64,000 nt of DNA, from positions 1-64,000 of the forward strand of contig NZ_KB894432.1 of NCBI RefSeq assembly GCF_000374445.1, read 5' to 3'. Below, piece by piece: positions 1-64,000 of the stretch; positions within the stretch are counted from its first letter, which is position 1, and each line of letters starts with the position of its first letter. The position numbers were made by a program, and so were the translations under genes. Source of the stretch: Actinokineospora enzanensis DSM 44649. GTDB lineage: Bacteria > Actinomycetota > Actinomycetes > Mycobacteriales > Pseudonocardiaceae. Below the pieces are notes generated by a model, which was given only the letters and a program-made list of their open reading frames with translations, was not told the origin of the DNA and did no database searches.

Positions 1-94
1 GCGGGATCGCGCCGGTCTCTTCCCACCCGATCCCAGGAGGCCCCCAGGGCCGAGTGGGATCGGGTGGGAAGAGACCGGCTGAAGGCGATCCCGC
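1..94. repeat. Long interrupted inverted repeat at the left edge
   Basis: Positions 11-35 are a perfect 25-base reverse complement of 55-79, and positions 1-10 are a perfect reverse complement of 85-94. A 5-base bulge lies at 80-84 and the loop is 36-54. This can form a very stable hairpin of about 35 pairs. There is no T tract after it, so it is not a canonical intrinsic terminator. It may continue beyond the window edge. It could be a terminator for a gene to the left or a palindromic intergenic repeat. Confidence 0.7.
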
Positions 95-212
95 CGCGAG
101 GCGAAGCCGAGCCAACAAACACAGCAGGCCAATACATCCCGCAAAGACGTGATGCGTCCCCCGCGAGACGGGGAGATCATGGGACCAGAGCCCAGGACAC
201 TAGGAGAGCACC

Positions 213-902
213 TTGAGTTCGGACGAGACCGTCAACCCAGCCGCCCGCACGGTCACCGTGTGGTCCGACCTGGGCTGCCCCTGGGCCACCCTCGCCCTGC
301 ACACCCTCCGCACCGTCGCCACCGAGCGCGCCGAGACGGTACTGATCGACCACCGCGTGTTCCCGTTGGAGCTGTTCAACGAGATGCCCACCCCCAAGCA
401 CATCCTGGACGCGGAGATCGTCACCATCGCCGGGCACCGCCCGGAGGTGGGCTGGCGGCTGTGGGCGGCGGCCGAGTCGACGTACCCGGTCACCATGCTG
501 CCCGCGATGGAGGCCGTGCAGGCGGCGAAGTCGGCCGAGGTGGGTGGGCTGGTGGCGAGTGACGAGCTGGATGCCGCGCTGCGCAAGGCTTTCTACACCG
601 ACCAGCGTTGTGTGAGCATCCCGTCGGTGATCCTGGACGTCGCGAAGGAATGCCCCTCGGTGAACTCCGAGGCGCTGGCCGAGGCGATCGCGCGTGGCGC
701 GGGCCGGGCCGAGGTGTACCGGGACTGGAGGATCGCCCAGGGGCCCTCGGTGCAGGGCAGCCCGCACCTGTTCGCCGCCAACGGGTACGCCGAGCACAAC
801 CCGGGTGTCGTATACCACTGGACGAATCGTCCGCCGCTCGGTTTCCCCCGGCTGGACGACTATGACCCGGCCTGGGCGCACAAACTGATCGATTCGCTCT
901 GA
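213..902 (+). CDS. DsbA-family (FrnE-like) thioredoxin-fold protein
   Basis: This 229-residue protein resembles the DsbA/FrnE group of cytoplasmic thioredoxin-fold oxidoreductases: an opening beta strand, a WSDLGCPWA motif at the start of the first helix, a helical insertion, and the family-like ending QGPSVQGSPHLF followed by a conserved HNPG segment. The family motif is usually CPWC; here the second cysteine is alanine, so classical dithiol exchange is unlikely and a monothiol or binding role is possible. No signal peptide is seen. I chose the TTG start at 213 because AGGAGA at 202-207 is well placed. It stands alone and its link to the metabolite genes downstream is unknown. Confidence 0.7.
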   Translation: MSSDETVNPAARTVTVWSDLGCPWATLALHTLRTVATERAETVLIDHRVFPLELFNEMPTPKHILDAEIVTIAGHRPEVGWRLWAAAESTYPVTMLPAMEAVQAAKSAEVGGLVASDELDAALRKAFYTDQRCVSIPSVILDVAKECPSVNSEALAEAIARGAGRAEVYRDWRIAQGPSVQGSPHLFAANGYAEHNPGVVYHWTNRPPLGFPRLDDYDPAWAHKLIDSL

Positions 903-1187
903 TCGGAATTCCCGCCATTCCCCCGATGGTCGGGAATACCTCCCAGGGGCGGACGATCCCACCCCCGCGTCGGGTGTCCCAGCGAAACTCCCTGTGCCTG
1001 CGCGGGAAACGGACCCCGGGCGCGCGGTTCTCACCCCCCGTGAACCGCGCGCCGGGGGTATTTCCGGCTATCCGGGTGCGACACTGGTGCGGCGCCGATA
1101 GGCTGCCCCGGCTCGTTGGTCACGGTTCGATAACTCGGGTCCAGGCGGGCGCACGCAGGCCCGACATTGGTACAGGGGGGTGGCCAC

Positions 1188-3998
1188 GTGGGACCGAACT
1201 CGACACCGCTGGTCGGTCGGGGTGCCGAACGCGCCGAGCTGAGCCGGGTGCTCGCCGCCGCGGCCGACGGGACCGGGGCCTGTGTGGTGCTGGAGGGCCC
1301 CGCGGGCATCGGCAAGAGCAGGCTGCTCGCGGCCGCCTGCGCGGAGGCCGCGGCGCTGGGCATGGCGGTGGCCGCGGGCCGGGCGACCGAACTGGACAAC
1401 GTCGCCCCGCTCACCGCGCTGTTGACCGCGCTCAAGAGCAGCGACCCGCCCGTGTTGGCCGACATCGCCCAGTTGGGTGACCCGGCGGCGGGCCGGTTCT
1501 GGTTGGTTGACCGGCTCGACGAGCTGGTGCAGAAGTACGTCACCGGCCGCGCGCTGCTGATCGTCGTGGACGACATGCAATGGGCCGACGAGCTGACCGC
1601 GCTGGCGCTGCGGCTGCTGGTGCCGTCGCTGTCGAGCTCGCCGGTCGTCTGGTTGTTGGCCCGACGTCCGATGCCCGCCCGCACCACCGGACAGGACGTG
1701 GTGCACCGACTGATCGAGTCGGGGTGCTCGCGCGTCGTCCTCGGTCCATTGGACGACGGCGCGGTGGCCGACATCTGCGCCCACGTCCTGGGTGCCCGTC
1801 CCGACCCGACGGTGCTCGCGCTCGCGGGTCGCAGCGGCGGCAACCCGTTCCTGATCGAGGAGGTGCTGGTGTCCCTGCGCGACCGCGGCCAGATCCTGGT
1901 CAGCGGCGACACCGCCACCGCGGTCGTGCGGGACCTGCCGCCCAGCTTCCTCACCTCGGTGGAGTACCGGCTGCGCGGCCTTGGCGAGGACGTGCGCAGG
2001 CTGCTGGAGGCCGGGAGTGTCCTGGGTAGACCGTTCACCGTGCACGAGGCCGCGCGGCTGCTCGGTCGCCGTCCCATCGACCTGGTGACCGCCACCGACG
2101 AGGCGATCCGGCTGGACGTGCTGGTCGACTGCGGCACCGATCTGGCGTTCCGGCACGACCTGATCCGCGAGGCGGTCTACAACAACCTGCCCGGTCCGGT
2201 CCGCCAGGTGCTGCACCGCGAGGCGGCGGCGGTGCTGGAGGCCGAGGGCCGCTCGCCGATGGAGATCGCCGAGCACCTGGTGCGGTGTGGACCGCGCGGC
2301 AACCGGCAGGCGGTCACGGTCGTGCAGCAGGCGGTGGCCAGGGTGGCGCCGACCGCGCCCGGCACGGCGGCCGACCTGATCACCCGCACGCTCGGCCTGC
2401 TCGACACCGACGACGTGACCCGGCCCGGCCTGGTCGCCGACGCGGTCCGGCTGCTGGCCAACGTCGGCAGGCTCGCCGAGGCCCGCGACCTCGGCGAGAC
2501 CGCGCTGCGCACCGGCATGGACTCGGCCACCGAGTCGGCGCTGCTGATGGGCCTGGCGGAGGCGTTGAAGCACGCCGGGCAGGACGCGGCCGTGGTCGAG
2601 TACACCGGCCGCGTGCTCGACATCCGCGGCACGCCCGCCGAGGTCCGCGCGCACGCCTACGCCACCCGCGCGCACGCCCTGGTCAACACCGGCGACGTGC
2701 GCGACGCCTCGCGCGCGGCCGCGGACGCCGTGGTCTGCGCGCGTACAGCCGAGGCGCATGCCGCGTTGGTGCACGCGACCGCCGCGCAGAGCATCATCGA
2801 GCTGGTGCGCGGGGATATCGGTGCCTCGGTCGAGCGCGCGCACGAGGCGGTGCAGACCGCGGACGAGGTCGGCGGCGAGGCCCGGCACCGCCACCCGCGG
2901 CTCTGGCTCGGCCACGCGCTCTCCGCCGCCGACCGGTTCACCGAGGCCGCCGCGGTGTACGAGGTGGGCCGCCGGGAGGCCGAACAGCTGGGCACCGCCT
3001 GGTCGCAGCCGCTCTGGCACTACTACCAGGCCGAGCTGTGGGCGGCGAAGGGCATGCTGGAGGACGCCAAGGCCGAGGCCGAGGCGGGGGTCCGGATCGC
3101 CGACCAGCTCACCGCGATGGCGCTGAGCGTGCCGCTGCTCGGCACCCTCGCGCACCTGGCGGTCCGCCGGGGCGACCTGGTCGCGGCGGGCGGCTACCTC
3201 GACCGCGCCCAGCGGCTCACCCTGGACGGCGTCGGCTCCCGGCTGGAGGACCTGTCCTGGCGGCTCGCGCTCTACCAGGACGCGGGCGGGCAGCCGCAGG
3301 CCGCGATGGAGACACTGTCCACTTTGTTCACCGCGCTGCCGGACCGGCTGCTGGTGCTGACCCAGGACCCGGGCGCGGGCCCGCAGCTGGTGCGGCTGGC
3401 CCTGCGCACCGGTGCCCGGGACAAGGCCGAGGTCGTGGCGGCCGCGTTGGCCGAGCTGGCCGAGGGCAACCAGGGCATCTCGTCGCTGGCGGGTGCCGCG
3501 GCGCATGCCAGGGGTCTGCTCCGGGGCGATCTGGACGCGTTGCGCGCGGCGGTCGCGGAGTACGAGGACAGCCCGCGGGTGCTGGCCCGTGCGCTGGCGG
3601 TGGAGGACGCGGGGCTGGCCGAACACGCGGCGGGGGACCGGAAGGCGGCGGTGTCGCTGCTGGAGGAGGCGGCCACGACCTACACCACCGCCACGGCCCG
3701 CTTCGACCTGGACCGGGTGCAGCGGTCGCTGGCCGAGCTGGGTGTCCGCCGCCGGTCGAAACCGGACGCGGCCCGCTCGGCGGGCAACAACGGGACACCG
3801 CTGACCCAGTCGGAGCTGCGGGTGGCGCACATGGTGGCCCGGGGCAAGACCAACCGGGAGGTCGCGGCCGAGCTGTTCCTGTCGCGACACACCGTGGACA
3901 GTCATCTGCGGCACATCTTCGCCAAGCTCGGGATGTCCAGCCGGGTCTCGTTGACCCGATGGGTGATGGAGCAGGATCCGCCGATAGCGCGTACCTGA
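1188..3998 (+). CDS. LAL-type LuxR-family transcriptional regulator with ATPase domain
   Basis: A 936-residue protein with the architecture of the large ATP-binding LuxR (LAL/MalT-like) regulators. The N-terminal AAA/STAND ATPase has a Walker A motif GPAGIGKS at about residues 37-44 and a Walker B-like LLIVVDDMQWAD near residue 125. A long helical TPR-like middle follows, and the C-terminal LuxR/GerE HTH (LTQSELRVAHMVARGKTN, then NREVAAELFLSRHTVDSHL) occupies about the last 65 residues. Such proteins are common pathway-specific activators in actinomycete metabolite clusters. I chose the GTG at 1188 because a G-rich ribosome site lies about 7 bases upstream; a TTG at 1167 is in frame but poorly placed. 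It probably controls the neighbouring cluster (inference). Confidence 0.88.
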   Translation: MGPNSTPLVGRGAERAELSRVLAAAADGTGACVVLEGPAGIGKSRLLAAACAEAAALGMAVAAGRATELDNVAPLTALLTALKSSDPPVLADIAQLGDPAAGRFWLVDRLDELVQKYVTGRALLIVVDDMQWADELTALALRLLVPSLSSSPVVWLLARRPMPARTTGQDVVHRLIESGCSRVVLGPLDDGAVADICAHVLGARPDPTVLALAGRSGGNPFLIEEVLVSLRDRGQILVSGDTATAVVRDLPPSFLTSVEYRLRGLGEDVRRLLEAGSVLGRPFTVHEAARLLGRRPIDLVTATDEAIRLDVLVDCGTDLAFRHDLIREAVYNNLPGPVRQVLHREAAAVLEAEGRSPMEIAEHLVRCGPRGNRQAVTVVQQAVARVAPTAPGTAADLITRTLGLLDTDDVTRPGLVADAVRLLANVGRLAEARDLGETALRTGMDSATESALLMGLAEALKHAGQDAAVVEYTGRVLDIRGTPAEVRAHAYATRAHALVNTGDVRDASRAAADAVVCARTAEAHAALVHATAAQSIIELVRGDIGASVERAHEAVQTADEVGGEARHRHPRLWLGHALSAADRFTEAAAVYEVGRREAEQLGTAWSQPLWHYYQAELWAAKGMLEDAKAEAEAGVRIADQLTAMALSVPLLGTLAHLAVRRGDLVAAGGYLDRAQRLTLDGVGSRLEDLSWRLALYQDAGGQPQAAMETLSTLFTALPDRLLVLTQDPGAGPQLVRLALRTGARDKAEVVAAALAELAEGNQGISSLAGAAAHARGLLRGDLDALRAAVAEYEDSPRVLARALAVEDAGLAEHAAGDRKAAVSLLEEAATTYTTATARFDLDRVQRSLAELGVRRRSKPDAARSAGNNGTPLTQSELRVAHMVARGKTNREVAAELFLSRHTVDSHLRHIFAKLGMSSRVSLTRWVMEQDPPIART

Positions 3999-4019
3999 TC
4001 CGACTGGCACGAAAGAGAA

Positions 4020-4054
4020 ATCGGCGGCGCGGGGTCGGTCCCCGCGCCGCCGAT
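4020..4054. terminator. Bidirectional terminator hairpin
   Basis: A perfect 15-bp stem (4020-4034 with 4040-4054) with a 5-base loop lies between the stops of the convergent LAL regulator and nitroreductase genes. It probably ends transcription from both sides. Confidence 0.75.
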
Positions 4055-4063
4055 CCCGTCGGG

Positions 4064-4681
4064 TCACTCGGTGCTGAAGACCTCGTCGTACTCCAGCCGG
4101 GGCAGCCTGCCCCACCAGGCGTTCTCGCCCGGCCTGCCGATGTTCACCACGACCAGCGCGCGGTGCTTGCCACCCGGGAAGAACTCGGCGGCGACCTTCT
4201 CCGCGTCGAAGCCGGACATCGGCCCGGCCGCCAGGCCTGCCGCCCGGACGCCCAGGATGAAGTAGGCGACCTGCAGGGCGGTGTTCAGCGTCGCCGACTC
4301 GGCGCGCACCGTCGGGTCGCCGAAGAACGCGTCCTTCGCCTCGGGGAAGAACGGGAACTGGGTCGGCAGGTTCTCGTGGAAGTCGTCGTCCGCGGCGAGG
4401 ACCGCCACCAGCGGCGCCGAGGCCGTCTTCTGCTTGTTGTTGTCCCACATGTGCTCGACCAGCCGGGCGCGGGCGCCCTCGGAGCGGATCAGCTTGACCC
4501 GCAGCGGCTGCTGGTTGAACGAGGTCGGCGCCCACTTGACCAGGTCGTAGATGGCCTGGACCTGCTCGTCGGTGACCGGTTCGTCGGTGAACGCGTTGGC
4601 CGTGCGCGCCTCGCGGAACAGGAGGTCCTGCGCGGAGCGTTCCAGCACCAGGTGCTCGGTGAGGTTCTCCAGGGTGGTCAC
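4064..4681 (-). CDS. Nitroreductase-family oxidoreductase (RutE/malonic semialdehyde reductase-like)
   Basis: The 205-residue product matches the short nitroreductase-family proteins annotated as malonic semialdehyde reductase RutE: the FMN-contacting REARTANAF start, WAPTSFNQQPLRV, and the late glycine-rich AAGLAAGPMSGFD and GKHRALVVVNIG segments. Such enzymes are dimeric, FMN-dependent NAD(P)H oxidoreductases. The GTG at 4681 is preferred because AAGGA lies about 7 bases upstream; an upstream ATG at 4729 would add an unlikely 16-residue extension. It runs leftward just after the MFS exporter gene (69-bp gap). Next to a secondary-metabolite cluster it could reduce a quinone, nitro or imine intermediate, but that is inference. 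Confidence 0.8.
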   Translation of the reverse strand: MTTLENLTEHLVLERSAQDLLFREARTANAFTDEPVTDEQVQAIYDLVKWAPTSFNQQPLRVKLIRSEGARARLVEHMWDNNKQKTASAPLVAVLAADDDFHENLPTQFPFFPEAKDAFFGDPTVRAESATLNTALQVAYFILGVRAAGLAAGPMSGFDAEKVAAEFFPGGKHRALVVVNIGRPGENAWWGRLPRLEYDEVFSTE

Positions 4682-4750
4682 GGTGTGTTCCTTTCGATTC
4701 TTCTTCTCTGGGAATCCGGGGGCGAACATGGCGTGTTCGCGTGATGTGGC

Positions 4751-6190
4751 TCAGTGGTGCGGCGCCGGGGGCTGCCAGGTGCGGCGCAGCCAGACGACGA
4801 CCGGCACGGCCACCGCGGCGATGCCGACGGTCACCCACAGGGCCACCGCGTGCCCGCCGGACAGCGCCTCCGGCCGGGTCGCGCCGCCCGCGGCCAGCGC
4901 GCCGGTGCGGGTGTTCGCGACCGCGCCCAGCACCGCCACCCCGATCGCGCCGCCCACCTGCAGCGACGTGCTGACCAGGCCGGACGCCGCGCCCGCCACC
5001 TCGCCGCGCAGTCCGCTGGTGCACACCACGAAGGCGGCGACGATGGCCGCGCCGAGGCCGAAGCCCCACAGCACGCCGGGGACCACGAACGAGAGCACGA
5101 TGCCGTCGGCCGGGTCGAGCACGGCCGCCCACAGCGCCAGTGCCAGCGCCTGCAGCACCAGGCCTGCGGCCAGCGCGTCGACCGGGTTGAGCCTGCCGAA
5201 GGCGCGGATGGTGACCTGCGAGCCAAGGAACAGCGCGACGCTGACCGGGATGATCGCGAACGCCGCCTGCAGCGGGCTCAGCTCCCTGGCCAGCTGCACG
5301 TTCAGCGTGGCCACCAGGAAGGTGCCGAACATCAGCGCGCCGACGGCGGTGTTGGCCAGGTTGCCCAGCACCACGTTGCGCAGCCGGAACAGCATCCGGG
5401 GCATGAGCGGCGACCTCGCCCGCAGCTGTCGCGCCACGAACGCGCCCAGCAGCACGACCGCGACGGCCAGGGCCAGCAGTGTCGAGGTGCTCGCGCCCTC
5501 GGTGCCGAAGCGCAGGACCGAGAACAGCAGCACGCACAGGCCGCCAACGCCCGCCGCCGCGCCGAGCACGTCGACCCCGCCGGTGGCGTGCGGCGCGCCG
5601 GTGGGCAGCGCCCGGACCCCGATGGCCAGCACGACCAGGATCACCGGCACGTTGATCAGGAACGTCCACTGCCAGCCGATCGAGGTCAGCAGCCCGCCGA
5701 ACAGGGTGCCGGTGGCGCCCGCGACGCCGCCGATCCCGCCGAACATCCCCAGCGCCTTGTAGCGCGCCGGGCCCTCCGGGAAGATGTCGGTGACCAGCGC
5801 CATCGCCGCGGGCGAGATGATCGCCGCGCCAAGGCCCTGCGCGGCGCGCGCGGCCACCAGCTGCCACGGCTGGGTGGACAGCCCGCAGGCCAGCGACGCC
5901 AGCGCGAACAGCGCCAGCCCGGCCAGCAGCACCCGGCGGCGCCCGAGCAGGTCCGCGGCCCGGCCGCCGACCAGCATGAACCCGCCGAAGGCGAGCATGT
6001 AGGCGTCCATCACCCAGACCAGCCCGGCCGGGCTGAAGCCCATCTGGCGCTGGATGGACGGCAGTGCCACGTACACGATGCCCGCGTCCAGGACCACCAT
6101 GAACTGGACCACCGCGAGCAGGCCGAACACCCGCCACGGACTGCGCGTGGTCGCGGCCGTGGCGGCCGGATCCACCTGGGTAGTACTCAT
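4751..6190 (-). CDS. MFS multidrug exporter, DHA2 (14-TM, EmrB/QacA) family
   Basis: This 479-residue integral membrane protein has about 14 hydrophobic segments and the DHA2 signatures: VVLDAGIVYVALPSIQRQM in the first helix, motif A-like GGRAADLLGRRRVLLAGL after helix 2, and an antiporter-type RAAQGLGAAIISPAAMALV. It would be a proton-coupled drug or metabolite exporter in the cytoplasmic membrane. The ATG at 6190 has AGGGAG upstream; the longer ORF start at 6289 would add a low-complexity arginine-rich leader. It lies divergent to the cupin gene, with about 260 bp between them, and upstream of the nitroreductase gene on the same strand. Likely role: self-resistance or export of the cluster product. 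Confidence 0.88.
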   Translation of the reverse strand: MSTTQVDPAATAATTRSPWRVFGLLAVVQFMVVLDAGIVYVALPSIQRQMGFSPAGLVWVMDAYMLAFGGFMLVGGRAADLLGRRRVLLAGLALFALASLACGLSTQPWQLVAARAAQGLGAAIISPAAMALVTDIFPEGPARYKALGMFGGIGGVAGATGTLFGGLLTSIGWQWTFLINVPVILVVLAIGVRALPTGAPHATGGVDVLGAAAGVGGLCVLLFSVLRFGTEGASTSTLLALAVAVVLLGAFVARQLRARSPLMPRMLFRLRNVVLGNLANTAVGALMFGTFLVATLNVQLARELSPLQAAFAIIPVSVALFLGSQVTIRAFGRLNPVDALAAGLVLQALALALWAAVLDPADGIVLSFVVPGVLWGFGLGAAIVAAFVVCTSGLRGEVAGAASGLVSTSLQVGGAIGVAVLGAVANTRTGALAAGGATRPEALSGGHAVALWVTVGIAAVAVPVVVWLRRTWQPPAPHH

Positions 6191-6449
6191 CCAGCTGCTC
6201 CCTAACCGTCGGGGCCCGCACCGCGCGTCGTCCGGCGGTGGGGCTCGGTGTCGATGTCGATGTTTCCGGCGGTGCGGGGTCGGCCACATCCCGTGTTCAA
6301 GGGATCATCGGCGGCGGGCGCGCCGGTTCCGGCGGCGCGGCGGGCCGCGGGCGGGCGCGCAACATCCCGCAAAGCCGGGACGACGCGGCGGGGCCCGCCG
6401 GCCAAAGCTGGAGAGGTTCAGTCTTCCGATCTCTGCCGGAGGTGTCGCT

Positions 6450-7016
6450 GTGACCTTTACCGAGCCGACGACCTATACCGAGCCGACGACCTGTCCCGAG
6501 CCGACAAGTCCACCCGGGCAGTCCGAGGTCCTGCTGGTGCGCGCGGGTGAGGGCATCGCGCTGTGGGTGCCGGAGGAGCCCCCGGTCGACCTGGTCGACG
6601 GGGCGGGCCCGCAGATGTCGACCTACACGTTCGTGGCGACCGGGGACAACACCCGCGGGTCGCTGGCCGTGGTGGACACCGTGGTCCCCGCGCACAACGG
6701 GCCGCCGCCGCACCAGCACGCCGACGCCGACGAGTCGTTCTACGTGCTGGAGGGGCGGTTCGACGTGTGGGCGGGCGGCAAGCACTTCACCATCGGGCCG
6801 GGCGACTTCGTGTTCGTGCCGCGCGGCACCGAGCACATCTGGAAGAACGCGGGGGACACCACCGCGCGCATGATCCGCATCTACACGCCGGGCGGCATGG
6901 AGCGGTTCTTCATCGACATCGGTCGACCCGCGCAGCTCGGGGAGCCCGCGCCGCAGCTGACGGTGGCGGACGTGCGGCGGGCGGAGAAGGTCGCCGCCGA
7001 GCACTACGGCGGCTGA
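6450..7016 (+). CDS. Cupin-domain protein (quercetin dioxygenase-like)
   Basis: A 188-residue protein with a single cupin barrel. Cupin motif 1 is visible as PPPHQHADADESFYVLEGRF and motif 2 as GPGDFVFVPRGTEHIWKN, giving the usual His/His/Glu/His metal ligands. The N terminus contains a short repeated TEPTT segment before the fold. The GTG at 6450 follows GGAGG with 7-base spacing. It is divergent from the exporter gene and convergent with the DAHP synthase operon. Cupins of this kind include dioxygenases, isomerases and non-enzymatic binding proteins, so a tailoring role on an aromatic intermediate is possible but not shown. Confidence 0.8.
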   Translation: MTFTEPTTYTEPTTCPEPTSPPGQSEVLLVRAGEGIALWVPEEPPVDLVDGAGPQMSTYTFVATGDNTRGSLAVVDTVVPAHNGPPPHQHADADESFYVLEGRFDVWAGGKHFTIGPGDFVFVPRGTEHIWKNAGDTTARMIRIYTPGGMERFFIDIGRPAQLGEPAPQLTVADVRRAEKVAAEHYGG

Positions 7017-7022
7017 GCCCGG

Positions 7023-7069
7023 GACACCGAGGGGCCCGACCGAGTCGTTCGGTCGGGCCCCTCGGTGTC
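7023..7069. terminator. Strong intrinsic terminator between convergent genes
   Basis: A perfect 21-bp inverted repeat (7023-7043 with 7049-7069) with a 5-base loop is followed on the plus strand by GTGTTTTTG at about 7079-7086. It separates the cupin gene from the convergent DAHP synthase operon. Confidence 0.85.
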
Positions 7070-7106
7070 TCTGGGGGGTGTTTTTGCGGAATTGCCCCGG
7101 ACTTGG

Positions 7107-8270
7107 TCAGAGGCAGCGGTCGATGAGCTCGATGCCCTGGGCCCGGGTCAATCGCGGGTCGCAGAGCGAGGTGTACCGGGTGGCCAGGTCGGCCTCGGAC
7201 CCGACCGGGCCGCCGAGGCACTCGGTCACGTCATCGCCCGCGGTCTCCAGGTGCAGCCCGCCCGCGGGCACGCCCTGGCGCGCCAGCACCCGGTGGAACG
7301 CGGCGGCCTCCGCGACCAGGGCGTCGAGGTGCCGGGTCTTGACGCCTGTCGAGGTGGTGATCGTGTTGCCGTGCATGGGATCGCACAGCCACACCACCGG
7401 GTGCCCGGCCCGGCGCACCGCGGACACGATGCACGGCAGCGCGTCCTCGACCCGGTCCCGGCCCATGCGCGAGATCAGCACCAGGCGTCCCGGCTCGCGG
7501 TCGGGGTCGAGCAGCCCGCACAGCCGCACGACCTCCTCCGGCGGCGCGGTCGGTCCGACCTTGCACCCGACCGGGTTGCGCACGGACGCCAGCAGCCGCA
7601 CGTGCGCGTGGTCGGGCTGCCGGGTGCGCTCGCCGATCCACGGCAGGTGCGTCGAGGCGAGGTAGGGGCCGGTGTCGCCGTCCCGCAGCAGGGCGGACTC
7701 GTAGTCGAGGACCAGTGCCTCGTGGCTCGACCAGGGTCCCCAGTGGCCGGTCCGACGCCGGTTCAGCACGTCCAGCACCCGGCCTGCCGCCTCGTAGGCC
7801 CAGAGCATGCGGCGCGGGTCGTGCTGGCGCGCCGCCCGGGTGGGCACCTCGGAGTTCACCAGGTGCCCGCGGAAGGACTGGATGGTCCGGTCCCCGTGTC
7901 GCTCCGTGGGCTTGGACCGGGGCTTGGCGAACTGGCCGCCCAACCGGCCGATCCGCAGCACCGGGACGTCCGTGCGCTCGTGCAGTCGATCGGCCAGGGC
8001 GTCGACCACGTCGAGTCGGGCGCCGACGTGCTCGGCGGTGCATTCGTAGAAGCTCTCGGCGCAATCGCCTGCCTGGATGACCCGAGCCTGACCCGTGGCC
8101 ACCCGCGCCAATGCCTCACGCAATGCTTCGAGGTCGGCTGGGTCGATCAACGGGTCTGCTCGCTCCAGCGTTCGGCGCGCGTCGGCGTAGGCGGGATGGG
8201 CCCGCCACAGCGGTTGTTGCGCGGCGGGCGCGGCCGCCCAGGTGGCGGCGGTGGCCAGTGCTCCGCTCAT
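7107..8270 (-). CDS. Class II 3-deoxy-D-arabino-heptulosonate-7-phosphate (DAHP) synthase
   Basis: The 387-residue product is a class II (plant/PhzC-type) DAHP synthase, which condenses phosphoenolpyruvate with erythrose 4-phosphate at the entry to the shikimate pathway. Diagnostic motifs are VIQAGDCAESF, RIGRLGGQFAKPRS, WSSHEALVLDYE, NPVGCKVGP, LISRMGRDRVEDALP, WLCDPMHGNT and GLHLETAGDDVTE; the metal-binding Cys, His, Glu and Asp positions look intact. Its ATG at 8270 overlaps the preceding stop as ATGA, so it is translationally coupled to the gene upstream. As the last gene of the operon with the PhzE-like enzyme, it probably boosts chorismate supply for the metabolite, as phzC does in phenazine clusters. 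Confidence 0.93.
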   Translation of the reverse strand: MSGALATAATWAAAPAAQQPLWRAHPAYADARRTLERADPLIDPADLEALREALARVATGQARVIQAGDCAESFYECTAEHVGARLDVVDALADRLHERTDVPVLRIGRLGGQFAKPRSKPTERHGDRTIQSFRGHLVNSEVPTRAARQHDPRRMLWAYEAAGRVLDVLNRRRTGHWGPWSSHEALVLDYESALLRDGDTGPYLASTHLPWIGERTRQPDHAHVRLLASVRNPVGCKVGPTAPPEEVVRLCGLLDPDREPGRLVLISRMGRDRVEDALPCIVSAVRRAGHPVVWLCDPMHGNTITTSTGVKTRHLDALVAEAAAFHRVLARQGVPAGGLHLETAGDDVTECLGGPVGSEADLATRYTSLCDPRLTRAQGIELIDRCL

Positions 8271-9367
8271 CGGTCGAACTCCTCGTCGGGCACCCGCGCG
8301 AGAGCGGCGTGCACGTGGGTCGATTTGTGGCGCAACAGGACCGGCGCGCCCTCGATGTGTTCCAGGCCCGAGTGGAAGCCGCCGTGCTGGTGGTCGGCCA
8401 GTGCCACGAGTGCGGTCCTGGCGAGGACCGACACGCCGTGATCGGTGCCGCCGGTGGCGCGCAGGGCCGAGCATGCCTGCAGCAGGTCGATCGCGTCGGC
8501 GGTCCGCTGGGTGCGGTACGGGTGGTAGCCCGGTCCGGTGATCGCGGGCCGGTCCCAGAACCCGCCGTGCACCGGGTCGTGCAGGCGGGTGGCCGCGAAC
8601 TCCAGCAGCGCCGACGCGGTGCCCAGGTGACCGCTGGTGCCCAGCAGCCGCCCGGCGTGCGCCAGGGCCAGCGCCACCCGGGCCAGCGGGCCGCACCGGG
8701 TCAGCGCCTCCGCCGCGAGCACGGTGCCGGGCGCCGGTCCGGCCATGGCCCGGCGCGCGGCCGCGGTGAGTTCGCGGGTGAGCGCGGGCAGCGGGTCGAT
8801 GTCCACATCGGACTCGCCGAGCATGTCGGCGGTGGCCAGCGCGCGGATCGCCGCGACGGTGGCCTGCCGGGACGGGGTGGGCACGGCCGCGTCCCGCCAG
8901 TCCGCGGTGAGCGCGGTGGGGAACACGCCGTCGCGGGTGGTGCTCAGGCAGCGGTTGAGCAGGTCCACCGCGCGGGCGCGCAGCCGGTCGTCGTCCTGGC
9001 GGTGCGCGCGGACCAGCAGCGCCGTCGCGGCGTGCACCTGGTAGCGGGTGGTGCGCAGGCGCTGGGCGCCGTGCGGGGTCCAGCCGCGGTCGGTGACCTC
9101 CAGGAAGCCCGCGTGGCCGTGCCGGTCGGCCAGCGCGTCCAGGCCGGCGGCGGCGGTCGCCAACTCGGCGGTCAGCCCTGGGTGGGCGGCCACGGCCAGC
9201 ACCGCGCTCGCCTGGTCGACCAGGCGGCGCTCGGTGCCCAGCGGGCGGGCGCCGGTGGGGTCGGTGGCGGCGTGCGCGCCGCCGCGGTCGGGGTCGAGCA
9301 GGTGGGTCACGAGGAAGTCCCGTGCCGCGCGCGGCGCCCGGGTCCTCGGTAAGGAAACTGCGGTCAC
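8267..9367 (-). CDS. (alpha/alpha)6-barrel protein of the N-acylglucosamine 2-epimerase-like superfamily, role unknown
   Basis: This 366-residue protein has the helical-repeat look of the AGE/cellobiose epimerase superfamily, with internal segments such as DPVHGGFWD and DHQHGGFHSG spaced like the inner helices of a six-hairpin toroid. Known members isomerise or epimerise sugars, or are hydrolase- or lyase-like; I cannot assign this one. The GTG at 9367 overlaps the PhzE-like stop as GTGA, and its own stop overlaps the DAHP synthase start as ATGA, so it is translated in lockstep with two shikimate-derived biosynthesis genes. Codon 6 is TTA (9350-9352), rare in such genomes. An AGE-like gene at this position in a phz-type operon is unusual. 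Confidence 0.75.
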   Translation of the reverse strand: MTAVSLPRTRAPRAARDFLVTHLLDPDRGGAHAATDPTGARPLGTERRLVDQASAVLAVAAHPGLTAELATAAAGLDALADRHGHAGFLEVTDRGWTPHGAQRLRTTRYQVHAATALLVRAHRQDDDRLRARAVDLLNRCLSTTRDGVFPTALTADWRDAAVPTPSRQATVAAIRALATADMLGESDVDIDPLPALTRELTAAARRAMAGPAPGTVLAAEALTRCGPLARVALALAHAGRLLGTSGHLGTASALLEFAATRLHDPVHGGFWDRPAITGPGYHPYRTQRTADAIDLLQACSALRATGGTDHGVSVLARTALVALADHQHGGFHSGLEHIEGAPVLLRHKSTHVHAALARVPDEEFDR

Positions 9368-11250
9368 GTCGTCCTCCGTCGTCCGCGGGTGGTCGTGCCG
9401 AGCGCGGTCCCCAGCAGGTCGCCGAGGATCGCCGGGCCGTCGCGGGTCAGCACCGACTCGGGGTGGAACTGCACCGAGGCGAACCCCGGGCCGCGCAGCG
9501 CGTGCACCTGCCCGGTCCGCTCGTCCCGGCTCACCGCCACCGGGCCGTCCCTGGTCGGGAACGCCGGGTCCGGGCACACAGCCGTGAAGCTGTTGTAGAA
9601 GCCGACGGACTCCCGTCGGCCGAACAGATCGATCTCGCGTTGCGTGCCCTGGTTGGGCACGGTTCTCCGACGCACCGACAGCCCCAACACCGAGGAGAGC
9701 ACCTGGTGTCCCAGGCACACCGCGAGCATCGGGGTCCGGGCGATCAGCGCGTGACGCACGATCCGGCGCAGCGCGGCGATCTTCGGGTCCTGCCCGTCCC
9801 CGGGATCACCCGGGCCGGGGCCGACCACGACGAACCCGGCGTGGTCCAGGTCGCCCGGGTCGCGGTACGGCCGCACCTCGACCTCCGCGCCCAGCGCGGT
9901 CAGCTGGTGGGCCAGCATGGCGGTGAACGTGTCCTCCGCGTCCACGATCACCCCTCGCGTGCCGCGCAGCACGGGCGTGGTCGCGGTGTTCGTGAGCCAG
10001 AACCGCGCCAGTGTGGTGTTCCGCTCCGCCAACGCCGTCCGGACCTCGGGGCGCGCGCCCACCGGAGCCACCGCGTGGGCCGGTCGCGGGGCCAGCCCAC
10101 CCCGGAACGCGGCCAGCAGCCCCTCCGCCTTGGCCGCCGTCTCCGCGGCCTCCGACTCCGGGCGCGAGCCGCGGACCAGGGTCGCGCCCAGGCCGATGCG
10201 CAGCCGCCCGCGGTCGATGTCGGCGGTGCGGATCAGGATCGCCGAGTCCAGCGTGCGCTCGCCGGTGGCGTCCCGGCCGATCAGCGCCGCGACCCCGCTG
10301 TAGTAGCCGCGGCCTGTCGGCTCGTGCCGGGCGATGACCCGACACGCGTTCTCCAACGGACTGCCGGTCACGGTCGGGGCGAACATGGTCTCCCGTAGGA
10401 GTTCCCGAACGTCTGCCGCGCACTTGCCCTCGATGAGGTACTCGGTGTGCGCCACCCGGGCCATCTCCTTCAGGTACGGCCCATGCGCGCGCCCGCCCTC
10501 GGGGCAGACCCGCGCCATCATCTTCAGTTCCTCGTCGACCACCATCGACAGCTCGTCCGCTTCCTTGCGGTCGGCCAGGAACTCCAACACCCCGTCCAGC
10601 TCCGGGCGCCCGCCCGGGTACCGGTAGGTCCCACTGATCGGGTTCATGACCGCCACCCCGGACTCCAGGCTGACATGCCGCTCCGGGCTCGCCCCCAGGA
10701 ACATCCGAGACCCCAGCCGCACCAGGAACACCCAGTGCGCCCCGCTCTCGCCGCGGAGCAACCGGGCGAACACCGCGAGCGCGGCGGCGGGGGAGAAGTC
10801 CGGGAGCTCCGCGGTGAAATCCCGGCGGATCACGAAGTTCGCCCCCGCGCCCCGGCCGATCTCGTCGGCGAGCACTCCGCGCACGATGTCCGCGTAGGTC
10901 GGGTCATCCGTGGCGAACCCGGCGTTCGCCAGCTCGACCGGCATGTCCGGGATCAGTCGCAGCACGTCCGCGAGCCCGGCGCAGGACTGCTCGCGCACGC
11001 TCAGCGCCAGGATCGGCGCGCCGTCGTCGCGGCAGTCGAACCCGCGCTCGGTGATCTGCCGGAACGGGATCAGCGCGAGCAGCTCCTGCCGGGGCACCCC
11101 GCTCGCCGCGTCGTCGGCCAGCGGCAGGTCCGCCAGGAGATCCACAGTGGACTCCGTGCCGACCAGCACGTCCACCGTCTCGTGCCCGGCTCGGTACAAC
11201 AGCGCGAACGCCGCGGGCGGGTCGGCCAGCAGCGCGCCAAGGTCCGTCAT
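9364..11250 (-). CDS. phzE: PhzE-like 2-amino-2-deoxyisochorismate (ADIC) synthase, fused synthase and amidotransferase
   Basis: A 628-residue single chain. The N-terminal two thirds is a chorismate-utilising domain (PISGTYRYPGG, PTVTGSPLENACRVI, and the late GLGATLVRGSRPESEAAET). The C-terminal third is a class I glutamine amidotransferase with the nucleophile in AVCLGHQVLSS and the His-Glu pair in FHPESVLT. This fusion order is typical of PhzE, which converts chorismate plus glutamine to ADIC. TrpE/G-type anthranilate synthase fusions are the main alternative; the isochorismatase and SDR genes nearby favour ADIC, since they would carry it to 3-hydroxyanthranilate. It starts 27 bp after the hydroxylase gene stop and is coupled to the AGE-like gene downstream. 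Confidence 0.88.
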   Translation of the reverse strand: MTDLGALLADPPAAFALLYRAGHETVDVLVGTESTVDLLADLPLADDAASGVPRQELLALIPFRQITERGFDCRDDGAPILALSVREQSCAGLADVLRLIPDMPVELANAGFATDDPTYADIVRGVLADEIGRGAGANFVIRRDFTAELPDFSPAAALAVFARLLRGESGAHWVFLVRLGSRMFLGASPERHVSLESGVAVMNPISGTYRYPGGRPELDGVLEFLADRKEADELSMVVDEELKMMARVCPEGGRAHGPYLKEMARVAHTEYLIEGKCAADVRELLRETMFAPTVTGSPLENACRVIARHEPTGRGYYSGVAALIGRDATGERTLDSAILIRTADIDRGRLRIGLGATLVRGSRPESEAAETAAKAEGLLAAFRGGLAPRPAHAVAPVGARPEVRTALAERNTTLARFWLTNTATTPVLRGTRGVIVDAEDTFTAMLAHQLTALGAEVEVRPYRDPGDLDHAGFVVVGPGPGDPGDGQDPKIAALRRIVRHALIARTPMLAVCLGHQVLSSVLGLSVRRRTVPNQGTQREIDLFGRRESVGFYNSFTAVCPDPAFPTRDGPVAVSRDERTGQVHALRGPGFASVQFHPESVLTRDGPAILGDLLGTALGTTTRGRRRTT

Positions 11251-11277
11251 CGTCCTCCCCCTCCACCGGCGGCCGGG

Positions 11278-12885
11278 TCACCGGCCGCACACCAGCTCCA
11301 GCACCGCGTCCCAGTCGGCGGGCACACCCTCACCCCGCCACGCCACGTGCTGGTCCGGGCGGACCAGCACCAGCCCGTGCCCCCACACCGCGCGCACGTC
11401 CGGGTCGTCCACCACCAGGTGGTCCACCGGCACGCCCATCCCGGCGGCCCGCTTGGCCAGGTCCGCGCCCAGGTCGCGGCCGGTCAGGTCGACCAGCGTC
11501 AGCCCGGTCCCGAACCGGTCGAACAGCGCCGTCCCGTCCGGCAGCGGCACCGCGGGCGCGCGCCCGCCCGGCCAGGGTGTGGGCGTGATCCGGTCCCAGT
11601 GCCAGGCGGGCGCCGGGCCGTCCTCGTGCGCCACCACCGGCGAGCAGGCGTACCGGTATCCGAAGTGGACACCCGGGTTGTCCACCTGGGACGCCTCGCG
11701 GGCGAGCAGGCCGCCGAGCTGCTCGCGGGTCGCGCCGTCGGCGGCCAGCCGGGTGTAGCGGCGCCACACCTCCAGCAGGTCGGCCGACATCTCCCGGTTG
11801 AACAGCGCCACCGGGCGGCGCTCGGCCTCGTAGGAGTCCAGCAGCCGCGGCCCGCCCCAGCCGTTGACCACCGCGGCCAGCTTCCAGCCCAGGTCGACGC
11901 CGTCGGCGATGCCGGTGTTCGCGCCGTGCCCGCCGAACGGGTAGAACTGGTGCGCCGAGTCGCCTGCCAGGAACACCGACCCGCGCCGGTACCGGGCGGC
12001 CACCGCGAGCGCGCCGCGCCACTGCCCGACGCTGAGCACCTCGTCCACGGCGAAGTCCACGCCCAGCTTGTCCCGCACGACCGCCATCGGGTCGCCCGCG
12101 AACGGCTCGTCCTCGGGCACCTGGAACGACGCGGTCCACACCGCGCCCTCGTCCCGGGACACCAGGGTCAGGCCGCGGCTGCCGATCGTGACGAAGGCCC
12201 GGCCGTGTGCCCGGAGCACCGGGTCGGACGAGCGGAAGTACACCGAGCAGCGGCTGCTGCCCTGACCCGAGGACACCAGCGGGATGTCGAGGCAACCGCG
12301 CACCACGCTGCTCGCGCCGTCGCAGCCGACCAGGAACCGGGCCCGCAGCGTGTGCCGGGACGCGGTCTCCGCGCACAGCAGTGTGGCGGTGATGCCGCCG
12401 ACGTCCTCGAACAGCCCGGTGAATGTCCAGCCCTCGCGCACCTCGACCAGCGGGTGCGCGCGGACCGCCCGGCGCAGTGTCTCCTCCAGTACCGTGCCCT
12501 GGATCCGCTGGTACACCTCGACCGGCGCGGACCCGTCGCGCACGCCCGCCGCCCGCGCGGCCAGCTCGCGCGGCGACGGGTACGACCAGACCGCGACCGG
12601 CGGCTCGGCCAGGCCGGTGGTCCAGTGGAAGTCGGCGCCGTGTCCGCCGTCCACCCCGCCCGCGCGGACTTGGTCGACCAGGCCGAACCGGCGCAGCAGC
12701 TCCATGCTGCGGCCGTTGATGAAGTCCATCTTCGGGAACACCGGCGGCGCCGTCGACCGGTCCACGACCACGCTGGGCACCCCGTGCCGGGCCAGCTCCA
12801 GCGCGACCACGCAGCCGACCGGACCGGCGCCGACCACCAGCACCCGGCCCCCGGCCGGGTTTCGCTCACGCGATTGTTCTCTCAC
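11278..12885 (-). CDS. FAD-dependent aromatic hydroxylase (group A flavoprotein monooxygenase, PgaE/MhpA-like)
   Basis: A 535-residue class A flavin monooxygenase. It shows the Rossmann dinucleotide motif VVGAGPVGCVVALELARHG near the N terminus, the DG motif VGCDGASSVVRG near the middle, the GD motif FLAGDSAHQFYPFGGHGANT, and a C-terminal thioredoxin-like extension typical of the larger phenol and polyketide hydroxylases. It would hydroxylate an aromatic ring using NAD(P)H and O2. The GTG at 12885 is chosen because GGAG lies about 8 bases upstream; the longer ORF to 12957 lacks a ribosome site. First gene of the leftward biosynthetic operon, it may act on an aminohydroxybenzoate or on the assembled product. 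Confidence 0.88.
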   Translation of the reverse strand: MREQSRERNPAGGRVLVVGAGPVGCVVALELARHGVPSVVVDRSTAPPVFPKMDFINGRSMELLRRFGLVDQVRAGGVDGGHGADFHWTTGLAEPPVAVWSYPSPRELAARAAGVRDGSAPVEVYQRIQGTVLEETLRRAVRAHPLVEVREGWTFTGLFEDVGGITATLLCAETASRHTLRARFLVGCDGASSVVRGCLDIPLVSSGQGSSRCSVYFRSSDPVLRAHGRAFVTIGSRGLTLVSRDEGAVWTASFQVPEDEPFAGDPMAVVRDKLGVDFAVDEVLSVGQWRGALAVAARYRRGSVFLAGDSAHQFYPFGGHGANTGIADGVDLGWKLAAVVNGWGGPRLLDSYEAERRPVALFNREMSADLLEVWRRYTRLAADGATREQLGGLLAREASQVDNPGVHFGYRYACSPVVAHEDGPAPAWHWDRITPTPWPGGRAPAVPLPDGTALFDRFGTGLTLVDLTGRDLGADLAKRAAGMGVPVDHLVVDDPDVRAVWGHGLVLVRPDQHVAWRGEGVPADWDAVLELVCGR

Positions 12886-13280
12886 CGGCAGGCTCCTCGT
12901 CCCCCGTCGGAATTCCGATGTGACGATCCTGCCGACCGTTGCCCGCGCCGGTATCACGCTTCCACGGGATCCTGTCCCGCGTTAATGCCCTACGCGGTTT
13001 CCCGGTGCCCGTGTTCTTTTACTCACGAGTCGTCCTCGAAATGCACGGCCGACCCGGGGAATCCGTCCGGTTGCTCCTTCCGGTCCGGGTTGGACGGTCG
13101 GTGGACCACCCGATGGTGTCACCCGATCGGCGCACGACGATCCGCCATCCGGCCTGGCGTGCGCAAGATGGCGTGAACGGGTGATGTCCCCCGTTCACCC
13201 GTCAAGCAGCCTTGCCGCATCGCTTCACGAGGCGGACTCCGGCTCGTCCGGATCAACCGATGATGGGGATGGGGCTTCGG
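12886..13280. promoter_or_regulatory. Divergent control region of the two biosynthetic operons
   Basis: About 395 bp separate the leftward hydroxylase-phzE operon from the rightward aspartokinase operon, so both promoters must lie here. The region is slightly less GC-rich than the genes. No confident -10/-35 pair was found. A 9-bp inverted repeat with an 8-base spacer (13173-13181 with 13190-13198; arm GTGAACGGG) is a candidate operator about 80 bases before the aspartokinase start. Confidence 0.6.
13173..13198. promoter_or_regulatory. Inverted repeat, candidate operator
   Basis: GTGAACGGG at 13173-13181 is a perfect reverse complement of 13190-13198, separated by 8 bases. The size and position, in a divergent biosynthetic promoter region, suit a dimeric regulator. 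There is no T tract and no stop codon nearby, so a terminator is less likely. Confidence 0.4.
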
Positions 13281-14579
13281 ATGGTCACCGACGTTCTGGT
13301 GCAGAAATACGGGGGCAGCTCGCTGTCCACACTCGACCGGGTGCGCGGGGTCGCCCGGCGGGTCGCCGCCGCGCACACCGGCGGCAGGCCCACCGTGGTC
13401 GTCGTCTCCGCCCGGGGCGACACCACGGACGCGCTGATCGGCGAGGCGGCCGCGCTCGGCACCGCCCCGGACGCCCGCGAGCTCGACCAGCTGCTGGCCA
13501 CCGGCGAGTGCGCCAGCGCGGCGCTGCTGGCCATCGGCCTGCGCGGGCTCGGCGTCCCGGCGGTGTCGCTGACCGGCAGGCAGGCGGGAATCCGGGTCGC
13601 GGGCCGTCACGGCGCGGGCCGCATCGACGAGATAGACACCACCCGGCTCGAACGGGTCCTGGCAGGCGGCTCGGTCGCCGTGGTCGCCGGGTTCCAGGGC
13701 ACCGTCGGCACCTACGGTGCCGACGACGTCGATGACGCCGATGACGTCGTCACGCTGGGTCGCGGTGGCTCGGACACCACGGCGGTCGCGCTGGCGGCCG
13801 CGATCGGCGCCCGCGACTGCGAGATCTACACCGATGTCGACGGTATCTACACCGCCGATCCGAGAATTGTGCCGACCGCGCGAAAAATTCCGTTCGTCCG
13901 CCCGGACGTGATGGCGGAAATGGCCTTCGCGGGTGCCCGGGTACTGCATTCCCGGTCGGTCGAGCTGGCCGCCATGGCGGGCGTGCCGGTGCACGTCCGC
14001 GCATCAGTCGGGGATCAATCGGGAACCATTGTCGCTCCACGGGGGAGTAATCCGATGCTGGAAACCACCGGTGCGGTAGTCGCCGTCACCCACGACACCG
14101 ATGTCGCCCGCGTGCTGGTGCGGTCCCGCGGCGGGACCGACCTGGCCGCGGAGGTACTGGACATCCTGGCCCGGCACTGCGTGCCGGTGGACCTGGTGGC
14201 CAGGTCCGGGCCGGACGAGGACGAGTTCCGGATGGGCTTCACCATCCGGCGCAGCGACGTGCCCGAGGTGCGCGCCGCCCTGGAGGCCGCGGCGGGGGCG
14301 CACGGCGGCCAGGTGCGGGTGGACACCGCCGTGGGCAAGGTGTCGCTGATCGGGATGGGGCTGCTCAACCGCCCCGAGTACGTGGCCAGGATGGCCGCCG
14401 CGCTGGCCCGCGCGGGCATCGCGACCAGCTGGGTGTCCACCTCCCAGCTGCGTGCCTCGGTGACCGTGCACGAGGGGAACGTGGCCGACTCGGTGGTGCT
14501 GCTGCACCGGGAGTTCGGCCTGGAACAGACCGAGTCCGCCGAGCCGGTGGCCGACCTGGCCATGTCGGCGGGCAGTTGA
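13281..14579 (+). CDS. Aspartokinase (single chain with C-terminal ACT domains)
   Basis: The 432-residue product begins with the kinase signature VQKYGGSSLSTLDRVRG, contains GRGGSDTTAVALAAAIGA and the CEIYTDVDGIYTADPRIV segment, and ends in two ACT regulatory repeats (VGKVSLIGMGL and STSQLRASVTVHE). It phosphorylates aspartate on the way to aspartate semialdehyde, the substrate of the GriI-like aldolase encoded next. The stretch that in Corynebacterium LysC holds residues mediating lysine/threonine feedback is poorly conserved here, hinting at relaxed feedback (inference). The ATG at 13281 puts the kinase signature at the usual distance; in-frame ATGs lie just upstream. First gene of the rightward operon, 12 bp before griI. 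Confidence 0.9.
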   Translation: MVTDVLVQKYGGSSLSTLDRVRGVARRVAAAHTGGRPTVVVVSARGDTTDALIGEAAALGTAPDARELDQLLATGECASAALLAIGLRGLGVPAVSLTGRQAGIRVAGRHGAGRIDEIDTTRLERVLAGGSVAVVAGFQGTVGTYGADDVDDADDVVTLGRGGSDTTAVALAAAIGARDCEIYTDVDGIYTADPRIVPTARKIPFVRPDVMAEMAFAGARVLHSRSVELAAMAGVPVHVRASVGDQSGTIVAPRGSNPMLETTGAVVAVTHDTDVARVLVRSRGGTDLAAEVLDILARHCVPVDLVARSGPDEDEFRMGFTIRRSDVPEVRAALEAAAGAHGGQVRVDTAVGKVSLIGMGLLNRPEYVARMAAALARAGIATSWVSTSQLRASVTVHEGNVADSVVLLHREFGLEQTESAEPVADLAMSAGS

Positions 14580-14591
14580 GGGGGGATCCGC

Positions 14592-15404
14592 ATGTCCGTC
14601 AACCATTTCGCCCGCGAATTAAGGCTGCGCAGGCTCTACCGGCACGGTGGCCAGGGGCTGCTGGTGGTGCCGCTGGACCACTCGATCAGTGATGGCCCGC
14701 TGCGCGGCACCGGCGCGCTGGACGCGCTCGTCGGCGGTCTCGCGGGCACCGGCGTGGACGCGATCGTGCTGCACAAGGGCAGCGTCCGACACGTCCGGCA
14801 CACCCGTTTCACCGCCATGTCGCTGATCATCCACCTCAGCGCGAGCACCGTGCACGCGCCGGACCCGGACGCGAAGTACCTGGTCAGCGGTGTGGACGAG
14901 GCGCTGCGGATGGGCGCGGACGCGGTCAGCGTGCACGTCAACCTCGGCTCGGCCGACGAGCGCGGGCAGATCCGCGACCTGGCCTCGGTGGCCGAGGTGT
15001 GCGACCGCTGGAACGTGCCGCTGCTGGCCATGATGTACCCGCGCGGCCCGCGCATCGCCAACCCGCGCGATCCGGAGCTGGTCGCGCACGCCGCCACGTT
15101 GGCCGCCGACCTGGGCGCCGACATCGTCAAGACCCCGTTCGTCGGCACCGCGGCGGAGATGGCCGACGTGGTGGCCAGCTGCCCGATCCCGCTGATCGTG
15201 GCGGGCGGCGCGCGGATGGCCACCGACGCCGAGGTGCTGGCCTACGTGGACGAGGCGATGCGCGGCGGGGCCAGCGGGGTGGCCATGGGCCGCAACATCT
15301 TCGAGGCCGCCGACCCGGGCGGGCTGGCCCGCCGGATCGCCCGGCTGGTGCACTCCGCGGCCGAGCGCGGTCGGCTCGAACCGGTCGTCACCACGGCCAG
15401 CTGA
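14592..15404 (+). CDS. griI: GriI-like 2-amino-3,7-dideoxy-D-threo-hept-6-ulosonate-type synthase (DhnA aldolase)
   Basis: A 270-residue DhnA-type class I aldolase of the GriI/MJ0400 group. Visible motifs are LLVVPLDHSISDGPLRG, VDAIVLHKGSVR, MMYPRGPRI, a Schiff-base type DIVKTPFVG, and GGARMATDAEVLAYVDEAM. GriI of the grixazone pathway joins aspartate semialdehyde and dihydroxyacetone phosphate to a C7 amino sugar-like acid that GriH aromatises to 3-amino-4-hydroxybenzoate. With aspartokinase before it and GriH after it, the assignment is firm at pathway level. Codon 10 is TTA (14619-14621), suggesting control by the leucyl tRNA BldA. The ribosome site GGGGGA is 6 bases before the ATG. Confidence 0.92.
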   Translation: MSVNHFARELRLRRLYRHGGQGLLVVPLDHSISDGPLRGTGALDALVGGLAGTGVDAIVLHKGSVRHVRHTRFTAMSLIIHLSASTVHAPDPDAKYLVSGVDEALRMGADAVSVHVNLGSADERGQIRDLASVAEVCDRWNVPLLAMMYPRGPRIANPRDPELVAHAATLAADLGADIVKTPFVGTAAEMADVVASCPIPLIVAGGARMATDAEVLAYVDEAMRGGASGVAMGRNIFEAADPGGLARRIARLVHSAAERGRLEPVVTTAS

Positions 15405-15447
15405 ACTTCGGCGAACCGTTTTCCCAACCGAGACAAGGAGACTTGGC

Positions 15448-16551
15448 GTGAAACTGTGCTGGATCGACGTGCGCGCGATCACCACCGGCAAGCAGGCCGT
15501 CCTGGAGGAGGCACTGCACCAGCGCGTGGACGGGATCGTCGCGGCGGACCCGGCGGACCTGGTCGGGTTACCGCCCACGGTCAAGAAGGTCCTGTTCCCG
15601 AACACCGGCGCGGCGGTGCCCGCCGATCTGTCCGATGTGGACGTCGTGGTCACCCGGCCGGGCACCGCGGGCGTCGCCGAGGCGGCCGCGGCCAACCCGG
15701 GCGTGGAGTTCGGCCGGTTCGTGGAGATCACCGACCGGCCCACCCTGGACGAGGCCTGCGTGGCCGCCCGGGACGAGCGGTGGAGCCTGCTGCTGTTCCG
15801 CGACCCCACCAAGATCCCGCTGGAGATCGTGCTGGCCGCCGCCGACGGCGCCACCGGCAGCATCATCACCGCGGTGGCCGACGTGGCGGAGGCCGAGATC
15901 GTGTTCGGCGTGCTGGAGCACGGCTCGGACGGTGTGCTGATGGCGCCTGCCAAGGTCGGCGACGCCACCGCGCTCAAGGCCGCCGCGCTGGCCCGTCCGT
16001 CCACTCTGGACCTGGTCGAGCTGCGGGTCACCGGGACCACGCACGTCGGCATGGGCGAACGGGCCTGTGTGGACACCTGCTCGCACTTCCGCGAGGACGA
16101 GGGCATCCTGGTCGGCTCGCACTCCAAGGGCATGATCCTGTGCGTCAGCGAGACGCACCCGCTGCCCTACATGCCCACCCGCCCGTTCCGGGTCAACGCG
16201 GGCGCCATCCACTCCTACACCGTCTCCGGCGAGGGCCGCACCAACTACCTCAGCGAGCTCACCACCGGCGGCAAGGTGCTGGCGGTGGACGTCAAGGGGC
16301 AGACCCGGCTGGTCACCGTGGGCCGGGTGAAGATCGAGTCCCGGCCGCTGCTGTCCATCGACGCGGTCGCCGACGACGGGCGCACCGTCAACCTGATCCT
16401 GCAGGACGACTGGCACGTGCGGGTGCTCGGCCCGGGTGGCTCGGTGCTCAACAGCACCGAGCTCAAGCCCGGCGACGTGGTGCTCGGCTACCTGCCCACC
16501 GCCGACCGGCACGTCGGCTACCCGATCGACGAGTTCTGCCTGGAGAAGTGA
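15448..16551 (+). CDS. griH: GriH-like 3-amino-4-hydroxybenzoate synthase (DHQ synthase II family)
   Basis: A 367-residue member of the AroB-prime/dehydroquinate synthase II family. Conserved segments include SIITAVADVAEAEIVFGVLE, VGSHSKGMILCVSETHPLPY, RPFRVNAGAIHSYTV and GRTNYLSELTTGGKVLAVD. In grixazone biosynthesis GriH converts the GriI product to 3-amino-4-hydroxybenzoic acid (3,4-AHBA); archaeal relatives make dehydroquinate. Co-occurrence with aspartokinase and griI favours 3,4-AHBA. GAGAC/AAGGAG lies just upstream of the GTG. Codon 41 is TTA (15568-15570). Its stop overlaps the amidohydrolase start as GTGA. Confidence 0.92.
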   Translation: MKLCWIDVRAITTGKQAVLEEALHQRVDGIVAADPADLVGLPPTVKKVLFPNTGAAVPADLSDVDVVVTRPGTAGVAEAAAANPGVEFGRFVEITDRPTLDEACVAARDERWSLLLFRDPTKIPLEIVLAAADGATGSIITAVADVAEAEIVFGVLEHGSDGVLMAPAKVGDATALKAAALARPSTLDLVELRVTGTTHVGMGERACVDTCSHFREDEGILVGSHSKGMILCVSETHPLPYMPTRPFRVNAGAIHSYTVSGEGRTNYLSELTTGGKVLAVDVKGQTRLVTVGRVKIESRPLLSIDAVADDGRTVNLILQDDWHVRVLGPGGSVLNSTELKPGDVVLGYLPTADRHVGYPIDEFCLEK

Positions 16552-17312
16552 GCACCGTGCGGCCGGTACTGGATTTCCACGCCCGGCTCGCGCCCCGGCC
16601 CGGCGCGGCCGACGACCTGCTGTCCACCATGGACGCCTGCGGGATCGGCCGTGCCGGGGTGGCGGCGGGCGGGGTGGTCGGGCTGGACGCGCTGTCGCGC
16701 CTGCTCGTCGTCGGCGGACACGTCACCGACGACGCCGACAACGACGCCGTGCTCGCCGCGTGCTCGGCCGCCGGAGGGCGGTTGGTGCCGTACTTCTTCG
16801 CCAACCCGCACCGGGGGATCGAGCACTACACGACGCGCGCGGCGGAGTTCCGGGCCGTGGAGATCTCGCCCGCCGTCCACGGCGTCCCGCTCAACGACTC
16901 GCGGGTGCACGCGCTCGTGGAGGTGGCGCGCGTGCACCGGCACCCCGTCTACACCGTCTGCCTGTCGCGGCCGGGCGCGGGCGTGGCCGACCTGGTCGCG
17001 CTGGCGCGGGCACACCGCGAGGTCACCTTCGTGCTCGGCCACCTCGGCGTGGGGCTGATCGACACCTACGCGGTCGACCTGGTCGCGGCGAGCCCCAACG
17101 TGCTGGTGGAGACGTCCGGCGCGTTCGGTTTCACGGTGCGGGTCGCGCTGGAACGGCTCGGCCCGGACCGGCTGCTGTTCGCCGCCGAGCACCCGTTGCA
17201 GCACCCGTCGGTCGAGCTGGCCAAGTACGCCGCGCTCGACCTCGCCGCCGACACCTGGGAACGGATCGCCTGGCACAACGCCACCCGATTGCTCGGAGAG
17301 GATTTGCCATGA
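16548..17312 (+). CDS. Divergent amidohydrolase-2 family protein, candidate heterocycle-forming enzyme
   Basis: A 254-residue TIM-barrel protein of the amidohydrolase-2 (ACMSD-like) family. The canonical N-terminal HxH metal motif is degenerate (DFHAR, residues 9-13, second His replaced by Arg). The barrel His in FVLGHLG is present, but the final Asp position reads AAEHPLQHP. Such divergent members occur in benzoxazole clusters (nataxazole NatAM, A33853 type), where they promote ring closure from an ester or amide of two aminohydroxybenzoates. The GTG at 16548 overlaps the griH stop as GTGA; GTG at 16557 is an alternative with better spacing from GGAG. It is coupled by ATGA to the ligase gene, supporting a joint role. 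Confidence 0.8.
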   Translation: MSTVRPVLDFHARLAPRPGAADDLLSTMDACGIGRAGVAAGGVVGLDALSRLLVVGGHVTDDADNDAVLAACSAAGGRLVPYFFANPHRGIEHYTTRAAEFRAVEISPAVHGVPLNDSRVHALVEVARVHRHPVYTVCLSRPGAGVADLVALARAHREVTFVLGHLGVGLIDTYAVDLVAASPNVLVETSGAFGFTVRVALERLGPDRLLFAAEHPLQHPSVELAKYAALDLAADTWERIAWHNATRLLGEDLP

Positions 17313-18628
17313 CCCTCGAACTGACCCGTGCGGCGCTGCCGCAGATCGGGCAGTGGGCCAGCACCGACGAATTATCCGACCTGCAGGACCGGCAGCTGCC
17401 CGAGCTGCTCCGATGGGCGGCCCGCTCGCCGTTCTACCGGGCCCGGCTCGGCGCCACGCACCCGAGCACCCGCGCGGAGTTCGAGTCGCTGGCCCCGACC
17501 ACCAAGCAGGACCTGCGGGACAACTACCCGTTCGGCATGCTCGCGGTGGACCGGGCGGACCTGGCCACCTATCACGAGTCGAGCGGCACGGCGGGCTCGC
17601 CGACGCCCTCGTATTACACCGAGCGGGACTGGACCGACCTGGCCGAGCGGTACGCCCGCAAGTGGATCGGCATCACGCCAGCGGACGTGTTCCTGGTCCG
17701 CACCCCGTATGCGCTCATGATCACCGGTCACCTGGCCCAGGCCGCCGCCCGGCTGCGCGGCGCTACCGTGGTGCCCGGCGACAACCGCTCGCTGGCCATG
17801 CCGTACTCGCGGGTCGTGCGCGTGCTGCACGACCTGGGTGTCACGCTGACCTGGTCGATGCCCACCGAGACGTTGATCTGGGCCGCCGCCGCGCGCGCCG
17901 CCGGGCACGAGCCCGGCCGCGACTTCCCGGCCCTGCGCGCGTTGTTCGTCGGCGGCGAGCCGCTCAGCCCCGCCCGCCGCGCGCGGATCAGCGAGATCTG
18001 GGGCGTGCCGGTGATCGAGGAGTACGGCTCCACCGAGACCGGCAGCCTGGCGGGGGAGTGCCCGCACGGCCGCCTGCACCTGTGGGCCGACCGGGCGATC
18101 TTCGAGGTGTACCGGCCGGACACCGGCGACCTCGTGCGCGAGGGCATCGGCCGACTGGTCGTGACCCCGTTGTACCGGGAGGCCATGCCCTTGCTCCGCT
18201 ACGACCTGGCGGACGACGTCGAGGTCAGCTACGCGGATTGCCCCTGCGGTTGGCACCTGCCCACGGTCCGGGTATTCGGACGTGCCGCCTTCGGTCACTC
18301 GGTGGGCTCCGCGAAGATCACTCAGAACAGGCTGGAGGAGCTGGTGTTCGGCCTGCCCGCGTCGTTCGGCGTGCTGTTCTGGCGTGCCCGCGCCGAACGC
18401 GACCGGCTGCGCGTGCAGATCGAGGTCGCCGCCGGGCACCGCGCCGCCGCGACCGCCGCGCTCACCGCCGCGATCCACGTCGAATACGGGGTCCGCGCCG
18501 CGGTCGAGGGTGTCGAACCGGGGACGTTGGTGCCCGAGCGGGTGCTGACCGCGGTGCACGACGTGGTCAAGCCGCGCAGCCTGTTCGGCGCCGACGAGGA
18601 CTGGGGCAAGGCCCTGCTCTACCACTGA
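17309..18628 (+). CDS. Phenylacetate-CoA ligase-like adenylate-forming enzyme
   Basis: A 439-residue PaaK-family acyl-adenylating enzyme. It shows the P-loop-like HESSGTAGSPTPSYYTERDW, a middle FVGGEPLSPARRARISE, the adenine-binding EEYGSTETG, and the late RLVVTPLYREAMPLLRYDLAD leading to a C-terminal AMP-binding lid domain. It should activate an aromatic carboxylate with ATP as acyl-AMP and perhaps acyl-CoA. Between an amidohydrolase and two aminohydroxybenzoate routes it is the obvious coupling enzyme, comparable to NatL2/BomJ-type ligases of benzoxazole pathways. Its ATG overlaps the amidohydrolase stop (ATGA). Codon 22 is TTA (17372-17374). Free CoA versus direct transfer to the partner amine or phenol cannot be told from sequence. 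Confidence 0.88.
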   Translation: MTLELTRAALPQIGQWASTDELSDLQDRQLPELLRWAARSPFYRARLGATHPSTRAEFESLAPTTKQDLRDNYPFGMLAVDRADLATYHESSGTAGSPTPSYYTERDWTDLAERYARKWIGITPADVFLVRTPYALMITGHLAQAAARLRGATVVPGDNRSLAMPYSRVVRVLHDLGVTLTWSMPTETLIWAAAARAAGHEPGRDFPALRALFVGGEPLSPARRARISEIWGVPVIEEYGSTETGSLAGECPHGRLHLWADRAIFEVYRPDTGDLVREGIGRLVVTPLYREAMPLLRYDLADDVEVSYADCPCGWHLPTVRVFGRAAFGHSVGSAKITQNRLEELVFGLPASFGVLFWRARAERDRLRVQIEVAAGHRAAATAALTAAIHVEYGVRAAVEGVEPGTLVPERVLTAVHDVVKPRSLFGADEDWGKALLYH

Positions 18629-18653
18629 CCAGCAGCGACACTCGGAGGACCAG

Positions 18654-19841
18654 ATGAGGGAACCATTGCGCGTCGCCGTGGTGGGCGCGGGCATCGCGGG
18701 GCTCACGATCGCCGCCGCGCTGCGCGCCAACGGGTTGCGCTGCCACGTGTTCGAGCAGACCGGGCACCTGCGCGAGATCGGTGCGGGAATCCAGCTCTCG
18801 CCCAACGGCACCCGCCCGTTACTGCGCCTGGGCCTGGGCCGTCGCCTCGACCAGGTGGCGGTCCGCCCGGACGCGATCGAGGTGCGCGATTGGCAGGGGG
18901 ACCGGTTGGTGGCGCGTACCGAGCTGGGTGCTCGGTGTGTCACGGAGTATGGCGCGCCGTACTACACGGTGCATCGCGCGGACTTGCACCAGGCATTGCT
19001 CGAACTATTGCCCGAGGGCATCCTGCACCTTGGCCGCCGCTGCGTGGGCGTCGTCGAACAGCGCGACGAGGTGGAGCTGAAGTTCGACGACGGCTCCACG
19101 GCCACCGCGGACCTGGTCGTCGGCGCGGACGGCATCCGCTCGGTGGTCCGTTCGCAGCTGGTCGACGACGAGCCCAGGTTCTCCGGGCAGAGCGTGTTCC
19201 GAGCGCTGGTGCCCGCCGACGCGGTCCCGGCCCTGGCGGGTCCACCGCGCGTCCGCATCTGGATGGGCCCCGGCAGACACTGCGTCTGCTACCCGGTCTC
19301 CGGCGGCACCCGCCTCAGCATCGCCGCCAGCGCCCCGGCCGACGACTGGCGCGTCGAGTCCTGGTCCGCCCGCGGCTCCGTGCCGGACCTCCTGGCCGCC
19401 TACCCCGACTGGCACCCCACCGTGCTGGCCCTGCTCGCCGCGCCGACCGAGGTGACCCGCTGGGCCCTGCACGACCGCCCCCCGGTCACCCGCTGGAGCA
19501 GCGAACGCACCACCCTCATCGGCGACGCCGCCCACCCCATGCTGCCCTTCGGCGCGCAGGGCGCGGCCCAGGGCATCGAGGACGCCATCTCCCTCGCCGC
19601 CCACCTGAGAGGCGTGCCCGCGCGCGGAGTCCCGGAGGCCATACGCAAGTACGAGGCGGTCCGTCGCCTGCGCACCGAACGCGTCTACGAGTTCATCCGC
19701 GACAACGAACGAGAACACCACGTCGCAGACCCCACCCATCTCCCCACCCGGGACACCCGCATGCGCGGCGAATGGTCCCTGCGCGCCCGCTCCTGGCTCT
19801 TCGGCCACGACGCCGCGGAGCTGACCACTGAGTCGCGTTGA
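18654..19841 (+). CDS. FAD-dependent monooxygenase (salicylate hydroxylase-like)
   Basis: A 395-residue class A flavin monooxygenase of the NahG/6-hydroxynicotinate hydroxylase type. It has the FAD motif [19 protein letters not shown] at residues about 7-25, the [13 protein letters not shown] motif, and [20 protein letters not shown] late in the chain, without the thioredoxin-like tail of the other hydroxylase in this cluster. Members hydroxylate ortho to a phenol, often with decarboxylation. CGGAGGA sits 6 bases before the ATG. Codon 56 is TTA (18819-18821). Twenty-five bases separate it from the ligase gene, so it is in the same operon. Possible substrate: 3-hydroxyanthranilate, 3,4-AHBA or the coupled product. 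Confidence 0.88.
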
Positions 19842-20045
19842 GTCGCCGTAGTCCAGGGGTGCGGAAGAGGTGTGGATGGACTGTTGTGGGTGAGTCGGCC
19901 GGGTCGGTGGTCGACGAAGTTGCTTCCGCGTCGGAGTCGTTGCGCCGCCAGGCATGAAGGCGAACGAGTCCCAGAACCGCGGATGGCATGGCGGGGTTGC
20001 GACCCCGATGGGGGACGGCAGTAGGAAACCGAATGAGGAGGGGTA

Positions 20046-20819
20046 ATGCAGGACCTCGGTTTAGGGGGAAAGGTCGCGCTGGTCACCGGGGCGGCGCAGG
20101 GGATCGGGGCGGCGGTCGCGCGCGCGTTGGCCGCCAACGGGGCCGCGGTCGCGGCCGTCGATTCCAATGTGGACGGCCTCAAGGCGTTGGCGCGCGACGA
20201 GGACGCCGTCCGGGCGTACCCGGCGGACGTGCGGGACAGCGCCGCCGTGGACGCCGTCGTCGAGCAGGCCGAGCGCGAGCTGGGGGCGCTGGACATCCTG
20301 GTCAACGTCGCCGGTGTGCTGCGGATGGGGCCGGTGGTCGAGTTCGCCGACACCGACTGGAAGACCGTGTTCGACGTCAACACCAGCGGCGTCTTCCACG
20401 TCTCGCGCGCCGTCGCCCGGCGCATGGTCGCGCGCGGGACCGGCGCGATCGTCACCGTCGCGTCCAACGCGTCCGGGGTGCCGCGCATGCACATGGCCGC
20501 GTACGCCGCGTCCAAGGCCGCCTCGACCATGTTCACCAAGTGTCTCGGCCTGGAGCTGGCCGAGCACGGGATCCGGTGCAACATCGTGTCCCCTGGCTCG
20601 ACCGACACCGCCATGCAGCGTTCCATGTGGACGGATGAGAGCGGGCCGCGGCTGGTCGTCGCCGGTTCGCTTGAGGCTTACCGGTCGGGCATCCCGCTCG
20701 GTCGGATCGCCCAGCCCGGACACATCGCGGACGCCGTGCTGTTCCTGGTGTCGGACCGCGCGGGCCACATCACCCTGCACGACCTGTGCGTCGACGGCGG
20801 CGCCGCGCTCGGCGCCTGA
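20046..20819 (+). CDS. EntA/DhbA-like short-chain dehydrogenase (dihydro-hydroxyanthranilate dehydrogenase)
   Basis: A 257-residue classical [18 protein letters not shown] nucleotide-binding loop, VNVAGVL, catalytic Ser and the YAASK motif ([13 protein letters not shown]). The tail [20 protein letters not shown] and [17 protein letters not shown] is characteristic of 2,3-dihydro-2,3-dihydroxybenzoate dehydrogenases. In this context it should oxidise trans-2,3-dihydro-3-hydroxyanthranilate to 3-hydroxyanthranilate. The ribosome site GAGGAGGGG lies just before the ATG. Codon 6 is TTA (20061-20063). It follows a 204-bp gap after the hydroxylase gene that could hold a second promoter, and is 12 bp before the isochorismatase gene. 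Confidence 0.9.
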
Positions 20820-20831
20820 GGAGTGTCCACA

Positions 20832-21485
20832 ATGGCCATACAGCCGATAGACCCGTACCCGATGCCGGTCGAGGCCGACCTGCCCGCAGGCCGGGTGTCC
20901 TGGCGGCCCGACCCCCGGCGCGCCGTGCTGTTGGTGCACGACATGCAGCGCTACTTCGTCGCACCGTTCGACGCGGACCGGGAACCGCGCAGCACGTTGG
21001 TACGCAACCTGGTCCGGCTCCGCGCCGCCGCGATCGCCCTCGGCATCCCGGTGGTCTACACCGCGCAGCCGGGCGGCATGGACCCGGCCCAACGCGGCCT
21101 GCTGAACGACTTCTGGGGACCGGGCATGACCACCGCGCCCGCCGACCGTCGGATCATCGACGCGCTCACCCCGGGCCCGGCCGACGTGGTCCTGACCAAG
21201 TGGCGCTACAGCGCCTTCCACCGCAGCGACCTCGCCGACCGCCTCGCCACGTGGCACCGCGACCAACTCCTGATCACCGGTGTCTACGCGCACGTGGGCT
21301 GTCTGACCACCGCGGGCGACGCGTTCGCCCTTGACATCCGACCGTTCCTGCTCGCCGACGCCCTGGCCGACTTCTCCCGGGCCGACCACGACCAGGCCCT
21401 CACCCACGGCGCCCGCACCTGCGCCGCGGTCACCACCACCGCCCGCGCCCTGTCCGACCTCGGGGCGCACCGAGCGGCGGCCTAG
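20832..21485 (+). CDS. phzD: PhzD/EntB-type isochorismatase
   Basis: A 217-residue isochorismatase-fold hydrolase. It carries the catalytic Asp in LLVHDMQRYFV, the Lys in LTKWRYSAF and the signature GVYAHVGCLTTAGDAFALDI. PhzD hydrolyses ADIC to trans-2,3-dihydro-3-hydroxyanthranilate, and EntB-type enzymes act on isochorismate. With the PhzE-like synthase in the cluster and no isochorismate synthase seen, ADIC is the expected substrate. There is no C-terminal aryl carrier domain, unlike EntB. The ATG at 20832 has GAGGAG about 8 bases upstream; a GTG at 20823 overlaps that ribosome site and is less likely. It is the last gene of the rightward operon. Confidence 0.9.
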   Translation: MAIQPIDPYPMPVEADLPAGRVSWRPDPRRAVLLVHDMQRYFVAPFDADREPRSTLVRNLVRLRAAAIALGIPVVYTAQPGGMDPAQRGLLNDFWGPGMTTAPADRRIIDALTPGPADVVLTKWRYSAFHRSDLADRLATWHRDQLLITGVYAHVGCLTTAGDAFALDIRPFLLADALADFSRADHDQALTHGARTCAAVTTTARALSDLGAHRAAA

Positions 21486-21577
21486 CGCACCACCGGCGCC
21501 TCGGGCCCGGTAGCAGGAGTGCCGACCGGCGGCGGTCGTGGGTTCGCCCGCGGCCGCCGTCAGGTCCGTGGCGTGGG

Positions 21578-22444
21578 TCAGCCTGCCTTGTGGCCGATGC
21601 CCGCGAGGATCGTCGAGTGGGCGGGGGTGTCGAACTCGTCGTCCTTCTCGTCCGGCAGCACGTGTTCCGGGTGCCAGGACGGCGTCCACGTCAGACCCGG
21701 CTCCACCAAGGCGAAATCGCCGAACAGGGCCGTGATGTCCGCGTGGTTGCGCCAGATCACGTTGTTGCCGGACTGGTCGTAGAAGTCCTTCAACGTCCCC
21801 AGCTTGTCGCCCAGCTCCTCCGGCACCCCCTGGTCCGTCAGGTGCGACAGCGCCAGGTACGACCCGCCCGGCAACAGGTCCCGGTAGCGCGCCACCGAGA
21901 TCGGCCCGATGTCCTCGCCGGTGCGCGGGTCCGGTTGGTGGACGTGCAGGACCGCGATGATCAGCAGGGCGATCGGCTTGTCCAGGTCGATCACGCCGGT
22001 GTCGGCGATCTCCGCCCACAGCTTGTCCGGGTCGCGCAGGTCCGCGGTCACCACCGTGTGCCGGGTCGGGTCGCCGGAGTTCTCCAGTAGTACCCGGGAC
22101 TGCGCGACCGCCACCGGGTCGTTGTCCACGTACACCACGCGGGTGCCGACGGGGGCGGCCGACTCGGCTATCTGGTGGGTGTTGCCCATCGTGGGCACGC
22201 CGGAGCCGATGTCCACGAACTGGCGGACGCCCAGGCCCACCAGGTGGCGGACGGCGCGGCGGAGGAACTGGCGGTTGGCGCGGGCGATCGAGCGCAGCAA
22301 CGGGATCCGGACCAGGACGCGGTCGGCGAACTCGCGGTCCACCGCCCAGTTCGCGTCGCCGCCGAGCAGGTAGTCGTAGACGCGGGCCACGCTGGGGCGT
22401 TCCAGGTCCACCGGGCGCGACTGGTACGGGTCTTCCTCGCTCAC
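21578..22444 (-). CDS. SAV2177/DUF574-family SAM-dependent methyltransferase
   Basis: A 288-residue protein of the abundant actinobacterial SAV2177 (DUF574) family: N-terminal RPSVARVYDYLLGGDANWAVD, the SAM-binding FVDIGSGVPTMGNTHQIA, and VVYVDNDPVAV. Substrates of this family are largely unknown. The GTG at 22444 has GAGGAG 6 bases upstream. The gene is convergent with the isochorismatase gene, so it is probably outside the metabolite operon, although such genes do occur at cluster borders. Confidence 0.85.
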   Translation of the reverse strand: MSEEDPYQSRPVDLERPSVARVYDYLLGGDANWAVDREFADRVLVRIPLLRSIARANRQFLRRAVRHLVGLGVRQFVDIGSGVPTMGNTHQIAESAAPVGTRVVYVDNDPVAVAQSRVLLENSGDPTRHTVVTADLRDPDKLWAEIADTGVIDLDKPIALLIIAVLHVHQPDPRTGEDIGPISVARYRDLLPGGSYLALSHLTDQGVPEELGDKLGTLKDFYDQSGNNVIWRNHADITALFGDFALVEPGLTWTPSWHPEHVLPDEKDDEFDTPAHSTILAGIGHKAG

Positions 22445-22515
22445 GGTCCGCTCCTCGCCGGTTTCAAGATCGACGGACAGGATAGCCGGCCGGGCCGGTC
22501 GCGGGTATCCGACCT

Positions 22516-23358
22516 TCAGGTGGCATCCCGGCGTGCCTCGCGGACTCGCCGTAGCCACTCGATGGTCTGGACCCCGTCCAGCGCGGTCGCCCAGATCTCG
22601 TCGAACCAGGTGCGGTACCGGGAGATCTGGTCGGGCTTGTTCAGGTAGGTGGCCTCGTCGGCGCCCTCGACGTAGACGAACGAGTCGTCGTCCGGGCCGT
22701 CCATGACGGTGAAGTCGGTGGCGGGCACCGAACCGGCCTGGTGGTAGAGCAGCACGCGCACCTCCGTGTGCGGGTTGTCCGCCAGGAACCGCAGCATGTG
22801 CTCCACCGCGTCCAGCGCGACGGTGCGGCCGAACCCGATCGTCCGCCACACCGCGGCCTCGCTGAGCACGTAGCGGTAGCTGCCGCCCGGGTTGTCGGCC
22901 ACCGCGGCGCCGCGCTCGCGGCGGGCGGTGATCAGCGCCTCCAAGTTCTCCTCGTCGCTCCTGCCGTTGCGCGGCAGGAACATCTTGAGCACGTAGGGTT
23001 CGCCCTGCAGCGGCCCGGGGATGGACTCCCCGTGCCACGCGCACAATCGGCTCGCCCGGCGCTCGGCTTCCTTGTACTGGGTGAACCATTCCGCCACCTG
23101 GGGGCCGGACCGGACGGTCTCCCGCGCGATCCGGTGCAGCTCCCGCATCTCCGCGGCCGAGTCCGCAGGCACGGCCAGCACCCGGATGATCCCCTCAAGG
23201 TCGTCGTCCACGATCTTCGTGGTCTGCGCCTCGATCTTGTGGATCTTGGGCTGGCTGCACCCGAGGTGCTCGGCGAGGGTGGCCTGGTTCATCCCGTTGG
23301 CCTGCCGGGCGGCCCGGATCAGCTTGCCCAGCCGCTTGCGCTCGGTGCTCACCGGCAC
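22516..23358 (-). CDS. XRE-family regulator with DUF5753 domain
   Basis: A 280-residue helix-turn-helix protein: RLGKLIRAARQANGMNQATL starts an XRE-type HTH with SQPKIHKIEA as recognition region, followed by a DUF5753 domain of about 180 residues (WFTQYKEAERRASRLCAWHG, and the central FGRTVALDAVEHMLRFL). These WhiJ/BldB-neighbourhood regulators are typical of filamentous actinobacteria and are usually encoded beside a DUF397 protein, as here. The start is one of two nearby GTGs (23358 or 23352). A role in developmental or metabolite control is plausible by family. Confidence 0.88.
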   Translation of the reverse strand: MPVSTERKRLGKLIRAARQANGMNQATLAEHLGCSQPKIHKIEAQTTKIVDDDLEGIIRVLAVPADSAAEMRELHRIARETVRSGPQVAEWFTQYKEAERRASRLCAWHGESIPGPLQGEPYVLKMFLPRNGRSDEENLEALITARRERGAAVADNPGGSYRYVLSEAAVWRTIGFGRTVALDAVEHMLRFLADNPHTEVRVLLYHQAGSVPATDFTVMDGPDDDSFVYVEGADEATYLNKPDQISRYRTWFDEIWATALDGVQTIEWLRRVREARRDAT

Positions 23359-23391
23359 CGCCGGATGCCGGTGAGCACGCGAAACCCGCCG

Positions 23392-23595
23392 CTACGCGCG
23401 GAGAACGGACACGAAGCCCGCCCAGCGGTCCGGTGCGAACACCAGGGCGCGCGCGTCCGGTCGCTTGCTGTCGCGGACGCCGACGGCCGACCCGGCCACG
23501 CGCACTTCCACGCAGTTGCCCCCGTTGGGGCCACAACGGGACGAACGCCGCCAGGGTGTCGCGGGCGGGGTGAGGGGCGGAACACGGTTGCGCAT
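23392..23595 (-). CDS. DUF397 family small protein
   Basis: A 67-residue protein with the family core WRRSSRCGPNGGNCVEVRVAG, then VGVRDSKRPDARALVFAPDRWAGFV. DUF397 proteins pair with XRE/DUF5753 regulators and may act as antagonists or partners. It is encoded 33 bp upstream of the regulator on the same strand, forming a two-gene unit. Confidence 0.88.
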   Translation of the reverse strand: MRNRVPPLTPPATPWRRSSRCGPNGGNCVEVRVAGSAVGVRDSKRPDARALVFAPDRWAGFVSVLRA

Positions 23596-23844
23596 GGGAA
23601 CCCCCGAGCGGTCGTGGACATCGCTAGTGTGATTATTACCCTTCCGTCCAGCACCGCACTACGAATCGGATTCGGAGCACGCACCGCCGATGGATGAACA
23701 TCCGCCTGGCGTGGTGACATCGCCGCCGTTCCCGCCCTTCCCTGTGCCGAACCCACGTGGTGGGGCATACATACCTCAGATCTCCGGCGTGGCGCCGGGG
23801 GTTGTCGGACTCCGCCGCGGCAGACCCGGGCCCGGTGAGGCCTG

Positions 23845-24363
23845 GTGAGCCCGGGTCCCACCCCTTTACGCGGAGAACGACGGGCCAGGTTGGCCCGGGA
23901 GCTCGCGGGCGCCTTCGGCGCGGGCGAGACGATCCCGGGACTGGCGGCGACGACCGGCCGGTCACCCGGCCTGGTGCGCCGATTACTGGAGGAGGCCAAC
24001 GTGGTCGCCCCCGCCTGGCCCGCCTGTCTGGGAATTTCCCAGCAGCGGCTGGCGGAGGTGTTGGCCGAACGCTACCGGCGCGGCGCGTCGATGCAGGCGC
24101 TGTCCGAGGAGAGCGGCATCGACCGGCGGGTGGTGCGCAGGCTGCTGGAGCAGCAGGACGCCGCCCCGGCGCCGCGGCAGGCCTCGTCCGCGTTGCGGCC
24201 CACCGATCTCGTCGAGCTCTACGACGGCGGGCGGAGCCTGCGGCAGCTGGCCGAGCAGACCGGCCTCTCCTACGCCAAGGTGCGCGACACGCTGCTGGCG
24301 GCGGGGATCACCCTGCGCTCGCGGGGCAACCCGGCCGCCCGCCACGCCGGGCGTGACAGCTGA
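23845..24363 (+). CDS. Small protein with three tandem helix-turn-helix repeats
   Basis: A 172-residue product with three similar segments, roughly TIPGLAATTGRSPGLVRRLL, SMQALSEESGIDRRVVRRLL and SLRQLAEQTGLSYAKVRDTL, each the length of a helix-turn-helix. It is predicted cytoplasmic and basic, so a small DNA-binding protein is likely. The start is a GTG at 23845 without a clear ribosome site. A TTA codon lies at 23983-23985. Its last 94 bases overlap a predicted gene on the other strand. No specific family name is recognised. Confidence 0.6.
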   Translation: MSPGPTPLRGERRARLARELAGAFGAGETIPGLAATTGRSPGLVRRLLEEANVVAPAWPACLGISQQRLAEVLAERYRRGASMQALSEESGIDRRVVRRLLEQQDAAPAPRQASSALRPTDLVELYDGGRSLRQLAEQTGLSYAKVRDTLLAAGITLRSRGNPAARHAGRDS

Positions 24364-24788
24364 GCCTCGTCCGGCCGTCGGGGCAGCGGGACGACCGTGG
24401 GCCACGGCCGCTCCGGTGGCGGGACGGGCGTGGGCGGCGGTGCCGGGGTGGCGACCGCGGGCGCGAGCAGCGCGCAGGCCAGCGCGAGCCCGCCGACACT
24501 GGCGGTCAGGCGCGCCAGCCAGACCGGCGCGAGCACCGAGGCGAGCAGCCACGCGCCCGCGGCCAGGAGTGCCAACGCCAGCACAGTGAGCACCACGCGG
24601 GCGGCGGGTCGGCGTCCGCGCGGGCTCGCGCGGTGGCGCCCGGCCGTCATCGGGCCGCGGAAGAGCACCACGCACCACACCGCCGAGCCCGGTTCCCGTG
24701 CGGTCGGCGGCAGAACGACCGGATCAGGTGACCGCGTGACCGGTTGTCGCGGTGGCGGCACCTCGTTGTGCGGATCTACGATCTCCAA
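24270..24788 (-). CDS. Hypothetical membrane protein with two transmembrane helices
   Basis: A 172-residue reading frame with two adjacent hydrophobic stretches (RVVLTVLALALLAAGAWLLA and ASVGGLALACALLAPAVA) flanked by proline- and arginine-rich tails. A near-perfect AGGAGG at about 24798-24803 lies 10 bases before the TTG at 24788. The 3-prime end overlaps the convergent HTH gene by 94 bp, which is unusual, so one of the two may end earlier or not be expressed. Function unknown. Confidence 0.45.
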   Translation of the reverse strand: MEIVDPHNEVPPPRQPVTRSPDPVVLPPTAREPGSAVWCVVLFRGPMTAGRHRASPRGRRPAARVVLTVLALALLAAGAWLLASVLAPVWLARLTASVGGLALACALLAPAVATPAPPPTPVPPPERPWPTVVPLPRRPDEAQLSRPAWRAAGLPRERRVIPAASSVSRTLA

Positions 24789-25376
24789 CGGGATTATTCC
24801 TCCTAATAGATTATCCCACCGCGCCGTATCACCGCTGCTCGCGGGAACGGCGCCCCGGGGGTCGCGATGCCAGTCGCGGCCCCCGGCCAACATAATGCAC
24901 GCGCGATCTTCCTCGTTGCGGGGATGGTATTCGTCTTGACGGCCAGCGGTTCGAGTGCTGCGCCGAACGGTACCCGGTGCAAAGCCCCGTTGACACGGTA
25001 GGTCTCGGGAGGGTCTCCGTAGGACATCCCGTGTGGACTTGTCTTCACCGTCCGAACGATTGGACCTGTGGCTTGTTCGGACAAACGGTGTCGCTGCTGG
25101 TCTGTTTGAGTGAATATTCCCGAGGTCAATGTCTCGCACGGTAGAGCCGGGACCCGATGAGTGTTTGCCGTAACTCGCTGGTTGCCGACACCGGACAATT
25201 GTCCGGTGTTTGTCACGCGCTCTTCTTGTCGGCCCGGTGATGTCCGCGGAGTGTCAACACAGTGGTTCCGGGCAGTTCACCGGATTCACCTCAATTCCGT
25301 ATGGTCGCCGGCGAGTCGCCCGGGTATAGCGGGGTTCGGCCATGGCGCGTGGCCCCGGGGTGCCAAGCTGTGCCGC
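24789..25376. other. Intergenic region, 588 bp
   Basis: Divergent spacer between the small membrane protein and the lipoprotein gene. It is less GC-rich than the coding regions. Frames crossing it on either strand have poor composition and no convincing protein features. It contains the 22-bp palindrome at 25188-25209; nothing else is recognised. Confidence 0.5.
25188..25209. promoter_or_regulatory. 22-bp perfect palindrome, candidate operator
   Basis: The arm ACACCGGACAA is followed directly by its exact reverse complement with no spacer. It lies about 170 bp before the lipoprotein start. A spacer-free palindrome of this length without a T tract looks like a binding site for a dimeric repressor rather than a terminator. 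Confidence 0.45.
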
Positions 25377-26516
25377 ATGCGAACCACCGGGGGAGTGCGC
25401 GGGCTCGGGTTGTCGGCACTGATGCTGGCCGCCGCCCTGACCGCGTGCGGCCAGGATCAGGAATCGGCGGGCGCCTTCGCGCCGTACCCGGGCCATGTCG
25501 GCCCGGGCGGCGGGTGGGCGCCGGAGAACGTCGGCGTCAAGCGGCTGGTGCCGGTGGGCGACTGCGTCATCGGGCTCGGTACCCGCAACGACGGCTACCG
25601 CACGGTCGGCGCGAACTGGCTCGGCACCCCGGACTGCACCCGTCTCGACCTGTTCCCGGCCGCGGGCGCGACCGGCGGCGACGAGGCCCAGGCACGCGGC
25701 GGGTCCGGCAACGGCATCGGTGACGTGCCCGCGGTGGCGGGCCCCGGCGAGGCGGTCACCGGGGCCGCGGACACGTTCGTCCGCCTCGGGCCGGACGGAC
25801 AGGTCACCCGGCTGGCCGAGTTGACCGGTGTGGAGAAGCCGAAGGCGGTCGCACTGGTCCGCGCGACGCGGAACCTGGTCGCGTTCGGCGGTTACCCCGG
25901 CAATCCGGTCGCCTGGCTGTCCGCGGACGAGGGCGCGACGGCGCGTCTCGTGCGGCTGCCCCGCAGTGGCGTCCAACCGGAAGGGAGCGGCGGCCCCTAT
26001 CGGGCGGGTGCCGCGGGCGACCGGATCGTGGCCACCGGGTTCACCGCGTTGCCCGAGGGCGAGGTGTGGGCCTCCGACGACGGCGGCGAGACCTGGCGCT
26101 TCGACCGGACGCCCGCGCTGCCCAGGGACACCAACCTCTACGGCGCGCTCCCGACGCCGGACGGCTGGCTGCTCTACGGCGCGGCGCACGACGGCCGCGC
26201 CCCGAACGTGCCGGTGGTGGTCACCGGCACGCCCGGGAACTGGACGGTGGCGGACACCGGCCCGATGGGGGCGGGCGGCATCATCGCCGCGACCGTCGAC
26301 CACGCCGGTCGGCCGGTCCTGCTCGGCCGGGTCTACCAGCCGTACGAGCCGGGGAAGAACACGGAGTACTGCTCGGTGGTGTGGTCGCGGACGCCGACGG
26401 GCTGGCAGCGCGAACAACTCGGCTGCGGCGACCAGCCTGCGAGCGTCGTCACGACCCTGCGCGACGGCCGGGTGCTCGTGGCGAGCGCCCGGGACCTGTG
26501 GATCAGACCCGCCTGA
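25377..26516 (+). CDS. Secreted lipoprotein with beta-propeller-like (BNR/sialidase-like) repeats
   Basis: A 379-residue protein with a lipoprotein signal peptide ending in the lipobox LTAC at about residues 19-22. The body contains segments of the Asp-box/BNR kind (AWLSADEGATARLV, VWASDDGGETWRFD) and repeated beta-strand rich units, so a beta-propeller fold anchored outside the membrane is likely. Catalytic residues of true sialidases are not recognised. The ATG at 25377 has no clear ribosome site. Function unknown. Confidence 0.72.
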   Translation: MRTTGGVRGLGLSALMLAAALTACGQDQESAGAFAPYPGHVGPGGGWAPENVGVKRLVPVGDCVIGLGTRNDGYRTVGANWLGTPDCTRLDLFPAAGATGGDEAQARGGSGNGIGDVPAVAGPGEAVTGAADTFVRLGPDGQVTRLAELTGVEKPKAVALVRATRNLVAFGGYPGNPVAWLSADEGATARLVRLPRSGVQPEGSGGPYRAGAAGDRIVATGFTALPEGEVWASDDGGETWRFDRTPALPRDTNLYGALPTPDGWLLYGAAHDGRAPNVPVVVTGTPGNWTVADTGPMGAGGIIAATVDHAGRPVLLGRVYQPYEPGKNTEYCSVVWSRTPTGWQREQLGCGDQPASVVTTLRDGRVLVASARDLWIRPA

Positions 26517-26527
26517 TCAGAGGTGCG

Positions 26528-27472
26528 CTAGAACCGGGGTACGGCGACGGCGGTGTAGGGGGTGGTCGGGGTCGGCGGGGTGCTGAAGCGGGCGTTGACC
26601 GCGTAGAGGCTGTCGCCGAAGACGGCGACCGCGGTGGCGATGTCGAAATGCGCGTCGAACAGCCTGCGTTGCAGCGAGCCCTTGGTGCCGTCCTGGCTCA
26701 GCTCCACCTTGGCGATGGTGTTGCGGCCGTTCTCCATGATGTAGACGTCCCGGCCGACCCGCAGCTCCCCGTCGTTGCCCGGGATGGTGGTGCCGCCCAG
26801 GTCGACGACCTTGGCCGCGCCGGTCGCCGGGTCGACCCGGTACAGCTTGCCGGTCGAGGAGTTGCCCAGGACCAGCGCCTGCTCGTCCGGTGTGGTGAGG
26901 ATGCCGTTGCCGTTGAACGAGTTCGGGACCTGCTCCCACTCCCCGCTCAACGCGATGGCCTGCGCGTCCTTGGGCAGCGAGCCGTCCCGGCCGATCGCCA
27001 GCTTGTAGAGGGTGGGCTTGTAGGAGTCGCTGAAGTAGACCCCGTCCCGCGCGACGACCACGTCGTTGACGAACGCGCCGGGCCCGGGGACCGGCCAGCG
27101 GCCGAGCACCTTCCCGTCGCGCAGGTCGATCGCGCGCAGCTCGGAGCCGCCCGCGACGTACAGCCGGTTCCGTGCCGGGTCCACCTTCATCCCGATCGAC
27201 GGCCCGCCGACGGCCGGGCTCAGCTGGGCGCCCTTCCCGGTGCGCAGGTCGACCTGCTGGATCCGCCCGTCGGCGAGCGACCCGAAGTACGCGACCGGCG
27301 CGCGACCGATCGCGATCCCCTCCGGCCGGAACCCGTCGGGGAGCTTGAGCTCACCGGGAAACCCCATGGTCGACGCCGCGCCCGCGGTATCCGGCGCGGC
27401 GTTCGCGGAGAACGACGTCAGTCCCGTCACGGCCACGAGCGCGGTGACGAGAACGGCGATTCTGCGTGTCAT
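26528..27472 (-). CDS. Secreted SMP-30/NHL-like beta-propeller protein
   Basis: A 314-residue protein with an N-terminal Sec signal peptide (RRIAVLVTALVAVTGLTSFS, cleavage near ANAA). It is followed by repeated units such as GIAIGRAPVAYFGSLADGRI, NRLYVAGGSELRAIDLRDG and DVVVARDGVYFSDSYKPTLY that resemble SMP-30/gluconolactonase or NHL beta-propellers. An enzymatic lactonase role is possible but not demonstrated. It is convergent with the lipoprotein gene, stops only 11 bp apart, with no terminator seen between them. Confidence 0.75.
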   Translation of the reverse strand: MTRRIAVLVTALVAVTGLTSFSANAAPDTAGAASTMGFPGELKLPDGFRPEGIAIGRAPVAYFGSLADGRIQQVDLRTGKGAQLSPAVGGPSIGMKVDPARNRLYVAGGSELRAIDLRDGKVLGRWPVPGPGAFVNDVVVARDGVYFSDSYKPTLYKLAIGRDGSLPKDAQAIALSGEWEQVPNSFNGNGILTTPDEQALVLGNSSTGKLYRVDPATGAAKVVDLGGTTIPGNDGELRVGRDVYIMENGRNTIAKVELSQDGTKGSLQRRLFDAHFDIATAVAVFGDSLYAVNARFSTPPTPTTPYTAVAVPRF

Positions 27473-27756
27473 TCGCCCGAGTGTGGTTCCCGCGGGCGAT
27501 TATGGTCTAGACCATGCTGGGTGATGACATCCACACTTCGGATAACCGGGAATCCGCCCCGACCGGCGCTGTTCGTGAATTCCCAGTTCCTGGACCACCG
27601 CGCCGCCGCGGTGTCGAAATCCGGTGTCCACAGTCGACTGACGGTGACTTTCCCGAACCGGCCACGGATGTCGGATGGGGGTGGTACGGTCCGGCGCGCC
27701 GGTGGGAACGGGAGGGACCGCCGGTGTCCGTTCGCTTGTCGCACAGGGGGTATGCC

Positions 27757-27882
27757 GTGCTCTACCGTCGGATCTCGGTCGGACTCGTGCTCGTCGCGGT
27801 CGTGCTCACCGGCACGGCCTGCAAGCACGCGCCGCGGGTGAAGGCCCCGCACGTCGGCGGCACGACCACGACCCGTCGTTAG
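27757..27882 (+). CDS. Very small predicted lipoprotein
   Basis: A 41-residue reading frame beginning at a GTG with GGGGG 6 bases upstream. It encodes a positively charged start, a hydrophobic run (VGLVLVAVVLTGTAC) with a lipobox-like cysteine, and a short basic threonine-rich tail ending TTTTRR. It looks like a small exported lipoprotein. An upstream GTG at 27724 would add 11 residues. Function unknown. Confidence 0.5.
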   Translation: MLYRRISVGLVLVAVVLTGTACKHAPRVKAPHVGGTTTTRR

Positions 27883-27944
27883 TCCTCAGTGGACTGACGG
27901 GGGCGCCCGCCTGCCCGGTCGCGGTGGTGCGGGATCATGGCGGC

Positions 27945-28628
27945 GTGGTGAGAATCGGACGGGTCCTGCTGGTCGCGCTGGTGCTGCCCGCGCTCACCCT
28001 GGCGCTGGCGTCGACGGTGACGCTGCTCGCCATCCAGGCCGATCTCGGCTGGTGGGACTGGCTGGTGTTCGTCCTGGGCATCCCGCTCGTCCTGGTGAGC
28101 GGCGCGTTCTCGGTGCGCGCGGTGTCCACCATGCTCGTGCGCGCCACCGAAAACGGTACGGCGGGTGAGCCCAGCGAGGGCGCGGCCTGGATCTGCGGGT
28201 TCGCCCTCGTCTACGCGGTCGTGTTCAGCGCCGTGATGGGCACCCCCGCCTGGCTGCTGCTGCACCGCGCCCAGACGACCGAGTGCGAGGTGCTCGACAC
28301 CGCCCGCGGCCCGGACGAGCCCGACGACGACGGCGGCACCCAGCCGGTCTACCACCACCGGCTCGCCTGCGCGGGCGCCGGGCCCACCGACTACGCCGCC
28401 GCCGAGCCGCTCCCCGCCGTGGTCACCCTCGACTACGACCCGTCCGGCGAGGTCTCGCCGGACGACCTGGCGAGCGCCCGCTCCCTGGCCGCGATCGCGA
28501 CCTGGGGCACGGGCGTGCCGATGGCGATCTACCTGCTGGTCGCCTTCGGCCGCGGCTTCTTCCGGCTCAGGACTTCCGCTGCTTCTTCTCCCGCACCCGG
28601 ACCGAGATCCGCACCGGACTCCCGGTGA
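27945..28628 (+). CDS. Hypothetical integral membrane protein
   Basis: A 227-residue protein with about four hydrophobic segments: two near the N terminus ([19 protein letters not shown] and [19 protein letters not shown]), one mid-chain ([20 protein letters not shown]) and one near residue 190. Between the last two is an extracytoplasmic-looking region with TECEVLD and HHRLACAG cysteines that may form a disulfide. The start is one of two adjacent GTGs (27945 or 27948). Its final 62 bases overlap the convergent der gene. No family recognised. Confidence 0.6.
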
Positions 28629-29988
28629 ACCCGAACCGCTCGCGCAGCTTGCGCTCCACGAATCGCCGGTAGCCCGCCTCCAGGAAACCGCTGGTGAACA
28701 GCACGAATGTGGGCGGCCGAGTCTGTGCCTGGGTGGCGAACAGGATCTTGGGCTGCTTGCCCCCGCGCACCGGCGGCGGCGTCGCGGCGACCAGGTCCGA
28801 CAGCCACGAGTTCAGCTGTCCGGTCGGCACCCGCTGGTCCCACGAGTCCAGCGCGGTCCGCAGCGCGGGCGCCAGCTTGCGCACCGCGCGCCCGGTCAGC
28901 GCCGAGACGTTGACCCGTTCCGCCCACGGCACCCGCACCAGGCCACGCTCCAGCTCGCGTTCGAGCTGGTGGCGGCGGTCCTCGTCGACCAGGTCCCACT
29001 TGTTGAAGGCCAGCACGCAGGCCCGGCCCGCGTCCACCACCATGGACAGCACCCGCAGGTCCTGCTCGGCGATCGGCTCGGCCGCGTCCAGCAGCACGAT
29101 GGCCACCTCGGCCGACTCGATGGCCGCCTTGGTGCGCAGCGACGCGTAGTATTCGGTGCCGCTGGCGAAGTTGACCCGCTTGCGCAGGCCCGCGGTGTCC
29201 ACGAACCGCCACACCTGCTCGTCCAGCTCCACCAGCGAGTCGACCGGGTCGACGGTGGTGCCCGCGACCGAGTCGACGACCGCGCGCTCCTCCCCGGTGA
29301 GCCGGTTGAGCAGGCTGGACTTGCCCACGTTCGGCTTGCCCACCAGCGCCACCCGGCGCGGGCCGCCGCGCGCGCCGAAGCTCTCCCGGGGCGTCTCCGG
29401 CAGCGCGGCCAGGATCGCGTCCAGCAGGTCGCCGGAGTTGCGCCCGTGCAGCGCGCTCACCGGGAACGGCTCGCCGAGGCCCAGCGACCACAGCGCGGCC
29501 GTGTCGGCCAGCAGCCGGTCGTCGTCGACCTTGTTGGCCACCAGGATCACCGGCTGCTTCGACCGGCGCAGCACCCTGGCCACCGCCTCGTCGGTTGCGG
29601 TGGCGCCGACCGTGGCGTCCACCACGACGATCACCGCGTCCGCGTGCGTCATCGCGTACTCGGCCTGCGCGGCGATCGCGGCGGGCAGGCCCTCCAGGCC
29701 CGGTTCCCAGCCGCCGGTGTCCAGCACGGTGAACCGGCGGCCGTTCCACAGCGCGTCGTAGGCGACCCGGTCCCTGGTCACCCCGGGGATGTCCTGCACC
29801 ACCGCCTCGCGGCGCCCGAGAATACGGTTGACCAGCGTGGACTTGCCCACGTTCGGCCTGCCCACGATGGCCAGCACCGGCTGCGGCACCGCCGCGTCGT
29901 CGCCTGCGTCGGCGAACGACTCGTCGATCGCGGCCCACTCGGCCTCGTCGGACCAGGTCCCGTCGAGCGTCCCGTCCAGCTCAGTCAT
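28567..29988 (-). CDS. der: Ribosome biogenesis GTPase Der (EngA)
   Basis: A 473-residue protein with two tandem GTPase domains ([12 protein letters not shown] near residue 47 and [12 protein letters not shown] in the second domain), each with a DTAG/DTGG switch motif and a NKxD motif ([17 protein letters not shown]), followed by a KH-like domain. This is the typical Der layout; the protein acts in 50S ribosome assembly. Its ATG overlaps the plsC end by 8 bp, placing it last in the cmk-plsC-der operon, an order common in actinobacteria. Confidence 0.96.
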
Positions 29989-30667
29989 GACTTCCGCTCT
30001 CCCCGGCGGGCTCGCTCGCCCGCGCGTCCGGCGCGACGCCGCGCGCCGCGTCGAGTTCTCGTACCAGGTCCGCCAGCCGGACCCGGATCTGTTCGGTGGC
30101 CTCGGCCAGCCCGGCGCGGCCCTTGCCGACGACGAGCGGGTACGGCTCGCCGACCAGCACGTCGACCACCGGCCGGAACCGCCTGCGCCGGTCCGCGGGC
30201 CTGCGGGTGCCGCGGCTGGCCACCGGCAGCACCACCGCCCCCGACGACCGCACCAGCCAGGCCGCGCCCTGCTCGGCCGCGGCCACGTCGCCGCTGCCCC
30301 TGGTGCCCTCCGGGAACACGCCGACCAGGCCGCCGTCGCGCAGCACCGCCACCGCGGTGGTCAGCGGCGCCCGGTCGACCTCGCCGCGGCGCACCGGGAC
30401 CTGCCCGATGGCCCGCAGCCCCCACCCGGCGATCCCGCCGAACAGCTCGGCCTTCACCAGGAACACCGAGCGGCGCGGCAGCAGACCGAAGATGATCTGC
30501 GGCTCCACCATGGAGCTGTGGTTGGCGACCAGCACCACCGGCCCGGTGCGCGGCACCCGCTCGCGGCCGCGCACGCGCAGCCGGAACGCCGGTCGGAACC
30601 CCACACGCCCGATGAACCTGCCCACGTCGTGCAGCCACGGCAGGGCGCCGGGGGGCAGCTGGGTCAT
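29981..30667 (-). CDS. plsC: 1-acyl-sn-glycerol-3-phosphate acyltransferase (PlsC family)
   Basis: A 228-residue membrane-associated acyltransferase with the catalytic HX4D-type motif region in [12 protein letters not shown] (His present; the usual Asp position reads as Glu) and the [10 protein letters not shown] substrate-binding motif. It would acylate lysophosphatidic acid in phospholipid synthesis. The ATG at 30667 overlaps the cmk stop as ATGA. The Asp-to-Glu change in the first motif is seen in some actinobacterial paralogues, so the exact acyl acceptor is uncertain. Confidence 0.87.
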
Positions 30668-31389
30668 CTCGCGGCCGCCGCGTGGTCGAGGCCGCGCTCC
30701 CGGACCAGGTCCAGCAGCCGGTCCAGCACGCCTGCCACGTCCAGGTCGGTGGTGTCCACCTCGACCGCGTCCACCGCGGGCCGCAGCGGCGAGGCGGCCC
30801 TGGTGGAGTCCAACCGGTCCCGCCGCTCCACGTCCGCGCGCGTCGCGTCCACAGAGGACTCCCGACCGGCGGCACCGTCCTGGGCCGTCCGGCGCGCGGA
30901 GCGGGCGTCGGCGGAGGCGGTCAGGTAGACCTTGAGCCCGGCGTCCGGCGCCACCACGGTGCCGATGTCGCGCCCCTCGACCACGATCCCGCCGCGCGCG
31001 ACCCGGGCCGCGCCGATGATCCGCCGCTGGTGCGACACCAGCCGCTCGCGCACCTGCGCCACCGCCGAGACCGCGGACACCGCCTGCGTCACCGGCCCGC
31101 CCCGGATCTCCGCGGCCACGTCCTCCCCGGCCAGCCGCACGTCCGGGGCGTCCGGGTCGGTGCCGATCGTCAGCTCGGCCGCTTCCGCGCAGCGCAGCAC
31201 CGCGGCCGCGTCCCCGGGGTCCACCCCGGCCCGCAGCACCGCCAACGTCATCGCCCGGTACATCGCCCCGGTGTCCAGATAGGCCGCGCCGAGCGCCGCC
31301 GCGAGCCGCCGCGCCACGGTGGACTTCCCGGTGCCCGAGGGCCCGTCCAGCGCGACGACACCCCGCAGCTCGCCCTGCTCCACCCGCAT
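30664..31389 (-). CDS. cmk: Cytidylate kinase
   Basis: A 241-residue nucleoside monophosphate kinase: P-loop [15 protein letters not shown] near residue 16, the CMP-binding [25 protein letters not shown] and a lid RRTAQDGA segment. It phosphorylates CMP and dCMP. First gene of the cmk-plsC-der operon. The ATG at 31389 fits the family start. Confidence 0.95.
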
Positions 31390-31659
31390 GCCCGCCTATC
31401 CGTCTCGCCTGGTGCCCAGCCGTTCGGTCCACCATTCTGCCTGCCGCCCCCGGTGCGACCCGGACGTGGGGTTTCGAAGCGCCCTCGCCGGGAAGGCGCC
31501 GGACGGGAATTCGCGGGGACCCGCGGGTTGACGTTACTGAGTGTCGCCAGTGGTGTGCGCGGAGTTGTCCACAGGGTGTGCGAGTGGGACGGGCGGATCA
31601 GGGCGGCGGCGGATCAGGCCAGAATGGGTGGGAGAGGCCCGACCGCTGGAGGTTGTGAC

Positions 31660-32835
31660 GTGCCGTCCGAGGAGTGGCTGGTCGGGCATCGACGCGAGCT
31701 GGCCCGGTTCGCCGCGCGATCGCTCGATCCGGCAGGCGGGTTTCGCTGGTTGAGCGACGACGGGGACCGGACGGACGAGCCGCTCGCCACCTGGATCACC
31801 GCGCGGATGACGCACATCTTCGCGTTGGAGGCCGGGCTGGGGGACCCGCGGGCGCCCGCCCGGGTGGATCACGGGATAGCCGCGCTGACCGGGCCGTTGC
31901 GCGACCACGAGCACGGCGGCTGGTTCGTCTCCGTCGTCGACGATCGCAAGGCCGCCTACGACCACGCCTTCGTCGTCCTCGCCGCCGCCGGTGCCGCCGC
32001 CGCGGGCAGGCCGGGTGGGGCCGAGCTGCTGACCGACGCCCTCGCGGTGATCGAGGAGCGGTTCTGGGACGGGGCCATGCCGCTGGAGAGCTGGGACCGC
32101 GCCTGGACGGCGACCGAGGACTACCGGGGCGCCAACTCCACCATGCACTTCGTCGAGGCGTTCCTGGCCGCGGGCGATGTCACCGGTGACCGGGTCTGGC
32201 ACGACCGGGCGCTTGGGCTCGCGCGACGGGTGGTGCACGAGATCGCGGCGGCCGAGGACTGGCGGGTGCCGGAGCACTTCACCCCGGACTGGCGGCCGGA
32301 CCACGGGTATCACCGTGATATTCCGCGGGACCCGTTCCGGCCCTATGGCGGGACGGTCGGGCACTGGCTGGAATGGGCGCGATTGCTGCTGCACCTGGAG
32401 GCCGCGTTCGATAAACGGACACCGGGCTGGCTGCTTTCCGACGCGCGCGCGTTGTTCGACTCCGCGGTCCGCCGCGGTTGGGGCGTCGACGGGTTCCCGG
32501 GGTTCGTCTACACGCTGGACTGGTCGGACCGGCCGGTCGTCCGGGAACGGATGCACTGGGTGGTGGCCGAGGCGATCCTGGCCGCCGCCGCGCTCGCCCG
32601 GCGCACCGGCGAGGCCGGGTATGCCGACTGGTACGAGCGGTTCTGGGCCTACGCGCGCGAGCACCACATCGATGTCGAGCACGGCGGCTGGCGGCACGAG
32701 CTGGCCAAGGACGGGCGGCCGACGAGCACCGTATGGGCAGGTAAACCCGATAGTTACCATGCTTACCAGGCGGCGGCGTTCCCGTCGTTGCCACTCGCCC
32801 CGGCCGCCGCGCTGGCCGTGCGAGAGTCCCGTTGA
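31660..32835 (+). CDS. AGE-family sugar isomerase (D-mannose isomerase/YihS-like)
   Basis: A 391-residue (alpha/alpha)6-barrel protein with the family hallmarks DHEHGGWFVSV, YDHAFVVLAAA, ANSTMHFVEAFLAAG, HRDIPRDPFRPYG and DVEHGGWRHEL; conserved His and Arg residues needed for isomerisation appear present. Closest functions are mannose-fructose interconversion or related aldose-ketose isomerisation in the cytoplasm. GGAGG is 7 bases before the GTG at 31660. It is divergent from cmk. Unlike the AGE-like gene at 8.3-9.4 kb it keeps the typical family residues. Confidence 0.85.
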   Translation: MPSEEWLVGHRRELARFAARSLDPAGGFRWLSDDGDRTDEPLATWITARMTHIFALEAGLGDPRAPARVDHGIAALTGPLRDHEHGGWFVSVVDDRKAAYDHAFVVLAAAGAAAAGRPGGAELLTDALAVIEERFWDGAMPLESWDRAWTATEDYRGANSTMHFVEAFLAAGDVTGDRVWHDRALGLARRVVHEIAAAEDWRVPEHFTPDWRPDHGYHRDIPRDPFRPYGGTVGHWLEWARLLLHLEAAFDKRTPGWLLSDARALFDSAVRRGWGVDGFPGFVYTLDWSDRPVVRERMHWVVAEAILAAAALARRTGEAGYADWYERFWAYAREHHIDVEHGGWRHELAKDGRPTSTVWAGKPDSYHAYQAAAFPSLPLAPAAALAVRESR

Positions 32836-33155
32836 GTCCACTGCGGACAATCCGGATCGGACGGTCCGAATTCTCGGACCGGCTTTGGTCGGGTATTCGA
32901 CAAAACGGACCTTTCGGATTCGTCGAGTAAGGGCATAAGGCGCGGCAATAAGCGCCAATGATGTCGGTTAACTGGCAAAAATCGTCCCAGAACCTGGTAT
33001 GTCCGGGCTTGCTTCCTGATCACGAATCAGTGCATATTCGATGAGCGAAATCGAGTGGCGCCGTTTGTCTCCACGGCCTGCTCATTTCGCAGCGGTAACT
33101 GCCATATGTCCACGTCACCCTGCATGGCGGCTGGTCCGCCGATTGGAAGACTCTT
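32836..33155. other. Intergenic region, 320 bp
   Basis: Holds a short hairpin just after the isomerase gene (32862-32881) and presumably the promoter of the protease gene. It is AT-richer than the surroundings. No gene is seen. Confidence 0.5.
32862..32881 (+). terminator. Short hairpin after the isomerase gene
   Basis: CGGTCCGA at 32862-32869 pairs with 32874-32881 around a 4-base loop, 27 bases past the stop and followed by GCTTTGG. The stem is modest and there is no real T tract. Confidence 0.4.
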
Positions 33156-33869
33156 ATGCGCAGATTTCTCGCGGCCCTGCTCGGGGTCGGCGCCGTGGTG
33201 CTGTCCGTGGTCGTCGGGGGTGCGTCCGCCGAGGCAGGCGAGGCCCAGCCCGCGATCATCGGTGGGCACGGTGCCACCGAGACGTACTCGTGGATGGTCT
33301 CGGTGAACAACGGCTGCGGTGGCAGCCTGGTCGCCCCGCAGTGGATCGTCACCGCGAACCACTGCGGGTCCGCCTCCTCCGGCCGGGTCGGCTCGACCAA
33401 CAAGAGCTCCGGTGGTGAGGTGCTGCGGATCGACCGGCGGATCACCAAGCCGGGCACCGACCTGACCCTCATGCACACCACCACCGCCTCCCGGATGAAG
33501 CCCGTCGCGCTGGCCACCAGCCAGCCCGCCGCGGGCGGCTCCGTGCGGCTGCTCGGCTGGGGCTGCACGAGCTGGCCGTCCTGCAGCACGCCGCAGAACC
33601 TCCAGGAGATCGACCTGACCATCCTGGCCAGCAGCCGCTGCCGCGCGGGCGGCGGTACCTCGACCGACCTGTGCGTCTCCGGCGACCGGGCCCACTCGGC
33701 CTGCCACGGCGACTCGGGCGGCCCGGCCGTCGTCGGCAGCCGCGGCAACTGGACGCTGGTGGGCGAGACCCACGGCCCCGGCGACAACGGTGGCGAGTGC
33801 GCCACCACCACCCTCTACACCGGGATCGCGGCCAACGTGAGCTGGATCCGCCAGCAGACCGGCTCATAA
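33156..33869 (+). CDS. Secreted trypsin-like serine protease (S1 family)
   Basis: A 237-residue chymotrypsin-fold protease with a Sec signal peptide (about residues 1-28), a short propeptide, and a mature start at IIGGHG (residues 34-39). The triad is visible: His in IVTANHCGS, Asp in GTDLTLMHT, Ser in CHGDSGGP. Several cysteines are placed for disulfides. The product would act outside the cell in protein degradation or zymogen processing. The ATG at 33156 gives a clean basic, hydrophobic, AxA-type signal. Confidence 0.92.
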   Translation: MRRFLAALLGVGAVVLSVVVGGASAEAGEAQPAIIGGHGATETYSWMVSVNNGCGGSLVAPQWIVTANHCGSASSGRVGSTNKSSGGEVLRIDRRITKPGTDLTLMHTTTASRMKPVALATSQPAAGGSVRLLGWGCTSWPSCSTPQNLQEIDLTILASSRCRAGGGTSTDLCVSGDRAHSACHGDSGGPAVVGSRGNWTLVGETHGPGDNGGECATTTLYTGIAANVSWIRQQTGS

Positions 33870-34029
33870 CCGGCTCATGACGGCCACGCACGCGCTACCG
33901 CCGCCCTCGCACGCGACGCGGTAGCAGGCCGCCGGGGGCGAATCCTCCCGGACCCGCCCCCGGTGCTCGCGGCAGGCGCTCGCAGGCAGGACGGTGCCTG
34001 CGCCCGCCTGCCACGGGTCCGCCACCGAG

Positions 34030-34063
34030 CCCGCCGCCCCGGCCACCCGGCCGGGGCGGCGGG
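34030..34063. terminator. Bidirectional terminator hairpin
   Basis: A perfect 15-bp GC-only stem (34030-34044 with 34049-34063) with a 4-base loop lies just beyond the stop of the leftward membrane protein gene and downstream of the convergent protease gene. Confidence 0.65.
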
Positions 34064-34072
34064 CCCGAGTCG

Positions 34073-34750
34073 CTACGCGGTCACCGCAGCGTCCTCCGTG
34101 GACAGCCGGAGCACCCGCCCGTGGTCGCCCAGGATGGTCTCGCCCTTGGTCAGCCAGGACACGCCGAAGGCCAGCACCGCCACCGTCTCCAGCCACAGCA
34201 CCGGCCGCATCGCGTGCAGCCACGGGTCGAGCACCCACCCCGACAGCGGCATCAGCACCAGGCACACCAGCATCACCACGCCGCACGTCAGGTACACGCG
34301 GTCGCGCGCGGCCTTGCGCGGCGAGGGCCGCGGGTCGTCGCCGCGACGGAACAGCACGATGCTGAAGAAGGCCAGGGACAGGAAGAAGATCCCGGCGAAG
34401 CTCAGGTGCACGATCCCGATCACGCTGTCGTCGCCGACCGGGTGCTGCGGCGACACCGGGAACAGCGCCAGCCCGATCGCCGCCACCGCCGCGATGTTCG
34501 CCACGACGTCGTCGACCCGGTCGTAACCGCGGTAGGACAACAGGAACACGCCGATCGCGCACATCACGCCGACCAGCAGGTCGCGCACCGAGCTGTGGTA
34601 GTAACCGCTGATCGAGTCGCGCAGGCCGTCGCCCGCGACGAGGTTGCCGACCACGAGCAGTACCGGCAGCCCGAGACCGAGCACGCCGATCGCGCGGCGC
34701 AGGAACAGATAGGAATGGACGAGGCCGTCCTGGGGAGTGGGGTGGGGCAT
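34073..34750 (-). CDS. Polytopic membrane protein of unknown function
   Basis: A 225-residue protein with about six or seven predicted transmembrane helices (for example IGVLGLGLPVLLVVGNLVAG, VGVMCAIGVFLLSYRGYD, SFAGIFFLSLAFFSIVLF, VVMLVCLVLMPLSGWVL). The SISGYYHSSVRDLLVG segment after helix 1 is reminiscent of DUF998-like membrane proteins, but this is weak. The ATG at 34750 starts a plausible amphipathic leader. Nothing nearby suggests a function. Confidence 0.65.
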   Translation of the reverse strand: MPHPTPQDGLVHSYLFLRRAIGVLGLGLPVLLVVGNLVAGDGLRDSISGYYHSSVRDLLVGVMCAIGVFLLSYRGYDRVDDVVANIAAVAAIGLALFPVSPQHPVGDDSVIGIVHLSFAGIFFLSLAFFSIVLFRRGDDPRPSPRKAARDRVYLTCGVVMLVCLVLMPLSGWVLDPWLHAMRPVLWLETVAVLAFGVSWLTKGETILGDHGRVLRLSTEDAAVTA

Positions 34751-34803
34751 GACCGCCTCCTAGGGAATCCCGATACCGGGAATTGCCCGGTGGCGGCACG
34801 ACC

Positions 34804-35067
34804 CTAACCGGTACGCCGGTCCACTTGGCCGAAGAACGCCCGTTCGGCCCTGGTCAGCGGCACGCCGACGCGCTCGGGGTGCCCGTGGCACGGTGGTGTC
34901 CCTGTCTGCTGTGTCCTTCTCCGCTGTGTCCCCGGCGGTGACGGCGGGCGGAGGAAGTCCGGGTGCGGGTACAGCGCCGCGCCCAGGTCGATCACCAGCC
35001 GGGTCAGCAGCCCGCGCAGGCCGCCGGGCAGATCATCGGATGAATGCGCGTCCGCCTCACGTTTCAT
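34804..35067 (-). CDS. Small DUF6059-like protein
   Basis: An 87-residue protein whose C terminus reads GHPERVGVPLTRAERAFFGQ, resembling the end of the small actinobacterial DUF6059 family, with a hydrophobic N-terminal helix (LRGLLTRLVIDLGAALYP) and a proline-rich middle. The ATG at 35067 is chosen by family length. Function is unknown. It is divergent to the L,D-transpeptidase gene. Confidence 0.5.
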   Translation of the reverse strand: MKREADAHSSDDLPGGLRGLLTRLVIDLGAALYPHPDFLRPPSPPGTQRRRTQQTGTPPCHGHPERVGVPLTRAERAFFGQVDRRTG

Positions 35068-35304
35068 GCCGGGCAGTCTCCCGCCCGGCACTCGAATCCG
35101 CAGCGAATCCGACCGACTCCCGGATCGTGGGCGTTGTTCGCGTTTCCGTGAATTCCGCGTCCGCGCGGCTATCCGGGTCAGTCGGCCGGATTCCGGCACT
35201 CGCACATGTGGGTGGGATTGGGCGCACGAACACCCGGGTATGTCCGGGATACCCGAGGCAGCACCAAACACGAGCCCGGTTCGCGGGCGGATGGGAGGTC
35301 GACC

Positions 35305-35775
35305 ATGGGATCGCTGCGCAGGACGGGATCGAGGGCCGTGTTCGGCCGGGCGGCCGGGGTGGCCGCCGCGATGGTCGGGTTGGGTGTGGCGGGCGTGCTC
35401 GCCGCCCCGGCGGCCGGTGCGGCGGGACCACCGTGCGGTCCGGAGGCGCGGGCCTGCGTCTCGTTGGGCGGCAACGCGGCGTGGCTGATGGACGGCGGGG
35501 CGGTGACCTACGGCCCGGTGCCCATCACCACCGGCCGCAAGGGGTACGCCACCCCGACCGGCACCTTCCACGTCACCTACCGGGACATCGACCACTACAG
35601 CCGGGCCTTCAACGGCCCGATGCCGTACTCGGTGTTCTTCACGACCTCCGGGGTGGCCTTCCACCAGGGCAGCCTGAAGGTCAAGTCGCACGGGTGCGTG
35701 CACCTGTCGAAGGAGGCGGCCAGGACGTTCTACGACGGTCTGGCCCCGGGTGACGTGGTGCAGGTGGTCGCGTAG
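35305..35775 (+). CDS. Secreted L,D-transpeptidase (YkuD domain)
   Basis: A 156-residue protein with an N-terminal signal peptide (cleavage near APAAGAAG) and a minimal YkuD catalytic domain ending in FHQGSLKVKSHGCVHLSK, which holds the conserved His and the nucleophile Cys. It would form 3-3 cross-links in peptidoglycan or attach proteins to it. GGGAGG lies 6 bases before the ATG at 35305; a longer frame from 35206 lacks such a site. The domain is short, with no peptidoglycan-binding module. Confidence 0.88.
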   Translation: MGSLRRTGSRAVFGRAAGVAAAMVGLGVAGVLAAPAAGAAGPPCGPEARACVSLGGNAAWLMDGGAVTYGPVPITTGRKGYATPTGTFHVTYRDIDHYSRAFNGPMPYSVFFTTSGVAFHQGSLKVKSHGCVHLSKEAARTFYDGLAPGDVVQVVA

Positions 35776-35786
35776 CCGCGAACAGC

Positions 35787-35866
35787 GGGATCAAGCACAG
35801 CAGGGATCAAGCACAGCAGGGATCAAGCACAGCAGGGATCAAGCACAGCAGGGATCAAGCACGGCG
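35787..35866 (+). repeat. Tandem repeat, 16-bp unit, five copies
   Basis: The unit GGGATCAAGCACAGCA is repeated head to tail five times just after the transpeptidase stop; the fifth copy differs at two bases. It is non-coding. It may have arisen by slippage. No known element matches. Confidence 0.85.
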
Positions 35867-36291
35867 AGGAACACGGGTGGGCGGCACTGTGCCGCTCACC
35901 CATTTCACGTCCGGCGTTGATCCGCGCGGGTTCACCCTCGGCCGGGAAGGTCCGGCGACGGTCGTCGGCCCTGGAGTTCCGTGTTCACGCGTGCAGCGCT
36001 GCCGGTACCGGTGGCATTCACGTCCGCCCCGTCCGCCCACCCCGCCCGGACCGGGGAAGAGGCACGGCTCACTTGGCGGCCGAACTGCACCCCGCGTCCC
36101 GTACTCTCGACCTCCCCACGCCGGGGGCGCTCGTGCTCACCATCACCGTGATCTGAGTCGCCATGAAAAGGTGCATTGATGCACCGACGTTCACCTGGTC
36201 GTGCACCCAGAAATCCTCACGCAAATGCTCAGGCCCTCCGGGACGTCGCCGATGACAGCGGGCGACACCGGACCTGGAAGCGTGGTGGAGC
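35867..36291. other. Intergenic region before cheA, 425 bp
   Basis: Contains the candidate sigma-28 type promoter at 36229-36255 close to cheA. Short frames inside it have proline/arginine-rich composition typical of non-coding GC-rich DNA, so no gene is called. Confidence 0.5.
36229..36255 (+). promoter_or_regulatory. Candidate WhiG/FliA (sigma-28) promoter of cheA
   Basis: TCAG at 36229-36232, exactly 15 bases, then GCCGATGA at 36248-36255, close to the TCAA/TAAA-N15-GCCGATAA consensus of motility/WhiG sigma factors. The cheA start is 37 bases downstream. Confidence 0.65.
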
Positions 36292-38592
36292 GTGGAAGAC
36301 TTCGATGATGTGGTCCAGGAATTCCTGGTCGAGAGCTACGAGAACCTCGACCAGTTGGACCAAGACCTCGTCGCGCTAGAACGCGACCCGACCGCTCGCG
36401 ACCGACTCGCGAGCGTGTTCCGGACCATTCACACCATCAAGGGGACCTCGGGGTTCCTGGCGTTCGCCAAGCTGGAGCAGGTCACCCACGCGGGTGAGTC
36501 GCTGCTGGCCCGCCTGCGCGATGGTGCGCAGGTCCTGGACCGTCGGGGCGCCGACGTGCTGCTGCGCGTCGTCGACATCGTGCGCGCGCTGCTCGCGCAG
36601 ATCGAGCGGGACGGCCAAGAGGGCGAGATGGACATCCGGTCCGTCATCGTCGAGGTCGAGGCGTGCATCACCGGCGAGGGTGCCCCCGCCCCGCTGCCCG
36701 CCGCCGACAGCGCCGCCAAGGCCGAGAGCAAGTCCGAGACCGAGCCCGCGAAGTCCGAGGCGTCCGCGCCCGCCGAGACCCCCGCCGAGCCGGTCGCCGA
36801 CGCGCCCGCCGCCGTCGACACCCCGGCCGCCGCGCCGACCGCCGACGCCGCCAAGACCGCCGACGCGGCCCCGATGGAGGAGCCCGCCAGCCGTCGCGGC
36901 GTCGCGGACACCTCCGTGCGCGTGGACGTGGAGCTGCTGGACAAGCTGATGCGCCTGGTCGGCGAGCTCGTGCTGACCCGCAACCAGATGGTGCGGGCCA
37001 CCGAGCACAACGGCGACCACACCCTCAGCCGGGCCGCGCAGCGACTCAACATCATCACCAGCGAGCTGCAGGAAGGGGTCATGAAGACCCGCATGCAGCC
37101 CATCAGCCACCTGTGGTCCAAGCTGCCCCGGGTCGTCCGCGACCTGAGCAACTCGCTGGGCCGTCAGGTCCGGCTGGAGCTGGAGGGTGCCGAGACCGAG
37201 CTGGACCGCAGCCTGCTTGAGGCGGTCAAGGACCCGCTGACCCACCTCGTGCGCAACGCGGTGGACCACGGCCTGGAGGCACCGGAGGACCGGGTCAAGG
37301 CGGGCAAGCCCGCCGAGGGCACGCTGACCCTGCGCGCCTACCACGAGCACGGCCACGTGGTGGTCGAGGTCGCCGACGACGGCAAGGGCGTGGACCCGAA
37401 GCTGATCGGCGCCACCGCGGTCAAGCGCGGCCTGCTCACCGAGACCCAGGTCGCCGCCATGGACCCGGACGACGTGCTGCGCCTGGTGTTCCGCCCCGGT
37501 TTCTCCACCGCGGCCAAGGTCAGCAACGTGTCCGGCCGCGGTGTCGGCATGGACGTGGTGCGCACCAACCTGGAGGCCATCGGCGGCGCGGTCGACCTGC
37601 GCTCGGTGGTCGGCAAGGGCACCACCTGGCGGTTGACCATCCCGCTCACCCTGGCCATCGTGCAGGCGCTGATCGTGGAGAGCGGCGGCGAGCGCTACGT
37701 GCTGCCGCAGATGTCGGTCCGCGAGCTGGTCTCGGTCGAGGGGCAGACCTCGGCGCGCATCGAGTACGTCTCCGGCGCCCCGGTCTGCCGCCTGCGCGGC
37801 AGGCTGCTGCCGCTGGTCCGGCTCAACGAGGCCCTGGGCGGTCCCGCCGAGCGTCCCGAGGAGAACGGCGAGGCCATCTACATCGCGGTGCTCAACGGCG
37901 AGGGCCACGAGTTCGGCCTGGTCGTCGACCGCGTGCTGACCACCGAGGAGGTCGTGGTCAAGCCACTGGCCAGCCACCTCAAGGACGTCGGCTGCTACGC
38001 CGGTGCCACGATCCTGGGCGACGGCCGCGTGTCGCTGATCCTGGACGTGCTGGCGCTGGCCCGCAACGCGCACCTCGGCTCGGCCGAGCGCGCCGCCGCG
38101 GCCGCCGCCGCGCTGGCCGAGGCCGCCGCCGCGCTGCGCGGCGAGTCCCGCGACCGGCTGCTGGTCACCCGGGTCAGCGACCGCCGGGTCGCCATCCCGC
38201 TCAGCATGGTCACCCGCCTGGAGGAGTTCCCGGTCACGGCCATCGAACGGGTCGGCAGCCGCGAGGTCGTCCAGTACCGGGGTGCGATCCTGCCGCTGCT
38301 GCGCCTGTCCGGGCTGCTCGGCTCCTGGTCGGAGGACGTCTCCGACACCGTCCCGGCGGTCGTCTACTCCTCCGGCGGCCACTCGGTCGCGCTGGCGGTG
38401 GACGGCATCCTGGACATCGTCGACGACACCGCGCCGCACGGCCCGGCCGACGGCGACGGGCTGTCCGGCTCGACCGTGATCGACGACAAGGTCACCGAGC
38501 TGCTGGACATGCGGCGGGCGATCATGGCCGCCGACCCGGACTTCGACCTGCCCGAGTACGAGACCCCCGACTACCTGGTGGAGGCGTCGTGA
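36292..38592 (+). CDS. cheA: Chemotaxis histidine kinase CheA with two CheW-like domains
   Basis: A 766-residue CheA. An N-terminal Hpt domain carries the phosphorylated His47 in RTIHTIKGTSGF. An Ala/Pro/Glu-rich linker spans about 120-205, then a dimerisation domain (LLDKLMRLVGELVLTRNQM), an HATPase domain (HLVRNAVDHGLE, DDGKGVD, GRGVGMDVV) and a CheW-like regulatory domain to about 590. Unusually a second CheW-like domain follows (about 618-750: RLLVTRVSDRRVAIPLSMV). No CheY-binding P2 domain is evident in the linker. The GTG at 36292 gives the normal N terminus. It is coupled to cheW by a 4-bp overlap. Confidence 0.95.
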   Translation: MEDFDDVVQEFLVESYENLDQLDQDLVALERDPTARDRLASVFRTIHTIKGTSGFLAFAKLEQVTHAGESLLARLRDGAQVLDRRGADVLLRVVDIVRALLAQIERDGQEGEMDIRSVIVEVEACITGEGAPAPLPAADSAAKAESKSETEPAKSEASAPAETPAEPVADAPAAVDTPAAAPTADAAKTADAAPMEEPASRRGVADTSVRVDVELLDKLMRLVGELVLTRNQMVRATEHNGDHTLSRAAQRLNIITSELQEGVMKTRMQPISHLWSKLPRVVRDLSNSLGRQVRLELEGAETELDRSLLEAVKDPLTHLVRNAVDHGLEAPEDRVKAGKPAEGTLTLRAYHEHGHVVVEVADDGKGVDPKLIGATAVKRGLLTETQVAAMDPDDVLRLVFRPGFSTAAKVSNVSGRGVGMDVVRTNLEAIGGAVDLRSVVGKGTTWRLTIPLTLAIVQALIVESGGERYVLPQMSVRELVSVEGQTSARIEYVSGAPVCRLRGRLLPLVRLNEALGGPAERPEENGEAIYIAVLNGEGHEFGLVVDRVLTTEEVVVKPLASHLKDVGCYAGATILGDGRVSLILDVLALARNAHLGSAERAAAAAAALAEAAAALRGESRDRLLVTRVSDRRVAIPLSMVTRLEEFPVTAIERVGSREVVQYRGAILPLLRLSGLLGSWSEDVSDTVPAVVYSSGGHSVALAVDGILDIVDDTAPHGPADGDGLSGSTVIDDKVTELLDMRRAIMAADPDFDLPEYETPDYLVEAS

Positions 38593-39020
38593 GCACCTAC
38601 CGATACGCCACCTTCGAGGTGGCGGGCCAACTCTTCGGGCTGGAGGTGGGCGAGGTGCAGGAGGTGCTCGCGTTCAGCGAGTACACCCCGGTGCCGCTGG
38701 CCCCCGGGCACGTCGGCGGCCTGTTCAACCTGCGCGGCCAGGTCATCGCCGCGCTGGACCTGCGGGTCCGCCTCGGCGAGCCGCGGGTGGACCGCGCCGG
38801 TCCGGCGATGAACGTCATCGTGCGCACCGACGAGGAGTCGGTGAGCCTGCTGGTGGACCGCATCGGCGACGTGGTGGAGCTCGACGACACCGCCGCCGAG
38901 CCGGTGCCGGACACCCTCAGCGGTCCGGCCCGCGAGCTGATCACCGCGGCGTACCCGCTGGCGGACCGCCTGATGCTCGCGCTGGACGCGCGGGCGGCGG
39001 TACGCGGCGAGGCCGCCTGA
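38589..39020 (+). CDS. cheW: Chemotaxis coupling protein CheW
   Basis: A 143-residue single CheW domain: FEVAGQLFGLEVGEVQEVLA, the VGGLFNLRGQVIAALDLRVR core and LLVDRIGDVVEL. It links receptors to CheA at the membrane array. GTGAGC start overlaps the cheA stop, so expression is coupled. Confidence 0.95.
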   Translation: MSTYRYATFEVAGQLFGLEVGEVQEVLAFSEYTPVPLAPGHVGGLFNLRGQVIAALDLRVRLGEPRVDRAGPAMNVIVRTDEESVSLLVDRIGDVVELDDTAAEPVPDTLSGPARELITAAYPLADRLMLALDARAAVRGEAA

Positions 39021-39030
39021 CACCCCTACC

Positions 39031-39086
39031 GGTCCGGGTATCGACTGTCCCCGGCGGCATCTCGCCGCCGGGGACGGCCCCGGACC
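39031..39086 (+). terminator. Nested hairpin between cheW and the MCP gene
   Basis: GTCCCCGGCGG at 39047-39057 pairs with 39065-39075, and an outer pair (39031-39038 with 39078-39086 region) can extend it. With no T tract it may be a partial terminator or an mRNA-stabilising structure inside the che transcript. Confidence 0.4.
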
Positions 39087-39161
39087 GCACCCGTGCTGTT
39101 CCCCTTGCCATACCTCTCCTCGCCGCGACGACGCGGCACCTGCGAAGGGCAACCGGACGCG

Positions 39162-40805
39162 ATGTCTGACTCGACCACCCCCGACGCGCGCCGGGGCGGC
39201 CTCGGCCGGTTCCTCGCCGACCGCTCGCTGGCCACCAAGATCTTCGCCGCCATCGCGCTGCCCGCGGTGGTGGCCATCGGCGTCGGCGTGCAGGGCATGA
39301 TCATGACCCACGACGGGGCGCAGACCTCGGCCAGGATCGGCCGCAACGCCGCCGCCGTCGGGGAGATCAGCAACTTCAACAGCCAGGCCATCACCGCGAC
39401 CTCGTTCCTGCTCAGCTCCTTCATCACCAGTGACGCGAGCCGGGTCCAGACCGAGGTCCAGGGCACCACCTCGGCGATCGCCGACCTGCGCAAGTCCCTG
39501 GTGGGCTTCCAGGGCACGCTCGCCGCCGACCCGACCGCGAGCCAGAACGCCAAGGACGTGCTCGCCGGCATCCTGGGCAACCTGGACAAGCTGTCCTCGG
39601 TGCTCGACGACCAGGTCTTCCCGCTGGCCACCGCCGGGCAGTCCGAGCAGGCGCTGGTGCTGTTCAACGGCGCGGGCCAGGCGGTCATGAACGACATGGG
39701 CAACGGTCTGGCCCAGCTCCAGCAGATCGAGCTGACCGACGTGGCCGGGGGCGTGGCGGACGCCGCCTCCGCCAGCGACACCGCGCGCTGGACGATGCTG
39801 ACCTCGCTGGGCGCGGGCCTGCTGCTGGCGCTGCTGCTGGGCTGGGTCACCATCCGCGGCATCACCCGCTCGATCGGCGCGGTGTCCAGCGTGCTGGAGT
39901 CGGTGGCCGACGGGAACCTGACCCGCCAGGTCGATGTCCGCTCCGCCGACGAGGTCGGCCGGATGGCGACGTCGCTGAACAAGGCCACCGCGAGCATGCA
40001 CGACACGGTCACCGCGATGGCCAGGGGGATCGACTCGTTGGAGGGCGCCACGCACGAGATGACCGGGATCGCGGGCAAGGTCGGCCGGGCCACCGACGAG
40101 ACCAGCAGCCAGGCCGGTGTGGTCGCCGCCGCGGCCGAGCAGGTCGCGCGCAACGTGCAGACCGTGGCCACCGGCGCGGACGAGATGTCCGCCTCGATCA
40201 AGGAGATCGCGCAGTCGGCCAACGAGGCCGCGGACGTCGCCGGCCAGGCCGTGTCCGTCGCGGCCACCACCAACGGCACCGTCGCCAAGCTGGGCGAGTC
40301 GTCGATGGAGATCGGCAACGTGGTCAAGGTCATCACCTCGATCGCCGAGCAGACCAACCTGCTGGCGTTGAACGCCACCATCGAGGCGGCTCGGGCGGGC
40401 GACGCGGGCAAGGGCTTCGCCGTGGTGGCCAACGAGGTCAAGGATCTCGCCCAGGAGACGGCGAAGGCGACCGAGGACATCTCCCGCCGGGTCGAGATGA
40501 TCCAGGCGGACACCACGAACGCCGTGCACGCCATCGACGAGATCTCCGAGATCATCGGCCGGATCAACGACTTCCAGCTCACCATCGCCTCCGCGGTGGA
40601 GGAGCAGACCGCCACCACCGCCGAGATGAACCGGAACGTGGGCGAGGCCGCGGCGGGTGTGTCCGAGATCGCAGCGAGCATCGCGGGCGTGGCCGACGGG
40701 GCCACCAGCGCGACCTCGGCGATCGGCGAGTCGGACCAGGCGATGGGCGCGCTGACCCATCTTTCGGCTGAACTACAGGAGCAGGTCAACCGCTTCACAA
40801 CCTGA
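39162..40805 (+). CDS. Methyl-accepting chemotaxis protein
   Basis: A 547-residue transmembrane receptor. A first TM helix lies at about 28-48 ([20 protein letters not shown]), then a small helical extracytoplasmic sensor of about 160 residues, a second TM helix ([20 protein letters not shown]), a HAMP domain, and the signalling domain with the highly conserved tip [20 protein letters not shown] and [18 protein letters not shown]. Ligand unknown. The ATG at 39162 avoids an arginine-rich upstream leader. It is the only receptor in the window. Confidence 0.95.
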
Positions 40806-40892
40806 TTAATCCCGGGTCACCCACACGGTCCTCATTGATCACAGTATGCTCGCATGTGGACAGTCCGAGCTGGACAGAGGGCAGAAACCGGG

Positions 40893-40926
40893 CGGCGCCG
40901 TTCCTCACCCCCCAGGGACGGCGCCG
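40893..40926 (+). terminator. Hairpin terminator after the MCP gene
   Basis: CGGCGCCGTTCC at 40893-40904 pairs with 40916-40926 (one bulged T), about 90 bases past the MCP stop. The tail is not T-rich. Confidence 0.5.
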
Positions 40927-40953
40927 TCGCTCTGAGTAGTATTATCGGCTGAT

Positions 40954-41862
40954 ATGTACTCTTTCGGTAATCGAGAGGTGCATACTGCTCAGATGTACAG
41001 CCTCGTCAGTGCCCCCGTTCTGGGGTTCGATCTCACCCGCTTGGAGGGCGGGCCTGCAACGGCGGACATTCTGCTGACGTTGCTGGCCCAGACCAGAGCC
41101 GGTGTCGAAGGGCTTGCCCGGCACGCCGCCCCGCAAACCCCCGCCCTGGCCCTCGCCCGCTCGCACGCCCTGCGCGCGGCCACCGAGAAGCCGTCCGTCC
41201 GCGACCTCGCGGGCCCGTCCGCGGTCAGCCTGCTGCAACGCGCTCCCATCGGGACGCTCGCCGCACTGCTGCACTGCCTGCGCACCGACATCCTGGTGCC
41301 GGACCGCGATGACGCCACCGTCGACACCCCGCCCGCCGACGCCCCCGAGGACGCGGTCGCCATGGTCACCGACGCGGTCTGCGCGACCTACCTGCGCGAG
41401 TCGCTGACCGACACCGACCGTCGGGTGCTCGCCGCCGCCTGGCTCTCCGCCCGTCGGCACCTGGCGAAGACCACAGTGGACCTCGGGCCCGCGACCCAGC
41501 CGGTGCACCGGCTGCTCGACCGGGTCCGCTCCGCCCACCCCGCCGAGGTGCGCGCCCTGGGGGCGTCCGCGGAGCGGATGCGCGCGGGCCAGGTCAGCTG
41601 GTCGGCCGCGATGCACTCGGCCGCCTGGGGCGTGCACCTGGCCGGACGGGTCCGGGCCGCCGCCGCGGCACAGCTGATGCTGGTGCGGGCCGTGGACACC
41701 GCGGGCATCTCGGTGGACGACCGGGCCAGCGGCGTGTGGAACGTGCTCAGCGGCGCCGCGCAGGCGCTGATGGTCCGCGACCTCGTCGACTCCGAGTCCG
41801 CGCAGGAACTCCTCATCCCCGCCCTCACCGCGTTCGGCCCCGACTGGCTCGCCGACGCCTGA
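40954..41862 (+). CDS. Unknown protein in the chemotaxis locus
   Basis: A 302-residue, alanine-rich, largely helical protein with no signal peptide, TM helix or recognised domain. It opens with MYSF and repeats a similar MYSLVS at residue 14, which may be the true start. It is flanked by a hairpin upstream (40893-40926) and a strong terminator downstream (41983-42020), so it is its own transcription unit; TAGTATTAT shortly before the start could be part of a promoter. Its place between mcp and cheB suggests a motility- or chemotaxis-related role, but nothing in the sequence proves it. Confidence 0.7.
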   Translation: MYSFGNREVHTAQMYSLVSAPVLGFDLTRLEGGPATADILLTLLAQTRAGVEGLARHAAPQTPALALARSHALRAATEKPSVRDLAGPSAVSLLQRAPIGTLAALLHCLRTDILVPDRDDATVDTPPADAPEDAVAMVTDAVCATYLRESLTDTDRRVLAAAWLSARRHLAKTTVDLGPATQPVHRLLDRVRSAHPAEVRALGASAERMRAGQVSWSAAMHSAAWGVHLAGRVRAAAAAQLMLVRAVDTAGISVDDRASGVWNVLSGAAQALMVRDLVDSESAQELLIPALTAFGPDWLADA

Positions 41863-41982
41863 AAGTCCCGTCCGGGTCACCCGTTCGGCTGGAAGCCAGA
41901 CCCATCTTCAGGTCCCCGTTGTACCCCTGCGAGGTTGCGGCGCGCACGACGATGTGACGCCGACAACTCGCTCCCACACTTC

Positions 41983-42020
41983 CCCCAGGGCCCGCGCGAA
42001 ACCGCGCGGGCCCTGGGCTT
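41983..42020 (+). terminator. Strong intrinsic terminator
   Basis: A perfect 14-bp stem (41983-41996 with 42001-42014), 4-base loop, then GCTTTTTCG. Ends the transcript of the unknown 302-residue protein. Confidence 0.88.
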
Positions 42021-42138
42021 TTTCGACCGGAACCCCTTGGTTCCGGCGCCCCGGCGCCGACTACCGGATCGAACCGATGCGACAACCGTTCGGCACCGAA
42101 AAACCGTGAACCGGCTGAGAACTCCCCCTGACGAGCGC

Positions 42139-42165
42139 TCAGGACCGCGTGGACCCGGCCGATGC
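42139..42165 (+). promoter_or_regulatory. Candidate WhiG/FliA (sigma-28) promoter of the cheB operon
   Basis: TCAG at 42139-42142, 15 bases, then GCCGATGC at 42158-42165. The cheB start is 53 bases downstream, behind a terminator for the preceding gene. Confidence 0.65.
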
Positions 42166-42217
42166 AGCAGTTGTCGCGGAGGTCAGGTGCCTCCGCCGCG
42201 ATCTCGGAGGGCCCACT

Positions 42218-43297
42218 GTGATCACGGTGCTGGTGGTGGACGACTCGGTGGTGATCCGCCGGCTCGTCACGGACGTGCTCTCCGCCGATCCGAAGGTCCG
42301 CGTCATCGGCACGGCCCCGGACGGCAAGATCGCGCTGGCGAAGATAGCCCAGCTCAAACCCGACGTGGTCACGCTGGACGTGGAGATGCCCGTGCTCAAC
42401 GGCGTCGAGACGGTCCGCGAGATCCGCAAGACCAACCCCAAGTTGCCGGTCATCATGTTCTCCACGTTGACCAGTGACGGTGCCGAGGCCACGGTCGCCG
42501 CGCTCGCCGCGGGGGCCACGGACTACGTCACCAAGCCCGCCAACGCGGGCAGCGTCAACAAGGCCGTCAACGAGGTGCGCGAGCAGCTGCTGCCGCGCAT
42601 CCACGCGCTGTGCGGCAAACCGGTCTACGCCCCGCCGCCGCCGCGTCCCCCGGACGCGGCGAAGAAGGCAGCGGGGCCGAGGCCACCGGTGCAGGCCGTG
42701 TTCATCGGATCGTCCACGGGCGGTCCGGAGGCCCTGCGCACGGTGCTGACCAAGTTGCCGGCGACCCTGCCGGTACCGATCCTGGTGGCGCAGCACATGC
42801 CCCCTGTGTTCACCACCATGCTCGCCCGCCGCATCGACCAGGAGAGCGCCCTGCGCGTGGTCGAGGCGACGGAGGGCGATCCGCTGCGGCCCGGCAGTGT
42901 CTACATCGCACCGGGCGGGCGGCACATGGAGGTCGTCAAGGCCCCGGGCGGTGCCCGGATCCGGTTGCACGACGGCCCCATGGAGAACCACTGCAGACCG
43001 GCGGTGGACGTGTTGTTCCGCTCCGCGGCGCGCGTCTACGGCGCGGGATCCCTGGTCGTCATGCTCACCGGCATGGGCCAGGACGGAAAGCTCGGCACCC
43101 AGGGCCTCGCCGCCCTCGGGGCCGGGGTGCTCGCCCAGGACCAGGCAAGTTCCGTGGTCTGGGGGATGCCCGGGGCTGTCGTCAGCGCGGGCTTGGCCGA
43201 CGCGGTACTGCCGCTCGGACAGATCGCGGAGAACATCGTCGCCCGCCTGCAAGCGAAGGCGACCGCAACTGGAAGGGAGGTGGCGCGGTGGAAATGA
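42218..43297 (+). CDS. cheB: Chemotaxis protein-glutamate methylesterase CheB
   Basis: A 359-residue CheB: an N-terminal receiver domain (VLVVDDSVVIRRL; phospho-Asp in VVTLDVEMPVLNG; YVTKPA), a proline-rich linker (PPPPRPPD), and a C-terminal methylesterase with the Ser in FIGSSTGGPEAL, His in VAQHMPP and Asp in MLTGMGQDG. It demethylates or deamidates receptors during adaptation. GTG at 42218 has CGGAGG 7 bases upstream; an upstream frame from 42149 adds unconserved residues. It overlaps cheR by 10 bp. Confidence 0.95.
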   Translation: MITVLVVDDSVVIRRLVTDVLSADPKVRVIGTAPDGKIALAKIAQLKPDVVTLDVEMPVLNGVETVREIRKTNPKLPVIMFSTLTSDGAEATVAALAAGATDYVTKPANAGSVNKAVNEVREQLLPRIHALCGKPVYAPPPPRPPDAAKKAAGPRPPVQAVFIGSSTGGPEALRTVLTKLPATLPVPILVAQHMPPVFTTMLARRIDQESALRVVEATEGDPLRPGSVYIAPGGRHMEVVKAPGGARIRLHDGPMENHCRPAVDVLFRSAARVYGAGSLVVMLTGMGQDGKLGTQGLAALGAGVLAQDQASSVVWGMPGAVVSAGLADAVLPLGQIAENIVARLQAKATATGREVARWK

Positions 43298-44130
43298 CCC
43301 CGGCGCTGTTCGCGTTCGTGGCCGACCTGGTCTACCGGGAGGCCGGCATGGTGCTGCGCCCCGGCAAGGAATACCTGGTCGAGTCCAAGCTCAAGCCAGT
43401 GGCCAAGAACACCGGGCACCCCACGGTGGGCGCGTTGGCCAACGCGCTTCGGACGGGCTCGGCCTCCCTGCGCACGCAGGTGGTCGAGGCCCTGACCATC
43501 AACGAGACATCCTGGTTCCGGGACCGGGAGCCGTACGCCGCGCTGCAGGATGTGATCCTGCCCGACGTACTGTCCAACTCGACCGGTCCGGTGCGGATCT
43601 GGTCGGCGGCGTGCTCCAGCGGCCAGGAGCCGTACAGCATCGCCATCACCCTGGAGAAGGCCCTCCCGATCGGGCGCAGCTACCAGATCATGGGTAGCGA
43701 CCTGTCCGAGGAGATGCTGCGGCGTTCGCGCGCGGGCAGGTTCAACCAGTTGGAGATCAACCGGGGACTCCCGGCGACCGACCTGGTGACCTACTTCCAG
43801 CGCGCTGGAGCGGAGTGGGAGGTGATCCCGCGGATCCGGCAGAACCTGTCGTTCCAGCGGGTCAACCTCTGCGCGACGCTGCCGCCGATGCAGAAGTTCG
43901 ACGTGGTGTTCCTGCGCAACGTGCTCATCTACTTCGAGCCGGAGACCAAGCGCGCGGTGCTCGACCGCATCCGTCAGGTGCTCAACCCCGGTGGTTGGCT
44001 CCTGCTCGGCGCGGCAGAGTCCACTGTGGGCATCGACTCCGTGTTCGAGCGGGTGCCGGTGGGCCGGACCGCCATCTATCGGGCGCCTGCCCGTGAACGC
44101 CAACTGGTGAAAGAGGTGACGCAGTGCTAG
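43288..44130 (+). CDS. cheR: Chemotaxis protein methyltransferase CheR
   Basis: A 280-residue CheR with the N-terminal helical domain and a SAM-binding domain (RIWSAACSSGQEPYSIAITL, GSDLSEEMLRRSRAG, DVVFLRNVLIYFEPETKRAV). It methylates receptor glutamates. The GTG at 43288 is chosen because GGGAGG is 7 bases upstream. Partner of cheB in the same operon; its end overlaps the next response regulator. Confidence 0.95.
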   Translation: MEMTPALFAFVADLVYREAGMVLRPGKEYLVESKLKPVAKNTGHPTVGALANALRTGSASLRTQVVEALTINETSWFRDREPYAALQDVILPDVLSNSTGPVRIWSAACSSGQEPYSIAITLEKALPIGRSYQIMGSDLSEEMLRRSRAGRFNQLEINRGLPATDLVTYFQRAGAEWEVIPRIRQNLSFQRVNLCATLPPMQKFDVVFLRNVLIYFEPETKRAVLDRIRQVLNPGGWLLLGAAESTVGIDSVFERVPVGRTAIYRAPARERQLVKEVTQC

Positions 44131-44507
44131 GGATTGTGATCGACGATTCCCGGGCCATGCGCAAGATTCTCCGCGGCCTGTTGGCCGACCTCGGGTTCGA
44201 GGTTCTGGAGGCGGGCAACGGCCGGGAGGCGCTGGACTTGCTCCAGAGCGATGGTCGCGTGCCCGACCTGGCGCTGGTCGACTGGAACATGCCCGTGATG
44301 ACGGGACTGGAGTTCGTGGTGGAGGCGCGCAAGCTCTCCGAACTGCGCCAGATGACACTGATGATGGTGACCACCGAAAGCGAGCACGGACAGATCGTGC
44401 GGGCGCTCGCCGCCGGTGCGCACGAGTACGTTATCAAGCCGTTCACCCGTGACGGAATCATTGACAAGCTGGCCCTACTCGGCCTGGTCCCGGTGGGGGT
44501 CCTCTGA
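44124..44507 (+). CDS. CheY-like single-domain response regulator
   Basis: A 127-residue receiver domain: acidic pair in VIDDSRAMRK, phospho-Asp in ALVDWNMPVMTG, Thr in MMVTTESE, Lys in VIKPF. No output domain. It overlaps cheR and abuts the CheX-like gene, so the unit is translationally coupled. It may be a second motor-binding CheY or a phosphate sink for CheA. Confidence 0.9.
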   Translation: MLGIVIDDSRAMRKILRGLLADLGFEVLEAGNGREALDLLQSDGRVPDLALVDWNMPVMTGLEFVVEARKLSELRQMTLMMVTTESEHGQIVRALAAGAHEYVIKPFTRDGIIDKLALLGLVPVGVL

Positions 44508-44986
44508 TGACGAACGATGTTGCTACCACTGTTGAGGTCGACCTCGACATGATCGCCGAGCAGGTCTGGTCGGCGTTCCTGAACAGCGGCGAGGACGAGG
44601 CCGTGTTCGCCGCCGAGGACAAGGGCGCGCACATGGACCTGGCGGCCTCGGTCGCGATGGTCGGTGCCTACGAAGGTCACCTGATCGTGTCGTGCTCGCA
44701 CAAGGCGTCCCGCGACGTCGCGTCCGTGCTGTTCGCGATGGAGGTCGACGAGGTCAGCCAGGACGACATCGGCGACGCGCTCGGCGAGCTTGCCAACGTC
44801 CTCGGCGGTAACGTCAAGAGCGTGCTGCCGTCCCCTTCCCAACTGTCGCTGCCCCGCGTCTCCGCCACCGAGCACGAGCGCTGGCCCGGGACCGTCGAGG
44901 TCTCCCGGACCGTCGTGAGCTGGCGCGGCGAACCCTACGTCCTCACCCTGCTCAGCGGGTCGAACCACCAGGAGGTGTCCGCATGA
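44507..44986 (+). CDS. cheX: CheX-family chemotaxis phosphatase-like protein
   Basis: A 159-residue protein of the CheX/CheC/FliY group. The signature ExxN helix is present as ALGELANVLGGNVK, with the conserved preceding Asp-rich turn; CheX uses such Glu/Asn residues to dephosphorylate CheY-P. Single ExxN motif and length suit CheX more than CheC. It sits between two receiver genes with 1- and 4-bp overlaps. Confidence 0.8.
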   Translation: MTNDVATTVEVDLDMIAEQVWSAFLNSGEDEAVFAAEDKGAHMDLAASVAMVGAYEGHLIVSCSHKASRDVASVLFAMEVDEVSQDDIGDALGELANVLGGNVKSVLPSPSQLSLPRVSATEHERWPGTVEVSRTVVSWRGEPYVLTLLSGSNHQEVSA

Positions 44987-45345
44987 AGATCCTGGTGGCC
45001 GACGACAGCAGGGTCATGCGCCAGATCGTGATCCGTACCCTGCGTCAGGCCGGGTTCGAGGACCACGACATCGTCGAGGCCCCGGACGGAGCCGCCGCCC
45101 AGACCTCTGTGGCGGAGGAGAATCCGGACCTTGTACTGTCCGACTGGAACATGCCGAACATGAGCGGCATCGAGCTGCTGCACGCTCTGCGCGCCAGCGG
45201 CAACACCGTCCCCTTCGCGTTCGTCACCTCGGAGTGCTCCGACGAGATGCGCACGAAGGCAGAAGAGGGCGGCGCACTTTTCCTTATCAGCAAGCCGTTC
45301 ACCGCGGAGACCTTCCGCGAGCGGCTCGGCGACATCCTGGGGTGA
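44983..45345 (+). CDS. cheY: Chemotaxis response regulator CheY
   Basis: A 120-residue receiver domain with VADDSRVMRQ, phospho-Asp in VLSDWNMPNMSG, the Thr in AFVTSECS, and Lys in LISKPF. When phosphorylated by CheA it would bind the flagellar switch. Its length and context match CheY. It overlaps the cheX stop (ATGA). Confidence 0.92.
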   Translation: MKILVADDSRVMRQIVIRTLRQAGFEDHDIVEAPDGAAAQTSVAEENPDLVLSDWNMPNMSGIELLHALRASGNTVPFAFVTSECSDEMRTKAEEGGALFLISKPFTAETFRERLGDILG

Positions 45346-45349
45346 GGTC

Positions 45350-45826
45350 ATGACGGAGACGCTGCCGGTTCCGAAACAAGTCCGCGACGTCCTGTCCGAC
45401 CTGCTCGGCCGTGACGTCACGGTCAACATCACCGATCCGCCCTCGGCGGACGCCCCGGCCGTGGCGGTCTATGTCCGAGGCACCGGGATGACGCTGCACG
45501 GGGTCATCGGCTTCGACCTGCCGCTGGCGGCCAACGCCGCCGCCTCGGTCGGTCTGGTGCCGCCGGGCGGTGCGGCCGCCTGCGTGGAGGACGGCGAGCT
45601 GAGCCCACTGCTCAAGGACAACCTCGGCGAGGTGTGCAACATCCTTTCCGGACTGTTCCACCAGGAGGGTGGACCGCACGTGCGGTTCCACAAGCTGCAC
45701 ACCCCGGTGGCCGACGTGCCCGGCGACGTCCGGTCGCACCTGGCCGCGCTGGGCAGCAGGCTGGACCTGACGGTCGAGATCGCGGGGTACGGCAAGGGCA
45801 CGATGTCGATCGTGGCCGCGTTGTAG
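45350..45826 (+). CDS. Second CheX-like protein
   Basis: A 158-residue protein with a central NLGEVCNILSGLF helix that repeats the ExxN signature seen in the CheX-like protein two genes upstream, although overall similarity is low. It may be a second CheY-P phosphatase or a switch-associated CheC-like protein. Last gene of the cheB operon, followed by two hairpins. Confidence 0.65.
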   Translation: MTETLPVPKQVRDVLSDLLGRDVTVNITDPPSADAPAVAVYVRGTGMTLHGVIGFDLPLAANAAASVGLVPPGGAAACVEDGELSPLLKDNLGEVCNILSGLFHQEGGPHVRFHKLHTPVADVPGDVRSHLAALGSRLDLTVEIAGYGKGTMSIVAAL

Positions 45827-45853
45827 TGGCCCGACCCAGGGGGTCGGGCCACT
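45825..45853 (+). terminator. Hairpin at the end of the cheB operon
   Basis: A perfect 13-bp stem, 45825-45837 with 45841-45853, overlapping the last stop codon, loop 3 bases. Confidence 0.65.
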
Positions 45854-45870
45854 GCCCAACTGAGCGTGGG

Positions 45871-45918
45871 CCTCATCCCCGGATCAGGGGATGAGGGCTC
45901 CACGATCGGGTCTTTTTC
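45871..45918 (+). terminator. Intrinsic terminator before flhA
   Basis: CCTCATCCCC at 45871-45880 pairs with 45887-45896, followed by GGGTCTTTTTCGG at about 45908-45920. It closes the che transcript before the flhA promoter. Confidence 0.7.
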
Positions 45919-45948
45919 GGTTCCGGGCAGTAGTGCGGGGTCAAGTCC

Positions 45949-45975
45949 TCAGCAATCCTGATTGCCTGCCGACAA
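45949..45975 (+). promoter_or_regulatory. Candidate WhiG/FliA (sigma-28) promoter of flhA
   Basis: TCAG at 45949-45952, 15 bases, then GCCGACAA at 45968-45975 (one mismatch to GCCGATAA). The flhA ATG is 74 bases downstream and the site lies just after a terminator. Confidence 0.65.
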
Positions 45976-46048
45976 GGAGGGAGCGAGACGCCAGGAAGGC
46001 AGCGCGAGGCCAGGGATCGGCCGGCCACCGGACTATCCGGGATGGACG

Positions 46049-48088
46049 ATGAGTTCGAGGCGACTGAGCCAGTTCGCGGTACCCGCGGGCGTCATCATGA
46101 TCATCGTACTGATGGTCGTGCCGATGCCGACCTTCATGCTGGACATGTTCATCGTGATGAACATCGGTCTGGCGCTGCTGATCGTGCTGATCAGCATGCA
46201 GGTGCGCAAGCCGCTGGAGTTCTCCGTCTTCCCCTCGGTGCTGCTGCTCGCCACGCTCTTCCGGCTCGCGCTGAACATCAGCGCGACCCGACTCGTGCTC
46301 CTCGACGGCGACGCCGGGGCGGTCATCGGCGCCTTCGGCCATGCGGTCGTCGGCGGCTCGCTGGTCGTCGGCCTCGTCGTCTTCTTCATCCTCATCGTCA
46401 TCCAGTTCGCGGTCATCACCAACGGCGCGGGCCGGGTCGCCGAGGTCGGCGCCCGCTTCACCCTGGACGCCATGCCCGGCAAGCAGATGGCGATCGACGC
46501 CGACCTGAACGCGGGCCTGATCGACGAGCCGGAGGCGCGCAAGCGGCGCGCCGAGGTCACCGCGGAGGCCGACTTCTACGGCGCCATGGACGGTGCGTCC
46601 AAGTTCGTCAAGGGCGACGCGATCGCCGCGGTGGTCATCACCCTGATCAACCTCATCGGCGGCTTCTCGGTCGGCCTCATCCAGAAGGGCATGTCCGCGA
46701 GCGAGGCGATGAACTCGTACTCGCTGCTGACCGTCGGCGACGGCCTGGTCTCCCAGATCCCCGCCCTGCTGCTGTCCGTCGCCACCGGCCTCATCGTCAC
46801 CCGCGCGGCGGGCGAGCAGGACATGGGCAGCATGGTGACCAGCCAGTTCACCGCCAACCGCAAGGCGATGAAGATCGGCGGCGCCGCCCTGCTCGCGCTG
46901 TCGCTGATGCCCGCCATGCCGATGATCCCGTTCCTGCTCGTCGGCGGCGGCCTGCTGATCGTGTCCAGCCGCAAGCCCAAGGCCGAGGTGCCCGAGGAGA
47001 TCGCCGCCGAGTCCGAGCAGGCGCCCGCGCCGGACGCCACCGAGACCCTGATCGCCGAGATGCGCGTCGACCCGCTGGAGCTGGCCCTGGCCACCGACCT
47101 GGTGGATCTGGTGGACGCCGCGGGCGGCGACCTGCTGGACCGGGTCCGGGCACTGCGCCGCAAGATCGCGCTGGAGCTGGGCGTGGTGATGCCGCCCGTG
47201 CGCACCCGCGACGACCTGGACCTGCCGCTGTCCTCCTACGTCATCCGGATCAACGGCGCGGACGTCGCCCGCGGCTTCGCCCCGCCCGGCACCGTGCTGG
47301 CCATCGGCGACGGCCTGGACTCACTGCCCGGCCGCGCGGGCACCGAGCCGGTGTTCGGCCTGGAGGGCAAGTGGGTGCCCGCCGAGCTGCGCCACCAGGC
47401 CGAGGCGCTCGGCGCCACCGTGGTCGACCGCGCGTCGGTGCTGGTCACCCACCTCGCCGAGGTCGCCCGCACGCACGCGGGCCGACTGCTGGGCCGGGAG
47501 AACGTGCGCCAGCTGACCGACGTGGTCCGCCGCACCCACCCGGTGGTGGTCGAGGAGCTGACCCCGGCCCTGATGAGCCTCGGCGAGATCCAGCGCGTGC
47601 TGCACCGGCTGCTCGATGAGGGCGTGCCGATCCGCGACCTGGTCGGCATCTACGAGGCGCTGTCCCCGGCCGCCAAGGCGGGCGCCGACATCGACCGGCT
47701 GGTCGAGGCGGCCCGCGCCGCGCTCGGCCCGGCCATCGCCGCCCGGCTGGCCATCGACGGCGTGCTGTCGGTGATCACCATGGACCCGCGGGTCGAGCAG
47801 GCGCTGCTGGAGAGCGTGCGGGTCACCGACGCGGGCGACCGGCTGGCCATCGACCCGCACGTGCTGGAGGCCCTGGTCGGCGAGGTCGCAGGCCTGGCCG
47901 GTCGCGCCGAGGCGCAGGGCTACGCCGCGGTGCTCGCCTGTGCGCCCCGCCTGCGCACCCCCCTCTACCGCCTGGTGCACGCCGCCGTGCCGCGGCTGGC
48001 CGTGCTGTCGTATTCCGAGCTGTCCGGTGGCACCCACCGGATCGAGACCGTCGGAGTGGTGAACAGTGGCTACTCGATTGCTGCTTGA
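46049..48088 (+). CDS. flhA: Flagellar type III export protein FlhA
   Basis: A 679-residue export-gate protein: about eight N-terminal TM helices, the conserved FHIPEP-type loop region (GAGRVAEVGARFTLDAMPGKQ, AIDADLNAGLIDE, RRAEVTAEADFYGAMDGASK), and a large cytosolic C-terminal domain from about residue 340 that docks chaperones and the ring. The ATG at 46049 is chosen by family start; a TTG at 45962 would overlap the promoter. Its end overlaps the FlhF-like gene by 23 bp. Confidence 0.95.
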   Translation: MSSRRLSQFAVPAGVIMIIVLMVVPMPTFMLDMFIVMNIGLALLIVLISMQVRKPLEFSVFPSVLLLATLFRLALNISATRLVLLDGDAGAVIGAFGHAVVGGSLVVGLVVFFILIVIQFAVITNGAGRVAEVGARFTLDAMPGKQMAIDADLNAGLIDEPEARKRRAEVTAEADFYGAMDGASKFVKGDAIAAVVITLINLIGGFSVGLIQKGMSASEAMNSYSLLTVGDGLVSQIPALLLSVATGLIVTRAAGEQDMGSMVTSQFTANRKAMKIGGAALLALSLMPAMPMIPFLLVGGGLLIVSSRKPKAEVPEEIAAESEQAPAPDATETLIAEMRVDPLELALATDLVDLVDAAGGDLLDRVRALRRKIALELGVVMPPVRTRDDLDLPLSSYVIRINGADVARGFAPPGTVLAIGDGLDSLPGRAGTEPVFGLEGKWVPAELRHQAEALGATVVDRASVLVTHLAEVARTHAGRLLGRENVRQLTDVVRRTHPVVVEELTPALMSLGEIQRVLHRLLDEGVPIRDLVGIYEALSPAAKAGADIDRLVEAARAALGPAIAARLAIDGVLSVITMDPRVEQALLESVRVTDAGDRLAIDPHVLEALVGEVAGLAGRAEAQGYAAVLACAPRLRTPLYRLVHAAVPRLAVLSYSELSGGTHRIETVGVVNSGYSIAA

Positions 48089-50699
48089 GGGACCTGATCT
48101 GGAAGCGCTCCTGGACCGTGTTCGCACCGAACACGGCTCGGACGCCCGCATCGTCTCCGCCGACCGCCTGCGCAAGGGCGGCGTGGCGGGGTTCTTCTCC
48201 AAGCAGTGGTTCGAGATCGGGATAGAGGTCCCGGAGCCGGGGGACCCGGCGGTGCCCTCCGCCCAGGTCCTCTCGGTGTCCGACCTGTTGCAGCTGGCCG
48301 ACAAGAAGGACGGCGCGGACGTGACCGACCGCGTCCCGGAGCCGCGCGGCGGGGACGAGCCCATCGAGGAACCCAGGTCCCGTGACCCGTTCGCGTCGTT
48401 CTTCGCCGCTGCCGGGGGAGACGCGGCCAACGGCGCGGAGGTCGCGGCCACTGCGGCCGGTGCGGCCGCGCGGGCGGCGGCGGGCATCGCCAAGCCCACC
48501 GAGGTCGCACCCGACGAGATCGGCCCGGTCGTCCCGCGCTTCGGCGGCTCGGAGAGCGACCCGGTCGCCGCGCTGCGCGCCCGGGCAGGCTCGGCGGGGC
48601 TGAACCCGGCGGCCGCGGCGCCGACCCTGCCGTATGAGTCCGAAGTGGACCTGCACGCCGAGTCGCCGGACCCGGACGCCATCCGCGCGGCCGCGCTGCG
48701 TGCGCGCGCGGCTGCCGCGCCCGAGGTCGCGGAACCCGAGGACCCCGATGCCGTCCGCGCCGCCGCTTTGCGCGCGCGTGCCGGTGCGGCGAGCATGCGC
48801 CCCGCCGAACCCGAGATCGATGCGCCGGATCCCGACGCCGCCCGCGCCGCTGCCTTGCGCGCGCGGGCCGGTGCCGCCAGCCTGCGCACCCGCCCCGAAC
48901 CAGCCGGTCCCCACCAGGAAACCGGCACCGCTGGAGCAGGCTCGGGGGCAGGCTTCGGCAGCGGGGCCGCGCCGGTGACCGGCCGGACCATGGCGGACGC
49001 GTTCCGGCCGATCGACGAGGTCGCCGAGGAGCAGGCCGCCGGTCGCGACGTCGGCTACGCGGGTGCCTCGGCCGGACGCGACGAGTTCAGTGGGGGACCT
49101 GAGGTCGGCGGTGCCGGTCGTGGTTCCGGCCCTGGGCGTGGTTTCAATGGCGCGGGTTCCGAAGATGTGGGCTTTGCGAACGGTTCGGCGGGTCGGGGGC
49201 AGGAGTTCGCTAGCAGGCCTGGGGCAGGCGGGGCTGGGCGCGGTTTCACCAATGGTGCGGGTGCTGCCGGGGTCGGCTTCGAGACCGGTGCGGCCGGTCG
49301 GGGTGGTCAGGAGTTCGCCGGGGGGACTGGGACCGGGCGGGGCTTCGGTGCTGGTCTCGGTGCCGGGTTCGCCGGTGCCGGGCGGGGACCCGACGGTGGC
49401 GTGGGTTCCGCCGATGTCGGCTATGCGAGTGGTGCCGCCGGTCGGGGTGGCTCGGAGTTTGCCGGGGCTGGAAACGGATTCGGGGGCGGAATGGGCTACA
49501 CGGAGGTCGGCTACGAGAACGGCTCGGCTGCTCGGGGCGGGCCGGAGTTCGCCGGTGGGCCGGGGGCGGCGGACCGGGGCCTCGGCGGCGGTGTGGGGTC
49601 GGCCGATGTCGGGTACGAGCGCGGTTCCGCAGGCCATGAGTCGGGTATGGCCGGGGATGCGGGTGACTATGTCGGTTCCTCCGGCGGGTACGACGCGGGC
49701 GGGTCCGGTGTGACCGGCCGTGGTGGTTCGGCCGTCGACTACGCAGCCGGGGCCGGGTTCGCCGGTGGGCCGGGAGCGGCGGGGGCGTGGGCTGGGGCCG
49801 AGCCTGCTGTGGATCAGCGGTTCGCGGGTATGGGGGCCGCGCATCCCGGTCTGCCCAGTGTCGATGAGCTGTGGGGGGACGAGCAGTGGGAGCGTTCGGC
49901 TGTCGTCCCGCCCGGTGAGGAAGTCGAGCCTGCTGAGTTCCCGTCCGTGCGGCGGCCGTCGGGGCAGGGTGGGCCGCGTATGTTCACCGCGCGTCCGGTC
50001 GACGCGCCCGAGGAGCACGAACGGGTGGACTACGACGACCTGCTCGTCGCGCCCCGGCTGCCGTCGAGCCCGGCGCGGCACGCGCTGCTGGAGGAGGACG
50101 AGTCCGTTGATGTCGACATGGGCCCCGCTTGGCCGACCGCGGACGAGCCGCGACTGGTGAACGACCCGACGCCGCGGCCGCGGCGTCGGTGGGACACGCC
50201 GATCCCGAAGGACCTGCTGGTCGCCATGCCGGGCAAGGTCATCGTGGTGGCCGGGTCGGTGCAGCAGGCGACCACGGCGGCCGAGTGGATCTGCGCCAGG
50301 ATGCGCCTCGGCGCCGGGGCCGTGCAGGTGGCGGGCCCGGACCAGATCGGCCGCGGCCGCATCCTGGGCCCCGAGCACGCCGCCGACCTGGCGCGCGACC
50401 TGCGCCGCAGCCCGGTGCCCTCGGTCGTGGCCATCGACGCCGCGGTCGAGGACCCTGACGGCGGCCGCTGGGCGGGCGCGGTCGCCAAGGCGCTCGGCGC
50501 CAACCACGTGGTGGCGGTGGTGGACGCCACGCGCAAAACCGCTGACCTGCGCAGGCACCTTGCCGACCTCGGCGGTGTCGACGCACTGGCCGTCTACGGC
50601 ACCACCGCCAGCACCGACCCCGACTCCGTCCGCGAACTAGGCCTCCCCATCCTGACCATCGACGGCGTCCCGCCGACCCCCGCCCGCCGCGGCTCCTGA
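48066..50699 (+). CDS. Degenerate FlhF-like protein with long repeat-rich linker
   Basis: An 877-residue protein in the usual flhF position after flhA. The N terminus matches the FlhF B domain (LEALLDRVRTEHGSDARIVS, GGVAGFFSKQWFEI). Residues about 198-280 hold repeats of PDAxRAAALRARAGAAS. About 331-578 is a glycine-rich array of six or so copies of ADVGYxxGSAGRGGxEFAGG. The C-terminal 180 residues resemble an SRP-type NG domain, but the P-loop position reads VIVVAGSVQQATTAAEW with no GKT, and a TKxD motif is missing, so GTP hydrolysis is doubtful. Possibly a structural polar-placement factor. GTG at 48066 overlaps flhA. Confidence 0.8.
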   Translation: MATRLLLEGPDLEALLDRVRTEHGSDARIVSADRLRKGGVAGFFSKQWFEIGIEVPEPGDPAVPSAQVLSVSDLLQLADKKDGADVTDRVPEPRGGDEPIEEPRSRDPFASFFAAAGGDAANGAEVAATAAGAAARAAAGIAKPTEVAPDEIGPVVPRFGGSESDPVAALRARAGSAGLNPAAAAPTLPYESEVDLHAESPDPDAIRAAALRARAAAAPEVAEPEDPDAVRAAALRARAGAASMRPAEPEIDAPDPDAARAAALRARAGAASLRTRPEPAGPHQETGTAGAGSGAGFGSGAAPVTGRTMADAFRPIDEVAEEQAAGRDVGYAGASAGRDEFSGGPEVGGAGRGSGPGRGFNGAGSEDVGFANGSAGRGQEFASRPGAGGAGRGFTNGAGAAGVGFETGAAGRGGQEFAGGTGTGRGFGAGLGAGFAGAGRGPDGGVGSADVGYASGAAGRGGSEFAGAGNGFGGGMGYTEVGYENGSAARGGPEFAGGPGAADRGLGGGVGSADVGYERGSAGHESGMAGDAGDYVGSSGGYDAGGSGVTGRGGSAVDYAAGAGFAGGPGAAGAWAGAEPAVDQRFAGMGAAHPGLPSVDELWGDEQWERSAVVPPGEEVEPAEFPSVRRPSGQGGPRMFTARPVDAPEEHERVDYDDLLVAPRLPSSPARHALLEEDESVDVDMGPAWPTADEPRLVNDPTPRPRRRWDTPIPKDLLVAMPGKVIVVAGSVQQATTAAEWICARMRLGAGAVQVAGPDQIGRGRILGPEHAADLARDLRRSPVPSVVAIDAAVEDPDGGRWAGAVAKALGANHVVAVVDATRKTADLRRHLADLGGVDALAVYGTTASTDPDSVRELGLPILTIDGVPPTPARRGS

Positions 50700-50725
50700 C
50701 CCGCCCGATCCACGGAGGACTGCCC

Positions 50726-50980
50726 GTGTTCCGTTTCTCCACCCTCGCCCTCGCCCTGCTGATGAGCATCCCGTCGCTGTACGCGGCCTTCGTGGCGAAC
50801 CGGCTCGACCCCACCGACGCGCTGATCCACTTCCTGATCGCCGTGCCGGTCGCGGGGCTGCTGCTGGCCATCCCGCGCGCCGCGTTCCAGCGCTACAGCG
50901 GCAATCGCAGCCAGGCTGCGGTGGCGGAGCTCATCCAGGCGGGGGCGGTGCGCACGGATCGGCCGGATGACCGCGGCTGA
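50726..50980 (+). CDS. Small membrane protein in the flagellar operon
   Basis: An 84-residue protein with two hydrophobic segments (FSTLALALLMSIPSLYAAF and FLIAVPVAGLLLAIPRAAF) and a short basic tail. GGAGGA is 6 bases before the GTG. It follows the FlhF-like gene by 26 bp, so it is probably co-transcribed. Function unknown. Confidence 0.7.
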   Translation: MFRFSTLALALLMSIPSLYAAFVANRLDPTDALIHFLIAVPVAGLLLAIPRAAFQRYSGNRSQAAVAELIQAGAVRTDRPDDRG

Positions 50981-51490
50981 GTGCTCGTTGCGGTCTATCC
51001 ACAGGGTGCGTGGTTTGTCCACAGTTCACTGTTGGGGGATATTGACAGCATTCATGATCGCGTAGCTTCCCTCTAGTAGGCCCGCCCCCTGGTGGGGCGG
51101 GGTCTGTCTTTCGGCGGTGCGGCAGTGGTAAAGCGGAGTGGGTGCGGCTGGGCGGTCGGGGCCGCTTTTGTTTTCTGGATTTCGGGGTGGGAGCCGGAGT
51201 GTTTCCGGTGGGTGTGCCGAGTGAGAACTGTGGTTGCGATGGGCAACTTGCGTGTTCGGTATGTGGGATAGTTCGACCGGTTGGGAGATGCGTCACGGTG
51301 ATTCCGATACCGGACGTGATACTGGGAAATGGTAATTCACCGGGGTGGCCGTGCTGTTATGGGCCGGGTGGGTGAAGCCGGTCGTCGTGGCTTGCCTGGG
51401 GTCGAGTGGCAGTGCTTGTCTCTGGGCGCACCTCGACACCCGTGATTCGGTGAGTCTCGGGCGACCAATAGGGAAACAGGAGATCGCGCT
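50981..51490. other. Intergenic region before the racemase gene, 510 bp
   Basis: Holds a hairpin at 51081-51101 and, upstream of it, two DnaA-box-like words (50995-51003 and 51015-51023) that are too few for an origin. TTGACA at 51042-51047 has only a poor -10 partner. Frames crossing it are unconvincing. The racemase promoter is probably in its right half. Confidence 0.5.
51081..51101 (+). terminator. Short GC hairpin, likely terminator
   Basis: CCCGCCCC at 51081-51088 pairs with 51094-51101 around a 5-base loop, followed by TCTGTCTTTCGG. About 100 bases past the small membrane protein gene. Confidence 0.6.
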
Positions 51491-52228
51491 GTGCGGATCG
51501 TCGGCTTGCTCGGTGGTTTGAGCTGGGAATCCTCGCTTGAGTACTACCGGGTTTTCAACGAGGCCGGGCGGCGAAGACTCGGGGGATGTCATTCCGGTCG
51601 CTGTCTCTTACAGTCGCTCGACTTCGGGGAGATCGAGAAGCTGGTGCGGGCCGGGCGGCGGGCCGAGATCGGGGAGATCATGCTGGCCGGGGCGCGCGGG
51701 TTGGAGCGGGCCGGGGCCGAGCTTCTGGTCATTTGCAGTAATACCAGCCACTTCTGGGTTCGGCAGATGGCCGAGGGGGTGGGTATCCCGCTGCTCGACA
51801 TCGTGGACGTCACCGCGCGGGCGGCGCGGGAGCTGGGGATCGCGCGGGTCGGGTTGATCGGGACCCGGTACACGATGGAAGAGGATTTCTACACCGGCCG
51901 ATTGGTCGAACAGGGCTTCGAGGTGCTCACGCCCGATTACGACGACCGGGTGCTGATCGACCGGGTCATCTTCGACGAGCTCGTCCGCGGTCGGTTCCTG
52001 GAGGGCTCCCGCGCCGCCTATGTCGAGATCATCGAGCGGTTGGCGCGGCGGGGCGCGCAGGGTGTCGTGCTGGGGTGTACCGAGATCGAGCTGCTGGTGC
52101 GCGCGGACCTGGTCGCCGACCGGGTGTCCATTCCCCTGCTGCCGACCACGAAGCTGCACGCCGAGGCGGCCTTCGACTGGTCGGTGGGGGAGTATCCGCT
52201 GGTCCCCGGTCCGCTGGTCGCCCGGTAG
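51491..52228 (+). CDS. Aspartate/glutamate racemase-family protein
   Basis: A 245-residue member of the Asp/Glu/hydantoin racemase superfamily: N-terminal IVGLLGGLSWESSLEYYR, the first catalytic Cys in LLVICSNTSHFW and the second in VVLGCTEIELLV. Both cysteines are present, so cofactor-independent racemisation of an amino acid is likely; substrate not predictable. AGGAG is 7 bases before the GTG. It starts a compact rightward cassette, 6 bp before the MFS gene. Confidence 0.88.
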   Translation: MRIVGLLGGLSWESSLEYYRVFNEAGRRRLGGCHSGRCLLQSLDFGEIEKLVRAGRRAEIGEIMLAGARGLERAGAELLVICSNTSHFWVRQMAEGVGIPLLDIVDVTARAARELGIARVGLIGTRYTMEEDFYTGRLVEQGFEVLTPDYDDRVLIDRVIFDELVRGRFLEGSRAAYVEIIERLARRGAQGVVLGCTEIELLVRADLVADRVSIPLLPTTKLHAEAAFDWSVGEYPLVPGPLVAR

Positions 52229-52234
52229 CCGGGG

Positions 52235-53422
52235 GTGGACGGAGGCTCGCTCAGCGGGCTGCCGCGTCCGGTGTGGACGCTGTACCTCGCGTCGCTGGTG
52301 AACCGGTTCGGGAACTCCGCCGTCGTGTTCCTCGCCCTGCGCATGCACGCCGTCGGCCTGGGCGCCGGGGTGGTGCTCACCGCGTACGGGGTCGGCGGGG
52401 TCGGGGCGAGCCTGCTCGGTGGCTACCTCGCCGACCGGTGGCCACGCCAATGGGTGATCGCCGGATCGGCGATACCGGCCGCGATCGGGTTCCTCGCCCT
52501 GGGCGGCGTGCGCGACTACTCGACCGCTGTCGCGCTCGCCCTGCTCACCGGGCTCACGGCGGAGATGTACCGGCCTGCCGCGAACGCGTTGGTGGCCGAT
52601 CTGGTCGAACCCGAGCGCCGGGTCGGCGCTTACGTCGGGTATCGGCTTTTCACGAACGTGGGATTCGCGGTCGGCCCCATGGTGGCGGGCTTGCTCGGCG
52701 GTGGTGACTCTCCGACGGTCTTCGTCATCGCCGCGTTCTGCTGCCTCGGTTACGCCGCCCTGGTCCTCTTCGGCGTCCCCTCGGACAAACCTGCGGCGGC
52801 CGCCGGACAGCACCACGGCAACGCCTTCCCGCTCATCGTCCGCGACCGGCGGTTCCTGCTCTTCCTCGTCGGCTCGTTCCTCGCCATGTTCCTGCTGATC
52901 CAGTACCAGTCCACCTTCGCCCTGTTCACCCGCGACATCGGCCGCACATCCCAGGAGTTCGGGCTGCTCGTCGGGGCCAACGGGCTCCTCGTCGTGCTGC
53001 TCAGCGTCCCGCTCGCCGCCGCCACCGCGCCCTGGCGGTCCGGTACCGCGCTCGCCGTCGGGTTCGCGCTGACCGGGCTCGGGTTCGGCCTGGACACCGT
53101 GGCCACCGGGTTCGGCCCGCTGCTGCTCGCGGTCGCCGTGTCCACCGCGGGCGAGGTGGTGTTCATGCCCCGCAGCACCTCCTACGTCGTCGAGGTGGCG
53201 CCCGCCGCGATGCGTGCCCGCTACCTGTCCGCGTTGGAGGGCGCCTGGTCGGTGGCCATGGTCGCGTCGCCCGGTCTGGGGATCGCCCTCTACTCCGTGC
53301 TGGGCACCGGGTTCTGGCCGGTGTGCGCGGCGGTGGGCGTGCTCGCCGCCCTGACCGTCCTATCAGGACGGACCGGGCCGCGGCTCCCGGCGCAGGAGGG
53401 AGCCAGCCTGGCCGATCGCTGA
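52235..53422 (+). CDS. MFS transporter (12 TM)
   Basis: A 395-residue major facilitator with about 12 TM helices, the motif A-like GGYLADRWPRQWVIAGS after helix 2 and a typical N-terminal LASLVNRFGNSAVVF. Probably an exporter. GTG start 6 bp after the racemase stop, so co-transcribed; it may export or import the cassette product. Confidence 0.85.
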   Translation: MDGGSLSGLPRPVWTLYLASLVNRFGNSAVVFLALRMHAVGLGAGVVLTAYGVGGVGASLLGGYLADRWPRQWVIAGSAIPAAIGFLALGGVRDYSTAVALALLTGLTAEMYRPAANALVADLVEPERRVGAYVGYRLFTNVGFAVGPMVAGLLGGGDSPTVFVIAAFCCLGYAALVLFGVPSDKPAAAAGQHHGNAFPLIVRDRRFLLFLVGSFLAMFLLIQYQSTFALFTRDIGRTSQEFGLLVGANGLLVVLLSVPLAAATAPWRSGTALAVGFALTGLGFGLDTVATGFGPLLLAVAVSTAGEVVFMPRSTSYVVEVAPAAMRARYLSALEGAWSVAMVASPGLGIALYSVLGTGFWPVCAAVGVLAALTVLSGRTGPRLPAQEGASLADR

Positions 53423-53476
53423 CCGCGCAACGCCGAACGTCCCGCACCCCGTTCGACCACAGGAGCGCCACCGAAC

Positions 53477-54547
53477 ATGATCGACACACCGATGCTCGCC
53501 CCGTCCCCCGACACCCTGTCCGCCGAAACCGGTCCCGCCAAAACCGTGCCCGCCAAGGAAATGCCCGCGCACAACCCGGTCACCGAGACCTTCAACTCCG
53601 CGCTCGCCACCGCCGCGCTCAGTGCCGCGTGGGAGGTCGGCCTGCTCGACCGGCTGCACGTCGACGGCCCGGTCAGCGTGGAGAAGTTCGCCGTCGACCA
53701 CGACCTGCACGCGCCCACCCTGCTGGCGGTCGTGCGCGCTCTGGCCGCGCGCCGGATCGTCGTGCTGGACGGCCGCGGCCACGCCGAGCCCGGACCCGGG
53801 TTCGCCGACGCCTTCCGCACCAAGGGTTTCTTCCACTGGCTGGTGCGCGGTTGCGGTGAGCTGCTCACCGCGAACCTGCCCGCGCTCGCGCACAACGACC
53901 GCCGCGACGACGCCGCATTGCGCCGCGACTCGCGCGCGATCAGCGTGGCCTGCCGGGACATCGCCCGGAACTTCTTCGACCCGCCGTTCCACGACCTGCT
54001 CGCGGGCTTGGACTTCGACACCGCAGCCGACCTCGGCTGCGGCAGCGGCGACCGGGTGCTCGGCATGCTCGCCGGTCGCCCGCACGCGCGCGGGATCGGC
54101 ATCGACATCGCCAAGGGGGCGCTGTCGGTGGCCCGTGAGGCGGTCGACGCCGAGGGTCTTGGCGACCGCGTCACCCTGCACCTGGACGACGCGCTCGCGC
54201 TGTCCGCCCGGCCCGAGTACGCCGCGGTGGACCTGGTGACCTGCTTCATGATGGGCCACGACTTCTGGCCGATGGACCAGTGCGTGCGCACCCTGCGCGG
54301 CCTGCGCGAGGTGTTCCCGAACGCGCGGTCGCTGGTGCTCGGCGACACCTGCCGCTCGACCGGCCTGGACGCCGACTTCCCGATGTTCACCCTGGGCTTC
54401 GAGCTGGTGCACGCCGCGATGGGCCAGTTCGTGCCCACCCTCGACGAGTGGCACGCCGCGTTCGACCAGGCGGGCTGGCTGATCGCCGACCGCCGGATGA
54501 TCGACCTGCCCCCGTACAGTTTCGTCTACCACCTGCGGCCCGCGTGA
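53477..54547 (+). CDS. Class I SAM-dependent methyltransferase
   Basis: A 356-residue methyltransferase: an N-terminal helical/winged region (SALATAALSAAWEVGLLDRL, LLAVVRALAARRIV) as in small-molecule O- or C-methyltransferases, then the SAM motif I AADLGCGSGDRVLGML, GIDIAKGAL and a late LVLGDTCRSTGLD. The layout recalls keto-acid C-methyltransferases (MppJ/DptI kind) as well as O-methyltransferases; I cannot decide. Forms a cassette with the racemase, MFS and cupin genes. Confidence 0.82.
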   Translation: MIDTPMLAPSPDTLSAETGPAKTVPAKEMPAHNPVTETFNSALATAALSAAWEVGLLDRLHVDGPVSVEKFAVDHDLHAPTLLAVVRALAARRIVVLDGRGHAEPGPGFADAFRTKGFFHWLVRGCGELLTANLPALAHNDRRDDAALRRDSRAISVACRDIARNFFDPPFHDLLAGLDFDTAADLGCGSGDRVLGMLAGRPHARGIGIDIAKGALSVAREAVDAEGLGDRVTLHLDDALALSARPEYAAVDLVTCFMMGHDFWPMDQCVRTLRGLREVFPNARSLVLGDTCRSTGLDADFPMFTLGFELVHAAMGQFVPTLDEWHAAFDQAGWLIADRRMIDLPPYSFVYHLRPA

Positions 54548-54555
54548 GGAGCCCG

Positions 54556-54993
54556 ATGTCGACCGAAGGCACGACCACCCCGAGGCCGCTGTCCGTGCAG
54601 CGCGACCTGCCGGTGTTCAAGCAGATCGAGGGCCACCACGCGCCAACGCCGTTCTTCCTCACCACCGACATGCTCGGCGGCCTGCCGGTGGAGCTGGCGG
54701 GCGCGGAGATCAGCAACCTGGTGGACAAGCCGGTCGCGGCCCCGCACACGCACGAGGTGCCGGAGATCTACCTGCTGCTCTCGCCCGAGCCCGGCGGTGC
54801 CGAGATCGAGGTCCGGCTGGACGGCGAGACGCACACCCTGGAAGCCCCGGGCGCGCTGCTCATCCCGGCCGGTTCGGTGCACTGCTTCGTGACCCGCCGC
54901 GCCATCCCCGGCAGCTACTGCCTCGGTCTGCTGCTCACCGGCCCCGGGCCGGGCGAGGGCGTCCGCGTGCCCAGGCCGGAGCCGAGCGCCTGA
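54556..54993 (+). CDS. Cupin-domain protein
   Basis: A 145-residue single-cupin protein with motif PHTHEVPEIYLLLSPEPGG and a second motif PGALLIPAGSVHCF, giving His/His/Glu/His ligands. GAGGA lies just before the ATG and the gap to the methyltransferase stop is 8 bp. It may be a small dioxygenase, isomerase or hydroxylase acting with the methyltransferase. It ends at a bidirectional hairpin. Confidence 0.8.
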   Translation: MSTEGTTTPRPLSVQRDLPVFKQIEGHHAPTPFFLTTDMLGGLPVELAGAEISNLVDKPVAAPHTHEVPEIYLLLSPEPGGAEIEVRLDGETHTLEAPGALLIPAGSVHCFVTRRAIPGSYCLGLLLTGPGPGEGVRVPRPEPSA

Positions 54994-55004
54994 CCGATCG
55001 GCAC

Positions 55005-55051
55005 CGCGGTCCGGGTCCGTGGCGGGCGCGATGCCACGGACCCGGACCGCG
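55005..55051. terminator. Bidirectional terminator hairpin
   Basis: A perfect 19-bp stem (55005-55023 with 55033-55051) with a 9-base loop lies between the convergent cupin and flhB genes. Confidence 0.8.
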
Positions 55052-55057
55052 ATGGTC

Positions 55058-56158
55058 TCAGGCGGCCATCGCCGCCGCGCCGCGCGGCATGTTGTGCGTG
55101 CCCGCCGCGCTGCCCTTGGCGCGCAGCCGGTGCAGGAACGCCAGCACGTGCGCGACCGGTGCGAACAGGTCCACCGGGATCTCCTGCCCGACCTCGCAGG
55201 CGCTGTAGAGGGCACGCGCCAGCGGCACGTCCCGCACGATCGGCACCCGGTGCTCGGTGGCCTTCTCCCGGATCTTGGCCGCGATCTCGCCTGCGCCCTT
55301 GGCCACCACCCGGGGCGCGCCCTTGGCCGGGTCGTAGCGCAGCGCCACGGCCACGTGCGTCGGGTTGGCCATCACCACGTCGGCGGTGGCGATGTCGGCC
55401 ATCATCCGGTTCCGGCCCATGGCCAGCTGCCTGGCCCGGATCTGGCCCTTGACCTGGGGGTCGCCCTCGGTGTTCTTGTGCTCGTCCTTGACCTGCTGCT
55501 TGGTCATCCGCAGCTCCTTGCCGACCCGGCGCTTGGCCACGATGAAGTCGGCTCCCGCCATCGCCAGACCGGCCGCGGCGGCCAGCCGGATCAGGCTCAG
55601 CACGGTGCTCTGCGTGGTGTCGACCAGCGACTCCAGCGGCATCGACCCGGAGCCCATGATGGTGGGCACCAGGTTCTTCACCGCCAAGTACAGCACCAGG
55701 CCCAGGATCGTGGTCTTGAGCAGGGTCTTGACCAGCTCCCAGATCGACTGCGGCCCGAACATCCGCTTCAGGCCCTTGAGCGGGTTGAGCCGGGTGAACT
55801 TCGGCTTCAGCAGCTTCATCGCCGGGCGCAGGCCGCCCTGCGCGCCCGCCGCGGCCAGCACGGCCAGCAGGGTCGCGCCGAGCAGCGGCGCCACCGCCAT
55901 CGCCCCGGCCTTCACCGCGTCGCCCAGCAGGGTGAACGCGTCGGCCGGGTCGGGCTTCTCGATGAACCGGGCGATCCGGCGCAACAGCCCGGTGCTGCTG
56001 TCGAACAGGTCCCCGAGCACCCCCGGGATCAGCCAGGTGGCCACCAGCACGGCGGCCCAGGCACCCAGCTCCGGGGTGCGCGCGGTCTGTCCCTCGGACC
56101 GCGCCTCCTTCAGCCGCTTGGCTGTGGGCTTCTCTGTCGCGTCCTTGTTACCCGCCAA
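55058..56158 (-). CDS. flhB: Flagellar export switch protein FlhB
   Basis: A 366-residue FlhB: a charged N terminus (DATEKPTAKRLKEARSEGQ), four TM helices, and a cytosolic C-terminal domain with the autocleavage motif NPTH in VVMANPTHVAVALRYD. It sets substrate specificity of the export apparatus. Last gene of the leftward flagellar operon; 33 bp after fliR. Confidence 0.95.
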   Translation of the reverse strand: MAGNKDATEKPTAKRLKEARSEGQTARTPELGAWAAVLVATWLIPGVLGDLFDSSTGLLRRIARFIEKPDPADAFTLLGDAVKAGAMAVAPLLGATLLAVLAAAGAQGGLRPAMKLLKPKFTRLNPLKGLKRMFGPQSIWELVKTLLKTTILGLVLYLAVKNLVPTIMGSGSMPLESLVDTTQSTVLSLIRLAAAAGLAMAGADFIVAKRRVGKELRMTKQQVKDEHKNTEGDPQVKGQIRARQLAMGRNRMMADIATADVVMANPTHVAVALRYDPAKGAPRVVAKGAGEIAAKIREKATEHRVPIVRDVPLARALYSACEVGQEIPVDLFAPVAHVLAFLHRLRAKGSAAGTHNMPRGAAAMAA

Positions 56159-56191
56159 CGCGAGTGCTCCCGTCCAACCGCTTCGCTCCGA

Positions 56192-56959
56192 TCATCGACC
56201 GATCGCTTTCAGTACGGCGTTCGTGGCGTCCTCGGCGATGCTGTGCACGGCCTGCGGCAGCAGGGTCACCGCCATGCCGACCATCACCAGCGTCAAAGCG
56301 ATTTTGGCCGGGTAGGCCATGGAAAACGGGTTCAGCGCGGGTGCGATCCGGTTGAGCAGGCCGAGGCCGATGTCGGCGCAGAACAGCACCACGATCATCG
56401 GCCCGGCGATCAGCACCGCGGCCAGGAACAGCCTGCCAAGGCCCGAGGTCAGCAGCGTGCCCAGCGCCCCCAGGTTCAGCACGCCGTTGATGGGGATCGC
56501 CTCGTAGGACAGCGTGAAGCCGCGGATGATCAGCTGGTGGGCGTCGGTGGCGAACAGCAGCGCGGTGGCCGCCAGGCCGTAGAAGCGGCCGATCACCGAG
56601 TTGTTGCCCGCGAAGGACATCGGGTCGAACGCGAACGCCATGGAGAACCCGCCGAACACGTCGATCAGGTCGCCTGCCGCCTGCACCCCGGCGAAGATGA
56701 TCGCGGTCAGCAGGCCGAGCCCGGCGCCGACGATGACCTGTTCCAGCACGGCGAAGGCCAGCACCCAGGTGTCCGTGGAGGGGGCCTTCGCGGCCAGGTT
56801 GGGCACGATCGGCAGCACCATGGTGACCGCCAGCAGGCCCTTGATGGTCATCGGGATGGCCCGGCCGTTGAACGGGGGGCAGATCATCAGCCACGCCGCC
56901 GCCCTGGTGACCCCCAGGAGCAGGGCCACCAGCGTGCCTGGCGCGAGCTGGGCGTCCAC
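56192..56959 (-). CDS. fliR: Flagellar export protein FliR
   Basis: A 255-residue membrane protein with about six TM helices and family segments GLGLLTAIIFAGVQAAGDLI, FEVFGGFSMAFAFDP-like (here VFGGFSMAFAFDP) and LLNRIAPALNPFSMAYP. Part of the FliPQR export gate. Six bases separate it from fliQ. Confidence 0.94.
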   Translation of the reverse strand: MDAQLAPGTLVALLLGVTRAAAWLMICPPFNGRAIPMTIKGLLAVTMVLPIVPNLAAKAPSTDTWVLAFAVLEQVIVGAGLGLLTAIIFAGVQAAGDLIDVFGGFSMAFAFDPMSFAGNNSVIGRFYGLAATALLFATDAHQLIIRGFTLSYEAIPINGVLNLGALGTLLTSGLGRLFLAAVLIAGPMIVVLFCADIGLGLLNRIAPALNPFSMAYPAKIALTLVMVGMAVTLLPQAVHSIAEDATNAVLKAIGR

Positions 56960-56965
56960 CCGGCA

Positions 56966-57238
56966 TCAGCCTCCCAGCAGGGACGGGATCTTCTCGTAGA
57001 GCGTGCCGGTGAAGCTGACGATCTCGTGCACCATCCAGCTGCCGCAGGCCAGCAGCGCGACCGCGACGCCGATCGCCTTGGGCACGAACGACAGCGTCAC
57101 CTCCTGGATCTGGGTGACCGACTGGAACAGCGAGATGCCGAAGCCGACGACCAGTGCGGTGAGCAGGATCGGGGCGGCCAGCTTGCCGGTGATCAGCATG
57201 GCCTGCACGCCCAGGTCGATGATGGTGGTGTCGTTCAC
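56966..57238 (-). CDS. fliQ: Flagellar export protein FliQ
   Basis: A 90-residue protein with two TM helices and the FliQ signature VGFGISLFQSVTQIQEVTL, FVPKAIGVAVAL. Part of the FliPQR gate, between fliP and fliR. Confidence 0.95.
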   Translation of the reverse strand: MNDTTIIDLGVQAMLITGKLAAPILLTALVVGFGISLFQSVTQIQEVTLSFVPKAIGVAVALLACGSWMVHEIVSFTGTLYEKIPSLLGG

Positions 57239-57247
57239 GCGGGTCCC

Positions 57248-58279
57248 TTACTTGTAGGTGCCGACCAGGGCGGTGATGATCAGGCCCCAGCCGTTGGCGA
57301 GCACGAAGAGCAGGAGTTTGAACGGCAGCGCGACGGTCACCGGGGGAAGCATCATCATGCCCAGCGACATCAGCGACGCCGAGACGACCATGTCGATGAC
57401 CAGGAACGGGATGAACAGCACGAACCCGATGAGCATCGCGGCTCTGAGCTCGGAGAGCATGAAGGCCGGGATCAGGGTGCCGGTGGGCACGTCCTGCGGG
57501 TTGGCCGGTTTCTGGTCGCCCGCCACTTTCGTGAACAGGGCGATCTCCTCGGGGCGGGTCTGCTTGAGCATGAACTCCCGCAGCGGCTTCATGCCGTCGT
57601 TAAACGCCTGCGACTGGGACTTCTGACCGTTGATGTAGGGCTGTACACCTTGGGTGTTCACCTCGCTGACCACCGGGCCCATGACGAACAGGCTCAGGAA
57701 CAACGCCAGGCCTGCCATCACCTGGTTCGGCGGCACGTTGGTCAATCCAAGGGCATTGCGTGTGATGCTGAGCACAACGAAGATCTTGGTGAAGCTGGTG
57801 GTCATCAGCAGCAGCGACGGCGCCACCGACAGCACCGTGAGCAGCAGCAGGATGGTGATGGACTCGCTCGGCTTGCCCGGGATGCCCACGGTGACGCTGG
57901 TGCCGCCGCTGGGCTCGGTGGGCCCGGTCGGCCCGGTCGGCTGCGCGGCGGACACCGGCTGTGTGACGGACAACGGTTGCGTGAAGGACAACGGCTGGGT
58001 GGCGGAGGCGACGCGCGTGGTCGCGGCGGTCACCTCGGGGTGCGCGCCTGCCGACCCGACCGCGCCGAGCAGCCCGATCAGGGTGATGAGCAGGGCGATG
58101 ACACTGACCTTCCGCGACCGTGTCATTCCCTTGGGGGACACCGGTTCGGGTTTGGGCGCGGACAGCTCGACCGGGCGCGGCGCGGCCAGCATCGACGCCA
58201 CCGACCGCTGCGTCGGCAGGAACACCGGCGACAGCGGCGCGCCGGGGAAGCCCTCCCTGGTCGGCAGCGTCCGGCTCAT
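57248..58279 (-). CDS. fliP: Flagellar export protein FliP with N-terminal extension
   Basis: A 343-residue FliP. The core has the family segments SFTKIFVVLSITRNALGL, PPNQVMAGLALFLSLFVMGP, FMLSELRAAMLIGFVLFIPF and MMMLPPVTVALPFKLLLFVL. Before it is a signal-peptide-like helix (VSVIALLITLIGLLGAVGSA) and a Thr/Gln/Pro linker with repeated TQPLS units. The ATG at 58279 overlaps the fliO stop (ATGA) and would add 51 residues before the signal; the ATG at 58126 puts the signal at the N terminus as in most FliP and may be the true start. Confidence 0.93.
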   Translation of the reverse strand: MSRTLPTREGFPGAPLSPVFLPTQRSVASMLAAPRPVELSAPKPEPVSPKGMTRSRKVSVIALLITLIGLLGAVGSAGAHPEVTAATTRVASATQPLSFTQPLSVTQPVSAAQPTGPTGPTEPSGGTSVTVGIPGKPSESITILLLLTVLSVAPSLLLMTTSFTKIFVVLSITRNALGLTNVPPNQVMAGLALFLSLFVMGPVVSEVNTQGVQPYINGQKSQSQAFNDGMKPLREFMLKQTRPEEIALFTKVAGDQKPANPQDVPTGTLIPAFMLSELRAAMLIGFVLFIPFLVIDMVVSASLMSLGMMMLPPVTVALPFKLLLFVLANGWGLIITALVGTYK

Positions 58280-58716
58280 CGGCGGACCGACCGCTCGCGC
58301 AGCGCGTCCAGCGCCTTCTTCCAGGTGCTCGGCGACAGCGCCGACCCGGCCAGCGGGCCCGGCGGGTCGTCGTCCGGGCCGCCGGGGCCGCCGGGGTCCG
58401 TGGTGCGCTCGTGCTGCCCCTTGGCCCGCTCCGACTTGACCACCAGCGACGTGCGGGCGGGCTCCTCGGCCGTGTCGAACACGTCCGCGTCGGCCTTGTG
58501 CAGCAGCGTCACGCCCTGGTCGGTCACCCCGAGCACCAGCGCGGTCTCGTCCACCTTCACCACGGCCACCGCCGCGCCGCGGGAGAGCTGGGTGCGCGCC
58601 AGCACGTCCAGCGCGCCGCTGCGGCGGCGCAGCGGCCTGCGGGCCAGCCGGGCGGCCAGCCACAGCGCGGCCAGCACCAGCACGAGCGCGATGGTCACCC
58701 GCAGGATCGCGTCCAT
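58276..58716 (-). CDS. fliO: Flagellar biosynthesis protein FliO
   Basis: A 146-residue protein with one N-terminal TM helix (VTIALVLVLAALWLAARLA) followed by the FliO cytosolic domain (LDVLARTQLSRGAAVAVVKV, VLGVTDQGVTLLHK) and a proline-rich tail. FliO helps assemble the FliPQR complex. Overlaps fliN and fliP at both ends. Confidence 0.88.
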   Translation of the reverse strand: MDAILRVTIALVLVLAALWLAARLARRPLRRRSGALDVLARTQLSRGAAVAVVKVDETALVLGVTDQGVTLLHKADADVFDTAEEPARTSLVVKSERAKGQHERTTDPGGPGGPDDDPPGPLAGSALSPSTWKKALDALRERSVRR

Positions 58717-59447
58717 CAGATCGCGTCCGCCGCGGCGCCCGCCAGGATCTCGGTGATCCGGATCCCGAAGTTCTCGTCGATCACCACGATCTCGCCGCGG
58801 GCGATCAGCCGACCGTTGACCAGCACGTCCGCCGGGCTGCCCGCGGCCCGGTCCAGCTCGATCACCGAGCCGGGGCCGAGCGAGAGCAGCTCGCGCACGG
58901 TCATCCTGGTCCGGCCGAGCTCGACGGTGACCTCCATCTCGACCCCGTGCAGCAGGTCAAGCGCCGAGGTGGCGCCGCGCCCGGCGTTGGGCTGCGCGAC
59001 GGGCCGGGCGGCCGCGGCGGACCTGCCGCCCGCCAGCACCACCGCGGCGTGCGTGGCCCCGTTCGCGGTCAGCGGCACGACCAGCACGCCCCCGTTGCCG
59101 GACAGCGCGCCGAGCGCCTCGTCGGTGCCCAGCTGCCTGCCCGGCCCGGCGACCGAGCCGAGCACCTTGGCCGCCGCCTCCAGCGCGGGCGCCACCGCCG
59201 CGCCCAGGTCCAGCTCGCCGAGCGGGCTGCCGCGCAACGCGTCCACCAGCTCCTGGTTCACCAGCACCGCCAGCGTGCCGCCGGTCTGCCCGCTCAGGTC
59301 CGCGCAGACCGCCGCGCCCGGGAAGCTCGCCGCCGCGGGGTCGGTGCCCGCGGCGCCGACGGCCAGCGTCTCGCTGACCGGCAGCACGGCGAGGGCGGCC
59401 TCGGCCGCGGACCGCAGCGCGGCCGCCGGGTCGGTGGGGGTGCTCAT
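58716..59447 (-). CDS. fliN: Flagellar motor switch protein FliN (FliY-like, with N-terminal extension)
   Basis: A 243-residue protein. The last 80 residues are a SpoA/FliN domain (LLHGVEMEVTVELGRTRMTV, LLSLGPGSVIELDRAAG, VNGRLIARGEIVVI). The preceding 150 residues resemble a CheC-like module, as in FliY, though the phosphatase ExxN signature is not clear. It forms the C ring with FliM. Its ATG overlaps the fliM stop (ATGA). Confidence 0.9.
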   Translation of the reverse strand: MSTPTDPAAALRSAAEAALAVLPVSETLAVGAAGTDPAAASFPGAAVCADLSGQTGGTLAVLVNQELVDALRGSPLGELDLGAAVAPALEAAAKVLGSVAGPGRQLGTDEALGALSGNGGVLVVPLTANGATHAAVVLAGGRSAAAARPVAQPNAGRGATSALDLLHGVEMEVTVELGRTRMTVRELLSLGPGSVIELDRAAGSPADVLVNGRLIARGEIVVIDENFGIRITEILAGAAADAI

Positions 59448-60403
59448 GCCTGGAACTCCTCCTTGTTGGCGGAAACGACCTGGCAGGCCAGCCGGGCCCC
59501 GTGCTTGGTGGCCACCGCGTGGCCGAACACCCGGCTCGCGGTGGTGATGTCCAGTGGCCGTTCGACCGGGTGCCCGAGCGAGAGCAGGTCGCCGGGGCGC
59601 AGGTCGAACAGCTCGTTCGAGCGCAGCCGGGCGGGCGCGAAGCGCACCGCGATCTCGATCGGGACCTCGCGCAGACCCTCGGTGAGCAGGTCGCGCGCGG
59701 CCTGCTGGGCGGCGCGCTCGCCCGCGGTGGTCTCGGCGTGCTGGCTGTGCGCCTGCAGCGAGGGCAGCACGGACTGCAGCGGCACGGTGAGGGTGAAGGA
59801 GCTGGCGGACTCGCCGACGGTCAGCTCGAACCCGGTGGTGACCAGCACGTCGGCCGGGCCGCCGACCTGCACCAGCTGCGGGTTGTACTCCAGGGTGCCC
59901 AGGATGGGGTCGACCCGGACGAACTCGGCCAGCCCGACCTTCAGCTCGGCCAGCATGTCGCCGAGGAGGTCGCGGATCAGCGGGATCTCCAGGTCGGTCA
60001 GCTGGCGCGGGGTCTGCGCCCCGCCCGGCCCGCCGAGGATGTGGTCGATGCAGGTCAGCGCGGTGGCCTGGGGCAGCTCCAGCATGGCGATGCCGGGCAG
60101 CGGGTCCAGCCGCAGCGGGGCCACCACGACCGGTTCGGTCTCGCGGGCCAGGTACTCGTCGGTGGACACCTGGTCCACCGTGGCCACCGCGACCCGGCAG
60201 ACCACGCGCATGTTCGAGGTCAGCAGGATGGCGACCCGGTGCGCGAACGTCTCATAGGCCAGCTGCAGCGTGCGCAGGTGCTCGCGCGGCAGCTTGGCCG
60301 GGCGCAGGAAGTCGTAGCTGGACAACGGACGGCCGTCGGTGACCAGCCCACCCGTCTTCGCGCCGCCGGAACGGCGACCCGGCGATGACTGCGGAGTCTG
60401 CAC
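59444..60403 (-). CDS. fliM: Flagellar motor switch protein FliM
   Basis: A 319-residue FliM with the middle CheC-like domain (LPGIAMLELPQATALTCIDHILGG, TDLEIPLIRDLLGDMLAELK) and a C-terminal SpoA domain (ELFDLRPGDLLSLGHPVERP). The usual N-terminal CheY-P binding peptide (LSQxEIDxLL) is not seen; residues 1-30 are Gly/Ser/Arg-rich instead. The GTG at 60403 lies only 7 bases from a candidate sigma-28 -10 element, so the mRNA may be leaderless or the start lies further in. Confidence 0.93.
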   Translation of the reverse strand: MQTPQSSPGRRSGGAKTGGLVTDGRPLSSYDFLRPAKLPREHLRTLQLAYETFAHRVAILLTSNMRVVCRVAVATVDQVSTDEYLARETEPVVVAPLRLDPLPGIAMLELPQATALTCIDHILGGPGGAQTPRQLTDLEIPLIRDLLGDMLAELKVGLAEFVRVDPILGTLEYNPQLVQVGGPADVLVTTGFELTVGESASSFTLTVPLQSVLPSLQAHSQHAETTAGERAAQQAARDLLTEGLREVPIEIAVRFAPARLRSNELFDLRPGDLLSLGHPVERPLDITTASRVFGHAVATKHGARLACQVVSANKEEFQA

Positions 60404-60410
60404 GCCGCTG

Positions 60411-60437
60411 TCATCGGCCGGACCGCCGGGTTCTTGA
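60411..60437 (-). promoter_or_regulatory. Candidate WhiG/FliA (sigma-28) promoter of fliM
   Basis: On the minus strand TCAA (60437-60434), 15 bases, then GCCGATGA (60418-60411). It lies in the fliL-fliM gap, immediately before the fliM GTG. Confidence 0.6.
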
Positions 60438-60467
60438 GCTTGATACGGCCAGGGTCGGCCGATCGGG

Positions 60468-60914
60468 TTACTGCATGACGAACTCGGTGAAGTAGATGTC
60501 CATCACTTCCTCGTCGTACGCCTTGACCACCTTCTCCTTGAGTTCACTCTTCTGGGTCTCGCGGTTGTCGTTGCTGGACAAGGTCGCCACGGTCTGGTTG
60601 CTGAACTGGGTCACCGCCAGGTCCAGCGCCTTGCTCCCGTCCGGGGTCTCGGCCGCGTCGATGGTCGCCTGCAGCGCCAGCTTGAGCTTCAGGTAGTGCC
60701 CGTCGGTCAGGTTCACGGTGATCGCGTCGAGGGCCACCACCTTGCCCGGCTCCGGCGGGGCCGGGGTCGAGTCCCTGAAGAGGAAGAAGTACGCGCCGCC
60801 GCCGCCGGCGAGCAGTACCACAAGCCCCACGATCAGCAGGAGCTTCTTCTTCGACTTCTTGCCCGGCTCGGCGCCGTCCTTCTTGTCCTTCTCGGTCTTC
60901 TCGGTCTTGCTCAT
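60468..60914 (-). CDS. fliL: Flagellar basal body protein FliL
   Basis: A 148-residue single-TM protein: lysine-rich cytosolic start, TM helix (LLLIVGLVVLLAGGGGAYFF), and a periplasmic FliL domain (VVALDAITVNLTDGHYLKLK, ending VMDIYFTEFVMQ). It supports the stator ring. Sixteen bases separate it from motB. Confidence 0.93.
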   Translation of the reverse strand: MSKTEKTEKDKKDGAEPGKKSKKKLLLIVGLVVLLAGGGGAYFFLFRDSTPAPPEPGKVVALDAITVNLTDGHYLKLKLALQATIDAAETPDGSKALDLAVTQFSNQTVATLSSNDNRETQKSELKEKVVKAYDEEVMDIYFTEFVMQ

Positions 60915-60930
60915 GGTTCCTCCCTCCGGA

Positions 60931-61827
60931 TCACTTCTCGGCCGCCGCGACGGGCAGCAGTGCCCGCACGTCGGCAGGCTGGTCGGACAGCACGACCACC
61001 TCGACCCGGCGGTTGCGGGTCACCGAGAGGGGGTCGCTTGGCGGGTACAGCGGTTTGGTGTCGGCGTACCCGGCCGCGGTCATCCGACCGGCGGGCACGC
61101 CCTTGTCCAGCAGGTAGCGGACCACGGCCGAGGCACGGGCCGTGGACAGCTCCCAGGAGCTGGGGTAGTTCTTGGTGGGCACCGGCAGCTGGTTGGTGTG
61201 CCCGCCCACCTCCAGGTGGTTGGGCAGCTGCAGCAGCGAGGGCTCGATCGCGTCGAGCACCTCCTTGCCCTGCGGCAGCAGCGCCGCGCTGTCGCCGCCG
61301 AACACGACCGAGCTGGTGATGATGGTGACCACCAGGCCGCGCTCGTCGATGGTGAACTGCACGCTGTCGGTCAGGCCCGCCTTCTCCAGCAGCTCCAGCA
61401 TCTGCTTCTGGATCTCGCGCAGCTTGGCGACCTCGGCCTCGGCCTTCTTCAGGTTCTCCGAGGACTTGGCCCGCTCGGCGTCGGCGACCGCCTTCTGCGC
61501 CTCGGTCTGCGTCAGCGTCGAGATGGTCGGGCCCTCGCCGCCTGCCGCGGACCGCAGGTCGATCTTGTCCGGGCTCGCGCCCGAGGTGTCCGGGCTGCCC
61601 GAGGCACCGCCGCTGACCAGCGTGGTGCTCCCGCCGAACGCCCCGGCGAGACTCTCCTTGAGCTGGTCGAACTTCTTCGCGTCCACCGTGGACATCGCGA
61701 ACATGACGATGAACAGCACCATCAGCAGCGTGATCATGTCCGAGTAGGTGAGCAGCCACCGTTCGTGGTTCTCGTGCTCCTCGTCATGACCTCCGCCGCG
61801 GTGCTTTCGCCTACCGCCGCCGCTCAT
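60931..61827 (-). CDS. motB: Flagellar stator protein MotB
   Basis: A 298-residue MotB with one TM helix carrying the proton-conducting Asp in LTYSDMITLLMVLFIVMFA, a coiled linker (AEAEVAKLREIQKQMLELLE) and an OmpA-type peptidoglycan-binding domain (VGGHTNQLPV, WELSTARASAVVRYLL, NRRVEVVVL). The ATG at 61827 overlaps the motA stop (TGATG). Confidence 0.95.
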   Translation of the reverse strand: MSGGGRRKHRGGGHDEEHENHERWLLTYSDMITLLMVLFIVMFAMSTVDAKKFDQLKESLAGAFGGSTTLVSGGASGSPDTSGASPDKIDLRSAAGGEGPTISTLTQTEAQKAVADAERAKSSENLKKAEAEVAKLREIQKQMLELLEKAGLTDSVQFTIDERGLVVTIITSSVVFGGDSAALLPQGKEVLDAIEPSLLQLPNHLEVGGHTNQLPVPTKNYPSSWELSTARASAVVRYLLDKGVPAGRMTAAGYADTKPLYPPSDPLSVTRNRRVEVVVLSDQPADVRALLPVAAAEK

Positions 61828-62594
61828 CAGGCTGCCTTGCCCTCGGCGGCAGGCGGGACCAGGCTGCGCAGCTTGCGCGCGACCAGGCGCGGGTTGGACC
61901 CGGCCTGGATGGCCAGCACGCCCTCCAGGGCGAGCTGCATCTGCTCGCACTCCAGCTCGCTGATCCGCTTGAGCCGGTTGGCCATCGGCAGCCAGATCAC
62001 GTTCGCGGTCAGCACACCGAACAGGGTGGCGACGAACGCGCCCGCGATCAGGTGACCGAGCGAGCTGGGGTCGGACAGGTTCTCCAGCACGTGCACCAGA
62101 CCGAGCACGGTGCCGATGATGCCGATGGTCGGCGCGAAACCGCCCATGTCGGTGAAGATCTTGGCGCCCGCCTTGTCCACCTTGCGCTTGGTGTCGATCT
62201 CGCCTTCGAGGATCTCCCGGACCTCGTCCGAGTCGGTGCCGTCGATGGCCAGCTCCAGGCCCTTGCGCAGGAACGGGTCGTCGACCTTCTTGGCCTCGTC
62301 CTCCAGCGCCAGCAGGCCCTCGCGGCGGGCCCGGTCGGCCAGCCGCACGACCACGTCGATGATCTGCGCGCCGTCGATGGGCTTGGTCAGCGCCGCGCGC
62401 TTGATCAGCCCGACGATGCCGATGGTGTCCTTGAGCATGCCGCCTGCCATGGCGGCGCCCAGGGTGCCGAAGATGACCAGGATGATCGGCGGGAGCAGGA
62501 AGATGGAGGCCGGGTCGCCGCCCTCCATGATCATGGAGACGAAGATGGCGACCAGGGCGAGGCCCATGCCTGCCAGGCTTGCCGGATCCATCAT
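61827..62594 (-). CDS. motA: Flagellar stator protein MotA
   Basis: A 255-residue MotA: four TM helices, the cytosolic charged loop (REGLLALEDEAKKVDDPFLR) and the conserved proline region GGFAPTIGIIGTVLGLVHVL, plus GHLIAGAFVATLFGVLTANV. With MotB it forms the proton-driven stator. ATG at 62594 overlaps the flbD stop (ATGA). Confidence 0.95.
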   Translation of the reverse strand: MMDPASLAGMGLALVAIFVSMIMEGGDPASIFLLPPIILVIFGTLGAAMAGGMLKDTIGIVGLIKRAALTKPIDGAQIIDVVVRLADRARREGLLALEDEAKKVDDPFLRKGLELAIDGTDSDEVREILEGEIDTKRKVDKAGAKIFTDMGGFAPTIGIIGTVLGLVHVLENLSDPSSLGHLIAGAFVATLFGVLTANVIWLPMANRLKRISELECEQMQLALEGVLAIQAGSNPRLVARKLRSLVPPAAEGKAA

Positions 62595-62890
62595 CGCCCC
62601 CTCTCGGGTAGGTGCAACAGCGTTGCGTCGGTGTCGTTCTCGGTCTTGTGCGGGTGGGCCGCGGGCAGCGACCGGGGCCCGATCTCCGGGGCCTCGTGCG
62701 CCTGGGCCTGGCCGAGGATCACCGCGCGGTGCTGGGAGACCAGCGCGGCCAGCTCGTCCAGCGACTGCGCGACAACGTACTTCGCGCCGTTGACCAGGGT
62801 GATGACGGTGTCCGGGGTGGACTCCGCGCGCTCCAGCAGGTCGGGGTTGAGGGCGAAGGGCTGGCCGTTGAGCCGGTTCAGAAGTATCAC
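62591..62890 (-). CDS. flbD: Flagellar protein FlbD
   Basis: A 99-residue protein whose first 65 residues are the small FlbD domain (VILLNRLNGQPFALNPDLLE, TVITLVNGAKYVVAQSLDEL), followed by a His/Pro-rich tail. The GTG at 62890 gives the family start. In gram-positive gene order flbD follows flgE and precedes motA, as here. Preceded by a sigma-28-like promoter. Confidence 0.9.
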   Translation of the reverse strand: MILLNRLNGQPFALNPDLLERAESTPDTVITLVNGAKYVVAQSLDELAALVSQHRAVILGQAQAHEAPEIGPRSLPAAHPHKTENDTDATLLHLPERGR

Positions 62891-62946
62891 AGCGTCCGTC
62901 CTTGGGGGTGCCGAGCGAGCCCGTCCGTGGGCCCGCCGTGGCCACA

Positions 62947-62973
62947 ACATCGGCAGGCGGCTCATCCTGTTGA
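62947..62973 (-). promoter_or_regulatory. Candidate WhiG/FliA (sigma-28) promoter of flbD-motAB
   Basis: On the minus strand TCAA (62973-62970), 15 bases, then GCCGATGT (62954-62947), in the gap between flgE and flbD, 57 bases before the flbD start. Confidence 0.7.
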
Positions 62974-62995
62974 GGTGAACCGCCCGCCGCCGTCG

Positions 62996-63826
62996 TCACC
63001 GCTTGAGGTTCATCAGGTCCTGCAGCAGCTCGTCCGAGGTGCTGATGATCTTGGAGTTGGCCTGGAAGCCGCGCTGGGCGATGATCAGGTTGGTCAGCTC
63101 CTGCGCGAGGTCCACGTTGGACATCTCCAGCGCGCCGGAGACCAGCACGCCCATGCCGTTCGAGCCGGGCGCGTTGACCTGCGCGGCGCCGGAGTTGGCG
63201 GTGGCCCGGTAGAGCGAGCCGCCGACCTTCTCCAGGCCGGTGACGTTGGAGAACTTGGCGATCGCGATACGGCCGATGTTCTGCTGCGAGCCGTCGGAGG
63301 CCAGGATGCCCACCAGGGTGCCGTCCGGGGACAGCGAGTAGCTGGCGTACTTGGTGGAGTCGATGGTCAGCGCGCCGGTCGGCTGGGTCTGGTCGATCAC
63401 GCCGTTGGTGCCCATCCAGCCCTGCACCAGACCGCCGTCGGCGGAGGTGAGGCGGCCAGCGGAGTCGGAGGCCATGGAGCCCGCGCGGGTGTAGGCCTGC
63501 TGGCCCGCGTTGTCGATGATGAAGAAGCCCTCGCCCTGGATCAGCATGTCGCCGGTCCGGTTGGTCAGCTGGCTGTTGCCCTGGGTGAAGTTGACGCTCG
63601 TGCCCGCGGTCTTCACGCCGAGGCCGACCTGCGCGGGGTTCTGTGCTGCGGTGTTCGCGCCCGCCGCGGCGGCGGTGCGGATGCTCTGGCTGAGCGCGTC
63701 CTCGAACACGACCGCCGAGCTCTTGAAACCACTGGTGTTGACGTTGGCGATGTTGTTGCCGGTGACGTCCATCATGGTCTGGTGGCTGCGGAGACCGGAG
63801 ATGCCCGCGAACAGGGAACGCAACAT
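62996..63826 (-). CDS. flgE: Flagellar hook protein FlgE
   Basis: A 276-residue rod/hook family protein. The N-terminal signature GISGLRSHQTMMDVTGNNIA and NVNTSGFKSS is intact, the middle holds GDMLIQGEGFFIIDNAGQQA, and the C terminus LAQELTNLIIAQRGFQANSK forms the coiled tail. FlgG is similar in length, but the order flgE-flbD-motA favours the hook protein. The ATG at 63826 fits the family; a GTG at 63862 would add 12 residues. Confidence 0.88.
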   Translation of the reverse strand: MLRSLFAGISGLRSHQTMMDVTGNNIANVNTSGFKSSAVVFEDALSQSIRTAAAAGANTAAQNPAQVGLGVKTAGTSVNFTQGNSQLTNRTGDMLIQGEGFFIIDNAGQQAYTRAGSMASDSAGRLTSADGGLVQGWMGTNGVIDQTQPTGALTIDSTKYASYSLSPDGTLVGILASDGSQQNIGRIAIAKFSNVTGLEKVGGSLYRATANSGAAQVNAPGSNGMGVLVSGALEMSNVDLAQELTNLIIAQRGFQANSKIISTSDELLQDLMNLKR

Positions 63827-64000
63827 AGGTGATCTGCCTTCTTCTCTGGGGGTGTTGGGCAAGCTTGTTTTGCTGGGTGGGGTCTGGTCGGCCCGGCGGG
63901 TGTCCGCGACGCTCTTGGCACCTTGGCGACTGTGCGCTCGTCAGGTCGGGGACGATGCCGGGTGGGGAAGTGGGGGCGGGTGGCGGGTAAGGACTACACA
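63827..64000. other. Right-edge segment
   Basis: Upstream of flgE; no start or complete gene is visible. It may be the spacer after flgD/fliK, which would lie outside the window. Confidence 0.4.

Follow-up and report, generated by a model that had tools for sequence, protein, structure and literature searches.

What would a gene cluster make that encodes, in one place, the enzymes for two different aminohydroxybenzoates, and which of its proteins could close a ring between them? These questions are raised by a locus of Actinokineospora enzanensis DSM 44649, which lies in a window (the whole stretch of DNA analysed) of 64,000 nucleotides. An initial annotation had proposed a benzoxazole cluster at positions 7107-21485 and had named 11 enzymes; by Pfam and NCBIfam scans, all 11 are encoded where it had placed them and belong to matching families. 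The cluster is wider than this interval, since DsbA-like, LuxR, nitroreductase and MFS genes extend it leftward, and all four recur in the homologous cluster carried by genome G032. Base 1 of the window is base 1 of the contig, and further cluster genes may lie to the left, beyond the contig edge. The same pair of a ligase (LIG) and an amidohydrolase-like protein (AH) is carried by 23 other actinobacterial loci, that is by 23 of the 23 compared, and the counts below refer to these loci. Start codons were chosen among several candidates.

213..902, + strand: DsbA-like thiol oxidoreductase, probable accessory, at the contig edge (Pfam DSBA 26.4 bits, cut-off 25.6)
1167..3998, + strand: LuxR-family regulator with an AAA domain (AAA_16 and GerE; LuxR match in 13/23 loci)
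4064..4729, - strand: nitroreductase-family flavoenzyme, malonic semialdehyde reductase-like (Pfam Nitroreductase; PRK05365 258 bits, cut-off 152)
4751..6190, - strand: MFS exporter, start chosen inside the ORF 4751-6289 (MFS_1)
7107..8270, - strand: class II DAHP synthase, chorismate feed (PF01474 434 bits; 8/23 loci)
8267..9367, - strand: AGE-like protein, without Pfam match, weakly similar to cellobiose 2-epimerase
9364..11250, - strand: PhzE-like ADIC synthase, chorismate-binding plus glutamine amidotransferase (PF00425 and PF00117; 15/23 loci)
11278..12957, - strand: flavin monooxygenase 1, RebC/PRK06126-like (PF01494; 15/23 loci)
13260..14579, + strand: dedicated aspartokinase, aspartate semialdehyde feed (PRK06635 389 bits, cut-off 376; 12/23 loci)
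14592..15404, + strand: GriI-type DhnA aldolase, synthesis of 3-amino-4-hydroxybenzoate (PF01791; PRK07226 308 bits, cut-off 241; 22/23 loci)
15448..16551, + strand: GriH-type 3-amino-4-hydroxybenzoate synthase (PF01959; BagC/FevH model 615 bits; 22/23 loci)
16548..17312, + strand: amidohydrolase-like protein, AH (PF04909 66.4 bits, cut-off 26.4)
17309..18628, + strand: PaaK-like aryl ester ligase, LIG (590 bits to 6wuq and 6siw)
18654..19841, + strand: flavin monooxygenase 2 (18/23 loci)
20046..20819, + strand: EntA-type dehydrogenase, DHHA to 3-hydroxyanthranilate (TIGR04316 366 bits, cut-off 300; 17/23 loci)
20823..21485, + strand: PhzD-type isochorismatase, ADIC to DHHA (PF00857; 15/23 loci)

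The DsbA-like gene, which we take to be FrnE, has a counterpart in the same cluster at 2/23 loci (L010/L156, 70%; L136, 63%). The nitroreductase and the MFS protein have counterparts in the G032 cluster (69% and 65%, respectively), each counted in 1/23 loci, for the MFS protein by the locus-count criteria; the predicted role of the latter is likely export or self-protection. The AGE-like gene was absent from the enzyme list of the annotation. A counterpart (40-45%) lies between the PhzE and DAHP synthase genes of G838 and none was found in the 99 other relatives searched; its AF2 model is poor (pLDDT 47, from 2 sequences) and was kept out of the fold search. Flavin monooxygenase 1 scores 435 bits with PRK06126, slightly below the cut-off of 445, and its best solved relatives are 4eip (215 bits) and RebC 2r0c (213 bits); flavin monooxygenase 2 resembles tropone 2-monooxygenase, decarboxylative vanillate hydroxylase and 3-hydroxybenzoate 6-monooxygenase.

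Both precursor gene sets are complete in one cluster, as had been claimed. PhzE with its glutaminase domain, PhzD and the EntA-type enzyme are all present, a trio also found in the nataxazole-like locus L141, and would convert chorismate into 3-hydroxyanthranilate (3-HAA), with the cluster DAHP synthase boosting supply. In the other cassette the DhnA aldolase adjoins the DHQS-II-like synthase; 3-amino-4-hydroxybenzoate (3,4-AHBA) would thus come from aspartate semialdehyde and DHAP through the aspartokinase, GriI and GriH. The 16 cluster genes scanned match no PKS or ketosynthase family, in agreement with the annotation, and inspection by eye showed none in the G032 cluster among the ORFs lying from its MFS gene to its PhzD gene, as listed after a GC3 filter that misses some genes.

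The gene set had been described as one without a known match. An open-access search indeed returned no publication on a cluster of this kind, but the set is not a one-off, as it recurs in Streptomycetaceae, Pseudonocardiaceae, Micromonosporaceae and Jiangellaceae. The amidohydrolase by itself led to seven of the loci, and in 7/7 the ligase adjoins it. GriH lies within the fetched DNA in 22/23 loci and about 17 kb away in the 23rd, and at least two of the three 3-HAA genes are present in 16/23, so that, with the window, at least 17 clusters hold both routes. The other 7/23 lack two or more 3-HAA genes in the fetched DNA, which makes 3,4-AHBA the more constant precursor; some members may instead produce homodimers or draw on a different partner. 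All seven of these genomes hold at least one PhzE homologue, such homologues being common; in the three genomes where its position could be assigned, it is either 200 kb distant or on a separate contig. The residue counts given below are over 24 distinct members, window included, L137 being the same locus as L020. Parts of L027 and L028 appear run-on or frame-shifted. Alignment A1 excludes L028 and alignment A2 excludes L011, L017, L027 and L028, while the residue tables include all of them. Parts of the cluster DNA are matched by 4 plasmid records, two of them at GriH, one at the DAHP synthase and one unannotated, and a protein search of these records gave no amidohydrolase match at E 1e-5 and no ligase match at E 1e-60.

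We consider it somewhat probable that the cluster makes a mixed, hetero-dimeric benzoxazole from 3,4-AHBA and 3-HAA, closed by a zinc-free AH. Of the two acids, the ligase would adenylate one, most probably 3,4-AHBA. The other, most probably 3-HAA held by Arg156 and Thr135 (NatL2 numbering), would attack with its phenol, and the result would be an aryl ester carrying an ortho amine. AH would then close the ester to the benzoxazole by attack of the amine and loss of water. The product proposed is 2-(3-amino-4-hydroxyphenyl)benzoxazole-4-carboxylate, C14H10N2O4; it would be isobaric with both homodimers, which lie at m/z 271.0716 for 3-HAA and 271.07 for 3,4-AHBA. Tailoring could fall to both flavin monooxygenases and possibly to the nitroreductase, and the MFS protein would export the product under LuxR regulation.

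The annotation had recognised in the ligase and the amidohydrolase the pair of nataxazole/A33853 assembly, and the ligase half of this claim holds. LIG matches 6wuq and 6siw with 590 bits over residues 9/10-438, C-terminal extension included, and is by sequence a NatL2/AjiA1 relative. It has Lys418, as do 23/24 distinct ligases, and the structural zinc residues Cys248, His254, Cys308 and Cys310 are present in 24/24, window included. Of 19 published NatL2 residues compared, one, Arg68, coincided with a Gln of the sequence examined and was left uninterpreted. In the acceptor pocket Thr128, Thr135, Arg156 and Trp178 are kept in 24/24, and Ala211-Ala212 of NatL2 reads Gly-Gly in the window: position 212 is Gly in 24/24 and the Gly-Gly pair occurs in 20/24, Ala-Ala being found in NatL2, AjiA1 and L141. 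In the donor pocket position 243 is Ser in 21/24 and Thr in NatL2. We place 3,4-AHBA as the probable donor because Asn226 of ClxA, which matches position 243, touches the para-OH of 3,4-AHBA according to the accessible part of the ClxA paper (PMC12519233). Glu235 is retained in 22/24 members, LIG among them; in NatL2 this residue contacts the 3-OH of a 3-HAA donor, so 3-HAA could alternatively be the donor.

The same residues bear on another possibility, namely a homodimer or mixed-pool route in which the ligase and AH join two 3,4-AHBA units, as in closoxazole, with 3-HAA as a later or separate unit such as an amide or ester cap. GriH and GriI are more constant (22/23 each) than the 3-HAA genes, the closoxazole ligases PfxC and ClxA couple two 3,4-AHBA, and a third unit can be attached by both Pfx ligases, as far as the available portions of the reports go (PMC12118335, PMC12519233; the third unit, PMC12118335). 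However, the four residues that hold 3-HAA in NatL2 are those conserved throughout, whereas none of the acceptor-contacting residues is conserved in ClxA, according to the accessible part of its paper (PMC12519233). Moreover, a single ligase gene is seen, in a view bounded by the contig edge, against two in closoxazole clusters. We therefore regard the coupling of two 3,4-AHBA as rather unlikely.

The amidohydrolase half of the claimed pair did not hold. AH has 254 aa and matches PF04909 (Amidohydro_2) only, and we rejected it as a condensing amidohydrolase of the NatAM/BomN type, a two-domain Amidohydro_1 protein of about 490 aa matching PF01979. With hhalign, AH and the NatAM orthologue of L141, itself a PF01979 protein with 730 bits to 6sj0, gave a probability of 0.3%. 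The AF2 model of AH (pLDDT 93.6) is a TIM-barrel that resembles carboxyvanillate/resorcylate-type decarboxylases, with Foldseek E 1e-12 to Amidohydro_2 members; the folds closest to it belong to decarboxylases or uncharacterised amidohydrolases, with no cyclases among them. The AH profile has 17 matches among solved structures, mostly decarboxylase-like Amidohydro_2, the best being an uncharacterised amidohydrolase (E 3.5e-09), and no entry named ClxD or PfxB is among these 17. In a phylum-wide search it matched 36/396 genomes at E 1e-15, with 3.2e-120 for the genome of the window and 4.6e-28 for the next best; the matches beyond our genome were taken as other Amidohydro_2 proteins and served as the outgroup; of its 29 loci, the 26 with an ORF of 200-450 aa entered the alignment.

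We observed that the zinc positions, HxH, a beta-5 His and an Asp in the NatAM/BomN type, read HxR, Val and Glu in the window AH, and that canonical metal ligands are replaced in 23/24 members. Among these 24, Arg13 is found in 23, Glu105 in 23, a residue other than His at 137 in 23, Glu214 in 23 and His165 in all 24; the 26 outgroup proteins have His13 (23), Lys105 (26), His137 (23), Asp214 (26) and His165 (26). From the replaced ligands we infer that AH has probably lost its metal, and a candidate ring-closing enzyme thus seems to have lost its zinc site. In the alignment with the outgroup proteins, His165 falls on their beta-6 His and Glu214 on their beta-8 Asp; the two would correspond to the His290/Asp345 pair of NatAM, in which, in the part of the source available, H290A abolishes activity (PMC7204872). 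Judged from the alignment and strand positions, His165 and Glu214 could act as the proton-donating pair, as His290/Asp345 do in NatAM, and Arg13, at the position of a zinc-ligand histidine, could hold the ester carbonyl.

Loss of metal ligands often signals lost activity, and AH might not be a cyclase at all: the ligase would yield a stable aryl ester or amide, as in bagremycin, and AH would serve as a chaperone or binding protein, hydrolyse shunt products or be a relative of the decarboxylases that are its best fold matches. In line with this, the paper on the cluster of the related BagE/FevW ligases never mentions an amidohydrolase (PMC6692506). However, His165, Glu188, Gln218, Glu223 and Lys226 are kept in 24/24 members and Arg13, Glu105 and Glu214 in 23/24; with so many side chains kept across families, AH does not appear decayed. 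It also stays with the ligase in 23/23 loci, and six related ligases without it (L138-L143) fall outside the AH-partnered group, except L141, which falls with NatL2. A non-cyclase AH is thus unlikely in our opinion. A phenoxazinone or another oxidative coupling product, such as grixazone or carboxyexfoliazone, is very improbable: both precursors are o-aminophenols and 3,4-AHBA clusters can yield phenoxazinones, the ahbamycins including carboxyexfoliazone (PMC10179220), but copper oxidase families are absent from the 16 cluster genes scanned and such a product would leave a dedicated NatL2-type ligase without a function.

In the ligase tree, NatL2, AjiA1 and L141 are nested within the AH-partnered ligases (91/98 at the fork that encloses the 20 rows); ClxA, with an end branch of 8.62, was omitted. 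The alternative tree, in which the 24 AH-partnered ligases form one group, is worse by 8.0 lnL units and, with a p-AU of 0.196, is not rejected. The nataxazole ligase may have come from AH-partnered ligases and later swapped its partner for NatAM.

We return to the mixed benzoxazole, in which two aromatic building blocks are probably joined. More tentatively, the whole cluster family could make hetero-benzoxazoles closed by a separately recruited, zinc-less Amidohydro_2 protein, with metal-free acid-base catalysis and an arginine as zinc substitute, an extension that we hold as possible rather than probable. If true, a recurrent family that lacks the zinc ligands and keeps the proton-donating pair would mean that the metal is dispensable for cyclodehydration, and would offer a small catalyst; the product class would be predictable for the at least 17 clusters. 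The result also corrects the simple assumption that a NatL2-type ligase must come with NatAM.

Benzoxazole closure has been described, in the accessible parts of the literature, for NatAM, a zinc enzyme, and for ClxD/PfxB. With the nataxazole, AJI9561 and A33853 type the window shares the NatL2-type ligase and the PhzE/EntA/PhzD supply of 3-HAA. L141, which has this trio, a large PKS-like protein (by eye), the NatAM orthologue and an Ala-Ala ligase, has no GriH or GriI in the fetched 20 kb. In contrast, the window has no NatAM and instead an amidohydrolase of a different family without the zinc site, its ligase is Gly-Gly and not Ala-Ala at 211-212, and it adds GriH, GriI and the aspartokinase, with no PKS or ketosynthase seen. 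The bagremycin/ferroverdin systems (BagE/FevW, BagB, BagC) share the 3,4-AHBA gene type and a related ester-forming ligase, but the window proteins score below all the curated cut-offs: GriI reaches 396 of 500 bits with the BagB/FevI model, GriH 615 of 750, and LIG, rejected as a BagE/FevW synthetase, 584 of 800 (NF041217), a cut-off passed in 0/394 genomes sampled from the class. No tyrosine ammonia-lyase is among the window genes scanned, and the amidohydrolase and 3-HAA genes are added. Microechmycin (mich) of Micromonospora resembles the window in its 3-HAA genes, there accompanied by a BomJ/BomN pair; it differs as a 3-HAA dimer made with a BomN-type enzyme, and the accessible part of its report describes no 3,4-AHBA genes (PMC9864271). 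Finally, the closoxazole clusters (ClxA-E; PfxA-E) likewise combine a GriI/GriH-type pair for 3,4-AHBA with a PaaK-like ligase and an amidohydrolase that is not NatAM, as far as the available part of their description goes (PMC12118335). The window ligase is distant from ClxA, scoring 191 bits with 9s3l and 590 with NatL2, and the window has one ligase seen in place of two and adds the genes for 3-HAA.

The window contains a real, recurrent, two-precursor benzoxazole-type cluster. The window takes up the initial 64 kb of contig C30 in the host genome (8.1 Mb, 87 contigs), and the 11 enzymes named in the initial annotation at 7107-21485 were confirmed by open reading frames and family matches. 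The genes form two divergent groups, the leftward one encoding flavin monooxygenase 1, PhzE, an AGE-like protein and DAHP synthase (DAHPS), and the rightward one aspartokinase, GriI, GriH, an amidohydrolase-like protein (AH), a ligase, flavin monooxygenase 2 and the EntA-type and PhzD-type enzymes. The coordinates give four-base overlaps for GriH/AH, AH/ligase, PhzE/AGE-like and AGE-like/DAHPS, as in translationally coupled operons. Three of the genes are detailed here, the first being an addition to the earlier list:

8267-9367, minus strand: AGE-like protein with no Pfam hit, between PhzE and DAHPS
16548-17312, plus strand: AH
17309-18628, plus strand: PaaK-like ligase

In a genome of the host's own family (G032), the cluster (loci L156 and L010) encodes MFS, DAHPS, LuxR, flavin monooxygenase 1, nitroreductase, PhzE, DsbA-like, aspartokinase, GriI, GriH, AH, ligase, flavin monooxygenase 2, EntA and PhzD proteins. 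Counterparts of 15 of the 16 window cluster genes are present there, and the window genes at 213-6190 are therefore very probably part of the cluster. From MFS to PhzD, we saw neither a ketosynthase nor a second ligase when inspecting by eye a filtered ORF list, whose filter misses some genes. Elsewhere in the window, at 36292-61950, Pfam matches indicate CheA, MCP, CheB, a CheY-like receiver, CheX, FlhA, FlhB and MotB; since these are chemotaxis and flagellar genes, the host, an actinomycete, is probably motile.

We searched 150 relatives with AH (E 1e-20) and obtained matches in eight, the host's own genome included, the other seven at 53-60% identity. A ligase search of named genome contigs, with at least 80 loci kept, gave among the matches listed at least 15 loci at 58-74% and at least 65 at 35% or less; the hosts named include Streptomyces, Actinacidiphila, Saccharomonospora, Phytoactinopolyspora, Dactylosporangium, Catenuloplanes, Symbioplanes and Actinoplanes. 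With L136, added by a model-based search of 394 genomes in the class, 23 loci were compared (8.5-21.6 kb, four extended). Ligase and AH are both present in all 23; as 15 loci had been selected on the ligase, only the seven AH-found loci probe this pairing from the opposite direction, and all of them carry the ligase. At thresholds of E 1e-20, 38% identity and 35% of length, and as lower bounds, GriH and GriI were each found in 22 loci, flavin monooxygenase 2 in 18, EntA in 17, PhzE, PhzD and flavin monooxygenase 1 each in 15, and LuxR, aspartokinase and DAHPS in 13, 12 and 8, respectively, with two or more of the three 3-hydroxyanthranilate (3-HAA) genes in at least 16. In the locus without GriH (L020, Phytoactinopolyspora), GriH lies about 17 kb and PhzE about 10 kb away. 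Seven loci (L012, L018, L021, L024, L029, L030, L031) show at most one 3-HAA gene within the DNA fetched; each of their genomes has at least one PhzE homologue, which says little because such genes are common. L018 (Streptomyces sp. CNH099) and L030 (S. aculeolatus), at 12500-18000, are sister clusters that keep EntA, whereas neither PhzD nor PhzE was seen in the DNA fetched for them; PhzE homologues are located on other contigs. A symporter-like gene and, in L018, a second SDR were noted by eye.

The AGE-like gene occurs in just one other cluster among the 23, that of G838 (L136/L157), where the order PhzE, AGE-like, DAHPS is identical to that of the window. Among 100 relatives searched, its sole carrier is the host genome itself.

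A NatAM-type enzyme had been proposed as the partner that closes the ring. The candidate here is a different amidohydrolase, of 254 residues, with an Amidohydro_2 match only, no NCBIfam match and no profile similarity to the NatAM orthologue in the nataxazole-like locus L141 (itself 730 bits to 6sj0). NatAM, according to PMC7204872, has two domains (494 residues traced), binds zinc through His75, His77, His253 and Asp345, and loses all activity in the H290A variant. The AF2 model of AH is confident (pLDDT 93.6) and is similar to decarboxylases of the carboxyvanillate, resorcylate and ACMSD types; in it, the positions compared below lie in or just past strands 1, 4, 5 and 6, with the beta-8 position four residues past a short strand (209-210), presumed to be strand 8. 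In 23 of 24 distinct AH members, the first His of HxH is kept; also in 23, the second is Arg, Glu replaces both the Lys of beta-4 and the Asp of beta-8, and Val or Ala replaces the His of beta-5. The beta-6 His165, like Glu188, Gln218, Glu223 and Lys226, is present in 24/24. The 26 Amidohydro_2 outgroup proteins have Lys105, His165 and Asp214 throughout and His13 and His137 in 23 each; L103, L105 and L110 lost these two differently, to Asn. We infer that the AH metal site has been rebuilt rather than decayed, because the replacements follow a uniform pattern and Glu188, Gln218, Glu223 and Lys226 do not vary. The exception is L031 (Streptomyces iconiensis), in which HxH, Lys and His are retained; its ligase is the most distant (58%), and the DNA fetched for it lacks 3-HAA genes. 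Its region 4286-20007 encodes aspartokinase, GriH, ligase, GriI and this canonical HxH/Lys/His amidohydrolase, with a 366-aa protein and flavin enzymes seen by eye; it is possibly a closoxazole-like relative.

The ligase scores 590 bits against AjiA1 and NatL2 and 191 bits against 9s3l, presumably ClxA. In NatL2 numbering (PMC7204872), the acceptor residues Thr128, Thr135, Arg156 and Trp178 and the structural zinc residues Cys248, His254, Cys308 and Cys310 are present in all 24 distinct ligases, Lys418 in 23 and the donor Glu235 in 22. Ala211-Ala212 is replaced by Gly-Gly in 20 (Ala-Gly or Val-Gly in the remaining four) and Thr243 by Ser in 21. The equivalent ClxA residue (position 243) contacts the para-hydroxyl of the 3-amino-4-hydroxybenzoate (3,4-AHBA) donor, according to PMC12519233. 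This contact and the pocket pattern suggest, short of proof, that 3,4-AHBA is the donor and 3-HAA the acceptor. Trees placed the NatL2 group among the AH-partnered ligases, but the AU test fails to reject the alternative (p-AU 0.196). Two more groups of NatL2-like ligases (L138, L139, L140 and L142, L143; 49-52%) have altered pocket residues, and no other cluster genes were matched in their fetched 20 kb.

PhzE/PhzD/EntA-type enzymes lead to 3-HAA and GriI/GriH to 3,4-AHBA; NatL2-type ligases form an unstable ester, after which a condensing amidohydrolase closes the ring. This analysis itself shows gene content and residue patterns. In the proposed pathway, the ligase would couple 3,4-AHBA as donor with 3-HAA as acceptor, Arg13, His165 and Glu214 of AH would close the ring without metal, and the product would then be tailored. 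Flavin monooxygenase 2 is similar to tropone 2-monooxygenase (280 bits) as well as to decarboxylative hydroxylases acting on vanillate, 6-hydroxynicotinate and 4-hydroxybenzoate, so that oxidative decarboxylation of a 3,4-AHBA-derived carboxyl is one option. The zinc-less candidate cyclase is the part most deserving of testing.

We recognised no described cluster with both 3-HAA and 3,4-AHBA genes in the open-access literature searched, which is not proof of absence, subscription papers being mostly outside this scope. L141, located through a ligase model search, contains a 1862-aa PKS-like protein (by eye), the NatAM orthologue, an Ala-Ala ligase and PhzE/EntA/PhzD, with neither GriH nor GriI within its 20 kb. 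From this one locus and the published NatL2 and AjiA1 sequences, the Ala-Ala ligase therefore goes with NatAM-type pathways, whereas the new AH goes mostly with Gly-Gly.
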